Shown one piece after another: positions 1 through 64,000 of a stretch of 64,000 nt of DNA; positions within the stretch are counted from its first letter, which is position 1, and every line of letters starts with the position of its first letter. The position numbers were made by a program, and so were the translations under genes. The stretch covers positions 28,824,398 to 28,888,397 of the forward strand of contig NC_092577.1 in NCBI RefSeq assembly GCF_037975245.1. Reading direction: 5' to 3'. Source of the stretch: Apostichopus japonicus (taxonomy: Eukaryota; Echinodermata; Holothuroidea; Aspidochirotida; Stichopodidae). The notes under the pieces were generated by a model. It was not told where the DNA came from. It made no database searches and saw nothing but the letters and a program-made list of their open reading frames with translations.

Positions 1-719
1 CGTTTGCAACCTTGACATATACAATGTATCTTCCCAGTGGGATTTTATTTATTTTACTTATACTGAATGAAATGTCGTATTATGCGTGCATGGTTACTGT
101 TCTATAGTTGTTCCCTTTTGATTTCTTGCCGGAGGCGTAAGGAATCTATTCGACGGTGATGGCGTGTGTGTGTGTGTTTGTGACACTTGCTTGTAAAACA
201 CTAACTCCAACAAGTTCACAATGGATGGATAGAAAAATAAAAGAGATACAGTTAAATTGATTGTAGATTCATGAATTTTGGCAAGAAGTAAGATAGAACA
301 CCAAATTTGAGCTCTCTACCTGGTACAAAGAGTGAATTATGGGCTTTCAAATTCGGAAAATATCACAAAAGTCACTTTTCGCGAATCGCGCACGCACAAA
401 ATGGCCATTTCGACAAAATTTTAACAGGCCATAGGCTATCTCGACTTGGAGTATGATTTTATTTATTTGTATGTGTTCATATGGTCCATAATCAATCATT
501 TCTTATGAAATTTCGTTTAAATCTGAGAGACTCACCTGGGAACTTTTCAGAAAATTGGTTGCTTTGAGGCGGAATGACCCAGCCAGCTATCTTCTCATCT
601 GCGTGTTCTTCAATAATTGTAGTATTCGTTGTACCCAAGCCTCGGACTATAGAACTATTTTGGTGTCTAGACAAACCAGTGCAGTGGTCACTTTATCAAT
701 TCTTTAGTTAAGGGTAAAC
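1..719. other. Intergenic, no gene seen
   Basis: No convincing exon or RNA gene. Around 165-225 there is a short GT-run followed by a TGTGACACTTGCTTGTAAAA-type motif that recurs near 4150 and 40560, so part of this stretch belongs to a dispersed repeat family. Confidence 0.5.
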
Positions 720-759
720 CGGAAAGGTCGCTATCCTATAAGCTTAATTAATGGAGCAA

Positions 760-2480
760 ACTATTCTTTTGATTTTGATATAGTAAATGCTTTGAATGAC
801 ATCTTTTCGACAAGTAGAGGTCGTAAGCTTAGTAATGAGCTAGATTCACCAACCTGTCCATCCAAATTCCTGGGAAATCCTACTGCCGACTCACGTATTT
901 CTTACACCAGTGTCTGTCTGAATGGGAGATTCTGAAACCTTTTATTTTTTTAAGCGTTCCAAAATAATGTATTCCAGTAGGTTTCAAGAATAGATCAACT
1001 AGCACATTTTTCTGAAACTTATTACAGAACTTAAGGATGGTAAAGCTCCTGGTGTAGATGGTATTCATATTTAGCTTGTTAGATGGTTTTCCTATTAAGC
1101 TTGTTAAATCTATCTCTCATGTGTTAACTCCCAACCTTGCACATAGCTTTTATAACGACTTTACCTCCGGTCTGTATCCGCAGAAATGTTATTCCACTGT
1201 TCATAAATAACAACTACCTGGTTTAACCAGACAACAAAACTACAGTGTGGTTTCGATGATGCTATATGAATAATGTTATATGAATGTGACACACTATATA
1301 GGCTGTACGATATAGCCAGGATGAACAACATACTTCAAAGAAGTCCAGTAAAAAGCATTGAGATATGACAAACAATATTCACATTGGAAGCTGATAACCA
1401 AGATGGACGCTTTTTCTTGTATTCAGCATACAGATTGAACTTTATCAAAGACAACAGGCTTCTTCTCAGGCTTCAACAAATATTATTAAAAGTACTCGCT
1501 ATATTTGGGGACCGTGACTAAAACTATACTCGCGAAAACCATTGATGTTTAAGTCTCCATAGTACAAATCTAAAGACATCAATACTGTCTGGGAACAAAG
1601 GTTAGGCACTTGGGCAGATACCTATACGGTAACTTACAGCATGTTGTTAATAATACTTATTCGCATTATATTAATGTCACCACCGCCGTATATAACACAA
1701 GGTTCTGTGATTGGGACCTCTATAATTTTCTTATTTATATTAATGACATTCAAAAATGCTGCACCCAACATATCAACTCGTCTCTTTGCTGACGATACAA
1801 ACGTCTTTCTAGCTAACCAAAACAGTGCGGAATTAATTGAAATGGTCATTGAAACTCTAAACCTACTGAATATTTGGTTTGATTAACAAAAAAACTCACT
1901 CTGCGCATTGGAGAAACCATTCACTCACAGGATATTTCATGCGAGTGAATATAATAATCACGTATATTTCTGAGAGCTTTTGCTTTAAATGGTACCAACA
2001 TTAGTACATGATCACCTCTCACGAAGTACCTTGGTTTTGGTCATTGACGACGATTTAACGTGGAGGGCAGCATGTGAATGAATGACGTATATCCATCCTT
2101 AAGTATATTGGTATCTTCTAAGTGACATTCTTCCAGTTAATACTGCAATACAGATGTATAACTCGTTTATATATTGTAGGCTTTATCATGCTATTGAAGT
2201 TTATGGCACAGCATGTGCCTACTGTCCTAAAAGCTCTCGGCCAGACTCTACAAACTAGATTACTGAAGCTGCTCACAAAGAAACCCAAACGGTATACGGC
2301 TGATCAGTTGTACTTGGATTACAACCTTCAAAGCTATACACATGTATTTGTACATATGGGAGTAATTGTGTCTAAATACCGCCATGATTTGTTACCATCA
2401 GCTGTACTGGCTAATATAAATAAACCAAATAATGGAACCGAAATCTCAACGCATATATACTCGAAACACGTCTGTAACAC
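760..2480 (+). pseudogene. Degraded LINE reverse transcriptase
   Basis: Remains of a non-LTR retrotransposon reading on the plus strand in several broken frames. Near 1035-1060 it encodes a KDGKAPGVDGI-like motif (RT fingers region). Near 1700 a QGSVIG segment resembles the RT motif PQGSVLGP. In another frame YINDI follows, and near 1784-1798 there is FADDT, the catalytic Asp pair. From 2150 to 2430 the translation resembles the C-terminal tail of Jockey/CR1-type LINEs, with a KLLTKKPKRYTADQLYLDY-like stretch. Frame changes and stops occur between every motif, so it cannot be active. The clade assignment is tentative. Confidence 0.75.
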
Positions 2481-2851
2481 GTCATCAAACTGTACTACAC
2501 GGCAAATGATTTCTTCAGTTATTATTGTTAATTATCATTATTATTTGGCACAGCCTTTCATCTTTCGAGTGTTAATCTTTGTGTACACAGGAAAACACAC
2601 AGGAAACACAGGAAATAGACACAGACTAGGCCAAGACTGCAGAATTATCTGCAATCATCAACGGCAAACTTGTGTGCACTTCCATGTCTTAATCATGTTT
2701 AGAACTTGATTAAGTCAACTTTGAAGTCGGATTTTACCTTATAATATCTCGTTTGCTGTTGTATTCTGACTATTATTATTTTCAAAGTGAACAGAAAAGA
2801 AGGTTTGTACGAACTCAGTAAAAATTTGCATGTCTGACTTTGACTCACTGT

Positions 2852-4560
<1,709 letters not shown>

Positions 4561-4639
4561 CATTACTAATGGCGGGTCTCGGCGCGAAGGGCAGAACGAT
4601 AGACCTCGGCGCTGAAGATTGGGCTATGGGAATGTTGGC

Positions 4640-4912
4640 CCTCGGCGTAGTTGGCAGAATGGTGAACGGCGGCGCAGTCGGCGGAATGGTGAACGGCGGC
4701 GCAGATGGCGGAAATTGTGAACGGCGGCGCAGTTGGCGGAATGGTGAACGGCGGCGCAGTTGGCAGAATGGTGAACGGCGGCGCAGATGGCGGGATGGTG
4801 AACGGCGGCGCAGTTGGCGGAATGGTGAACGGCGGCGCAGTTGGCGGAATGGTGAACGGCGGCGCAGATGGCGGGCTGGTAAACGGCGGCGCGGTTGACA
4901 GAATGGTGAACC
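4640..4912 (+). repeat. 27-bp GC-rich minisatellite
   Basis: About ten tandem copies of a 27-bp unit built on GGTGAACGGCGGCGCAG plus TTGGCGGAAT. Units differ by a few substitutions (GTTGGC, GATGGC, GTCGGC variants). Because 27 is a multiple of three, more than one frame stays open, giving the peptide repeats MVNGGAVGG and WRNGERRRS. There is no sign that either is translated. The array is far more GC-rich than its surroundings and lies about 900 bp upstream of the first predicted sulfotransferase exon. Confidence 0.93.
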
Positions 4913-4919
4913 TGGTCTT

Positions 4920-5790
4920 CTAGGTTATTTTACTCGTCGTCCGATCCGACTTCCTGGGCTGGTCCACCACTGTTTGCACCAATAGATGACTCGTTCGTCC
5001 CCTAACTCATGGTCAGAATCGTTCTCCCCATCTTAGTCTGAGCATGGAACAACCCCCCTGGTCCGAGCCCGCAGTTGCTTTTAAACAGAAACTACTTCCT
5101 ATACCTACAACGTGTGAACCTACACTGAACCCTATTAGAAACATAAACCACGCCCAGTCTACAACCATGCTTGCTGGTTAAGATTTACCCAGATCTAACA
5201 TTTTTGGCCCCTGGAACGTAACCTATATAGACGTCCTACTCAGTGACCTCCAAAATCAGGTAACATAGGAGAGTTCCCCCTGAACAGTTGTTCATAAATC
5301 AAGCAAGTGACACCCCTTATAAGATTTTATCTAACAAACAATTCCGTAAAGCGTCTAATAATGTAAAGAATCAACCCAAGTTTGAAACATTTGATTGGAG
5401 AAAATACATGTAAACGCTAACGACAAACAAGGAGCTTTGACGTGTCGTTACATCATCTTTGATGAACTTCGTACTTAGTATACGTAGATCCAGTTTAGTA
5501 AGTACAAGACCCTAATGAAATTGGAGGTCAAGTGTCATTTGAGTTCATAAAGTGCTGCCTGGTTCATATGGTATGTCCAGCATATCCACATTAGTAAGTA
5601 CAAGACCCCCTGTTTTCTGGCGAGATCAAAGTTCACTTGAGTTCAACAGGTGTCAAAGTCTGAAATCCGTGTAAAACTGGTAACTATGTGAGTTCTCCGA
5701 TGTTTTAATTTCTTTTACTGAACATAGTTCAGGCTTTCCGTTTTGGTTCTACTTACACTAAAATAGATTACATTTATTTTTTTCTCAACA
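4920..5790. other. Intergenic, dispersed repeat copy
   Basis: No gene recognised. From about 5500 to 5690 lies another copy of the GAGGTCAAGTGTCATTTGAG / AGTCTGAAATCCGTGTAAA repeat, also seen near 4270-4330 and 40680. A long pyrimidine stretch at 5770-5791 ends in CAG and is the predicted acceptor of the next exon. Confidence 0.5.
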
Positions 5791-5791
5791 G

Positions 5792-5940
5792 AACGTGGAA
5801 TTAGAAATACGAAGACGGAACATTACGTCATCGAAGCCGATTCGTCCAAGGTGTTTCGTACGTACTTTGTTCCACTGTGACGTCATCGGCATCAATGTAC
5901 TCAATACAACAGTCGACTTGGTGTTCCTTGCGATATGAAG
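5792..5940 (+). CDS. Predicted first coding exon of Gal3ST locus (mostly 5' UTR)
   Basis: A pyrimidine-rich acceptor (TTTTTTTCTCAACAG) ends at 5791 and a good donor (GTGAGC) begins at 5941. Only ATG AAG at 5935-5940 appears to code. It joins in phase 0 to the membrane-anchor exon at 9090, giving MK followed by a hydrophobic helix, which is the normal start of a type II Golgi enzyme. An upstream ATG at 5895 reads out of frame past the junction, so it would act as an overlapping upstream ORF. A palindromic CRE-like TGACGTCA lies at 5878-5885, so this stretch might instead be promoter-proximal first-exon sequence. The exon start is the least certain part. Confidence 0.55.
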
Positions 5941-8900
5941 GTGAGCACATTTCCTTTGGAATAAGTACCATCAAGACTTTTTATTGAATAAGTCTTCGTG
6001 AATTTTCATTTCCTTATACCAAAAGCAATGTTCTGACATCCAGGAAAGTTCAAGGAAAGTTGATGTATCAGGCGCGTATCCAGGATTTTCAAACCCGGGG
6101 GGCGCGAATTACTATCTAAGCGGAGCGCCACCATCGGTTGGCGCGCAGCGTACAAGAAAATTTCTTGTTTTGAAACCCCCCCAGATCACCGGAAACGGCA
6201 CTTCTCGGGCTTGAAATGAGCAACCAGATGTACACTTTTTGCCTGAGAACCAAGTATTTCCTAATAGTTTTTTTTTTCCATCCATAACCTTTTTGAAGAT
6301 TGTCAACCCGGCACACATCATGTTCGACCTGATCGCATCTCCTGTGGGTCTTTGCTTTTGTAGGTGATTCTACGTCGCGGCCCACAATACCCGTCAGCCC
6401 CACTTTTCAAGGTTTTAAGCCCCATATTTGTTCAGAATTTGAAAATTCACATTTCTCGTGAATAAACTCACTTCAAAACATACCCATAATGTTGTACAAA
6501 ATTTCATCTATGGACAACCAATATAGAAAAAACTTCCTTCAACCCCTAACAGACCGGTCAAAATTGCACGAGTAGAGGGAAGTGTGATGTAGAATGTTGG
6601 TCAGAAATTTTCGAAAATTCCGACACAGTTAATTTATTGGTGTACAAATATTAAAACCTGTTATAACGGCTATTATAAAACTTGGTTGAAAGAAATGAAA
6701 AAATAGCAGATATTTCTGAAACCGAACACTACACACATAGGCGTAGGAGGCTCGGCGGCAGTGGCGGAGCTAGGGGTATTGGTCAGGAGTGGCGAGAATG
6801 GTCTGAAGGGGCGCTTTCGACACTATCTAAGCGGAGCGCCACCACTGGTTGGCGCGTAGCGTACAGAAAATTTTTGAGTAAAGATACTCCCTAGATCGCC
6901 GGAAATGACCCTTTCCGGGCCTGGCTAATTTGCAGATAAACGAAGAATAAGGTGTCATCGCCAAATTACACCAACAAAATGTGACAAATGTCAAAAAGTA
7001 GATGAGAGCGCAATAAAAAAGTAATCTAGAATAAGTAAAAAGTGGTAAAGAGCTGAAAAAGGCGCCAGCAGTCCATTTGAGTCCGTCAGGGGGGCATCCG
7101 CCCCCTGACCATATGGACGCTCCGCCACTGCGCGGCGGGGGTGCAGGCCCTAATTCGCCATTACTAATGTAAAAGAGAGTTTTAACATAATTGGACCTCC
7201 ATGCTTTTTATACATCTACATGAGACATGTCGTTGTTTACATTAGCATCCCGCGGTACACTGCGCAATTTGAACGGACCGTACGGTACATGATGGCATGC
7301 GATGTAATAACCGATGCTTGCTTATATGATATTGACATGAACACGTTGAACGCGCGCTTCGCGCGCAAAACTTTTTGGTTATTTTTTCAGGCAAGTCGGA
7401 CAGTTTTGAGGCTTTTCATCCTGGAACGCCATTTTCATGCTCACTGATATGATGTGATATCTGCTGTTTGCGTTACAAATTCGAACAGGCGCGTAGCGAG
7501 GAATTTGCCAAGGGAGGGGCGAAGCCTGTAGGCTAATTATCTAAGCGTAGCGCCACCATAGGTTGGCGCGAAGCGTACAAGCAAATTTTGGCCGAATATG
7601 GCTCCCAGATCGCTGGAAATGACACTTCCCAGGCCTTGTAAGTTGCCTCTAAGCACTTTCTATTTTGAAATTACTTAGCGATATCATTTAAAAAAATGCT
7701 GAATGGGGGGGGGGGGCGGGCGGTCGCCCCCATCCCAAAATGCGTCATGTTCCCCGACGACACGGTCGAGTTCGAGACCAGCCACAGTTGGTTTCATAGC
7801 ACAATTCTACACACGCGTTATGATAGACCATATATAGTATATATATATCATTAGTGAGAGAGGAAAATGGAAACGTCAAAAAATGGAGTTGTCGGTGTAA
7901 GGGGTAGGGTGAGTCACACTTTTACGAAATCATCGATCCGTCACTGGCTACCCTTCAGCGCTGTAATGATGTCACTGTTCTTCTTTCTCTTCCCGGTGTC
8001 TTCGCGTTTTGCTTTTACTCCCTCTTTTTCTCCTTTTTCTCTCTTTCTTCTTTTTCTTTTCCCTTCCTCCCTCTCCTCCTCCTCTTTTTTCCCCTCTTTT
8101 TTCCTTTTTTCTTCTCTTTTTTCTTCTCTTTTTTTCTCTTCTCTTTTTCTTACCCGGGGGGGCGCGCGCCCCCAACGCCCCCCCCCTGGATACGCACCTG
8201 TGTATAGTATCGCTTTAAGCACACTCAAACGGCCCTTTTCCAGTTTCACCCTGAGCTTCAAGGGGTCAACAGGTTATCTGAAATGGCGGAAAAATTGGCT
8301 CAAAGGGTCAAAAGGTTATCTCAATCGGCCTCAAATTGGGAATTGTTTTGTGATTTATACCAGATGACTTGTAGGTTGTCAACATATAATCCCATGTAGA
8401 ACTGTCAGTCTATAATAACAAATTTAAAGGGATTTGCATTAGGAACTGGAATAAAAAGTCTAGACTGTGAAATCCTTACCAGTGAATTAAACTGTTGATG
8501 CTTTGTCAACATGATAACTGATTCCTGATACCTTTCTTTATATGTTGCTGCATCAGTCAAATGGATAATCCTCTTCATTTTGGTGTGCACAAATTCATGA
8601 GTATTAACATATATGGCTTACCACACTGTGAATATTTCTTGGCACCGTAACCACTAAACGTTTTCTGGTTGTAAGCTCTTGTTAAATCTCAAAATTCGTT
8701 TTATTTTAAGCAGCTGCTGGTGTCACACTTGGACCACTTAAATGCTGTTATGTAGGATTCAATGTAAGTTGTGCTTTGCTGAAATGTCTATAGTAAGCCA
8801 ACAGGGCTAGATTCACGACGACTCATATCGCGTTCGAAACATTAGTTTCCTGACATTGTATCCAAAATTGACATCAAAACTAGTGCCTAAGTTCTTGATT

Positions 8901-11567
8901 CATCCAAATTTTACGATTCGTTATCTGTACTATACGGAGGAAGCAAATTAGTTTCGTTAGCCCAACTTAGATGGGGTTTTCAACTAACAGTGTGGAATAT
9001 TATACTTTTCTACAAAAGAGCCACATTATCTTCCACCGGGCATATTCCTGAAAATGAATAAAAATTTTTGATTGCATTTTTTCCTGCAGCGGCTCGTATT
9101 CCTGTTATTTACGCTAGTGGTGTTTACTCTCGTAACCATTGTACTATTCTGGGAACCAGAGACGATGTACTTCACCGGATTGGATGGCATGCTCGATTTT
9201 GAAAGGTAAGTGACTATGACTGACTGAGGGTTCTTAAAGGAAGACTTGACGCAGAATGTTAGATATGTTATGTAATATGTTCATCCATTGCTTATAAATT
9301 GTAATACCTCGACCGAAACACGTTCTTAACCTCATATGAGCAACATATCATCTTTTGTATAACATTTAACATCACTTGTCCTTGACAAATTTGGTGTATT
9401 TTGTAAACATGTCATTGGTGGCCAAAGAAAAGGGTTCTTTGTTATTCCGTTGAGCTGTGTGTTGCATCCGAGGAACTAACAACCTAATACTCTGTCTCTG
9501 TATGTTAGACTATATAGTCCGGTCGCTTTAATTGAACCTTAGGGGTTCATTTCGGAAAATGTTAAGAATGATATTGAAATACAACCCTACATATAGCAGC
9601 GCGTTTGAACGGTGTACAGTATATCCAACTTGAATGTTTCCTAATTTTATTTCTATACCTGAAATGCATTTGGGACACACTTATTGGGCCCGAATTTGTG
9701 GAGCCCAATATTTGTTTTAGACCATTTGGACCCACATTTCTTGGGTTCAACTTTTTTTGGGGGGGGGGGGGGCAAATATAATTTTGAGTCAGTTCGTTTG
9801 CGCCAAATATTATTGGGCCCAATACTTGGGGGAAGGGTTGACAGTTTAAAATTGCAAAAACTCCACAACTTTAAATCGGATTGCATCCAAACTTGGAATG
9901 CAGTTATTGGTTACTATCTGGTACATATAGGCCTAAATATTTTGTCACCAAAATATTCCGGGCGCATTTTTAGGTCGGATAGTTTCCAAATTTTATTTCC
10001 ACCTCAAATGCATTTTGGGACACATTCTTTGGGCCCGAATTTGTGGTCATATTAATTTTGGGCCAACATTTTTGGAGGGTTCAATGTTTTGGGCCAAAAA
10101 TAATTTTGAGTCAGCTTGTTTGGGCCGAACAGTTTTGTGACCATTTGGGAGCACATGTTTTTTATACTATGTCACTAAATAGACATGTCAACATGTCAAC
10201 ATGATAACTAATATCTGTTACCTTCCTTTATTATGCTGCCGCATTAGTCAATAGATAATCCTCTTCATTTTGGTGTGCCCAAGTTCATGAAATGTATGGC
10301 TTACCAAACTATGGAGATGTTTAGACATCGTAACCACTAAATATTTACCTTTTCTGGTTCTCCTTTCTTCCCCCTCAGTATTACGTCATCGATACCTGTG
10401 ATGCCCACTACTACACAATCACCCGATCCTCCACTCAACTGCAGCGCCACCGGAAACATTATCTTTGTCAAAACCCACAAGACCGGAAGTACCACCGTAC
10501 GAGCGATTTTAAACCGTTATGGCTACTTCCATAATCTCTCTTTCCTTCAACATAAAAGCAAGCCAGGCGGTCACGTTAACTCTGATTTACGCAGAACGCC
10601 CCTGTCTTCGTTTCTGCCACCCCTAGGGGTCAAGAAGGGAAACATAGCGAATTACAAGGGGTACAACATATCCAATACGCATATGCGGATGCAACCAGGC
10701 AAACTTAACGAACTTATGAACCCCGGATCGGTTTACGTCACCATATTACGTCATCCAGTCGAACAGTGGTTGTCCGCCTTTCAATACTTCCACGTTGAGA
10801 CTACTGTGAAGAAATATATGGGGAACAAAACAGACCCAGTGTCAGTCTTTCTCTCCCGTCCAAAGTTTTTCCGTACACGTAGTGTCTACGCCTGGAACAA
10901 CCAACTGTACGATCTCGGCTTGGAGCGCAAATTTTTTCTAGTGCCGACATATTTACAACACAAAATCAAATATTACGCTGAGAAGTTTGATCTCGTGCTT
11001 ATAACTGAGTACTTCGATGAGTCCTTGATACTTCTTCGGAAATTGTTATGTTGGACTTACGAAGACATCGTCTACGTGAAAATGCGTGCTCAACCGACCC
11101 CTTTAACGGTCAGCAATGACCTCCGGGAAAAGATCATCAATCTGAACAAAGGTGATAACGCTCTGTATAGTTACTTTAACAGAACGTTATGGCAGAGGGT
11201 CGAACAATACGGACCGAGCTTTGAAAGGGATTTAAAACGATTTAGAAGGGTGCTAAGCGAGAAATATGATGAGTGTGTTGGCGACCAAGAGGTGAAATCG
11301 GTGCAGGGAAATCACCAAAATATCATGTACAAAGTCAAGAGTGGATCTGATTTTTGTACTGCTTTCGTCAACCACGGTGGTGTCCTCACGACACTTGTAA
11401 GAGATAAGCAACTTGGATCATTCAACGAGAACGAAGAAACAATTATTGAAAATACTACTTTGTCTTTGAAATCGAACGATTCGTCTTTGAAATCGACCGA
11501 CCCGCCTTTGGAATCAAACCGTTCGTCTTTCAGTGAAATTCAAACAACGGAGCAGATTTCAGTGTAG
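5935..11567 (+). CDS. Galactose-3-O-sulfotransferase-like, isoform/gene 1 (spliced)
   Basis: Spliced model: 5935-5940, 9090-9205, 10379-11567, giving 436 aa, the usual size of the family (about 400-490). Family role: Golgi type II enzyme transferring sulfate from PAPS to the 3-OH of galactose on glycolipids or glycans. Seen here: a two-residue cytosolic tip, a hydrophobic helix at residues 4-23, then the 5'-phosphosulfate loop FVKTHKTGST (about 70-79) and the 3'-phosphate motif VTILRHPVEQWLSAFQYF (about 160-177). Several N-glycosylation sequons are present (NCS, NLS, NIS, NKT, NRT). The tail after about residue 400 carries four loose 7-residue repeats (SLKSNDS, SLKSTDP, PLESNRS, SFSEIQT) that the second catalytic exon lacks. 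Exon phases agree at both junctions (0, then 2). The exact acceptor sugar cannot be told from sequence. Confidence 0.82.
6068..6420. mobile_element. Fragment of non-autonomous hAT-like element
   Basis: It begins with GCGTATCCAGGATTTTC and a G-rich run, then has the family core CTATCTAAGCGGAGCGCCAC and GTTGGCGCGCAGCGTACAAG, and a GATCACCGGAAACGGCAC block. The same order occurs in the complete copy at 44155-45512. No matching right terminus is visible, so the right boundary is approximate. Confidence 0.6.
6759..7130. mobile_element. Non-autonomous hAT-like element, 372 bp
   Basis: It starts CAGTGGCGGAGC and ends GCTCCGCCACTG, perfect 12-bp terminal inverted repeats. It is flanked by an 8-bp duplication with one mismatch (CTCGGCGG at 6751-6758, CGCGGCGG at 7131-7138), the size made by hAT transposases. 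It contains the CTATCTAAGCGGAGCGCCAC core. There is no transposase ORF. Confidence 0.8.
7486..8200. mobile_element. Probable non-autonomous hAT-like element with pyrimidine tract
   Basis: The left end CAGGCGCGTAGCGAGG and right end CCTGGATACGCACCTG form imperfect inverted repeats of the same type as the 44155 element. The core CTATCTAAGCGTAGCGCCAC is at about 7538. The right half is a CTT/CCT-rich stretch (7980-8155) that yields meaningless Phe/Ser/Pro or Lys/Glu ORFs. No target-site duplication is visible, so the two ends may belong to different insertions. Confidence 0.5.
8490..8665 (+). repeat. Dispersed repeat, copy A
   Basis: One of three same-orientation copies of a roughly 170-bp sequence with the landmarks TTTGTCAACATGATAACT, GGATAATCCTCTTCATTTTG, GTGTGCACAA, TATGGCTTACCA and CGTAACCACTAAA. 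Other copies are at 10170-10360 and 16660-16830. Copies A and B lie just upstream of two sulfotransferase exons. Confidence 0.8.
9090..9205 (+). CDS. Gal3ST membrane-anchor exon
   Basis: Acceptor TTTTTTCCTGCAG ends at 9089; consensus donor AAG|GTAAGT is at 9206. It encodes 38 residues plus two bases: a basic residue, then the hydrophobic helix LVFLLFTLVVFTLVTIVLFW, then an acidic stem. It joins phase 0 upstream to ATG AAG and leaves phase 2 downstream. That phase fits both catalytic exons (10379 and 12855). No second anchor exon was found between those two, so this exon may serve both. Confidence 0.82.
9640..10140 (+). repeat. Imperfect tandem duplication, two ~165-bp copies
   Basis: Two related blocks (about 9645-9810 and 9975-10140) share AAATGCATTTGGGACACA-like sequence, TTGGGCCCGAATTTGTGG, repeated GGGCC(A)AATATT-type words and AATTTTGAGTCAG. 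A G-run at 9760-9772 sits in the first. They lie in the intron before the first catalytic exon. Confidence 0.75.
10170..10360 (+). repeat. Dispersed repeat, copy B
   Basis: Second copy of the sequence at 8490-8665, sharing AGATAATCCTCTTCATTTTG, TATGGCTTACCA and CATCGTAACCACTAAA. It ends about 20 bp before the acceptor of the catalytic exon at 10379, so it forms the branch-point side of that intron. Confidence 0.8.
10379..11567 (+). CDS. Gal3ST catalytic exon 1
   Basis: Acceptor TTCTTCCCCCTCAG ends at 10378. The first base completes a serine codon with the AG left by the anchor exon, and the frame then runs open for 395 codons to TAG at 11565. The whole lumenal sulfotransferase domain lies in this one exon. 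The first ATG inside the exon (10401) follows a GTG and is not needed as a start if the anchor exon is used. If the anchor were skipped the product would lack its membrane segment. Confidence 0.9.
11461..11540 (+). repeat. 21-bp coding repeat at enzyme C-terminus
   Basis: Three to four diverged 21-bp units (TCTTTGAAATCGAACGATTC and relatives) encode a Ser/Lys-rich heptapeptide repeat at the tail of catalytic exon 1. The paralogous exon ends before this point. Confidence 0.7.
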
Positions 11568-12104
11568 GTATTCATTTCACGTGGCAAGAAGTAAAAGTAA
11601 AAGAGTGCCCTCTTTTTTTCCTTTCCTTTTTTTTGCACGAAACTTGGGCTGTGGTAGCATAGGCTCAACCATATATCATATAACGGTAGGCACGACAATA
11701 ACTATATCTTGCGGACCCGCAGTGAAATTTGGTGCTCAACCCGTTGGTATCGTCACCTAGAGGTCACCAGTATATTGGCCCTGTATATAGCAAGCTAAAG
11801 AACTTCTCAAACTGGTTTTAGAAAGTATACTTTGCGAGACGGGCTGTGATCCTCCATGTTGTTTCCAGTAAAATGGATTTTATACAACAATACAAATTCT
11901 TAGTGTAGATGACTACTTTCAGAGTGGCGGGAAATTTGTCTGACATTCTGGCATTTTTGTGGGCAATATACTGATGTCGTTTTTAGAATGTTCCTTCTCC
12001 CATGTGAAAAGCAAACTGTTGAAAATATTTCATTTAACAAGTAGACCCTGCATATTGACTCCCCAAAGTATAAATACTTCATTTCACTTTTTTTTAAGGG
12101 TGAA

Positions 12105-12110
12105 AATAAA
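12105..12110 (+). terminator. Possible poly(A) signal after catalytic exon 1
   Basis: First AATAAA clearly downstream of the stop of catalytic exon 1, about 540 bp beyond it. It would separate transcripts ending with exon 1 from those reading on to the exon at 12855. No transcript evidence. Confidence 0.35.
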
Positions 12111-12587
12111 AAGATGGCTCAGGTATTATGCGCAGCATTATAGACTTTTGGAAGACTTGCGCCGGCGGACCCCACCGCCCATTTAAAATGCTTCTTCAAA
12201 GTACAAGCTAACAAGTCTCGTTGGGATTACTGACACATGGGCCGTTCACGGTACCTCAGGGTTGAAGCCTGCAGACCTCTACTGGCATCAATTGATCTTC
12301 AATGAGCCTCAATTTAACCCCCCCCCCCCGCGCACACACACACACAAACGCACAAACAAATACACTAACAATAAAATTATGTGCTCCTAGTAAAAGGTTT
12401 ACAGCTAAGTATAGTACAAATAAATTGTATAATGATGACGTTATACCTTGGTCCTCACGCATAGTGTAGTGTCCCTTATGGAGTATATGAATCTTTTAAC
12501 TATCTGAATTTAAGGAACAATTAAAGTGAGCCGTAAAATGATGCTGGACTGCGAAACTGGCGCCATTGTCGAACATTTGGCATAAAA

Positions 12588-12590
<3 letters not shown>

Positions 12591-12635
<45 letters not shown>
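12591..12635. repeat. (AT)n microsatellite
   Basis: About 45 bp of AT dinucleotides, about 220 bp before the second catalytic exon. Confidence 0.95.
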
Positions 12636-12637
<2 letters not shown>

Positions 12638-12854
12638 TTAAAGTTAAGTGATAATGAAATAGGCATGGACACATTTCACCTCCATACCCGCATTAAGCTG
12701 AGACAAATTGTCTAAAGCCATCATGTGATCAATTTCTGCAATGTATTTATCTCCTTCATTAGAACTCTTTCAATGCTGCATCTTTTAAGGAAATTATCAC
12801 ATGACTTTTCTAATATTTTGTTTTAAAAAGCGCATTCTTTTTCTTCTTGAACAG

Positions 12855-13893
12855 GCCTACCGATGAAAACTGGTACAGTAAGGTCAAGGTTCAATGTGAA
12901 ACCTCGCAGGGCAATATCGTCTTTATAAAGACCCATAAAACCGGAAGTACCTCCCTCACCGCGATCTTGAATCGATTTGGTTTTTCTAGGAATTTGTCCT
13001 TTGTCCAAATGGCCGATTCGTCTGCGGGACATTTTAACTACCAGTCACCATCCCTATCGAAAAATTTCTCCGTCTTTCTGCCGCCGATCGGAGTCGCCAA
13101 GGACGACCTCAGTAGTTACAAAGGCTATAATATATCGACTGTTCATGTGAGATATAAAAGACCACTGATGGAAGCCTTGATGTGCCGTGACAACGTTTTC
13201 TACATTACTATACTACGTGAACCGGTCACTCAGTTGCTGTCGGCTCTTCAGTATTTCGATGTGGCTGCAAAGAATCTGCCACCGAAATTCAGTAACCGTA
13301 GCTTCGAAGAATCCGTCCTCGCAATTGTAAATCAAACTAAAGTCTACGAAAGAAGTCCCTTCGCCTGGAACAACCAACTTTTTGATTTAGGATTTAGCAA
13401 GGGCAAAATGCGAAAGGATAACTTAGTAAAAAAGTATATTTCGAGACTCAATAATGAGCTTGACTTAGTTTTGATCATGGAGTATTTCGATGAATCTCTC
13501 ATTTTGTTGAAGAAACTACTTTGTTGGACTTTTGAAGACATCCTGTACGTGAAAAGAAGAATACAACCGTCTACTCAAAGCATCCATACACAGTCTACAC
13601 TCGCCCGCTTAGCGAAACACAACCATGCCGACGGGTTACTGTACGACCATTTTAACAGAACGTTGTGGGCAAAGATTACTGAATATGGTCCGTCCTTTTA
13701 TGAAGACCTCAAAACGTTTAGAAGTCTTCTCAATAACACTCTTAATGATTGTGTCAAAGGTCAAAAGGAAGTGAAAATTAGTCAACATCGAAACATTGTG
13801 TTTTTACCAGTCGATAATCCCTCGCCTTTGTGTCATGACGTCATAGACGTAGGTGCAATTGTACAAGGCATACGGAAGCGGCAGGGTGCGTAA
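12855..13893 (+). CDS. Gal3ST-like catalytic exon 2 (alternative 3' exon or tandem paralogue)
   Basis: Acceptor TTTTTCTTCTTGAACAG ends at 12854. The exon opens in phase 2, so the AG left by the anchor exon at 9205 plus its first G makes an arginine codon; with the anchor the protein would be 386 aa. It has the PAPS loop IVFIKTHKTGSTSL, the 3'-phosphate motif YITILREPVTQLLSALQYF (Glu where exon 1 has His after Arg), and the shared blocks AWNNQLFDLG, EYFDESLILLKKLLCWTFED and FNRTLWAKITEYGPSF. The stop is TAA at 13891. It lacks the heptad-repeat tail of exon 1. No start codon or membrane exon of its own is visible in 11568-12854, which favours shared use of the upstream exons; an unseen short exon remains possible. 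Confidence 0.85.
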
Positions 13894-14620
13894 AATACGA
13901 AGGGATTGAATTCATTCCATTTAAATGCACACTACGATCAACCTAGCTTAGAACGATTTCGTAACATTTTGGAATTGGCCCACCCCTCCCCCTCCCCCTC
14001 CACTCCCTGACCCCATCGGGTCGCTGTCCTCTACCTTCCGAATCTACCATTTCGACGTTTTAACATGATTCCTTCTAAGGGGTTACACCCGCATGAATCT
14101 GGTAACGTAGCGTATATTGAGGGCAATGTCCTGAGGGGGAATCGAGGACGCAGACGAGAGAGAAGCCGTAATGACCCCCCCACCACCCCCACCCCCTCCC
14201 GCGCCCATCATGTGATTGAACACCCTTTCCGGCCTTTCAATATACTAGGAGCAGTGATGGCTCGATTCTGTTAAACACATTGCGTTAATATTTGTTTTGT
14301 TTTAATTTATTCTGGACTTGGTTGAAAATTAAGTGAAAATCACTTCTGTATAAGAATGCGAATATTCACTTTAGAGAAAAGGCGATACTTGATTGAAACT
14401 GACAAGCAGCATGTTGGGTGTATTACTATACACGGTAGCCGCAATGTAGCATTAAATTGGACATTATATTAACCCTAAATTATTTTCTATAATAAGTAAT
14501 TTGTTTTACATAGAATATGCTAAGCCTTGATGGTTCACACATTTATTTATTAGTTCACTATTTCTTTTCTAGATTATCACTTCTTTTCATCACTTCCATC
14601 ACTTCTTCATAGTAGGTATG
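13894..14620 (+). other. 3' flank of Gal3ST locus
   Basis: Presumed 3' UTR and beyond. It contains C-rich simple stretches near 13980-14010 and 14175-14205. No further sulfotransferase exon and no clean AATAAA close to the stop. Confidence 0.4.
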
Positions 14621-16520
14621 AAGATGTTACAGGTCAATAGGTGCAAGTTTCTGTGTAATAATGGTAGCTTATTTTATTAACATTCACGATGGGTGTGGCT
14701 ATATTAATATTGGTTAGAAATAGCTTTTAAACACATTTTCTCAAGAATGAAGTATTTTATGCATGTGGTAGGTAGGTAGCTGATATAGAATAGATTATTG
14801 CTATTATTTTGGTGCTTAAAATATGCATATTAATGAGTGGGTAGGGCTTAATTTTCAAAGTGCAATACCGTTGAATAGCATGTCCTATAGTTGCTTCAAA
14901 TTTGGTATGTGGTACAGGTTTTATAGCTTAATGTTATGAAAGAAGCTTATCTTATTAACATTCATAATGTGTGGGTGGGGCTAAATAGAAAATTCCTTAC
15001 ATGTTATTATCTTCACAACAGTGCTACTGTTTGAGGGATTTGCACCATACATGGTATGTAGGCATTGGTAGGAATCAAAACTCTAGGCATGTATGTTAGT
15101 ATGTATACAGTCCTGAAACTTAATTTTAATCAGTATGTGTGTACCTTATTGGCACGCACACCAGACTTTTTTATTTATTATCTAGAAGCCAAAGATCATA
15201 TGAATGAAATGAAGGGCTGCACTTTATCACAACTAGACGGTTGTATTGGGATTTTTTCATCCTTTTTGACATTTTCGTAACTTTCTACTTTGAAAATTCG
15301 GCCAAACAGGCCAACCCCTTTTCCGACCTACTTTCCAGCGTAGTATTCAAAAGAAGTTGAAAAAAAACGTCATATGACATATTTGAGTCATTAGTCATAG
15401 CTAAAGTAGCGAGAGGAATTCAATCCATACAAATATGGATGTCAGATTCAAAACATTCATACAAATTGGTAATTACAAGATGCTGGGAATGACTCCTCCT
15501 TAGTGACTGTTTCGCCTTACCTTATAAATGCTATTTCTATGTCTGAAACTGTCTAAATTACTTCACATTTGATATTTAAATGGAGTTTACTGGATCTCCA
15601 CTTTGACCTATGACCCTGCACTCATTCAATTACAGAATGAGTCAGTCATTTTTCATATCTTCAGTTGTCATGTGAGACCAGATCGTATATATATATATAT
15701 ATACAAAAACAAACACTTGATGAGTGCACAGAGCTAGAAGAACTCAAAACCTCTGTAACGTTCTACAAATAATCATTCTTTGAGATAAACATTTTGGGTT
15801 ACGATGCCGAAGGCTCAGTAACTTTTGCGATCGTGCTGGCTTGTGCACATGCACGTAAGTGTGTGCTAGCTTGTAAACACGATATCCCCACCAACACAAG
15901 ATTAATCAAGGTCGCACTTGGTAGGTACATGTAGATGTGCCCTACTGTTTTTGTTCCCATCTCATGAATATTAATGAGTGGGCTGGGCTCAATAGAAAAT
16001 TGTATTAAATGCCAATATCTCTTCAAGCGTATATCCGATTTAGTTCATTCTTGGTATGTGATGTAACTACATTGTAATTACATTGTAATTACATGTTCTC
16101 TTCAACAACAAGTTAACTTTATTAATTGTTATGGCTGGGTGGGGCTTAAATGGAGATTGTTTAAAACAGCCTGTAAACAAGATATCTCAGCAACCACAAA
16201 GTTCAATCAATGTGATACGTATGAGATTGATGGCCCATGATGAGTGCATGTGCCATTTTGTTCTTGGTGCCCATCTCATGAATATAATGAGTGGGCGGGG
16301 TAAACGTAATATTTGGTTAATACTGGTATACTACACTAATAAACACATTTTTTGAGGTCTCCGACTTTATGCCATTTAATATTCCTCAAATTGCAAGAAA
16401 TGGCTGTTAAACTGAAGACAAGCACCAAAATGTTGCATGATTTTCATCCTTGGCATCAATCGTGCATTTTTCTTGTGCATATCATGAGTATTAATCAGTA
16501 AACATAACATTCTTAATTAG
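14620..16520 (+). repeat. Degenerate tandem/dispersed repeat array
   Basis: Six or more diverged units marked by TATTAATGAGTGGGCGGGGC-like words (about 14690, 14830, 14965, 15965, 16130, 16275). They are usually preceded by GTAAACACGATATC(TC) and a CATGTGCCATTTTGTTC-type segment and followed by AATAGAAAATTG. Spacing is irregular (roughly 130-300 bp with gaps), so this is an old array broken by later events. No gene inside; a short AT run lies at 15687-15702. Confidence 0.7.
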
Positions 16521-16659
16521 ATGTCTCTGAAATAGTGTTTCTAATTAGCTTCATACATATATTTGGATAATGCAGTGTAAGTACATAGATAAGTTGCTTG
16601 TGAGACCATAACAGTTGACCAAATTAATATACCTGCATGTATCTTTTTTCTTGATACTA

Positions 16660-16830
16660 TGACACTAAATGGACTTTGTCAACATGATAACTGATTCCTG
16701 GTATACCTTCCTTCATATGTTGCCGTATTAATCAATACAGATTACCCTCTTTATTGTGGTGTGCACAAGGTCATGTATATTAACATGTATGGCTTACCAC
16801 TGCACTATGAATATGTTTAGGCATCGTACC
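16660..16830 (+). repeat. Dispersed repeat, copy C
   Basis: Third copy of the 8490 family (TTTGTCAACATGATAACTG, GTGGTGTGCACAAGGTC, TATGGCTTACCA, GGCATCGTACCCACTAG). Unlike copies A and B, no sulfotransferase exon follows it. Confidence 0.8.
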
Positions 16831-17938
16831 CACTAGACGTATTCGTTGTGTGGTTTACGATAAATGCAATCTTTCATATTTTGTCGTAAATTTGCAAGCA
16901 GTTCTTCTTGGACATTTTCCATAATACTGTGCAATTTTTTCTCTTAACGCTCATATTGAAGTTATCGAAGAGAAAGTCTGACCTATATTGCAGATTTACA
17001 ATGATAACAGATTGTGAGAAACAGCCGAGTATCGAATAAGTACTTGTCATCGGATTAGAAATATAAGTTTGAACCTTTTGTGTTTTCTTTGTTTTGTTAA
17101 CTAATATTGTAAAATGTTGTTACGTTAGTAACGTCAGTAAGTGCAACCCCTTGAAAATCCTTTACCCATGTATGATTTCATATAAGTGTTCTTTTACTGG
17201 TAAAGATTCTCGAAATCCTTGATTATTTCTGGGGCATAAAATATGCCTTTTTCTTCCAATTGATTTTCTTCAACATTACCATCACTAAAGCTATATATGA
17301 TGTATTCATTCATTCTGTCTTAAAAATGTATTAATGCTGTAAAAGTATGGTAATTTAACACTTTCAAATGAAAATATAAACAGTACCATCAATCATTTTA
17401 TACTTTTGTGAAACACGACACAAATTGTCTTTACCTCATTGCACATTTTTCGATGTTTCTCAACAGCTATATCGGACAATTTTTCCAGCGCAAATAATAT
17501 GTCTATATACTGTCCTCTCATATCGTGCTTCATCGAATCGCTCGGGGTGGTGGGGGGGGGGGGGGGAGCGATGAAATTCAAACGAACCCTGTCCTGTGAA
17601 GGAGAAGGCTTCAGATTGCCGTATTTGAGCGTCGAGAGGACGGTGCCATATCAAAGAAAATTGTCCCCAAAAACTCAAGCCATGGTTTGGCTTGGCTCAA
17701 TGTGGAATCTCCTTTGGAGCTACCGCTATGTATTGCTGCACCTCGGCTCTGTTGCTCCTTGCTACGCAACTGACTAGCTATGATGAACAGTCTCTAACCT
17801 TTATCTGCACAGAGAAAAGCAAACATTTTGAAACTGAAAATTGCTGAAACTGTGAGGATGAGTGCAGAAGCTTTGATGCATTATAACATCCCCACTGAAT
17901 GTTTTAAACTTAACGAAAATGAATAAATATGCTTATAG
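16831..17938. other. Intergenic, no gene seen
   Basis: AT-rich with nothing recognised, apart from a G-homopolymer at about 17552-17566. Confidence 0.5.
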
Positions 17939-18106
17939 ATATTATAGTTAATAGGGTGTTTACGAGGAGGAAGAGAAGGAAGTGGAGGAGGGGAAGAGGG
18001 GGAGGGAGGGGAAGAGGGGGAGGGAGAAGAAGAGGGGAAGAGGAGGGGAGGGGAAGAAGAGGAGGGGAAGAAGAGGAGGTATTATAGTTAATAGGGTGTT
18101 TACGAG
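17939..18106 (+). repeat. 28-bp direct repeat flanking a GA block
   Basis: TATTATAGTTAATAGGGTGT plus TTACGAG occurs at about 17940-17967 and again at about 18079-18106. The two copies bracket the first 110 bp of the purine tract. This fits local duplication by slippage or unequal exchange next to the GA repeat. Confidence 0.85.
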
Positions 18107-19610
18107 TAATGGCCTTCGCCCAAACTACACTTTGCTATTAGAGCAAATTGAAAATGCTAATTTTTCTTTGTACACACAAAAAAGAGGAAGAAGAAGAGGA
18201 GGAGGAGGAGGAGGAGGAGGAGGAGGAAGAAGAAGAGAAGGAAGTGGAGGAGGAGGAGGAGGAGGAGGAGGAGGAAGAGATGGAAGGGGAGGAGGGGAAG
18301 AGGGGGAGGGAGAAGAGGAGGGGAAGAGGAGGGGAGGGGGAGGAGGGGGAGAAGAGGAGGAGGGGAAGAAGAAGAAGAGGAGGGGGAAGAAGAGGAGGGG
18401 GAAGAAGAGGAGAGGGAAGAAGAGGAGGGGGAGAAGAGGGGGAGGAAGAAGAGGGGAGGAAGAAGAATGGGAGGAAGAAGAGGAGGAGGAAGAATGGGAG
18501 GAAGAAGAGGAGGAGGAAGAAGTGGGGGAGAAAGAAGAGGGGGAGGAAGAAGAGGGGGAGGAAGAAGAATGGGGAGGAAGAAGAATGGGGAAAAAGAAGA
18601 ATGGGGAAAAAGAAGAATGGGGAAAAAGAAGAAGGGGGAAAAAGAAGAAGGGGGAAGAAGAAGAAGGGGAAGAAGAAGAAGAAGAAGAATGGGGAAGAAT
18701 GGGGAAGAAAAAGAAGAATGGGGGAAGAAGAAGAAGGGGGGAAGAAGAAGAAGAACGGGGAAGAAGAAGAAGAATGGGGAAGAAGAAGAAGAAGGGGGAA
18801 AAGAAGAAGAATGGGGAAGAAAAAGAAGAATGGGGGAAGAAGAAGAAGAAGAAGAAGGGGGGAAGAAGAAGAAGAACGGGGAAGAAGAAGAAGAATGGGG
18901 AAGAAGAAGAAGAAGGGGGAAAAGAAGAAGGGGCAAGAAGAAGAAGGGGAAGAAGAAGAATGGGGAAGAAGAAGAATGGAGAAGAAGAAGAAGAATGGGG
19001 AAGAAGAAGAAGAATGGGGAAGAAGAATGGGGAGGAAGAATGGGGAAGAAGAAGAATGGGAAGAAGAAGAAGAATGGGGAAGAAGTAGAAGAATGGGGAA
19101 GAAGAACAAGAATGGGGAAGAAGAACAAGATGGGGGAAGAAGAAGAAGAATGGGGAAGAAGAAGAAGAAGAATGGGGAAGAAGAAGAAGAAGGGGTAAGA
19201 AGAATGGGGAAGAAGAAGAATGGAGAAGAAGAAGAAGAATGGGGAAGAAGAAGAAGAATGGGGAAGAAGAATGGGGAGGAAGAATGGGGAAGAAGAAGAA
19301 TGGGAAGAAGAAGAAGAATGGGGAAGAAGTAGAAGAATGGGGAAGAAGAACAAGAATGGGGAAGAAGAACAAGATGGGGGAAGAAGAAGAAGAATGGGGA
19401 AGAAGAAGAAGAATGGGGAAGAAGAATGGGGAGGAAGAATGGGGAAGAAGAAGAATGGGAAGAAGAAGAAGAATGGGGAAGAAGAACAAGAATGGGGAAG
19501 AAGAACAAGATGGGGGAAGAAGAAGAAGAATGGGGAAGAAGAAGAAGAAGGGGTAAGAAGAATGGGGAAGAAGAAGAATGGGAAGAAGAAGAATGGGGGA
19601 AAAGTCAAAT
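17961..19610 (+). repeat. 1.6-kb (GAA/GGA/GGGGAA) polypurine tract
   Basis: Apart from a 100-bp unique island (about 18080-18175), the plus strand is almost purely A and G. It runs from GAG/GGA repeats on the left to AAGAAGAAGAATGGGG units on the right. From about 19000 on there is a higher-order unit of roughly 150-220 bp, including AAGAAGTAGAAGAATGGGG and AAGAACAAGAT variants, repeated about three times. The long Glu/Lys/Arg/Gly ORFs on plus and Pro/Ser/Phe/Leu ORFs on minus are by-products of the repeat, not genes. Confidence 0.96.
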
Positions 19611-19854
19611 AGAAGCACACATCATTCCTATACTACTTGGGTTTTGTAGGCCTCTAGTAAATACCAATGACTTGGACGAACGTTAAGTCCCATTCCAACA
19701 TTGTCCTCTGAGTTGTTATGAACCATCCAACCAACCCTATTTCTTTGCCTCTCGTCACTGTTATAAACCCTGTATCCCTTTTGTAATGCCGCAACACCTG
19801 CCCCGGTGCCCCTACCCGATGGCTGAGCCTCGTTTTATAGGTCTACTGTATAGA

Positions 19855-20183
19855 CCCCAACTATAGCACGCTATCATAAAATTGTTTCTTGAAATTACGT
19901 AATCGACCTTCCTTGGTCGTAAAATGGCCTCTTTTTACCAATTAGTCTGCAGCGCCTGCCACATATTTGTTTTTCTTGTATGAGGGTCTTTGTGTAAATG
20001 CTGTATGATTAACTACACTGTAGACATGAACATTTTCCCACACAACAGTGTTGTCACAAGGAGCCTATAAGGTGTTAAGAAGCTGTGCAGGCTACTTGAA
20101 CAGCCTGAGGTCGATTTACGACCGTAGCAGGTCGATTACGTAATCACAAAACTTTCTTAAGCTATAGCGTCTTATAATTGGAG
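19855..20183. mobile_element. Foldback MITE, ~330 bp
   Basis: Long imperfect terminal inverted repeats of about 65-70 bp. The left arm contains ATTACGTAATCGACCTTCC and TGGTCGTAAAATGGCCTC; the right arm read in reverse gives ATTACGTAATCGACCTGC and ACGGTCGTAAATCGACCTC. Outer parts (CAACTATAGCACGCTAT against CAATTATAAGACGCTAT) also match. The interior is AT-rich with no ORF. Exact ends and target-site duplication are not resolved. Confidence 0.75.
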
Positions 20184-20570
20184 CCAATAAAGCAGATCTT
20201 TAATCCAACAAATTGTACGATGACCATATTCTCCTAAGGCAGTGCTGGTAGTCGAGTAACCAAGCGTACGTTTTAATTACCATTCCATGAAAGACTGCTG
20301 GGCGGAAATTGAAAACCATTTGAGATGTCGGTCCATCTCCTAGTTGCTTTTCCGTAACGAAGGCGCTTATAATGGGTGAAAGAACGACGATGTAAATATC
20401 TTCCAAGCATGCAACCGAACACTTCAGTCCACCTCAATGTATCTTTTAAAATGTTGACTTCCTATTTCCTGCCTAATCCATAAAATACAACTAGCCTGGA
20501 CACTGGACACAATGAAAAGAAATTATTTTACTCACGGTGCGCTCTTTGAGTCACTCATTTTGTGCTCGCG

Positions 20571-21014
20571 TATGGCAAGCCATGTGGGACAAACACCGCA
20601 TAATATATCCGCGTATTAATTCGAATATATACGCGTATTAATTCGAATATACATGTGTTGTACATGTGTAAAGTTTCGCTTTTTGAAGCGATCTCGCGAG
20701 CCAGCCAAAAAACTTATCGTTGGTATATGTAAACAGCAAGAGCGGAAATGTTTTTTCGTGTATATTCTAATTAATCCGTGCATACATTGGATTTAATCTC
20801 CATATGTATTTTATTTAATACGTGTATATAATCGAATTAATACGTGTATATATTCGAATTAATACGTGGATATATTCGAATTAATACGCGGATATATTTA
20901 AGCCATATGATTGGCTCATAATATATACGCGTATATATTCCAATTAATACGCGTATAAATTCCAATTAATACGCGGATATATTATGCAGTGTTTGTCCCA
21001 TATGGCTTGCCATA
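20571..21014. mobile_element. MITE with 43-bp TIRs and internal satellite
   Basis: The left end TATGGCAAGCCATGTGGGAC and the right end in reverse TATGGCAAGCCATATGGGAC match over about 43 bp with two mismatches. The element is bounded by a perfect 6-bp direct repeat CTCGCG (20565-20570 and 21015-21020). Inside each arm a ~22-bp AT-rich unit (TTAATACGCGTATATATTCG-like) is repeated. No ORF. Superfamily not assigned. Confidence 0.88.
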
Positions 21015-21020
21015 CTCGCG

Positions 21021-22189
<1,169 letters not shown>

Positions 22190-22249
22190 AATGTGTGTTT
22201 ACGCAGTTCTGATAATTAACGATAACAACATCGAGGACGACCTCGTGTG

Positions 22250-25200
22250 AAAAACGGGTGCCGTTTGGAGGGAAAAGTTATTGGAAATTTAATAATTCAC
22301 TTTTGAAGGATACTGATTATATCAACATGGTTAAAGGTACAATAAATTATGTTATTCAACAATATGCTGCTACCCCTATAATCAAGAGCGAATCTCTGAT
22401 ATCCATCCTCGTGATTTGAATTTCCTTATCAGTGATAACTTATTTTTCGACGCTCTTTTATTAGAGATACGGGGGAAATCAATTTCATACTCTTCATTTA
22501 AGAAAAAGGAAGGTAGTCGCAGGGAATCTGACCTTTTGACCGAATTGAAAATCTGATCATCTTGAGATTCTCCAAGACAAAAATAAAGAGCTTGAATCTT
22601 TTCGTAAAACAAAGATGGAGGGGGCCATGGTCAAATGATTAGAAACTGGTGAAAAACCCTCCTCGTATTTCTTGAGTTTAGAGAAAAGAAATTGTGCAAA
22701 TGAAACGATTCAAACAATTACTGGATCGGATGGTATTTGTAAATTTACCAACAAGGCCATTTTAGATGAAACTTACCCATGATGTTATGTTACAAGACTT
22801 TGTAAAAACTGATCATTTTACTTGTTTACATGATGAACAAAGTGAGGGTCTTGATGGCCCAATTCAGCACGAGGAACTTCTAAGTGCCCTCAAAAAGATG
22901 AATAATAATAAGAGTCTTGGTTTAGATGGTTATACTGTTGAATTCTATAAAGTGTTTTTTAACGATCTCTCGTGGTTTTTATTAAGGTCACTAAATGAAT
23001 CCTATGATACTGGTTGTCTTTCAATCACATAAGGACGTGGTTAAATTACATTGCTTCCGAAATGGGCAAAAGCCACGCAATCTCTTAAAAAACCGGCGTC
23101 CAATCTCGCTCCTTAATGTATCCTACAAGCTTGCATCATCATGTATTGCCAACAGGTTAAAGCAGGTTTTACCTCTTTTGATTAGTTCGGATCAGTCAGG
23201 GTTTATGGCAGGTAGATTCATTGGGGAGAATATAAGACAGGTTTACGATATTATGAGTTACACTGAGTTAAATAATATTCCAGGTTCTTACTCTTAATCG
23301 ACTTTGAAAAAAGCATTCGACTCAGTTTCACATGAATTTATTTTCAAAACGCTACATTTGTTTAATTTTGGGGAAAGCTTTAAAAGATGGATCTCAGTTT
23401 TTTACTAAAATGCACAATCTTCAGTCTTAGTCAATGGCCACATGACCCGATTTTTTTCATATAAAATCGGGATGCCGTTAAGGGGATGGTGTTTCACCTT
23501 ATATTTTTCTTCTGTGTTCTCAGATTTTAAACATTGCCATTAAGTGATATTAAGGGTATTATCATAGGTGATATGGAATATAAAGTTTTACAATATGCCG
23601 ATGACACAACTATTATTTTAGATGGCACTGAAAATTCTCTTTCACAAACTTTCAAGCTTCTGGAAAAATTCCATAATATATCTGGTTTGAAAATTAAAAT
23701 GGATAAAACTAGTGCTGTTTGGATAGGTTAAAAAAAGGTAGTGATGATGTTTTATGTAAGAATTATAACTTATCTTGGGTTGGAGATAATATATTCAGTT
23801 ATATTGGGGCAACATTGTGTACACAATTGGATGTTATTGTGAATGTAAATTATGTTACTATTATGCTAGCGATTACCAAAAAAATTCACCACTGGTCAAA
23901 GAGGTTTCTGACAGTTTTAGGTAGAACAGTTGTGGTTAAATCTCTTTTATTGCCAAAATTGAACCATCTCGTTCTTTCACTTCAACCCCAAGTAAAGAAA
24001 TTATCAAGTAGATTAATTCCAAGTTTTATAACTTTATATGGGGAGGTAAAGTAGGTAGGATCAGTAGAAATCAAATGGCGCTTCCCGTTACAAAAGGGGT
24101 GCTGGCATGATTCAATTTGAACCTTTCGATAAGGCACTTAAGAATACTTGGATTCGTAGCTTGCTTAACTATAACATTGACAGTAAGGTGTATAATTTAT
24201 ATAAAGTCAATACTCCTAATTGTTATTTTGATTACTCTTCTGGTACTTAGGGATAGAGTTATTAAAGAAAGTAAATATACCTTTTGGAAAAGTTTTTTTT
24301 TTTCAGCCTGGAAGGATTTCACCGTTTCGCTCAACCCCCAAAATATTCATGAGGTTTTAAGTTCCAGTATTTGGCACAATGAACAAATTAAGGTTGGTAA
24401 TATATGCATTTTGTATAAAGATTGGCAAAGACATGGTATATTATATGTCAACGATCTGATAAATTCTAAGTGTGAGTTCTTATCTGCTGATGAGATTTAA
24501 ACAAAATATGATGTTAGAACAAATTTTCTTCACTTGCATGGTATTAAAAAGGCAATAGAGAAATCCTTTTCTGGTCTATTAGGTCAGAGAAATAATTCTC
24601 TTGCACTCCCATTTCAAGGCTTCAAATAAAAACTGTTCTTGTATGGATCCAAAAGGGTGTAAAAGGTTTTATAATATTTCATTAACAATAATACGGTCCA
24701 ATATAAATGTATTCACTTCTTTCTGAAGTAGATTGGTATAAGGTGTGCTCATACAACTGGAAATGTACTTCTGAGGTGAAGCTCCGTTGGTTCCAATTTC
24801 GTCTTCTTAACAGAATTTTAGGGACAAATACTCTCATGGTTAAAATTGGCAAAACCAATGATCCATTGTTCACTTTTTTGTGGTGTGGCAGATGAGAGTT
24901 TAATTTATTTATTTTGGGATTGCGGCTTCACCCAGAAAGTATGGAGGCATTTTCAAAACTGGGTTCAAATCAAACTGAATATCAATATTGCAGTTAGTAA
25001 AGAGCTTGTTCTGTTTTGAAATTATTTGTACAAAGACTATGTGTTTAATAACATCATTCTGGTTCTGAAATTTTGTGTTTACAAAACTAAGGTTAAAAAT
25101 GAGAAACCTTCCTTTAGCTATGGTAAAATTGATTTAAAGAATTTTTATCTAAAAGAAAAGTTTATGTATCAAACTAATTGTAAGCAAAATGCTTTTGATA

Positions 25201-25370
25201 TCAGATGGCATAACTGGAAATCTTTATTTGAAGTTTAATGATTTATTGGTTGTTGTTGATAATATTGACTAATGGTCATAAAGTATATGTTATTATAAAT
25301 TGTACATTGTTTGGACTCTTGATGGAATGCTAAAAATAAACGGGGACCCCGAGTTGGCCCCGTTTGAAGT
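22250..25370 (+). pseudogene. Frameshifted Tx1/L1-like LINE
   Basis: A long but broken ORF2. In order: the pre-RT segment ending GEKPSSYFLSLEKRN (about 22650-22690); ALKKMNNNKSLGLDGYTVEF (about 22890-22945); NRRPISLLNVSYKLASSCIA (about 23090); SDQSGFMAGRFIGENIR (about 23190); FEKAFDSVSHEF; YADDT at about 23594-23608; SGLKIKMDKTSAVWIG (about 23680-23725); LPKLNHLVLSL in the thumb; and a tail with FWDCGFTQKVWRHF near 24915-24960. Motif wording matches Tx1-type L1 elements of fish and invertebrates. At least six frameshifts or stops separate the blocks. The endonuclease half is missing, so it is 5'-truncated. Confidence 0.85.
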
Positions 25371-27408
25371 CCTGAGAGGAGGGGGGTGAAGTAGCACGAT
25401 ACTACTGTTAAGTATATCTCAAAGCTATGTAGGCTACACTATTTACAAGATACCTGTTGACATTTGAGAATGAGAGTCAAACTTAAGTATTTATATATGT
25501 CCCGCTCCAGTCCATTTCTTTATCTCAAATTTTCATTTACAAAATCAAAACCTTTAGAAAGAATTATACAATGTGTTATATGGTGTGCCCCGCTCTTGAA
25601 ATGTAATCAACTACGAGGAGGGGCCAACATTTTATATTTGCAGTTGTCCAAGTTTATAGACAATTTCAAGAGTTGAAATGGGGATGAGTGTGAAAGGAAG
25701 AATAATTCCTCAAAGGTAACTTTCTGTCTTCTAACCGCTGGAGTTCAATCGGTCCATTGGTAAGACGGACTTTCGCAGAGTTTCTCATGCGAAACTGCCT
25801 GTCTTCCCGTCGGTGTATATATATAAATATATCAAAGATGTGGTGCAGTGGTTTTAGGTATTCCTATGACTACTTTTTTTAAGAGGCATTCTGTTGGTAG
25901 ACGTAATACTTATCCCAAGGAGAACAGCATTCCACAATTTTAGTTGGGAACCATATCTCTGTGCCTTTTTCCTAAGTCGATAACATTCTTGATCGCCGGA
26001 TGTCACTAAGAAATCAGCACTAAGAAATGCCTAATATAGTTCCTAACAGTAAGTTATTGTTCAGATGCAGCCATCTCGAAAGCAACGGTATGTTAAGCCA
26101 GTTAAGGCTAGGAATTAGGCAAATCCCCTTTATTTCATTCCGCTCAAGAAAGCTAAGAATCTGGGGATAGTTAAAATATTCTAGCTAGATAGTCAGTCAC
26201 ACGTTAACATCTCAGGTGACCACTTCGTTAGGAGGGGGCGGAAAGAATTCAGGCAAAGACGCCCGAAATAGTTAGTTACACACGGCACAGGAAAATGGTA
26301 TTTTATAGCCAGATTTTATTAAGTTATTGGCAGAGTGTGTTCTAAATTATAACCTGTGGAACTTTCAGTATTAATAGCCTGGAAGGGGCAGCTTTTTTTT
26401 TCTTTGGTGACACAGGAGTTGATCACAGTAGCCGGTTCATGATGCCTTCACGGTAGGTGTTCGTAAAATGCTTTAAATTCGTATTGCAATCTTCTTGAAT
26501 TGTGATTGTTTTGAATAATAATATTAATAATAAATTACATTTCATATAGCGCTTAATACAGCGTTTCAAAGCGCTTTACAAGCGCTTTGAAAGCAAGACA
26601 CCAAGATCACGTGTATTTTCGGACAGAGTTATGACATTTGTACCAACAGTGAGGTAAGGTAGGTTAATCGAATCTCTTAACTGGGAGGTGACGTGGATGA
26701 ATTTGGTCTTTGAATCGTTAAGGAGTAAACTGTTGCAAGTGGACTATTGCTTGATGTCAGCGATACAATTGTAGAAACTAGTTTGACATGTATCATAAGC
26801 TTTCAATATTCTATGTATTAAGAATTGCATTAAAATGCAACCTATCCTACATATCGCTGACCAGAATTTAATTAACGTACCTTAAAATGGTACCTTTTGT
26901 AGAGAAGTAATCCAAGTGGCGTCTCCCACACATATGTACGTGGAAAACATAGTTTCTTTGGCCCGTCTGTTCCTCTGTATATGAACTTTACTAGGGTCGA
27001 AAATCCATCACAACTTCCGACTGGCATCAAGCACCGGCCTTTGATGTGCAAAATTTGTTGTTTCTTTGCTCAATTTATCTAACTTACTGCATACTAAGTC
27101 TAATTTAGGCCTATAGGCTAACTTAGGCCTAGGCTACAACGTGACGTTTTTTTCTTTTGCGAGGAGCGTTCTTTCTTCCTCGTCGTTATCAACATTAGAC
27201 ATATTCTCATCTTCCCTAAGAATAAAATGCGGAAAAAACGCAAGAAGCAGATCTCAATGAACTGATCGTTTTAAGCTTAGCATGAAAGACAATGACGTAA
27301 ATGACTACAAACTCTTAAAAACCGGGAAAACTCCCGAAGGTAATATTAAGTAACGATTATACGTCGAATAAAACAAACAAAATATGGACTGATTGCATTC
27401 TAGATTGC
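25371..27408. other. Intergenic between LINE and hemopexin gene A
   Basis: No gene recognised. It contains a perfect 13-bp hairpin at 26564-26592 within an AATAATAAT-rich patch. The distal 3' end of gene A should lie at the right edge. Confidence 0.45.
26564..26592. repeat. Perfect 13-bp inverted repeat
   Basis: TTTCAAAGCGCTT, a 3-base TAC spacer, then AAGCGCTTTGAAA. It is preceded by ATATAGCGCTTAATACAGCG, so GCGCTT occurs repeatedly. Probably part of a common dispersed repeat rather than an RNA gene. Confidence 0.85.
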
Positions 27409-27414
27409 TTTATT
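27409..27414 (-). terminator. Candidate poly(A) signal of hemopexin gene A
   Basis: AATAAA on the minus strand (TTTATT on plus), about 257 bp after the gene A stop. Confidence 0.5.
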
Positions 27415-27670
27415 CAGTTTTATCGCATGCATTTCCGATTTAAAATAAAACTGTCACGTTTGTCACTCTACGAGGGTTACCTCTGCATAGCTACTATGAC
27501 AGCCTTATACAATCAGAAGATAAGACTAAGTTAAAGGAAATGTCTCCAGAGTAGTGAATTAACCAGGTGCAATTAATCTTACGTGCATTATTTACCAAGA
27601 AGAGAGTAATTGGATATCTTAGATATCACGTAACATGTAGATTCAATATGATTTCCACAGTAGAATCCAT

Positions 27671-27960
27671 TTAGAGACATGTGTTTGAGAAGCATTTGTT
27701 CTTCATCGGAATCGTTGGTCCGTTGGTTGGACATCCCAACCAATGCTTTGTAGTCCACAATGGATAGCCAGAGTCAACTCTATCATTAGCATCGTTATAA
27801 CGCCAGTACAGTTCATCCTTGAAGAGGTACGTGCGACCATTGCTCCATTGAAAGGCAGCATCTACAGTACCTTGATTGTAACCCGGCCAATATGTATTAG
27901 TATCTAAGTTACCTTGTTCTGTCCTGTCGAGGTCAACAAGGTAACGCCAATACTTTGTTC
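27671..27960 (-). CDS. Gene A exon 7 (propeller 2, blades 3-4, stop)
   Basis: 290 coding bp from acceptor TTCATACCAG to TAA at 27671. It ends WLGCPTN followed by a short tail with two Cys. Gene B exon 7 also has 290 coding bp, which supports the stop. Confidence 0.91.
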
Positions 27961-30900
27961 CTGGTATGAAATAGAGAAGATATAGAAGAAGAAAAAAAAG
28001 CAGAGAGTTACTGTAAGTGATAGTTTATCGGTATTCATCATATTGAAATTAGTGTGTAGTAAAGTATTGTGTTATCAAAACGCCTAATATATATCCACAA
28101 TGAAACAGCGCAAACTTGAGACCGAATCGTTGTGAATTGTTAGGTATCTTTTATAACAACGACGCATTACAAAGTCCAAGGATCGCGGCGTATCATCTGA
28201 GACATTTTCGAAATATAATTATAACATAAAAAATATCTGAACAGGTAGTTGTTCCCTAACTTCTCCCTGATCTGATTAACAATGGACATTTTTAACTAAC
28301 CCGGAAAAAAGCTGCAGTGCTCATGGCCTAGACGGTGGAATTTTTGTCGGCGTACACCGTCTATCGTTACAACATAATAGTATAGAAAGTCCATTTTCGA
28401 TAGAATCTTAAAAGCATGTCTTTGGGCAGAATTGTAGACTTGATATGTCAAAGTCCCAGAAGTTTTAGTGGTAGAAGTGCTCACGTTATTCAACATTTGT
28501 TAAATCTCTGTAAGGCTCCTTTAAGGCTTATATTGATGCTGACATCCACTCCAAACTTAGCATGAAGGTCTTAATGTTTATGTTACTCCATTGTTTAATA
28601 ACTTCTAATAACTAAATCAAAATATGTTCCTGTAAGTTATATGAACAACAAGGCACCCTTAGATGGCATTCGAAACTATATTATATGCTGACAAATTTGA
28701 AATGTATTTTCAACATGTCATTCGAGGAACTGACCATATAGTCTGTGATTTAGACCTGATGGTCCTGTGACATGAAACTCGTCTGTACGAAGGGACATTT
28801 GTCAAATAATTATTAGTGGCATAAATGTGCCAACTGAGTTGATAACAGTGTCTTTTAAAAGGTCCATAACATAAAAAATTAACTTTGTCCCTAAAGTGCT
28901 CTGCTCAATTATTTTAAGTATAGGGTCTGAGGAAAGCAAAAGGATTAGGGATGGTAAGATAACTGATCAATGATTGAAATACTGGAAATTGACGCTAAGA
29001 AAACAACTTTTCCTGAACTGTTTATGGTATCCTTTGAGCCATTACAGTGAAAAGGCTAAAGCCGTTGAGAATGTCCGTGGATGCAGAAATGGAGATAAAT
29101 ACGGTACTGTCTCGTTAAAAGCTGCTTCCGCCCGAAGGGTGCTTCGGCGAATAGGGTCTTGAAACTAACCGGAAAGATTAGACTACGATTTTATGAAATA
29201 TCTAACTTTGAGAGTTGGACGGAAGACGTGGCGTGACGAATCTTAACTGGTATTGGAAGTCTGCAGAGGTGTTAGGTAGACGGACGTAAAAGAACTGCTG
29301 TACCGGCTGGTGTTGGTGGTAATTGATCGTGACAGGAAATCTCTAGCTTTATTTGGACGGACGTCAAAGGAGCTGATGTGTTTGGGCGGATTGGTGCTTG
29401 TGTTCAATGACTAGAAGACGAGATTTTCACGATGACTTACCTTGCTTCTAATTGCATATATTCGGAAAGTCCAAGTAAAGGTTCTCCTATTGTACTTGCC
29501 ATAAATCGTTCTCAACTGTCTTATTTGTTAATGCTTTGGGAATTATTGTTACAAGCAACCACTGCCGATAACAATACCTATACGACTGGCTTCATCTAAA
29601 TCCAAGATAAACGCCTGCGGTAAACTTTAGAAATAGAGTGGAGGGGGGAACACGCATGATGCGACAAACCTTTGAAGAAATAGCCCTTGCCGTTCCTTCC
29701 CCATACAAGAGCGGCATCGATGTCGTTCGGTAGTCCAGACCAGCCCCTTGAAATCTGCATCGGGTACCCGCTGTCCAGAGAGGTCCCACTTGTACGCCAG
29801 TATTGGTCTCCCTACAAAAATAGAAATGAGAGTTGTAAAGCTTAATTGTAAAGGTATTAATATGATTTGTAAGTATGTATGTTGAATTTATACTAATTTA
29901 AGTCAAACGGGTTACTGGAATGAGATAGTCATTGTATTTTCTTCACATGCCATTCGTTGGATTTACAATTCAAAGGAAGTACATTCTTTTTTCGTTCAGT
30001 CATTACTATCTCGAGGTTCATACACTAGTAAACTGGCTAGGGCTTAGGTTATTTTAGATAATTTGCAACTATCGGGCAGTTCGGGATCGAGAGAGAGTTT
30101 TCGAGGGACCAGTTGGAATATAGTATCCCACTTGGTGTAAAATTCGGACACCATTTTGTAGTGGTATGTTTAAATTACTGCACTGAATGACACGGTTGCA
30201 TTTTCTTTACTTTAAATGAACCATTCTATGATATTCAAATTGAAGGGTTTTGAAATACTACTTTGGTATATCTTGTTTTTCACAATTTTGAGTTCATGAT
30301 GCCTTGATGTTAGTTAACGTCCATGTATAAAACCACGCAATCAGCCAACTGGAACAATTTTCACACACTAAAATGCTTTAGTTTCCTAGAATGGTTTGAG
30401 TTTTAAAAGGCACTTCACTGGAGGCACTGATACTCCAACTTATTCCCAGACAATAAGGAGTGTTCAGTTAGATGTCTCAGTGAGGTCAGATGCTATGAGG
30501 ATGGAAGTAATTGACTGTTGAAATCTGAGCCATTGTAATCATTATTTGAATTTTTAGCACAGTTAGTAGTGTCAATTGTTGGTAGAATTCCACAAAAGTG
30601 TTATTAATGTAGAACAAAGGACACACACACAAGTACACTAGTACGATATACAGTGACTAGTACGAGTACAGTGCAATATTCCTGTGTATTGTTTACGTTG
30701 AGGGCTTTCACGATATAAGTGAACCCGCCATGCACATATTAAATATCCCACCGAGATGACGGTGTGCCATTTCCATACACGTGCGAACATTTAATCCGAA
30801 AAATATGTCAGATATCTTTAATTGTGGTTTATATCAGACATCTGAAATTAAATTTGAGATAATAATTTGGAATTTGAGATATCTGAAAGTGAGCATTTCA

Positions 30901-33900
30901 GATATCTGAACTCCAATTGCAGATATCTAAATGTAATTAAGATGTCTGCAATTAGTTTTGAGATGTCTTAACAATCGAGATAACTGAACTTATAAATTTC
31001 AGATAACAAAAAAGCATGTGACATATCTAAATTTCCGGCGTAAATATTAAAACCACTTCAATACGCCCAATCACACGAATGTCAACTGTCCATTGGAGAC
31101 GTTTGTCGTCCCAACCGTTTATTCATTAACAAAGTGCACATAACAGTAACCAGATGTATACATCAAGATATGAACTTCACAGACTTTTATCTGCCAAAAT
31201 GAAAGAGTTTACGATATTAATGCTACTTTTGATCCATAACATGAATTGCAGACATTCAGAACAGAGGGTGGAAACAATCTCGAGGTATTTTTTTGTTTGT
31301 TTCGTATTTAAAATATTTTTTAAGCAAAACTTTCAGTAAAGTATATATCAGGCTAGTAAAAAAGGAAGTGTCCAGCAAAATGTAGTGGTCAAATGAGAAG
31401 ATATGGAATGAATGATGGGAAGGAAAAAAAACAAGTATTGCATATTTTTGTTGATTTTCCTATGCTGATTACTAATGGTTCTTATTGTGTTGATATTAAT
31501 TAATGCTGCAGGTATCAGTTTCACAATGGGGTTGGATATAATACTTTAATAATGCAATTGATATCATAAACTGGTACTGTGATTCATTTAGCTGTAGTTT
31601 TTAACTTAATTATGTAGGATATAATTTCAATTGTTGTGCATTCTCTGACTAGAGATATTCATACCAAAAGCTCAAGAACACTACTTAGTACTATGGTTGA
31701 TATTATCAACATTTATCGACTGTGTTTGTGTTTATCTGACTATAAGTATAGACGTTAAAAAAACAAGAACGAGCAAATCAAATGTAACAGATGTCGCTAT
31801 CTTCTCTATCATTTCTTGAAAACCTACCTTGAAGAAGTAAGTCTTCCCATTAGGCCAATAAACTGCGGCGTCCAATTTTGTTGGAAGCCCGGGAAAGACA
31901 TCACAAATGGGTTTTGGATATCCATCGACAATATCTGTACCAATATTGTTCAGCTGAACAACTAAGTTGTCTTTAAATGCGTACGTATTGCCGTTGGAGG
32001 TTCTTGCTATGGCATCAAAATTTCCAGAAACACAACCTGTAATGAAAAGGGTGTGCGTAGAGTAAAAGTGGCTTGCGCTCAATGGAATGGCGTTTCCAGT
32101 CCTGGTCAAGTTATTGCCTCTACACTCCATGTGTTTAAAGGCGAGGTAACTTGTAAATAAAGTTGTGTGCCAGTCTGTGGACCCATAGTTGTAGCGCACA
32201 GTATAGTACTCCGGGAGCGACTGTTTGAAGTTAACAAGTTACAAATTACTAGGGGTGATTGTTGTGAAGTCGTGTCAGAAGGCTTTGTACTTGTGACCAT
32301 ACTGTAAACCTTCAACTTTAACTTTGTAATTGATACATTAATGATAGAAACATTAACCAGGGCTATGTTCGAGGTGTTTCATGGTTTTCCCATTTGAAAT
32401 TTCCCTTCCAAAGTGTAAACATTCCAACATGAGCTAGGTCTGTAAATAAGATAGCGACCCGACTTGAAATATAAGTTGTAAGCTTTTTGACTTCTCTCAA
32501 ATGTATGTATGGCTACTTGAGTCATCAAAATAACTGCCTTTTAGGACGACTATTATTATATCGTGCATCAATGGGACAATTCGGAGGACGACTTGCCTTA
32601 AGAAGAGGTCTCGGGTTGATGTTTAAGTCAATACGTGAAGCAAAATGCAAACTCTTTTGTTCTGAAAGCTGCACACCTTTTCATCAACTTTTGGGCATGT
32701 ATACCATTGTTGGAGTATTGGAGATTTCATCCGTCATACTGTATTGCTGTTTTACAGGTTCGCAGACCGCGTTCTAAGGATTTTAGATAAAATCCTGGAT
32801 AGCGGTCTTCCACATGAGTATCACATTGCATATCTATTAAAAATACTGGGCAAGGTGATGCCGCAATTAAATCTTCCGCGATGTAGCAATGCAGTGAAGA
32901 AATATACTGCAGTACTGTGCGGAGATATTACTCGACTAAACCAAATTGGAAGGCAAGATTCCAATGGAATTGTGACGCTTGTCCCAGTAGAGGTTGCATT
33001 GGATTGAAAGTTAGTGGCATTGACTTGACACCCTAAAATGAACTAATGACTTACTGAAATAATATTGACTCCTGACACTGGAGCCATCAAATATAACATA
33101 TGGCCCTATTGGTAAAATTAGTGTTACGGTCACTTCAAAATGACGAGCCTTCGGTGTTTATACAGCAATTTAAACAGAAATCATGGCTTTGGTATGAAAC
33201 AGCTAAGCCTGACAATGAACATGATATGGAGTTTGATATCATGTTCATGGTACGATATGGACCAAGCCATTAAGGTAATCGTCCAAAAAAAGGTAAAGAG
33301 AACACGTATAGTTGTTGTGACAAGAATGTTATTTTCTGAAGTACTTAACTCTATGTTACCTTAGCAAGACCAAAGCTGGTTTGTCATGCGGAATCAAAGT
33401 AGTTTTTACTTGATTTACCTGATGCACCCGATGAAGCTGTGCATGAGTCCGGTACACATACGTCATCCAGTGGCATTGTTGGTCCATTGGTTGGACATCC
33501 CAACCAATGCTTTGTAGTCCACAATGGATAGCCAGAGTCAACTCTATCATTAGCATCGTCATAACGCCAGTACAGTTCATCCTTGAAGAGGTACGTGCGA
33601 CCATTGCTCCATTGAAAGGCAGCATCTACAGTACCTTGATTGTAACCCGGCCAATATGTATTAGTATCTAAGTTACCTTGTTCTGTCCTGTCGAGGTCAA
33701 CAAGGTAACGCCAATACTTTGTTCCTAGCATGAAATAGAGAAGATAGAGAAAAAAGGAAGCAGAAAGTTACTGTGAGCGATAGGCTATCGATATTTATCA
33801 TGTTTAAAGTAGTGTGGTATTTCCGCAAACAGTCAACTGCGAGTAGCCATACCATCGAGAAGTGCACTGAATCAACCCTTAAATGAGTTGTTTTGGTCTT

Positions 33901-36900
33901 CCAGAAACAGGTAATGAAAACATTTACATAAACGAAACATCCATGCTACATTAAGACCCGGCGGATATGATGTATGAAATTTCGTTTGAAATTTCGATGC
34001 ACTGAAGGAGTTGGCTCACCTTTGAAGAAATATCCCTTGCCATTTCTTCCCCAAACAAAGGCCGCGTCAATGTCGTCTGGTAGTCCTGGCCACCCATAAG
34101 CAATTTTTATGGGGTAACCGTTATCTATTGTGGTTCCAGATGTACGCCAGTATTGATTTCCCTGTCAGAGATAAGAAAACTGGTATTTGAAAGTTGAAAC
34201 TGAGAGATTTTGAAACCTGTTGTTGAGAATGTTGATGTTTGTGCCCTTTATTTGTAAATATGAACAGACCACTAACGATGATTTGAAGTGATAATTGACT
34301 TGTATATATAGTAAATAACGATAAATGTTTGAGTGAAACCAGTTGCAGACGTTTCACCCGCCCTTGTGTGTGTTCAGTTTTAAAAACGAATTCACATCAG
34401 CTATTGCGAAATTGCACCGTCCCTTACACAAGAGTATAAAATCAACGAACATTCCGATAACATGCATAAGATTTGTGACATTCTTAAACTGAATTACTAC
34501 TTAAAACATAAAACGCAAATGCCATTACCTCATGTAGTAGACGGTGTCTCCTCTATACTAAGCGGTGTAGATATTAAACGAAAGACTCTCTCGCCCTTTT
34601 ATTAAACTACAGTATATCTTACAGGTTACAACTTACCTTAAAGAAGTAAGTTTTTCCATTAGGCCAGTAAACTGCAGCGTCGAGATTTGTTGGAAGACCG
34701 GGAAAGACCTCACATATGGGTTTAGGATACCCAGAGGCAACATCCGTACCTGCGTCGTTCAACTGAATCACTAAGTCATTCTTGAATGCGTACGTCTTTC
34801 CATCAGAGGTGCTTGTTATTGCATCGAATTGTCCAGAAATACAATCATCTGTAAAATAATGTTGTACATTTTGTCTCAGTAATTTCCTAAGTGTGTGTAT
34901 GTATGTACGCCCTTTTATCTGTTGCACCATGAACCCTACATGATAGCTGCTATTCATTGACTGGATGTGAACTCTGCATTTTGTTATCTATTAAGTTACA
35001 TACAATTCGATGCCAGGGAAGACCACGTCATGTTTGGATTGCCCTCAACAACTCACTAAATTTTTTCTAACTTAATATTATCGGTATTTTGATTTGCGAC
35101 TAAAACTTTCGTACAAGTTAAAACTCAACGTAACATAACCTAGATGAACTTTTGCAGCTATTTATAAGTTTTTTTTCTAAACTGATAAATGTATTTTTGG
35201 TTTCCAAATTTTCACTTGACAAAGTTAATCAGCAGAAAAATGGATACCTGTTTATTTTTCCAAGAAGGTTATATTTTTCCAAGAAGGTTATAGTTTTCAT
35301 GTTCCATACCACTATTAGAGTCAGTGTACACCCACCCGAAAGGTTACCGTAACCGTCAAGGAAAGTAAATTTACTGAAGTGACTTTTTTGTCATGTTTTC
35401 CGTCATCATAAGTTCTTAAATGTTTGCTGTTGGATTAAGATGATGAAATTAAATACTGATGGCGTAAAGTTCAGGAGGATTGAAATTCGTGGATGAACGA
35501 GGAAGATTCAGTCGCCCAAAACTAACCGATCATCGTGGGTAAATTTGTATTAGCCATGATAGTCCTAGCCATCAACGATCATATGGTGGGTAGGATATGC
35601 TAGTTGATATCTTGGAAGGTGGAGAATTGTATTTGAGGATAATGGAGCAATTAAAATGGTGCGACACATGTACTCACTGTGGAGACAATAGTGAAATATG
35701 ACTGTTTAAGGACAATGGAGGAATTAATTGTGGTATGTATGATGCACTCACCGTGGAGACACTATTGATAATTTGATTATCCTAGTTAAATGGAGCAATT
35801 AATTGTGGTAAGACACTATTGATAATTTTTAATGTTTGAAGGACAATGGTATGACACATGCACTTAATGATGAATTTGGAATATAAGTGAAATTATCATG
35901 ATTGTGTTCTATATCTCGACTAATTAACATTAGTCAGTGGTAAATACTGTGACGATCGAGCACGTAGCCTTCTTCTCAAATACATCTTATCAGGCCTTGA
36001 GACAGAAATATCAAATTTGTTGGCAGGTGGACTAACATATTAAGGAGGGGCACAGTGGCTGTGTCCTCTAACATGTGAAGGTTATGTACACATTGCGGTG
36101 GCACAAATGGGGTGGGGTATAGTAGATTGCTGATCCTAACCTACTGTGGGTGTTAATGTAAGATTTAGTTTAGTTTGGTTTAGTAGAAAAAAAGGATCAG
36201 GAGGGACACTCAAGTCCTCACCTAGGACCCTATAGGAGAGAGGGGAAAAACTGAAGACACAAACACTCAGAACCGATTACAATGCTTAAAGTGCTTGTCC
36301 AAAGCATTCTTAAACCCATTCACACTACTTGCAAGTACAACTTTCTCAGGCAAACCGTTTCACTTATTGACAACTCTATTAAAAAAAGTTATGCCGAATA
36401 TTAATCCTACTTTGTGACATTTGAAGTTTAAGACTATGACCTCTGGATAAATTGTCAAAACCATACATAATCTTGAAAACCTGAATCAAGTCACCACGTA
36501 ACCTCCTAAGCTCCAGTGTGGTTAGATTCAACAGTTGTAACCGCCTATAATAAGGAACACCCTTTAAGGAACTAATCATCCTAGTAGCCCTCCTCTGGGC
36601 CTGTTCCAGTACTTCCTTATCCTTAGCAAAATATAGGTTCCAAGCCTGCACAGCATACTCCAGATGAGGCCTAACCAACTGCTTATAAAGCCTAACAACT
36701 ATATCCTCTTTCAGTAAACTGAAGTTCCTCTTGATCATTCCTAAAACCAGGCTATTACCTCTTTTAGCAGCTTCAAGACAATGTTTAGAAGGTTGCAGAG
36801 ATGATTCAATGTAGATACCTAGGTCTCTTTCAACAAAGACCTCCTGCAACTCCTCACCATTAAGATTGTATGTATACTATTGGTTACTACTACCACTATG

Positions 36901-39900
36901 CATCACCTTGCATTTATCAATATTAAAAAGCAGTTGCCATCCCTCAGACCAGAAAAATATCTCCGCCAATGTTATTTATATAGGCAACAAACAACAAGGG
37001 ACCCAAAACAGACCCTTGTGGAACCCCACTAGTAACGCCCTGCCAAAAAGAAGCACAGCCTTAATTAACACCCTATGTTTCCTATTACCAAGCTAATTCT
37101 CGATCCAAGACAGTAAATTCCCATTGATACCCATACTCTTCAGCCTAAGTAAAAGACGCTGGCGGGGAACTTTATCAAAAGCCTGCTGAAAATCCAGGAA
37201 CACAACATCTACAGACTTCTGCCTATTTAGTGCGCTGGTTACATCTTCTGTAAACTCAAGAATATTAGTGAGACAAGACCTTTTTTGACAAAAGCCATGT
37301 TGAGACTCTCTGATCAAAGACTGACTACTGAAGTGTCTGACCATAGACTTTTTAACAATAGACTCCATGACTTTACAAACAACACTAGTGAGACTAACGG
37401 ACCTATAATTACAGGGCTTAGACTTATCACCCTTCTTGAAAATTGGGGTAATATTAGCACATCTCCAGTCCTTAGGAACGTAACCTTCATTCATAAATTT
37501 ACTAAAACCAATGAGAGTGGAACGTAGAAATGGTGTGCAAAAGTTTTCAACAAATACGGATGGATTGCATCAGGTCTAGAATCTTTAGAAACGTTTAAAC
37601 AAAGCAGCTCCTTTAAGACAACCTCATCCGGAAATAAGACAGTATCCAGTTTAGAACCATCACTTCCCCCATGAAAATCTGGAATACTACTCATGTTTTC
37701 CCTTCTGTTAAAACCGACACAAAATAGTTGTTCAAAAGATCTGCAAGATCCTGCTATAGTAACTAAATTATCTGCCTGTGGTGCCCTAAGATCAACAATT
37801 GCATCTTTAATTTTCTGCTTTGACCTGACATAAGAAAAGAAGGCCTTTGGGTTATCCTTAATATTTAAGGCAATGTTATTTTCGAAATTCAATTTTGCAT
37901 CAGAGACTAAGCGTTATACCTTCAGCTGATGATTCAGAATTATTTCTCCTAAACAACTTCCACATTCTACGTTTTTGCCTAATTGCACGACGACGATTCT
38001 GCCATGGAACATGATTTTCCATAATGACCTTATAATGTCTTATCAGCTAAACAAATCCAAGACTGAGACGCACTCACATCTCTAAACAAATTAATCAAAT
38101 CTGCACCCTTTAGTAATGTTTCAATTGCCTCTGTGTCTGATCTCGTAAAATCATGGACTTTTTCCTTGCTAACATAATTTACGACCTTACAAACGACATC
38201 AAAAGCTAGTATATCATGATCGCTAGTTCCTAGTTTTCCTAGACCCGTCAAATCAACAACATTGCTTTTATCAGAACTAAAGACAAGATCAAGGATGTTA
38301 TGTTAAGTAACATACTGATGTAAAGAGCAATCTTGCACAACATCTAGAAAGTTATTATATACCCTTCGTACCACGGGAACCATCTATACAATTAACGTCT
38401 GCAGGAAAATTAAAGTCGCCCATTATAACAACATCACTTTTCGCAGCGGTGACATCCCTATGTTCCGACGTCTCTATGTCCCGACGTCTCTATGTTCCGA
38501 CAAAAAGAAAAAATATCGGAGCAATATTTTTTTCCAAAAATGTGTTTGTACCAAGAAAAGTAGCTTTGTGACCCAATATTTTTTTTCAAACATCAAGATA
38601 TCGTTATCTTTGCTGCTGTTAGGAGAACGGTAAAAAAAAGGCCAATAGTTATAACATCACTGGACCTCCTGGAGTTGTTCGTGGACAACTCGCACAAGAC
38701 AGAATTGACAAAATAATTTTAACAATTATATTTTTTTCCAAACAATGGAATACAATATCTAACTAATGCGTTTGTTCTTGCGATTGCTATTAATGCTACA
38801 ATGCTGAACAGATATGTCAGTGACATTTGTTTTGGGCCTTGCTACGTTCTACGCCGCTAAACATGATTCTGAATAATGTGTTTAATCATTTGTTACAATA
38901 AGAATTCTAGTCAATTTTCGAACCTTTTGTGCCCCAAAAACAAAAATAATAATAATAATAATAATAATATTAATGTGTACCAGTATTTCCGCAATATATC
39001 ATATATGCATGTAAGTTATACTGCGAGAATATCTACGTAGAATCTGTGTATAGACTTTACGTATATACAGAATACACGAGTGATGACTAGTTGCAAATTG
39101 ATCATTCCAATAGCAGAACATTTCTGGTATCATTGAGACGGTTTGAATTTTAAATAGCAACCGTTGAAAGGATACGAGCAATGTCTCCAAATTCAAATGA
39201 TATCATTTCTTAACTATGATCAAGAACAGTTCCGGGACGTTTTGTGTCTTGTACTATCAAAATCAAATGTATTCAAAAAAATCACCGGCTGGAAAAGTAA
39301 GCTACTGAGATTTCAAAAGCTTAACTCGCATTTCAATACTTGCAATGCATGATAAACTACGAACCATAACACAGAAAATAACATATTACGACCGTCCTTT
39401 TCCCCCCTTGTTCATTTAATGCTGAATGTTGGGGCAGTAATTCTTTTCACCCCATGGAAGTTATTGGCTGGAACAATGGCCACTATTTTCAGGGCAAACC
39501 AATGAGGGTACCAATTGAACATTTAATTCAGGGGTCCTCTAGACGAGGACGCGGCTCAGAATCGAACTCCACTAGAGCTCTGTGGGATGCTATATACCTT
39601 TACCAGAGTGTGCCATACTCGATAGATGCAAAGTGGAACTATAACAGCTACGATACTTGCACTATTCGAGCGATAAAATCCATGAAAGCCAAGTATAACC
39701 TCAGTATATGCAGCAAGAAACTATCTAAACTGTCAAGCATTGGACATTGTCGGAAAGAAATAGATTGAAGCAGACGTGTTTCAAAAACGCCAGTACTTTA
39801 ACCTTACAAAATCTGTAGTTCGATTTAAAATTGAAAGATTAGCTCCAAGCTACGCATATGGCTTCCCATAATATAACATAAAAATAAGACTTACCAGATG

Positions 39901-39973
39901 CAAATGTGTATGATGGTGCTACGAGCAGGACCACAAGAAGGAGCGCCCCGCTTCGGTGTTGACGTTGGATCAT
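27671..39973 (-). CDS. Secreted two-propeller hemopexin-like protein, gene A
   Basis: Seven coding exons (39973-39895, 34848-34637, 34161-34020, 33724-33419, 32036-31828, 29811-29670, 27960-27671) give 459 aa with no frame conflict. Residues 1-25 are a signal peptide (hydrophobic LLLVVLLVA, likely cut after TFA). Then come two four-bladed hemopexin domains, about 29-221 and 248-440. Each blade has the family pattern (L/I/V)DAA...G.(T/G)YFFK..YWR...G(Y/F)P. The Cys before SGQFDA/SGNFDA and the Cys of WLGC are placed to form the usual blade 1-blade 4 disulfide in each domain. A Cys-containing linker (about 222-247) separates them. Total size and architecture resemble vertebrate hemopexin, but the mature chain has only two histidines (in KHW) and none in the linker, so classical bis-His heme binding is not supported. 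No protease domain precedes the propellers, so it is not an MMP. Function unknown; likely extracellular ligand or matrix binding. Confidence 0.9.
29670..29811 (-). CDS. Gene A exon 6 (propeller 2, blade 2/3)
   Basis: 142 bp; acceptor TTTTTGTAG, donor AAAG|GTTTGT (weaker than the others). It encodes GDQYWRTSG to NDIDAALVWGRNGKGYFFK. Confidence 0.91.
29812..31827 (-). other. Gene A intron 5, with AGATATCT-rich block
   Basis: 2.0-kb intron. No exon inside; the 30805-31045 repeat lies here. Confidence 0.75.
30805..31045. repeat. AGATATCT-rich palindromic repeat block
   Basis: About eight variants of CAGATATCTGAA / GAGATATCTGAA / AGATGTCTGCAATTA spaced every 20-30 bp. Because the core word is itself palindromic, the block can fold on either strand. 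No clear outer TIR was found. Confidence 0.75.
31828..32036 (-). CDS. Gene A exon 5 (propeller 2, blade 1)
   Basis: 209 bp; acceptor CATTACAG, donor AAG|GTAGGT. It encodes GCVSGNFDAI to KLDAAVYWPNGKTYFFK. Phase 1 in, 0 out, as in exon 2. Confidence 0.92.
33419..33724 (-). CDS. Gene A exon 4 (propeller 1, blades 3-4 and linker)
   Basis: 306 bp; acceptor CATGCTAG, donor TCAG|GTAAAT. It encodes GTKYWRY to WLGCP and the linker with two Cys (VCVPDSC) before a Ser-rich end. Its first ~235 bp differ from exon 7 at only one site that I can find. Confidence 0.92.
34020..34161 (-). CDS. Gene A exon 3 (propeller 1, blade 2/3)
   Basis: 142 bp from GGAAATCAATACTGGCG to TTCAAAG|GTGAGC. It encodes GNQYWRTSG through DDIDAAFVWGRNGKGYFFK. 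All four exons of this type in the window are exactly 142 bp. Confidence 0.93.
34637..34848 (-). CDS. Gene A exon 2 (propeller 1, blade 1 and start of blade 2)
   Basis: Acceptor TTATTTTACAG, donor AAG|GTAAGT; 212 bp, phase 1 in, phase 0 out. It carries CISGQFDAI, SDGKTYAFK and NLDAAVYWPNGKTYFFK. Gene B exon 2 is also 212 bp and is its closest relative. Confidence 0.93.
36160..38450 (-). pseudogene. Dead LINE (CR1/Jockey-type) in intron 1 of gene A
   Basis: Minus-strand non-LTR element. From its 5' side: endonuclease remnants VVIMGDFNFPADVNC (about 38400-38440) and LGTSDHDILAFDV (about 38230); pre-RT RSKQKIKDAIVD (about 37800); RT with CNYRSVSLTSVVCKVMES, HGFCQKRSCLTNILEF and FLDFQQAFDKVPRQRLLLR (37140-37440); WQGVTSGVPQGSVLGPLL (about 37000); then the C-terminal FVERDLGIYIESSLQPSKHC to VKLYKQLVRPHLEYA-like block (36379-36849). 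Between YINNIGGDI and WQLLFNIDKCKVMH (about 36950) the segment that should hold the catalytic Asp-Asp is deleted. Stops and frameshifts confirm it is dead. Confidence 0.87.
38458..38502 (+). repeat. 16-bp tandem triplicate
   Basis: CTATGTTCCGACGT, CTCTATGTCCCGACGT, CTCTATGTTCCGAC in succession, just beyond the 5' edge of the LINE remnant. Confidence 0.85.
39895..39973 (-). CDS. Gene A exon 1 (signal peptide)
   Basis: ATG at 39973 followed by 26 codons plus one base, then consensus donor GTAAGT. It encodes the signal peptide starting MIQRQHRSG. The same position in gene B encodes a different signal peptide with the same length class and phase, which supports the start. Confidence 0.88.
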
Positions 39974-40086
39974 GATGTGCAGCGCGTAGGTTATCTGTCG
40001 TCTCAAAATTGAAACTAAATAATCCTCATTTCGTCTTTAATTATATAGGTGTCTGCATCAACCTGATTACAATCGAAGCAAAACTA

Positions 40087-40302
40087 CAGAGAACCAAACG
40101 TTCCATAAATGTCACAAGTTACAAGTTTTCGACATGCTTATGTTGAATTTTACATCTTGATGGATGTAAAGACATATTGTTTTTTGTATATTATTTTCGA
40201 CATTTTTGGAATTATAAAATTTTGATGTCGAATTGGACATACATGTTAACTTTGACACCTCACTTTCTTTTTCGACATTTATGGAACGTTTGGCTCTCCG
40301 TA
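40087..40302. mobile_element. MITE (216 bp) just upstream of gene A
   Basis: The left arm AGAACCAAACGTTCCATAAA and the right arm in reverse AGAGCCAAACGTTCCATAAA form inverted repeats of about 25 bp. The perfect 8-bp direct repeat CAAAACTA lies on both sides (40079-40086, 40303-40310), as expected for an hAT-type insertion. The interior repeats a TTCGACAT(T) word. Its near edge is about 115 bp upstream of the gene A ATG, so it is in or next to the promoter/5' UTR. Confidence 0.87.
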
Positions 40303-40479
40303 CAAAACTATAGACTATAATATCGCATGATGTCAAGGTTGTACCAAGTAGATGTAGGAAGGTCACTTCTCCCTGGTCTAACCAGGGACCTGGCATTTAC
40401 GCAGTTGTGGTTTTTCTGCTACTCTGTGCATATATAATCGGTGAAAAAAAAAGTAGTTCGCTGCACGCATTTGTAGTTT

Positions 40480-41150
40480 ACAAAGTTACCGACTGGTTCG
40501 ATGAATATCGTAACCCAAGCGAATGAGCTTGTGCATAAGTATGCGGGCGAGCGTACGTTGTGTGTGACATATTGCTTGTATGAACGATATCTCACGAAGT
40601 AAACCTTGAACCAATCTCATATTTAGTGTGAAGGAGTACCACGATAATTAAAAGAAGCATATAGCTATTGGTTGACGTCAAAGTCATTTGGTGTCACTAG
40701 GGTCAAAATGTGAAAACCTTGTAAACACGATATGCATGAGTGTGCGTGTGCACTTATTTTGTATTCTGACCGAGGACTTGAACAAAAGAATTCCAGGTCC
40801 TCGGATGTGATTTCTAAAGAATCACCACGTCCTCGGAAGAATTCTATTGTATGGAGTAGGGTACGTGGATTTGAAATATGAAGAAAAAAAAAACAATGGG
40901 GTTCTCGGTCTGAATGTAAAACAAACATGTGTGCTTGTGTGTGCCATCTTGCATGTAAAACAATATCTCGAGAACGTTAGCTTGGATCAATCACACAAGT
41001 AGTTTGTCGTTGTGCCACGTTACATACAGGAAGCCTAATGTATTTGGTGGAGGTCAGATGTCATTTGTAGTCACCAGGGGTCAAATTGTGGAAACCTTGT
41101 TTAATAATCTACCGTACCTCCCACCGGCCAGCCTATTAGATTAAATGTAC
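40480..41150 (+). repeat. Two tandem copies of dispersed repeat
   Basis: Two related ~300-bp units, each with TGTGTG(A/C)CAT, CTTGCATGTAA or CTTGTATGAACGATATCTC, CTTGGATCAATC-type words, GTCATTTG(G/T)(T/A)GTCACTAGGGTCAAA and GTGAAAACCTTGT. Related to the repeats at 165-225, 4150-4340 and 5500-5690. Confidence 0.65.
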
Positions 41151-41269
41151 GTTACGTCTCATTAGAAAAGAAGAGGCTGTTGGCAATTGGAAATTAGCTT
41201 ATGGGCATCCGTAGTTATGAATCAAGAAGTTACTAAGAACATAATACAGGTAATCATTGAATCTATAGC

Positions 41270-41335
41270 AGTAAGTTGCCGTCAGGAGGACGATACACCA
41301 CTCCCACTATGATTTGGGCTTCAATGTAGGAATAC
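41270..41335 (-). pseudogene. LINE endonuclease scrap
   Basis: Minus-strand translation AQIIVGVVYRPPDGN matches the conserved start of LINE APE-type endonucleases (VGVVYRPP). Nothing else of the element is recognisable around it. Confidence 0.5.
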
Positions 41336-41339
41336 GCAA

Positions 41340-42363
41340 TTCTATAATTAGCAACTACATTCAATATCGATATTTTAATGAGAAAGTTCTTTACGAGAGG
41401 TTTACTGAACTCGTTACTGACCCAGGCTGCTTGTCTTACAATGACTTTCAATTAATGTATAATTACTTAAGGATATATCCTGAGACATTTTGTCATTGAG
41501 CCCTGTTTCAGTTAAGCCAACAACTGATAAATTAAGAGTTATGATATAAAAACGATAGGTAGTCAGTTATGTGATTAATATTCCTCACCAAACTACGACT
41601 GTTATGACGGACAACACTGAAAGTGCCCTTATCCAATCCATTGATCTCATCCATATTAAAGGATTATATCATTTGTCATACATGTTAGACAATAAAAGAA
41701 ACACAATGATGAAGAAACTGTTCAAATATCTTATTCCGTTATGGAGATATTCAAGTTTAAAGTTCTATCTGATTGTGTAGAAACTGCTGAAATCAGACTA
41801 GCTGTGATGTCACATCCTCACATTTCTGAAAAGTCTTTGTTATTTTATTAAAATGTTTTGTGAGATTTTATGACTTACAACCAATGGATCTCATATTTGT
41901 CAAGGGAAGTATCAGAGATTTAACATCTGAAGCATTTTTGATTATATTTTTTTAGATTTGTGAACAAAATGTTATTAATTTTTATTGAAATATATTCACA
42001 CATGTTAAGAAAGTGAGGATGTGACATCACACCCTCACAGTAAGTCTTTCTACACCAGTCATTTTCAAAGAAATTTTTATATCTTTAAAGCGTGATATCT
42101 CCTAAACAGAGCATGCTATCATGGTAGTTTCTTCACTGTTCTGTTTGCCTTTTTAAGCTCTTTCATACAAGATAGACATGTCAGATACCTGAACCAATCC
42201 TTTAAAACAATTGAATCATTGCAAATGCATGTTTTCAAATAACCAGAGATGCGATTATCGATTAAGTCGGACAGGGCTTTTTCAATATCAATTGAGCCAG
42301 CCAAACAAGATCGGAATTCTTCATCAATAAAGAACACAGCAAGAGTAGAGAGACTATATTACA
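41340..42363. other. Intergenic between the hemopexin genes
   Basis: AT-rich; no exon supported. A repeated word GAGGATGTGACATCAC occurs at about 42013-42028 and its complement-like form near 41805. Confidence 0.4.
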
Positions 42364-42445
42364 CAGGTCTATTGTGAACAGATACTATTACAGGTATGTT
42401 GTAATCAGATACTGTGTACAGGTCTAGTGTGATCATATACTACGA
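42364..42445 (+). repeat. 27/28-bp tandem triplicate
   Basis: Three units starting CAGGT(C/A)T at 42364, 42391 and 42419, each containing a (A/T)CAGATACT(A/G)T-like or ATCATATACT segment. Confidence 0.7.
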
Positions 42446-42470
42446 GTTATATAGTGTGGTAATTACATAC

Positions 42471-42723
42471 CTGTATGCATGGAAGTCTCATTGCAAGGGC
42501 CATTGTTGCACACATGTATGTGATAAGTGTTACTAGCAAAGACCATTTCTGGATTTTTAAAAATAAAACAGATCCTGTTTGATAACATATCAAAAACGAT
42601 GTACTTTTGTTGCTTCTCTGCAATTTTGCTGAGAGAACATATGTGCGGATTGATATCGAAGAGAAGTGTGCCACATGTATAGGCTTGAAGATACCATACC
42701 ACGATGACAGTATCAAATGTCAA
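42471..42723 (-). CDS. Possible orphan exon, unknown product
   Basis: An open minus-strand stretch of about 80 codons ends exactly at a good donor (CATACAG|GTATGT). It has even, protein-like composition with six Cys (TCGTLLFDINPHICSL, NRICFIFKN, HVCNNGPCNETS). No family recognised and no clear acceptor or partner exon was found, so it could be a chance ORF or the relic of a lost gene between the two hemopexin genes. Confidence 0.3.
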
Positions 42724-43348
42724 GGAAAAAAGCGGCTATTAAATTATCTAAAGATGATTGTTGACCTAAATTATGTCAATCCATTGTTTAATAATTATAA
42801 TATTAATCAAATGAATACCTTCTATTAATATTGTACAAAACAACAGACTTTACATGGATGACTTTTAAAGGCAATTTGCCGTTACGGTACTACAATTTGT
42901 AGTGCACGATAATTTAGTCCTCGAAAATCTCGCAATTTTCTATTGCGTTAGTATTGCTTGTAAGAAGCTGACCTGAAAGTCTGTGCGCTAGACTAAATAG
43001 TCCAGCCACTTCGATTGATGACTTTCACATTGTTTTCCCAAAACAGTCAACGTGGCATAGAAATACTGTCTTGAACATGGACAGACAATATTGACTTTCA
43101 ACCGTCTTTCATTCGACATATCAAATAAACCATTGTGTCTTCATATTCTCGTATGTAAGTTGGTGCCTTGATTAAAGTATTACATTTCATTCATTGGACA
43201 AAGTAGTTTAACTGATTAAATCAATTGTTGTTTGGTAAGGTTGGAACAATGGGTGAAAGGTGACACCATGCTGACATTAATAAAAGGCATAGGAAATGCA
43301 AAGTACATCAGTTTGATCGTTGGAACCGAGAAAGAAAAACAACCAAAT

Positions 43349-43424
43349 ATGATTCGGCGTGAAATATATGAAGTGTTCCTTGCTGGGGTGCTGCTCTCTA
43401 TGATTTCATGGTCATCAGCGAGTG
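43349..43424 (+). CDS. Gene B exon 1 (signal peptide)
   Basis: ATG at 43349, 25 codons plus one base, donor GTATGT. Other in-frame ATGs upstream (43232, 43268) would add a hydrophilic leader before the hydrophobic stretch. The 43349 start matches gene A in length and in its Met-Ile-(Gln/Arg)-Arg opening. Confidence 0.85.
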
Positions 43425-46400
43425 GTATGTATCATACTGTACAATGTGCTGATTTAATTTCTTGACAAAACGTTTTTTTATATATTAAGTATGTTACTTT
43501 GCCTATTAAATAACATATATGCTATATAAAATATTTCTTTATAGAACCTATGTTCTATGACAATCCTCGTAGAGGTGACGCTGGGCTGATTTACATTTAT
43601 TTCTGTTTTCGTTATACATTAGATTCATGAAAAACGAGTAAGGCACCGACAAATTAAAACATAATTTTATTTGGTTAATGTTGCAGTACATATACAGAGA
43701 TAGCTTCCCAACTTACAAAAATCCAGATATACTTAATATTGAATTTTTTAAGTTGAAAATCACGAAAGTCGTTTGTATTGCCCCGCTCAATTTTTCAGCA
43801 ATGACAATCAAACATTTGTAATATATTTTCTCTCCGTTGCACACATCTGATGTTCTGTAAAACTTTGTATTACGTCATAAGGCTGGAGTGACAAAAAAAT
43901 GTATAGTGTGGAATGAATACCAAAAAGTCCTAAAAAAAATTTACGAAGATCGCCATTTTCCTTCATTCCGTATGCAAAAAAAAATGGGCCCATGGTTTCA
44001 TTAGTCCGAAACTTTCATCAACGTTCACGTAATGGTTGATTCATAAATATTCGTGCCAAAAATGGGATCCAAATATGTATTGAGCGTAACAATAACGGTG
44101 TAATACCTAGCCTACCTGTCATGAAGTGTTTAAGCTATTTCTTTGCTTTATCAGCAGGGGCGTATCCAGGATTTTCCAATAGGGGGGGGGGCGCCAGGCA
44201 TGAATGATCGCCGTCCTGGGGGATGGGTCTAAGGGGAGGAGGTGTACAAATTTTGCTTTCAAAGAAGGGCTGAAATGCAAAATGGTGTCATATGCATGGG
44301 CGGCTATCCGTACTTCCGAGTGGGGCGGGGGGGGGGGGGGATATGACCTTGTTGACTATCTAAGCGTAGCGCCACCATGAGTTGGCGCGAAGCGTACAAG
44401 AAAATTTTGGGATTAACAAACCCTTTAGATGGCCCGGGAAACGGCACTTCCCGAGGTTTCCAAGCGGCATATACCCAACTTTAAAATAGGGATGTCATGT
44501 CCGAAATATCTCATAATCAGGATCCAAAATACTTTTTTTTTTAATTTCGGGTGTTATTTTGGGAAAATTGCCCCTGTCAATCTTGTTTCAGGCGCAACGT
44601 TAGAATGTTCGAGAGCTCTGTTATATTATTCGATGAAGAAAATGGCCTCATGCAGGCTATTATAGGCCTATACACATGCAATACACAATTACACATAGTT
44701 ACATTCCTAGGTACCGATTGCTAGGGCATCCAGGTGAAACGTGTATTAAGCATTACCCTGGTTACATGAGATTCTCAGCTGTTCGAGGGAACATGTACGT
44801 GTGTAGGCCTACTATAGGGCCTATATGAATACTATGAGGGTGCATATATGTACTATATCAATACCGTGGGCGCAATAATACATTTTGTTGTTATAGGGCC
44901 AATGAAGCCTACAGTCAACTATTTTTGCTTTATAAAGACGCTTTATTTGAAAAGATCGCACTGCGTTTATGGTAGGCGAGAAATGAAGCTAAAAAAGAGC
45001 CGTACATTAACGAAGATGCATAAATGTAGGCATGAAAATATTCTTATCCCTGGCATTTGGTGGGGGGGGGGGGTATGGTGCATTACATCCCCTCCACCCA
45101 TTTTCATGGGGGGATATATCCCCCTCCACCCAGGATCGCCGCCCATGGCCATATGTGATCCATTTTTCGACCATAATAATAAGCAACATTTCCAGTAAAT
45201 ATGGACTCAAAATGCACAATTTAGTATGGCTGGCATGTCATTTAGTGTTTATAGTGATAATACAAACACAATTACCATCTATGTTTCTAAAACTATTATG
45301 CCGCCGAACTTCGCCAGAACCTTTTTTTGGCAAACAAAAAATAAAGCATACGGGAGGGGGGGGGGGGTTGAGCGATCACCGACATCTCACATAAAGGTCG
45401 TCATCAATTTCTTTTTTTCTTTTTTTTTTTTGCTAAATTTTTTTTTTTTTTGGTGACGGCCAATAGGGGGGGGCGCGCGCCTGTTGCGCCCCCCCCCCTG
45501 GATACGCCCCTGATCAGACTAGAGGTCTTTGCGTAAACGTTTGCTCACTTCGTTAGCGTTCTCAAAGCATTAATGTTATCTCTATAGTTTGGCAGTTTAA
45601 CACGCTAAATATGTGTGTACAATATTACTATATGATATCAATCCATTTATAATTTAAAAGTGCCCCTTTTCGTAATAACAACAAAATACCTAATCCATAG
45701 TTTGTAATTAAAATGTGACATTTTGTATTTTCTTCTTTTTTCTTTTCTTTTTGTATTTTCGCAACAACAAAAAAAATGTCAGGGGAAAGACTAAAGAGAG
45801 GGAAGATTGAATGATAAATCCCACATCCGAATTAAAAATGTTCTCTGGTAACTTGTCCAGGAATACATATCTATTCCTGCGTCATATCAGACAATATCCT
45901 AAAAAAGAATCGTATAATATCAACATTATACGGTATGAATTTTTGTTACATGGGAAGACGTATCTACCTCGAAAATCCATTGATTTGAGCTATAATTTGA
46001 GCTACAATTAGGTTACTTCGTATCAGATTCACTCATCTCTCTACATGCAATATACATGGCGATGAGATACTGTATTCGGCTGGTGCTGCCGATAAGTGCT
46101 CTATCGGTTACCATAGCAACGGTTACCATGGAAATGAATGTTGTGAAACTGTACGGGTATTAGCAGATCCATCATGGGGATATTGGAATAGGTAGTAGGG
46201 TTCCATTTTTTTATTCAGACTTAGTGATTGTGTGCCTGGGCATGAGACACATGCATGCAGACGTGTGACGTCATAGGGTCATAGCCTGGTTAAGTACGGT
46301 AACCAAAAACAGCATTTTGGCTATTATGAGCATACCAAGTATACAAAATGGCCAAAACCTTCCAACTCATGTGGGATATCAGATTTGCAAGTTCACATCG

Positions 46401-49400
46401 CATAAATTAATGTAAATCAACAAAGGCCATGTGATCAAAGGAGGTCAAGCGAAACATTTGACCAAAGTTTTAACAAACCAGCTTTCCGAACTATTCCAAA
46501 CTTCAAACTTGGTGGACCTTTTGCGGGGCATGGGATTTAGTACCACCTTAATCAATGACATCACAAGATCAAATATCAAATAAACCGCCAAAATAAAAAA
46601 TAAAACCATTACGCTTGTGCCAAGCGACAAGATGGACGAAACACTCATAATTAACCGTGTACATACCCTGAAAGTGTGCAATGTATTCATGAATGTAAAA
46701 CACAAAAGGTTATGTGATCAATGTAGGTCGAAGGTCATGTGGAATAGTAGTGACACTCAATGCCATTTAGAACATATTAGGTTATGAGATCAATCAAGTT
46801 CAAAGCTTCAGAAAGGTGTTTCGTTTATTCCAAACCGGAATGCTCATGCACTGCACAGACTTTATGGGTGCATGGCGTTGTGCAGGCTCCGAAGTGATGA
46901 GATCAATGTCTTCATACAACCAAATAATATGATGATGACTGCAACTGCATTGATTGCATACTTAAATTAACTTTGTTGTGTGTATCAAATTACTGACTGT
47001 TCACTGACTGACTGCTTACATTATATTTGTCAATGGTTCTTAAATGGCTCAAAATGGCGTAGAAAGATAATGTTTTAACGATTTTGTTGGTTGAAAATGA
47101 TAAAAGTCTCAATGTGTGTTTGCCAAATTTTAACTTCGACCTTCCCAGCTTACTGCCCAAAAAGTTGAGTTAAAATGACACCGTTGTATGCAATTTTCAT
47201 ATAAATAATCATCATTTTTATTGAGTTATCTGTCGTGAAACATTTTGAGCTGAATAAAATTAGCCAGATTTGTTAACGAGTCCCTAGATTGTACTAACGT
47301 CAATCAAAATTTGCAAGTCCCGCCCAACAGTCATGCGCCAATCAAATCTCTGTTTTGACCGTTTGGCCTAGACCTAATTTTTACTTTCGTGGCTAGCCTG
47401 TGTTTGGTATATTTTCTTTCAGTCTCACCTATGTAGCTTGCGAAATTGCGTTATTTCCTTCCATTGCAAGGAATAAATGGGTGTTTTCAGACGTTTCCTC
47501 CTTGAAATTGGGTAAAAAGAGTGGACGATATACGAGTATACATAGGTTACATTTTTGTAATGAACATGCTGGTGTTAAGATTTTAAATTTCTACATCTTG
47601 AATAAAAGTCTAACTTTTATTACGTTCGTGTGTTCTGGTTATTGCCAGGCATGTCATAATACCTGCATAAGTTTACCACTGAGCTATTGAACCATGATAC
47701 ATGTAAATGGTTAATCATGGGGGGAAGCCGACACACACGACTAACGTCGATACACACGATATACCAGTACATCGACACTTGCAAGATATCAGAATACAAG
47801 AAATAAAAGAAGGTAAACATCGAATACTTTTCATTTTGCTGGTAGCAATAACGGAACCCAACAATTTTTCTTATGAACATTTCTTATAATCTAAACTCGG
47901 ATACAGGATTCTAGAGATTTGTAAAAATGAGACATCACTTCAATATCAAATGGTAACAAAAGGAACGATAGGCTAATACTTTCAATTTAACTTTGTCGAA
48001 GATCAAATGTAAAAGTAAGGATAACATTGATTTCCTTTACAATGTCCTTCTAATCAAGCTAAAGCCGCAAGAATGCTGAGTGTTTATGGTTTTAAGCTTA
48101 TGTTTATACCATGCATGGCCTTTAAGACAACGTAAAAACCGGATGGTACTTTCACCAATTCAGACTGATTTACCTTTAAAGGGGAAGTTCAGTATAAAAC
48201 CAGAGATTTATAAGTGCTAGAACATGTTTATTCCAAACTAATAACCCATATCATTGTAGATTTTACCAATACGACTTTGAAATACATCAAGTGAAACCGT
48301 CGTCACCGCCAATTTGAAGAGCGGCCATTTTTTCTTATTGTATGAAGTATAATACCCGGTTGATACCAGTCTCTATACGTTTGCAGTTAACTAAAACAGT
48401 AACGTACTTATACAATCAGTTGGGACATACTGTAACGTTAAACCGTGCTGTAAGCATAAAGTTATATAGCATTTTGCAGCCATCCCCAGAATATATTCAA
48501 CCGGCAGACCGACAGCAAATATGCTGTAATGTCCCTTTGATTTCGCCATCGGCATTTTTCAAAATATCCACTTGAGCAAAATGTATATCAAAATTCCTTT
48601 GTACTGAAATCACAAGAGTGGTATTAGAACACTGATTGCAAAAGTATTTGAAGCAATTGCGGGGTCCGAAATCGTAAACGATTTGGACTACAGTACTACT
48701 ATTAGTTGTGCGAAAATAGTTCATGTTAACCTAAATTACACAGTTTTTCAATGGAGAGATGCCATTGGCTTTAATGCATGCGAGAGATTTTACACACAAA
48801 AATCTTATATGGGCTGTCGCGCGTTCTGATTGGTCAATCAGGTTTGACCTCAGCAAATGCAAAAGTATGATATTTCATGAAAGATTTCTAAGAAGTTGTA
48901 GCCTTTTCTGATTTTGTAGAATGTGGGAAAATAAATAGCTAGGCTCAGTTTCATAGTAAGAGCAGTTTCTTTTTGCTGAAGTATGACGATGTAACAGTAA
49001 ATGTGAAGCCTCGGAGTTGTCGAGTAAAGCTTCTTTGGGGGAATGAAAGTATAACAAATGTGTAGGAGCGAATGACATTACACTTTTAGGTGCTTAATAG
49101 TAATAATATCATAATCATAATCAGATGTTACGAAATTCTTCCCTCTTTGCGCTTTAAACCCCCTTTGGGCCCTCCAATTAAGTGGAAAATCGAAGATAAA
49201 GTAATATGTTTTTCTTGCAGATTTTTGCATGTCTGGACAATTCGATGCAATAACAAGAACGTCTGATGGAAATACCTACGCTTTCAAGGATGACCTAGTC
49301 GTGCAGTTAATCGACGCAGGCACGGATGTCGCTTCTGGTTATCCTAAAGCCATATGTGAGGTCTTTCCTGGGATACCATCAAACCTCGATGCTGCAATAT

Positions 49401-52400
49401 ATTGGACAAATGGTAAAACATACTTTTTTAAGGTAAGTTGTAGCAGTCACAGTAGTGCTTTCGAAAAAGATATTTAGAATGATCGGAACAGGAGCACACA
49501 TCTCGCGCTGAGCTTTGTAGTGTCATAATTAAAGATTTATGCTAGATTTCAGACAAATACGTACAAAATACTAAGTTACTCTCCATACTCTAGTTTCCTT
49601 CCGTAAGCCCTAAGAAAACATAACGCATGTGCCGGCCTTCGCAGACGAGGGATGAGTACACAAACGAAAACAGGGCAGTACCATTGTAACGCTCAAATAA
49701 ATTGAACAGAATTTAAGCCTCCAATGTGTTGAAAAACTATGTAATTGTGCATCGACATTCTTGTAAATGTCTTGGAACTCGACAGAGTAAACGGAAATAC
49801 CATTTGCAGCGAAACCGGTTTTTCAATGGGGAGAAATGGTAGACAAACTGAAACTCAATTGAGTAGAAGAATTTATTTTACTTTGAGAGTTTCGCCTTCT
49901 CTTTCTCCTTCTCCTATTTCTAGTGTAACATAACAAAACAAAGAATAGTGTTGTCTAATCTAGAGTATAGAGTTCTACCAGTGACATTACTACCTTCTTC
50001 ACTGTTTTAGAAATTGCTGGCTTTAATATAATATTGTCCTACCAAATAAAATTGGACGTCCGGATGACGGAAGCTTGATTTTATGTCCATTGGTTCTAAA
50101 GCAATACAAAATGAGGGACGTATTAACACTATGACTAACACTTGCTAGGATTCGCCCTCTCTTCATAGGGCCCGACTATAGCGTTCATTAGCATCATTAA
50201 ATATTTAAATCCCTATGAATTGCTTAACAAAAACTTTATAATAGCAACTCATTAAAAATCCTCATGAACCTCATTAACAGTTAATTGTTTCTATTGTTCA
50301 GGGAAGTCAATACTGGCGCACGACTGGGACCACACCAGATGACGGTTACCCTAAACAGATTTCCGATTATTTCCCTGGGCTACCAAATGATATTGATGCC
50401 GCCGTCGTTTGGGGAGGAAACAGCAAAGGCTTCTTCTTCAAAGGTATCAACATCTTTCACTTATTTGTGCGTTTTTTCATAATGTTCATGTCTACTTACT
50501 TGTCAGCCGGCTTCACTGATCGCCAAGATTCACGCTTGGCAGCATTCACATGAACCGTATATATTCAGTATTTCAGTGGCAGATATTAATAGATAAGTGG
50601 TAGAGAAGTTATATTAAGACATGACAGAACGTTATCGTATATAATCATTTCAATTAGGAAGACGAAGACCAAATTGATTAAGTGCTTAATGCAGTAGTAT
50701 GTAATACACAACCCAGTCACCCACTCCCCTTCCACAAAAAAAAAAAACATAGCGAAGAGAAAATAAATCGAACCACATGTGGTTCATAATATGTTATTCA
50801 AACTTCAGTGCTCAAGCCTTCAACTTAATTGTGTTTGTGAAAAACCGTGATATATCTTCCAAATAAAGCTATTTTTTCTCAGCTGTTTGTGGAAGTTATA
50901 CATCACAATAATTTATATCACATAGACCAATTATGGTAATTGGGTGTGTGTCGCCATTAATACTGCTTCTGGGTTATTATATCCGTGTAATATGAAAACC
51001 TTTAGGTCAGTCTTTAGTCCAGGGCACGAAATCAGTTATAACTGTGTTTTTTCAGCTCATCGGATACACACAGATCACCAGTTTGTTGTTATCAGCATTT
51101 CAACGGAATAAGTACATCATTTGATTTATTCAATGGCTTCATGATTTCCATTCTTACCATATAGGCTCCTTCATTTTTCGATCATTGGCTAAGATCATGT
51201 GTAGTAACTGTTTCGTTTCAGCATTGTAAATACCACAGTAGGCGAAAGTCATTGTTTCGACGGCGCCGTGTAACACTAAAATGATAAATCTTTTGGACCC
51301 AGTCTCTTTCTTGTGCAAAGTTTCTTAAACATTGATCTCCGACTCATATTTTACGTCACTACATTTCAGGCACAGAGTATTGGCGATTCAATCCTATCAC
51401 CGACAGCACAGAAAGAGGTAACATAGATACCAATACTTATTGGCGTGGGTATAATCAAGGTACTGTAGATGCTGCCTTTCAGTGGAGTAATGGTCGCACG
51501 TACCTCTTCAAGGGTGAACAGTACTGGCGATATAACGATGCTGCAAATAGAGTTGACTCTGGATTTCCATTGTCGACTTCAAAGGAATGGCTGGGATGTC
51601 CAACCAACGAACCAACGATGCCACTGGTAGACGTGTGTGTACCGGACTCATGCACGTGTTCATCGTTATCGGGTAAAATATCTCCAAACTTTTTTTGATG
51701 TGCCTGATTTGATCCTCTGTTGATATATCAAGCTCTACAAAAAATGGTAGCCCTCTAAAATGGTTGTTCTTTCTACTGTCAGCAATATGTCACAACTGGT
51801 GTATGCTGCACATAATATTTCCTTGATATGGTAGTCACGATAGCGAGATATTTGTCGATTTCTGTCAGGTATATTGACCGAATTTCAAAAGATTAACAAC
51901 ACATGCCACGTGCACTGTGTCAGCTCCCAGAAGCAAACTTACATCTATTGTGATACAAATGTAAGCTTTGTTGATTCATTTAAAATTTTTGAAGGTCTGG
52001 CGGGGGTGGGAAGTATTGCTTTATGGTACTATTTTGTTCTATAGCGTTGTATAGTAGGTAGTGATACAATATTGTCTAAGACAGTTATTACAATTTCTAG
52101 AAACAAAACGTCGATGAAGAATCACAATTTAATCTGACCAGTGCTGCCGACTTCTATATTTTTACTTTCTTTCAGGGTAAACGTCATACAGTTTTCCATG
52201 GTATAAACTGGGTATTATTGCCAAGAGCAAAGGGTAGAAACGGAATATGTATCAAACATTATGTTTTATCTAACACATAACCTTCCATTGTGGTACATTA
52301 CCACCAAGTTACAACTCAAGGTGTATTTTCCTGTCTTATCGGAGTGTTTAGCATGTTCTGCTTTTAAGTATCCTGTGAAAGATAACGAGAAATGACAGCT

Positions 52401-55400
52401 GTAACTATGGATTTTAAATGTTGAAATGTACTACCATATTACCAAATAAGTGTCAAGTATAGTAACACGGTTAGTTTAAGCTTATAGTGAGATGCAGGTT
52501 TTATTAAATTTATCAAAAGTCAAAACAACGGAATCAAGCTCTTCTCACCATTACCAGCTATATAGTTTCGTTCAGAAGTAATCATGTTGCAAATATATTA
52601 ATTCATTCTTCAGTACTCCAATTAAGCGTGACTACTTAAGTAGACGTAGTGAGCTGCATTACTATCGAATTTCTGCATCGATTCGTGTCGACAATTACCA
52701 AAATCAACTGAAACATTCCAGGCATTCAATGCTTTGAAATCAACATTGAGCACACCCATCATACATTTTGTTATGATGCCGGGGGGGGGGGGTGTTACGA
52801 TCAACTCGATCAAGGCCAGAATACACCTCCCCTTGGGTTCACAACTCAAATGACTAAACAGCACACTGTAAAATTTAACTTTAAATATAACAATAAGTAT
52901 TTATTTAATTGTGTGTTCAAGGTAATTAAAATCAAACAAAGATCATTTATCAATATCTAAGCAGTTTACACTAAAACAGATTTAATAAGTTATACTATAA
53001 TTTACTCACGACCTGGTGTGTGCCGCGACGCGAGCGCAGTGACAAAAAGTCCTGGCGAATATCCCAGCGAAACTTGTAGACGGACGAATGTCCAATATTG
53101 AAGAAATCCAGCTCCCAACTTGATGACTTCCACTTCCGAGGTCGACTACTAATGAATGTCCAAGTTGTGCTTGCAGCTTGTTTATCCTTGGATTCCTGTC
53201 CTTGGGTAACTCAGAGGCCACAATAAGTAGTGCTGACTGGCACAGAACCAAAGACGGCTACACAACGATGGGCGACTTCGAAGCCGGTAAACTTGTAGCA
53301 AATCCACTAATAAAAAGACAGCTATAACTTTACTGTCAAACTAAGTGAGTATTTACTCACACTGGAATTGTAGGATTCACTTGAGCGAGAGGTTATTAAA
53401 ATCCTGGAGCCAAGATGGTTAAAAACTTTTGATCTCAAATCATCAGGTGCTTATATAGCCTTTTCACAAGTCCAGAAAGATCTTGCAATGTCCATCCATT
53501 CTAGAAGCATCTTACAGTAGCTCCAGCTCAGTTCAACCAATCCAAAAGGTCACTTCACCTTTCCAGGAAATCCTCACCTAGTGTTCTAAAAATAGCACAG
53601 GGGATGTCCCCTTGGCAGCACTCCAATGTTCTAGCATGTTCCAGTGTGTACCTTGTTGAGATGTTCTACATTGTTCTCAAATGTTCTAACTCTTCTAGAA
53701 GCTTCTCAACTTTTCCAAATATTCTGCACACACCAGATATGCACACACACACACCAGGCAGTTCTATACTATGATTCTTAGATTAATATATAATATTCTA
53801 TGATATTGATTTATAATACAACTAATTGTTGCAAAAATCATACAAATTATTGAGATTACTTAGGGGCCTGTAACACCCTCCCCCTTAAAGAAAGAAAGTT
53901 TGATTGAAAAGAAAACTTTCTTAACTTTTAATCTCATATGAACATTTAAGCCTATTTAAGGCACTCATAACCTTAAAGGTTTACATACAGAATTTATTTA
54001 CAATGACACCTTTTCTTTTAAAACTCTTTGCTTGTTAATGATAAACTATCCAACTCTGGACAAGGCATCAGCCATCACATTATCTTTGCCTTTGATATGC
54101 CTGATGTCCAGGTTGTATTCCTGCAAGGTCAAACTCCACCTTACTAGTCTCTGATTTTTGTTTTTCATCCTGTGGATGAAGGTCAGGGGGTTATGATCTG
54201 TGAAGACAAGCACTGGGTGCACAGTGGTACCCAAATATACATCAAAATGCTCCAATGCCAAAATGAGAGCAAGGCACTCCTTTTCAATTGTGGAGTAATT
54301 TCTTTGGTGCTTGTCAAACTTTTTGGAGAAGTATGAAATAGGGTGATCTATTCCATCTTCACCAACTTGCATTAGAACTCCACCACACCCTATGTCACTG
54401 GCATCTATGGCCAACTTGAATTGTTTCTGAAAGTCTGGTGCTATCAGAACTGGTTCACTAATCAGTATGGCTTTGATTTTGTTGAAACCATTTTCGGTTT
54501 CCTCTGACCAAACATATTTGACATTCTTTGCCAACAAATTTGTCAGTGGACTGGCCACATCAGAAAAATTCTGACAGAACTTCCTGTAATATCCAGCCAT
54601 ACCTAGAAATCGCTGAAGCTCTTTCCTAGTCTTTGGTGTGGGGAATTTCTCAATTGCTTCAACCTTAGCCTTGATAGGCTTGACCTTGCCTTGGCCTACT
54701 ACATGACCCAAATAAACAACATTGGCTTGACAAAATTCACTTTTAACCAAATTAACTGTTAGTTTGGCTTGTGACAATTTCTTAAACAAGTGACGGAGTT
54801 GCCCTATGTGTTGTTCCCAAGTTTGGCTGTAGACAATCAAATCATCTACATAGGCTTCACAGCCTTCAATATCAGCCACAATACAATTGACCATTCTCTG
54901 AAACGTTGCCGGTGCATTTTTCATACCAAACGGCATAACCCGATACTGATAAAGGGCATCTGGGGTGCAAAAGGCCGAAATTTCTTTGGCGCGATCAGTG
55001 AGGGGGACTTGCCAATACCCCTTCAAAAGGTCAAACTTGCTAACAAATTTTGCATTGCCAATTTTATCAATGCAATAGTCTATACGCGGAATCGGATACG
55101 AATCCGTTTTCGAGCACTGATTGACTTTTCTAAAGTCTGTCACAAATCTAAAGGAACCATCTGGTTTTGGAACCAGAATACATGGGGAACTCCATTCACT
55201 TTTGCTAGGTTCTATTATGTTATTTTTTAACATATACTCAATTTCTTTATTGAGATGTGCTCTCTTCAGTGGGTTTACTCTGTAGGGGTGTTGTTTGATT
55301 GGTTCATGGTCACCCACATCAACGTCATGATCAGCAGCATTAGTCCTACTAGGAACATCGGGGAAAATATCTTCTCTCTCGTGAATTAATTGCTTTAATT

Positions 55401-58400
55401 CACACTGCACATTTTCTGAAAGATGGCCTAATTTTTCATTCAACTTTGCAAGCACGTCAGAGTTTTGCAACTTCATAGGATATTCATGCTGCCTATCATC
55501 ACTATTGTCATTTTGATCAACTTCCATTTCTGGAGTGTCGTCATGACTACTATCATTACTAGGGCCTACAGAGCACACTGGTTTTACACTGCCATCATCA
55601 TTTCTATCAACATACTCTTTGAGCATGTTTATATGGCACAATTGCCTACTTTTGCGCCTATCTGGCGTCTTGACAATGTAGTCAACTTCACCCACTTTTG
55701 ACTCTACTGTATAAGGCCCATGGTATCTGGCCCGGAGTGGGTGTCCAGGTATTGGAAACAAGACCAGTACTTTGTCTCCTGTGCTAAATACTCTACTTTT
55801 GGCATTCTTATCATACCACCTTTTCATTTTGCTTTGGGCCTCTTTTAGATTATCCCTAGCAATTTCATTTGCTCTATTAAGCCTATACTTGAATTTGGAA
55901 ACATAATCCAAAAGGTTTGTATCAATTTCATCATTCAGCCATTTTTCTTTCAGAAGCTTTAAGGGACCTCGAACTGTACGCCCAAATACTAACTCAAAGG
56001 GACTGAAGCCTAATGTTTCCTGAACTGCTTCTCTTGCAGAAAACAATAGTAGGTGAACACCGTCATCCCAATCCTTTTCAAAATCGAAACAGTAAGTCCT
56101 AATCATATTCTTTAGAGTCTGATGGAATCTCTCTAAAGCTCCTTGGGACTCCGGATGGTATGCACTAGAGGTGTATTGTTCTATTCCTAACTCATACATG
56201 ACTTCCTGAAATAAGCCTGACGTGAAATTTGACCCTTGATCTGACTGTATCGACTTTGGAAGTCCTACAAGAGTGAAAAACTTGGTTAGAGCCTTCACAA
56301 TTGTCTTAGCCTTAATATTTCTCAAGGGTATAGCTTCTGGGAACCTGGTAGAGGCACACATGATAGTCAACAGATACTGATTACCTGACTTAGTCTTAGG
56401 GAGAGGTCCTACACAATCAACTATAACCCGACTAAATGGTTCATCAAACGCCGGTATAGGCTTTAAAGGAGCCGCAGGGACTTTCTGATTAGGCTTGCCC
56501 ACTACTTGACAAGTGTGACAAGATCTACAATACTCAGAAACATCCTTCCTAAGTGTAGGCCACCAGAAATGATTCAAGATCCTATCATGTGTCTTCCTAA
56601 TTCCTAGATGTCCTGCCATGGGACTATCATGGGCAATGCTGATGACCTCCCTGTGATATACTTTGGGAACTACAATCTGATGAATGACTTGCCATTCATC
56701 AGTTGCTGGAGCATCAGGTGGTCTCCATTTCCTCATCAGAACACCATTCCGTTTGTAAAAACAGACAGGAACTTCTTCACCTTCCTGTAGGGTCAATGCC
56801 CTTTGACCAAGGTCCTTAAGTTCAGGGTCATTTTCCTGTTCTATGACTAACTTATTGTGACTCAAGGGATCAGTATCACTGTCCCCATTAAGCATGGGCT
56901 TGAAGTCTTGGCTATGTTTTGGAGAACTTTTCTCCCCTGAAGAGAGAAGACGACCTGGTTCATCCAACTCTGTCATGAATGTTCCCTCTAAATCTAGATT
57001 AGGGACCAAGTCATCCCCTTTATCCTTACTATTTGCTTCAAGCATTGCTTTCTGAGTCATACTTCTTGTTACTGCACAAGCTGGAAAGACGACACTACTT
57101 TCGTCATCATTACCAGCCTCCGTGCAGGGTTCACGGGTAACAATTGGTTGAGGAAGTACTTTTCCACCAGCCAAATCATTACCTAACAACAGAGAAACAC
57201 CTTTGACTGGGAGTTCAGGCCTCACTCCAACTATGACTGTACCTGAGACCAAATCAGACTCTAAATTCATCTTGTGAAGAGGGACACTAATAATATCCAT
57301 ACCAATGCCCTGAATCAAGACATTTTCACCTGTTGCACTTACTTCACTAAAGGGCAATGACCCTTCCAAAATCATTGACTGTGCACAACAAGTGTCACGC
57401 ATGATCTTTATAGGCTTTGGATCAACTTTCTCACTCTCAAGTGATACAGAACCCTCCAAAACAAATGGTTCAAAGTCTTCCCTAATTTTCTCAGACTCAA
57501 CATCTTTCTGTTTAACAGCCTGAAAACTAACTTGAGATCTCATGGCCACAGCACAACCTGTGGGTGCAGATTGCTGTTGTAGAGCCAACTGCTTTCCCAT
57601 TAACTTCCAACACTTGGACTTAGTGTGGCCTGGTTCTTTGCAGTAGTCACAAGTCACTGACTTCTTAAAACCATCCCATGACTTGGTTGGTTTTTCACTA
57701 GAAGGACCTTTACTTCCCTGATTTGAGGGACCTGACTGTTTATTTCCTTCTTTAGTGCTATTTTGATTTTGGGATGATTTATTTTGGTTAGGCTTATTAT
57801 AATTATTCTTGTGATACTGACTAAACTTATTATGCCCACCTGTATTATTAGTACTCAACTTATGCGTGAGGGCGTAATCATCTGCCATTGTTGCTGCATC
57901 TTCTAAATTATTTATGTCACGCTCATCTAAGTGAGTCCTGATGTCAGCATGGATACAACTCTTGAATTGCTCAACCAAAACCAATTGCCTAAGTTGTTTG
58001 TATTCATTGTTCACATTTTTAGAGCTAAGCCACCTATCTAACATTTGTTCTTGTACTCTTGCAAACTCAACATGAGTTTGGTTGGTTTCTTTCTTTGCAC
58101 TTCGGAACTTTTGCCGGTAAGCTTCGGGCACCAACTCATAGGCCTTAAGAACTGCTTTCTTAACCACATCATAATTATGACATTGTTCAATTGATAGGGA
58201 AGAATAAATTTCTCTAGCTTTCCCGATGAACACTGACTGGAGCAACAATGTCCAAGATTCTTTAGGCCATTTCAAACTTGCGGCAATCTTCTCAAAGTGT
58301 AAGAAATATTTATCGACTTCAGTTTCTTGAAATTTTGGCACTAACCTAATATTCTTTGTGGCATCAAATTTGTCTGAGAAGCTTGATGAGCCTTGTTTCT

Positions 58401-61400
58401 CTAATTTATCTTTTTCCATTTGTACTTTGGCTTCTATTTCTTTCAATTTAATTCGTTCCTCCATTTGTAATCTATCCTGTCTTTCTTTTTCTTCCATCTG
58501 AAGCCTTGCATCTAACTCTTGCTGTTTGAGTATCTTTTCCAAATCTAGTTTTTCCTTTCTTTCTTGTTCCTCAATTTTTAATTTGGTCATTTCAACTTCT
58601 TTCTGAATCTCTCATTGTTTTAATTTTACTGCAGAATCTGAAGTATCCAGAATTTCTACTTTGTTTTCCAGACATTCCTCATCTAACAAATCGTCTGCAA
58701 CCAAACGGTCAATGAGTGTATTTTTGATGACTTGTTTACGCATAGCATGCTTTACTTCAATTTCCAAATACACGGCCAATGCCATTAAATCTGGCTTCTT
58801 GAGCTCATCAAAAACCTCCCAAGATACATCTTGAACAAAATCTTCTGCAACAAATGCCATAGTGAACAACTAGTTAAATTACAAACAACAATATGCAGCA
58901 CAAATATCAATGTAAACACACAATCAGATAATGTTGAAAAACAATTAACTTCAATTTTTCACAGTGTACGTTCCCGGATAGGCCCCCAATTCTGTTACGA
59001 TCAACTCGATCAAGGCCAGAATACACCTCCCCTTGGGTTCACAACTCAAATGACTAAACAGCACACTGTAAAATTTAACTTTAAATATAACAATAAGTAT
59101 TTATTTAATTGTGTGTTCAAGGTAATTAAAATCAAACAAAGATCATTTATCAATATCTAAGCAGTTTACACTAAAACAGATTTAATAAGTTATACTATAA
59201 TTTACTCACGACCTGGTGTGTGCCGCGACGCGAGCGCAGTGACAAAAAGTCCTGGCGAATATCCCAGCGAAACTTGTAGACGGACGAATGTCCAATATTG
59301 AAGAAATCCAGCTCCCAACTTGATGACTTCCACTTCCGAGGTCGACTACTAATGAATGTCCAAGTTGTGCTTGCAGCTTGTTTATCCTTGGATTCCTGTC
59401 CTTGGGTAACTCAGAGGCCACAATAAGTAGTGCTGACTGGCACAGAACCAAAGACGGCTACACAACGATGGGCGACTTCGAAGCCGGTAAACTTGTAGCA
59501 AATCCACTAATAAAAAGACAGCTATAACTTTTCTGTCAAACTAAGTGAGTATTTACTCACACTGGAATTGTAGGATTCACTTGAGCGAGAGGTTATTAAA
59601 ATCCTGGAGCCAAGATGGTTAAAAACTTTTGATCTCAAATCATCAGGTGCTTATATAGCCTTTTCACAAGTCCAGAAAGATCTTGCAATGTCCATCCATT
59701 CTAGAAGCATCTTACAGTAGCTCCAGCTCAGTTCAACCATTCCAAAAGGTCACTTCACCTTCCCAGGAAATCCTCACCTAGTGTTCTAAAAATAGCACAG
59801 GGGATGTCCCCTTGGCAGCACTCCAATGTTCTAGCATGTTCCAGTGTGTACCTTGTTGAGATGTTCTACATTGTTCTCAAATGTTCTAACTCTTCTAGAA
59901 GCTTCTCAACTTTTCCAAATATTCTGCACACACCAGATATGCACACACACACACCAGGCAGTTCTATACTATGATTCTTAGATTAATATATAATATTCTA
60001 TGATATTGATTTATAATACAACTAATTGTTGCAAAAATCATACAAATTATTGAGATTACTTAGGGGCCTGTAACAGGGGGTGTTTCTCGTTAGTTTACTT
60101 TTGATAAGAAATGACGTAGTAAAAGCACATTGTACTCTTCGGCTTTTTGAAACCCCTCCCTTAAACCAATAATATCAAGCTATCACACAATTATTATTTT
60201 GCAGAACTAGATGGTTGCATTTCTGGGCAATTCGATGCTATAACACGAACCTCTGATGGAAAGACGTACGCTTTCAAGGATAATTTAGTGATGAAGTTGA
60301 ACGAACCAGGCACAGCTATTGTTTGTGGATATCCCAAGGAGATTACTGAGGTATTTCCCTTGCTACCATCATACCTCGACGCTGCAGTCAATTGGAATAA
60401 TGGGAAAACTTACTTCTTCAAGGTAACATACAGTATAGCCACGGTATGCAGTGGATATTTTCACATTCTTTCATACTTATTTGAGTGTTGTACTTTATTA
60501 CTTTTTGTGTGTGCAAGTATTCGGTATTCGCACTCGAGGAAAGGTACTCGGATGCGAAAGTGCTCGCACTTGAACCAGGTACAAGAGCACGGTTATTGGA
60601 GTCAATATGTAGAGGTAAAATCGGAGGTAATTTGCATCCCAAATACGGAAGCCTTTCATAATTACCGAATTGTAAGTGAAATGTGCATGTGAAATGTTAA
60701 TTTATTCAATATGTCAGCAGGTCACCTAGACTTTAAAATGTCAGTAACTCACATGAGCATAGATAATTCGATGTCCAGCAAGTGACTGAGGGTGACACGT
60801 TTATCAACGGCTGACATTGCACGCCAACCCACGATTATCTTAAATAGTAAAAACTGATCCGTAGGGATTACGTACGTGTGCTTGCCGAACATTCCAATTC
60901 ATATTTTCCTACTTGTAATTTCTGCCTTCGGGTTAGCATGACCAACAGTAGGGATCGTGCACAACGGGATATGACATAAGGCATAGATATCGGGCAATGA
61001 TGACATGTCAACAGTTCGATGGGACAACCCGTCATGGACTGGAAAATAGACAAGATTATATTTGTTAAACCATTCTTATATATTTTCAACATACATATTT
61101 CCTCAATGTAAATGTCATGTATATCTGTCTACACATTCGTGACAAAAAACGCTGCACGTGCATGGGCACGCGTCTAAAGGCTCAATTTCACTTAGAAGTG
61201 CCACGCATTGTCCATTGCCCACGATTTAATTGGCGCTGCTTAATAATTTAACAATAATGATGTTTGTCACGCCTCGATATGTTTTATTAACCTTTTTTAT
61301 GTGGTATGGTATGTAATATGGAGTCATTTTGAAGTCGATACTCTACAAACATCAATTGAACATTTCGCTCTCAATTCTCGAGTAGTTTCCCTCCTTCGAG

Positions 61401-62485
61401 GAGATAAGTTTCAGTTCCAGCAATTCAGCAGTCTTTAGGGAGTCGTTTTGGTAACTTTCTATGAAATCAATTTTCAATCAACATTTTCTTCTCGTTATGC
61501 CAGGGAAGTCAATACTGGGCCACGACTGGAACCACACTCGATAGCGGGTACCCTAAACAGATTTCTGCTCATTGGCCGGGATTACCAAATGATATTGATG
61601 CTGCCGTTGTTTGGGGAGGGAATGGCAAAGGATTCTTCTTCAAAGGTTGACTTCTCTTGTATTCTTGATCAATTTCTATATCAAGGTTAAATTACTTGTA
61701 TGATATGTACACTAGTTACGCAAACATTCAAAAAGGATGAGTTTTTAAAGATAAATCAACAACAAAATTATCACAGCCTTGGTAAAGCTTTTGAAGAGCA
61801 TATATAGGCTCTGATGAAATAATAGATCACCATTGGGATCCACTTCCTCGAGTAGTTGAAGGTTTAGACAGTCAAAACGAGGTATATTCCATGATAATTA
61901 TCTCCTGGTAGGAATTACAAAATATCGAGATGGGAGTTTTCAGCTGACAGTTTGGTACCTATTTCTCTTCAATATATATTAGTCTCACATTGCCTGCCAC
62001 CGAATCTGATAACCTTAAAGAAACCAATTGACCTTTCTGGGGATGATTTAATATATTATTTAATAACAATTAAGACTCCCGATTCGTAAACTGTATAGTG
62101 CAGGATGATTGCATACTCACACAGACGACGTAAACTGTGTTTAACACTAATTGAGTTAAATACGTAAGATCTCCATATATTTCATTGCGTTGCAGGAACA
62201 CAGTATTGGCGATACAATCCTATCAGCGACAGTACAGAAAGAGGTAACATAGATACCAATACTTATTGGCCGGGGTACAATCAAGGTACTGTAGATGCTG
62301 CCTTTCAGTGGAGTAATGGTCGCACGTACCTCTTCAAGGGTGAACAGTACTGGCGATATAACGATGCTGCAAATAGAATTGACACTGGATTTCCATTGTC
62401 GACTTCAAAGGAATGGTTGGGATGTCCAACCAGCAGAACAACGATTCCGTCAGAAGAGATGTGTCCATCAGGTTTAGGTAAATAA
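43349..62485 (+). CDS. Secreted two-propeller hemopexin-like protein, gene B
   Basis: Seven coding exons (43349-43424, 49221-49432, 50302-50443, 51370-51672, 60205-60422, 61504-61645, 62196-62485) give 460 aa in frame throughout. Layout equals gene A: signal peptide (MIRREIYEVF then hydrophobic LAGVLLSMIS), propeller 1 starting FCMSGQFDAI, Cys linker (VCVPDSCTCSS), propeller 2 starting DGCISGQFDAI, each closed by KEWLGCP. Exon lengths against gene A: 76/79, 212/212, 142/142, 303/306, 218/209, 142/142, 290/290, with identical phases. The mature chain has a single histidine (SAHWPG), so hemopexin-type heme ligation is not supported. Propeller 2 blade 1 is the most diverged part (KLNEPGTAIVCGYPKEITEV, with an extra Cys replacing the one in PKAICEV). 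Intron 4 carries a young LTR retrotransposon in antisense. Head-to-head with gene A, start codons 3.4 kb apart. Confidence 0.9.
44155..45512. mobile_element. Non-autonomous hAT-like DNA transposon, 1.36 kb
   Basis: It starts CAGGGGCGTATCCAGG and ends CCTGGATACGCCCCTG (perfect 16-bp TIR), followed inward by G-rich/C-rich runs. The direct repeat ATCAG flanks it (44150-44154, 45513-45517). It contains the family core CTATCTAAGCGTAGCGCCAC at about 44356. No transposase ORF. This is the best-preserved copy of the family scattered in 6.0-8.2 kb; an inner G-rich block near 45055-45130 may be a second element nested inside. Confidence 0.85.
46107..46120 (+). promoter_or_regulatory. RFX X-box-like site
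   Basis: GTTACCATAGCAAC matches the X-box consensus bound by RFX factors (GTNRCC, short spacer, GYAAC type). A second related word GTTACCATGGAAAT follows two bases later. It lies in intron 1 of gene B. A match of this length can occur by chance. Confidence 0.4.
48175..48890. repeat. Possible DNA-transposon copy beginning TTAAAGGGGAAGTTCA
   Basis: The left edge TTAAAGGGGAAGTTCAGTA, with AGAACATGTTTATTCCAAAC and ATCATTGTAGATTTTACCA, has the look of a high-copy animal repeat. No matching right end was found, so boundaries are approximate. Confidence 0.35.
49221..49432 (+). CDS. Gene B exon 2
   Basis: 212 bp; acceptor TTTTTCTTGCAG, donor AAG|GTAAGT. It encodes the propeller 1 opening CMSGQFDAI to NLDAAIYWTNGKTYFFK. 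Closest to gene A exon 2. Confidence 0.93.
50302..50443 (+). CDS. Gene B exon 3
   Basis: 142 bp; acceptor TATTGTTCAG, donor AAAG|GTATCA. It encodes GSQYWRTTG to NDIDAAVVWGGNSKGFFFK. Confidence 0.93.
51370..51672 (+). CDS. Gene B exon 4
   Basis: 303 bp; acceptor ACTACATTTCAG, donor ATCGG|GTAAAA. It encodes GTEYWRFN to WLGCPTN plus the linker VCVPDSCTCSS. A central run of about 110 bp is identical to exon 7 of this gene. Confidence 0.92.
52793..53875 (-). repeat. 3' LTR
   Basis: 1083 bp, starts TGTTACGATCAAC and ends CCTGTAACA on the plus strand. Differs from the other LTR at about 53331 (A/T), 53560 (A/T) and 53573 (T/C). The 81-residue ORF inside occurs in both LTRs and shows no known domain. 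Confidence 0.96.
53876..53886 (-). promoter_or_regulatory. Polypurine tract of LTR element
   Basis: AAGGGGGAGGG on the minus strand abuts the 3' LTR, the expected place and composition for the plus-strand primer. Confidence 0.85.
54046..58590 (-). CDS. Gag-pol polyprotein of Gmr1-like element
   Basis: 1514 codons. Residues 1-65 form a charged coiled coil; about 75-245 a retrotransposon gag capsid region; 314-327 a CX2CX4HX4C zinc knuckle (CDYCKEPGHTKSKC); about 395-475 an aspartic-protease-like region with RDTCCAQSMI, where the usual DTG/DSG triad reads DTC; 654-694 the integrase HHCC zinc domain; the integrase core with D725, D784 and E820 (D,D-35-E); a GPY-type module with HGPYTVESKVGEVDYIVKT; then RT with MPFGMKNAPATFQRM and YVDD; then RNase H with LAIDASDIGCGGVL and FTDHNPLTF, ending at ADALSRVG. 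The frame is intact. It is preceded in the same frame by a short N-terminal piece (58612-58869) cut off by one TGA. Confidence 0.96.
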   Translation of the reverse strand: MTKLKIEEQERKEKLDLEKILKQQELDARLQMEEKERQDRLQMEERIKLKEIEAKVQMEKDKLEKQGSSSFSDKFDATKNIRLVPKFQETEVDKYFLHFEKIAASLKWPKESWTLLLQSVFIGKAREIYSSLSIEQCHNYDVVKKAVLKAYELVPEAYRQKFRSAKKETNQTHVEFARVQEQMLDRWLSSKNVNNEYKQLRQLVLVEQFKSCIHADIRTHLDERDINNLEDAATMADDYALTHKLSTNNTGGHNKFSQYHKNNYNKPNQNKSSQNQNSTKEGNKQSGPSNQGSKGPSSEKPTKSWDGFKKSVTCDYCKEPGHTKSKCWKLMGKQLALQQQSAPTGCAVAMRSQVSFQAVKQKDVESEKIREDFEPFVLEGSVSLESEKVDPKPIKIMRDTCCAQSMILEGSLPFSEVSATGENVLIQGIGMDIISVPLHKMNLESDLVSGTVIVGVRPELPVKGVSLLLGNDLAGGKVLPQPIVTREPCTEAGNDDESSVVFPACAVTRSMTQKAMLEANSKDKGDDLVPNLDLEGTFMTELDEPGRLLSSGEKSSPKHSQDFKPMLNGDSDTDPLSHNKLVIEQENDPELKDLGQRALTLQEGEEVPVCFYKRNGVLMRKWRPPDAPATDEWQVIHQIVVPKVYHREVISIAHDSPMAGHLGIRKTHDRILNHFWWPTLRKDVSEYCRSCHTCQVVGKPNQKVPAAPLKPIPAFDEPFSRVIVDCVGPLPKTKSGNQYLLTIMCASTRFPEAIPLRNIKAKTIVKALTKFFTLVGLPKSIQSDQGSNFTSGLFQEVMYELGIEQYTSSAYHPESQGALERFHQTLKNMIRTYCFDFEKDWDDGVHLLLFSAREAVQETLGFSPFELVFGRTVRGPLKLLKEKWLNDEIDTNLLDYVSKFKYRLNRANEIARDNLKEAQSKMKRWYDKNAKSRVFSTGDKVLVLFPIPGHPLRARYHGPYTVESKVGEVDYIVKTPDRRKSRQLCHINMLKEYVDRNDDGSVKPVCSVGPSNDSSHDDTPEMEVDQNDNSDDRQHEYPMKLQNSDVLAKLNEKLGHLSENVQCELKQLIHEREDIFPDVPSRTNAADHDVDVGDHEPIKQHPYRVNPLKRAHLNKEIEYMLKNNIIEPSKSEWSSPCILVPKPDGSFRFVTDFRKVNQCSKTDSYPIPRIDYCIDKIGNAKFVSKFDLLKGYWQVPLTDRAKEISAFCTPDALYQYRVMPFGMKNAPATFQRMVNCIVADIEGCEAYVDDLIVYSQTWEQHIGQLRHLFKKLSQAKLTVNLVKSEFCQANVVYLGHVVGQGKVKPIKAKVEAIEKFPTPKTRKELQRFLGMAGYYRKFCQNFSDVASPLTNLLAKNVKYVWSEETENGFNKIKAILISEPVLIAPDFQKQFKLAIDASDIGCGGVLMQVGEDGIDHPISYFSKKFDKHQRNYSTIEKECLALILALEHFDVYLGTTVHPVLVFTDHNPLTFIHRMKNKNQRLVRWSLTLQEYNLDIRHIKGKDNVMADALSRVG
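58612..58869 (-). CDS. N-terminal gag segment, separated by in-frame TGA
   Basis: 85 codons starting MFTMAFVAEDF, with a SAP-like helical stretch (ELKKPDLMALAVYLEIEV, KNTLIDRLVADDLL). It is in the same frame as the polyprotein (start codons 279 bp apart) and ends in TGA just before the coiled coil. Either this copy has one nonsense mutation or the stop is read through. Many gypsy gag proteins open with such an N-terminal domain. Confidence 0.85.
   Translation of the reverse strand: MFTMAFVAEDFVQDVSWEVFDELKKPDLMALAVYLEIEVKHAMRKQVIKNTLIDRLVADDLLDEECLENKVEILDTSDSAVKLKQ
58972..58988 (-). promoter_or_regulatory. Primer-binding site, tRNA-Pro-like
   Basis: Four bases inside the 5' LTR edge the minus strand reads TGGGGGCCTATCCGGGA. 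It matches the complement of a typical animal tRNA-Pro 3' end except for a three-base difference in the middle. The geometry (CCA, C discriminator, 7-bp acceptor, T-stem) fits. Confidence 0.65.
58993..60075 (-). repeat. 5' LTR
   Basis: 1083-bp partner of the 52793 LTR. On the minus strand it holds the element's promoter. It ends 129 bp before gene B exon 5. Confidence 0.96.
60205..60422 (+). CDS. Gene B exon 5
   Basis: 218 bp; acceptor TTATTTTGCAG, donor AAG|GTAACA. It encodes LDGCISGQFDAI to YLDAAVNWNNGKTYFFK. Nine bases longer than its gene A counterpart. It starts only 129 bp after the LTR element ends. Confidence 0.91.
61504..61645 (+). CDS. Gene B exon 6
   Basis: 142 bp; acceptor GTTATGCCAG, donor AAAG|GTTGAC. 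It encodes GSQYWATTG to NDIDAAVVWGGNGKGFFFK. The usual Arg of YWR is Ala here. Confidence 0.92.
62196..62485 (+). CDS. Gene B exon 7 and stop
   Basis: Acceptor ATTGCGTTGCAG; encodes GTQYWRYN to WLGCPTS and a short Cys-bearing tail ending SGLGK, stop TAA at 62483-62485. The stop overlaps an AATAAA (62481-62486). A GTAAAT at 62477 could in principle be a donor, but the 290-bp coding length equal to gene A favours termination here. Confidence 0.88.
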
Positions 62486-64000
62486 AGTGGAAAAAGCATC
62501 ATTAAGAATGTGAAAACTTAAACATACCTGATATGATTATCTGGGTCGTCATCAGAAGGCTCATTTCTAACTGTTCAACCCCCCCCCCCTCCCCCTTCAC
62601 AACCTCTCTCTCTCTCTCACTCCGTTAATTACTTACCATGGACTTACATTAGACAAAACGTATACATTGTGGAATGATCATTTTACAGCAATTCGTGAGT
62701 TTAGTTATCTTACTTAATTATGATGTCGATGAAACACGAACGATATATCAGTTAAAGGGGTTCCACTACCATGATTATAACCTGGCCTGACGAGAGGTTC
62801 AGTCGGGGGGGGGGGGGGGGATACACTCCGAAGTACACAGTCAATTTGGGATACGAGAAAATTATGGGATTAAAGAATAACGTAGTCTCATTCTCTTCCA
62901 AAAGCTGTCTCGGTGACATAAATTCCCCACTGTGCATCACACTTGTCATTAGGCTAATGTGTAGGGAAAAGAATATTATTAACAAAGGACGTCCATGATT
63001 ACAAGGTAGAGTTATTTTGGGCGTTGTTAACCTATTGGTCATATCATTCTTTCATAAGAAATTATAACAATAGAATTTTCGAGTCCCGAATAACATAAAA
63101 TGTGTTTGAGGGATTCACATCCACGGTGTTTCTTGTATGCAAGAGGGTTTATCGTCAAGAGAAATTCATTGCAATTAATAAAAGTAGGAAAGTTACAAAC
63201 AGCTCTTACTCAACGTTTACAGGCTTGTTTGGGCCTTAGTATTAAATATATATGTCTCAAGTCTCTGTTGGTACATATTCAGATATGTAAATGGAACGCG
63301 TTATGCGTCCCACACAATTGGCACATTTTTTATTAGGTACTTTCACGTCACTATTAAAAGTACTCGTACTGCCAGTTTTAATAGTATGAATACTATGTTT
63401 CTAACAGATAGACGTTAAGCACTGTTCATACTAGTATAGTTTCTTCAACGAAATCATGTTGCCTCGCCACCGCCCCCCCCCCCCCCAACCATTCTAGTAC
63501 ATACATAAACAACAAATAGATATGGTACGCGTAGGTCTATTCTATCAATTTTCCAGGAAATATTTAGTTATTCTAATGGCGATCGTCAACATTTACACCG
63601 AGGGCGCTATTATATCGGTCCTCATACGGGTGCTCTTGTTTGTTCACCATGATCTCCAAATATTTTGTATTTCTCAATACATGTGCTAGTTGTGGTAATT
63701 TGTTTGAAAAGATATCGTCTGCAATAATTTCTAGCGAGCTGGTATATACCACTAGTGATCAACTAGAAATTGCAGGTAGCAAATGCAGCTATATTTCGAA
63801 GACTTCCATACAGTGTTTACTGAAGCTCAAACTTAAACTCGCTTTAGCGTACGTGATTGAGAATATGTTCAAAAAGCTGCTGGTTGGTTGACGTGTAAAG
63901 GGGCCGGCCAAACGAACGGTGCGTAACATCCCCCCTTTACAGAAGAAGCAGGGATGTCGATCTTTTCCAGGAGGGTAAAAAAACAGTACCGACACAAGCC
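62486..64000. other. 3' flank of gene B, no further gene
   Basis: Simple stretches: C run and (CT)n at 62579-62620, G run at 62806-62820, C run at about 63472-63487. The remainder is AT-rich with no exon recognised. Any continuation of the locus lies outside the window. Confidence 0.45.

Follow-up and report, generated by a model that had tools for sequence, protein, structure and literature searches.

The two divergent genes found in the window, that is, the whole 64-kb stretch of Apostichopus japonicus DNA analysed here, are real, and they are members of a larger cluster of secreted, protease-free proteins with one to three hemopexin propellers. We consider it probable that the cluster represents an echinoderm propeller-only secreted family, in which the gene on the minus strand has two propellers, the gene on the plus strand three and the others one, and that its products serve as multivalent binding scaffolds and not as heme carriers. 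The mitochondrial code marks the host as an echinoderm: AAA occurs at nine places in COX1, all nine of them aligned to Asn in a vertebrate COX1. Outside the MMPs, the best-known hemopexin propellers are those of vertebrate hemopexin and vitronectin. In the available parts of two echinoderm papers, hemopexin repeats are mentioned solely in connection with MMPs (PMC8467561; PMC10381214). Among the matches listed in the open-licence literature, a body of text outside which most subscription journals lie, there was no description of such a propeller cluster.

Splicing of both models in silico gave seven exons for each gene, and all six introns of each are GT..AG, with intron phases of 1,0,1,1,0,1 in both. 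The features are as follows.

39895..39973, minus strand: minus exon 1, start codon and signal peptide (ATG, hydrophobic stretch, phase-1 donor GTAAGT)
34637..34848, minus strand: minus exon 2 (A, propeller 1), AG/GT, family HMM 160.5 bits
34020..34161, minus strand: minus exon 3 (B, propeller 1), AG/GT, HMM 112 bits
33419..33724, minus strand: minus exon 4 (C, propeller 1, with linker), AG/GT, HMM 198 bits
31828..32036, minus strand: minus exon 5 (A, propeller 2), AG/GT, HMM 156 bits
29670..29811, minus strand: minus exon 6 (B, propeller 2), AG/GT, HMM 116 bits
27671..27960, minus strand: minus exon 7 (C, propeller 2, stop TAA), splice model, AATAAA 257 nt downstream
39974..43348, no strand: gap between both start codons, of which only the first 412-450 bp (minus side) recur, upstream of the five single-propeller genes
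43349..43424, plus strand: plus exon 1, start codon and signal peptide (signal-exon scan, splice model)
49221..49432, plus strand: plus exon 2 (A, propeller 1), splice model, family HMM
50302..50443, plus strand: plus exon 3 (B, propeller 1), splice model, family HMM
51370..51672, plus strand: plus exon 4 (C, propeller 1, with linker), splice model, family HMM
60205..60422, plus strand: plus exon 5 (A, propeller 2), splice model, family HMM
61504..61645, plus strand: plus exon 6 (B, propeller 2), splice model, family HMM
62196..62477, plus strand: plus exon 7 (C, propeller 2), with a phase-1 donor at its end (splice signals, third-triplet model)

The spliced products are 459 aa for the minus model and 460 aa for the plus model with its stop at 62483-62485, and the two ATGs are 3,376 bp apart. 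The two divergent seven-exon genes were thus found splice-clean, with their exons where the original prediction had placed them and about 3.4 kb between the starts. Both proteins have a signal-peptide-like N-terminus. Each model contains eight PF00045 stretches (E-values of 3.1e-98 and 2.8e-101; 322 and 331.7 bits; Pfam cut-off 21.3 bits), four repeats being expected per propeller, and the Pfam scan of both proteins at E 0.001 returned PF00045 alone, without any second family. The prediction of secreted propeller proteins with no protease domain is borne out by these models. None of the 48 genome-wide peptidase M10 matches lies on the contig of the window (C17), and neither window protein has an M10 domain.

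The head-to-head pair of the original prediction proved to be incomplete: at least 42 of the at least 81 PF00045 places in the genome are on C17, and the cluster there takes in, besides the genes of the window, another copy of the pair and five single-propeller genes, four of them open and one broken. The second copy, located through exon matches and signal exons, is about 250 kb away. Its identity is 96.5-98.7% in the larger pieces, and the intergenic gap is retained whole at 99.05%. It may be a false duplication, with one haplotype retained twice by the assembly. No PF00045 place was found at C17:29088398-29098397 among the matches listed. There is also a copy on C15, 10 kb of which were examined; another PF00045 match is located 9 kb beyond, among the matches listed. 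The 3.4-kb gap had been proposed as a possible region of shared regulation. Because all five single-propeller genes have upstream only its first 412-450 bp, those beside the minus start, such sharing would not be needed for the propeller family.

Each propeller is encoded by a three-exon module (A, B and C) with phase 1 at both ends, behind one signal-peptide exon. A strict scan for signal exons, which was designed on two of the nine gene starts, was positive at all nine; it gave no hit at three internal sites or in five stretches of intron 4 of both genes in both copies (a retrotransposon-filled stretch was left out). Each window-gene propeller as a gene of its own was considered and rejected, because each linker exon closes with a phase-1 donor and no strict signal exon precedes the later propellers. 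In relaxed scans, ATG frames with a hydrophobic stretch and a weak donor turned up ahead of the third triplet described below, in both copies, and similar weak candidates lie in intron 4 of three genes, the two minus copies and the second plus copy; separate starts for individual propellers may exist.

For the plus gene, exons 1-7 stood as predicted, but its end did not. At position 62477 the exon meets a phase-1 donor (TTTAG/GTAAAT), whose GTAAAT is the same as at minus exon 4. If this donor is used, the TAA at 62483-62485 starts at the sixth base of an intron. An intact third propeller is located 2.8 kb downstream of plus exon 7.

C17:28889714-28889922, 28891549-28891690 and 28892459-28892748, plus strand: plus exons 8-10, past the window edge, in-phase frame

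These exons extend the plus frame in phase to 671 aa with three propellers, and 11 of the 12 expected PF00045 stretches of the 671-aa model pass individually. The third propeller ends in a KNKC-type tail and a stop, as does the minus gene. Its A and B exons cluster with the minus terminal propeller (tree support 0.998 and 0.986), and its C exon with the plus-gene propellers, away from minus propeller 2 (0.887). We read this discordant placement of the C exon as probable conversion. Most likely, the plus model was stopped short by the window edge, and the product is a 671-aa protein with three propellers; the third in-phase triplet, with no strict signal exon, speaks against a two-propeller plus protein.

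It is unlikely that exon 7 closes the plus gene after two propellers and that the third triplet is a remnant or a gene of its own. Such an ending could draw on the in-frame TAA just past the donor, on the 460-aa model, which is self-sufficient, on the hydrophobic ATG frames of the relaxed scan upstream of the third triplet, and on an ATTAAA 384 nt (copy 1) or 746 nt (copy 2) past exon 7. After exon 7, an AATAAA is found at 692 nt in one copy, and the first 1.5 kb of the other copy contain none. The phase-1 GTAAAT donor after exon 7, however, is conserved in both copies of the pair, and the third triplet is constrained, with a dN/dS of 0.29 against the minus terminal propeller, to which its A and B exons are nearest. 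A strict signal exon before the triplet is absent from either copy, and an AATAAA lies 238 nt past the third stop in both. A plus isoform terminating after exon 7 is possible. The probable three propellers of the plus protein would also set it apart from vertebrate hemopexin. The size and architecture of hemopexin, with which both genes had been compared, are matched by the minus gene in length and domain number (a signal peptide, two propellers and about 460 aa), but not in the linker His or the similarity rank; the plus gene most likely differs in propeller count too. The heme ligands of hemopexin are His213 in the linker and His266 in the C-terminal propeller, and human hemopexin has five N-glycosylation sequons, according to the available part of one source (PMC10135655). 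The sole histidines of the mature minus protein are His217 and His436, each within blade IV, and the 460-aa plus model has a single one, His340; the third propeller of the 671-aa model contains three (553, 599 and 601), so that histidine is not lacking from the plus protein. Neither window protein has a linker His or an N-glycosylation sequon, and a hemopexin-type ligand pair was not found, the second ligand being judged by His positions alone. The profile match to vertebrate hemopexin (1qhu) reached 91 bits, below those to MMP-14, MMP-2, vitronectin and MMP-1. Because the linker His is absent and MMP-14 and vitronectin score higher, the window proteins are most likely not bis-histidine heme carriers of the vertebrate type. 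A true orthologue of vertebrate hemopexin, carrying heme between two propellers in the coelom, would agree with the two propellers and near-hemopexin length of the minus gene and with the 91-bit match, but with the ligand, sequon and score differences, and with one to three propellers across the cluster members, we regard it as very improbable.

In all five single-propeller genes, the signal exon is of the minus type (91.7-96.2% DNA identity over 338 bp), and the 3' flank resembles that of exon 7 (87.6-91.2%; 194 bp only in three) and in none that of intron 4. Each of the four intact genes has an open translation of 229-240 aa, three of which stop 11 codons early, and their B-C intron is of the propeller-1 type (about 94%). 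Their dN/dS against minus propeller 1 is 0.57-0.86, and they may be decaying. That they are humoral recognition proteins under diversifying selection, with gene conversion varying their surface in the manner of immune families, seems rather unlikely to us. They do differ mostly at amino-acid sites: the dN/dS of six pairs, as bare ratios, is 0.60-1.58 and exceeds 1 in three (s2-s4, 1.19; s2-s5, 1.21; s4-s5, 1.58), although the synonymous changes behind these ratios are few (4.5 for s4-s5), and the ratios would be expected equally from conversion between unlike donors or from relaxed constraint. One of them, s2, has plus-type motifs within a minus-type C exon. On the other hand, the multi-propeller units are constrained (dN/dS 0.21-0.29), and one of the five single genes is broken. 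It is likewise doubtful that the cluster is an echinoderm-specific extracellular family in which C-exon recombination switches the propeller number (1-3) and the single genes diversify as recognition proteins of the body fluid.

We return to the propeller-only family of binding scaffolds. Between minus propellers 1 and 2, dS is 0.80 for the A exon, 1.39 for B and 0.085 for C (0.14 over the full C exon). The C exons thus appear to have been homogenised, and the propeller number appears to change through recombination in these near-identical exons. That the single-propeller state came first was rejected, since the B-C introns of these genes match that of minus propeller 1 at about 94%, whereas propellers 1 and 2 are far diverged in A and B. 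With the sequence relations as given above, we infer an order of events in which a two-propeller ancestor would have been duplicated head to head and the plus copy would have acquired its middle propeller. Propeller 2 would have been lost from copies of the minus gene, most simply via recombination within the near-identical C exons, and the whole pair would then have been copied about 250 kb away.

As for function, the best PDB match is the hemopexin-type domain of MMP-14 (MT1-MMP), at 132.6 bits. The C17 family shares with MMPs the unit of four repeats, with a Cys ahead of blade I and another behind blade IV; the window proteins differ in having no catalytic M10 domain and two or three propellers per chain. 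Vitronectin (121 bits) is also a secreted, protease-free protein with a hemopexin propeller, but the window proteins have more than one propeller, and neither a somatomedin-B domain (Pfam scan) nor an RGD was found in them. By analogy with vitronectin and MMP hemopexin domains, they are most likely extracellular multivalent binding scaffolds.

An echinoderm cluster of protease-free proteins with one to three propellers suggests that this architecture arose more than once or predates vertebrates. It also suggests that a protease-free multi-propeller architecture need not imply heme carriage. The symmetric phase-1 triplet, together with the apparently homogenised C exon, would offer a concrete and testable route for changing propeller number.

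The two head-to-head genes of the window are real and their exons were well read in the original prediction, while their extent was not. Rather than a hemopexin-like pair, they are members of a gene cluster whose secreted, protease-free proteins differ in the number of propellers. In the list below, A, B and C are the three exon types that form one propeller, and a triplet is one set of the three.

Features of the window (unprefixed positions) and of its contig, C17
39895-39973, 34637-34848, 34020-34161, 33419-33724, 31828-32036, 29670-29811, 27671-27960, minus strand: minus gene, seven exons (spliced translation)
43349-43424, 49221-49432, 50302-50443, 51370-51672, 60205-60422, 61504-61645, 62196-62485, plus strand: plus gene, seven exons as predicted (spliced translation)
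52793-60075: LTR retrotransposon, within plus-gene intron 4; ORF 54046-58611, minus strand
C17:28889714-28889922: third triplet, exon A, past the window, 3' of the plus gene
C17:28891549-28891690: third triplet, exon B, past the window
C17:28892459-28892748: third triplet, exon C, past the window
C17 28.93-29.08 Mb, minus strand: five single triplets (family HMMs)
C17 29.10-29.14 Mb: second copy of the pair; also its third triplet and an additional B-C exon pair (family HMMs)

The introns of both genes are GT..AG, with phases 1, 0, 1, 1, 0 and 1 in each, and the two ATGs are 3,376 bp apart. The spliced products are 459 aa (minus gene) and 460 aa (plus gene, ending as predicted at the TAA at 62483-62485). 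In the Pfam search, each protein contained eight stretches of PF00045 (E values of 3.1e-98 and 2.8e-101), matches that are far above chance level. Neither window protein matched another Pfam family at E 0.001, and no protease domain was found in them.

The plus gene most likely continues past its predicted end, giving three propellers. Its exon 7 holds a phase-1 donor (TTTAG/GTAAAT), and the predicted TAA starts at base 6 after the donor. The GTAAAT is identical to that of exon 4 of the minus gene and is kept in the second copy. In-phase joining of the third triplet to the plus gene resulted in a model of 671 aa and 10 exons, in which 11 of the 12 expected PF00045 stretches pass individually. 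The tail of the third propeller is of the same type as that of propeller 2 of the minus gene (dN/dS between these propellers, 0.29), with which its A and B exons also cluster (FastTree support of 0.998 and 0.986). Its C exon instead clusters with the other propellers of the plus gene (0.887), a grouping that we would read as conversion. In both copies, AATAAA follows the third stop by 238 nt; for the minus gene stop the distance is 257 nt. Counted from exon 7 of the plus gene, one copy has AATAAA at 692 nt and the other has none within 1.5 kb; ATTAAA lies at 384 nt and 746 nt.

Separate starts for the internal propellers appear unlikely. A strict signal-exon scan, designed on two of the nine gene starts, gave a candidate at all nine, and one region yielded a second, unrelated candidate. 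The same scan found no signal exon at the three internal sites, two of them ahead of the third triplet (one per copy) and one ahead of the additional B-C pair in the second copy, nor in five intron 4 stretches. We keep separate starts as an improbable alternative because relaxed scans list hydrophobic ATG frames; the donors of these frames are weak or missing.

The genome search covered 35 contigs (671.6 Mb), and the window corresponds to C17:28824398-28888397. With 150 of 167 candidates scored, PF00045 was found at at least 81 places, at least 42 of them on C17 at 28.85-29.14 Mb. None of the 48 peptidase M10 places in the genome lies on C17 or C4. On C17, the family HMMs recovered the two window genes and the third triplet, the five single triplets and the second copy. 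Four of the five single genes, which carry one propeller, are open, with four exons each and products of 229, 240, 229 and 229 aa; all three 229-aa products stop 11 codons ahead of the tail of the 240-aa gene. The fifth is broken by a stop within exon B and a deletion across the start of exon C. Elsewhere, C15 holds a 95.5% copy of propeller 1 and exon A of propeller 2, and C4 (17.54-17.556 Mb) holds, in short stretches only, a more distant paralogue in which A and B exon types occur together with several exons of type C. Given this paralogue and the lack of M10 matches on its contig, the propeller family appears to predate the C17 cluster.

The second copy, about 250 kb from the window pair, matches it at 98.7% (18.1 kb), 97.0% (7.3 kb) and 96.5% (3.9 kb) in its three largest pieces, and the inter-ATG gap is whole in it (99.05%). 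It could be a haplotype represented twice in the assembly. The intron 4 retrotransposon is missing from the corresponding site there, which is compatible with either a true duplication or a duplicated haplotype. Where defined, dN/dS between the copies is 0.12-0.82, resting on very few changes. After its third propeller, the second copy has one more B exon and one more C exon but no accompanying A exon (C17:29137109-29138461); these may represent either a partial duplication or last exons used alternatively.

The preferred reading of the single genes is propeller loss, since their split from propeller 1 is far more recent than the divergence of propellers 1 and 2. Between the propellers of one gene, dS is 0.80 (A) and 1.39 (B) in the minus gene and 0.86 and 0.55 in the plus gene. 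Inside each window gene, both C exons are nearly alike (93% and 90% DNA identity in the minus and plus genes), with dS of 0.085 and 0.145 over 91 codons and of 0.14 and 0.169 when the whole exon is used. The minus-gene signal exon (91.7-96.2%, 338 bp) and the 3' flank of minus exon 7 (87.6-91.2%; 194 bp only in three) recur in all five single genes, and in the four intact ones the minus-gene B-C intron 3 also recurs at about 94%. None of the five is flanked by the beginning of intron 4. The single genes would thus be former two-propeller genes that lost one propeller by recombination within exon C, in an order that we infer. Only the first 412-450 bp of the inter-ATG gap lie upstream of each of the five; the plus side was therefore left out when the minus-type gene was copied. 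Among multi-propeller units, dN/dS was 0.21-0.29 in the four comparisons made. Comparison of the four open single genes with minus propeller 1 gave 0.57-0.86, and the six pairs among these genes gave 0.60-1.58; these single-gene ratios may be relaxed, diversifying or mixed by conversion.

Several other features were observed. The retrotransposon encodes a SCAN-type gag, integrase, reverse transcriptase and RNase H in this order, with Ty3/Gypsy-type domains; integrase ahead of reverse transcriptase is what we take to be the order of Gmr1-like elements. SCAN is reported to derive from Gmr1-like gag (PMC3424704). The LTRs show 3 differences in 1,083 bases, and an apparent 5-bp target repeat lies within a G run. 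Two adjacent long open frames on the plus strand (10341-11567 and 12814-13893) match the galactose-3-O-sulfotransferase family (PF06990; E values of 3.6e-55 and 3.3e-48). At 18182-19598, a GAA/GAG-type purine-rich tandem array with strong GC skew has long open frames on both strands, which are probably not genes. Full-length COX1 lies on C35, and fragmented COX1 matches lie at C29:14745-31219. In the C35 COX1, all 9 AAA codons align with Asn residues of a vertebrate COX1, and 4 of the 5 AGA codons with Ser. Asn for AAA and Ser for AGA, with TGA read as Trp, is the mitochondrial code that echinoderms share with flatworms (NCBI table 9), and on this basis we treat the host as an echinoderm.

With regard to function, the starts of the window proteins are signal-peptide-like, the Cys residues before blade I and after blade IV (C3 and C195) are invariant across five propellers, and the proteins contain no N-glycosylation sequon. 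The heme-ligand positions given for hemopexin in PMC10135655 include a linker His, which the window proteins lack. The His residues of the long plus model (340, 553, 599 and 601) all lie inside propellers 2 and 3. In the PDB profile ranking, MMP-14 (132.6 bits) and MMP-2 (131.4) were followed by vitronectin (121.2), MMP-1 (121) and hemopexin (91). We infer that the proteins of this family would be secreted scaffolds offering one to three binding surfaces.
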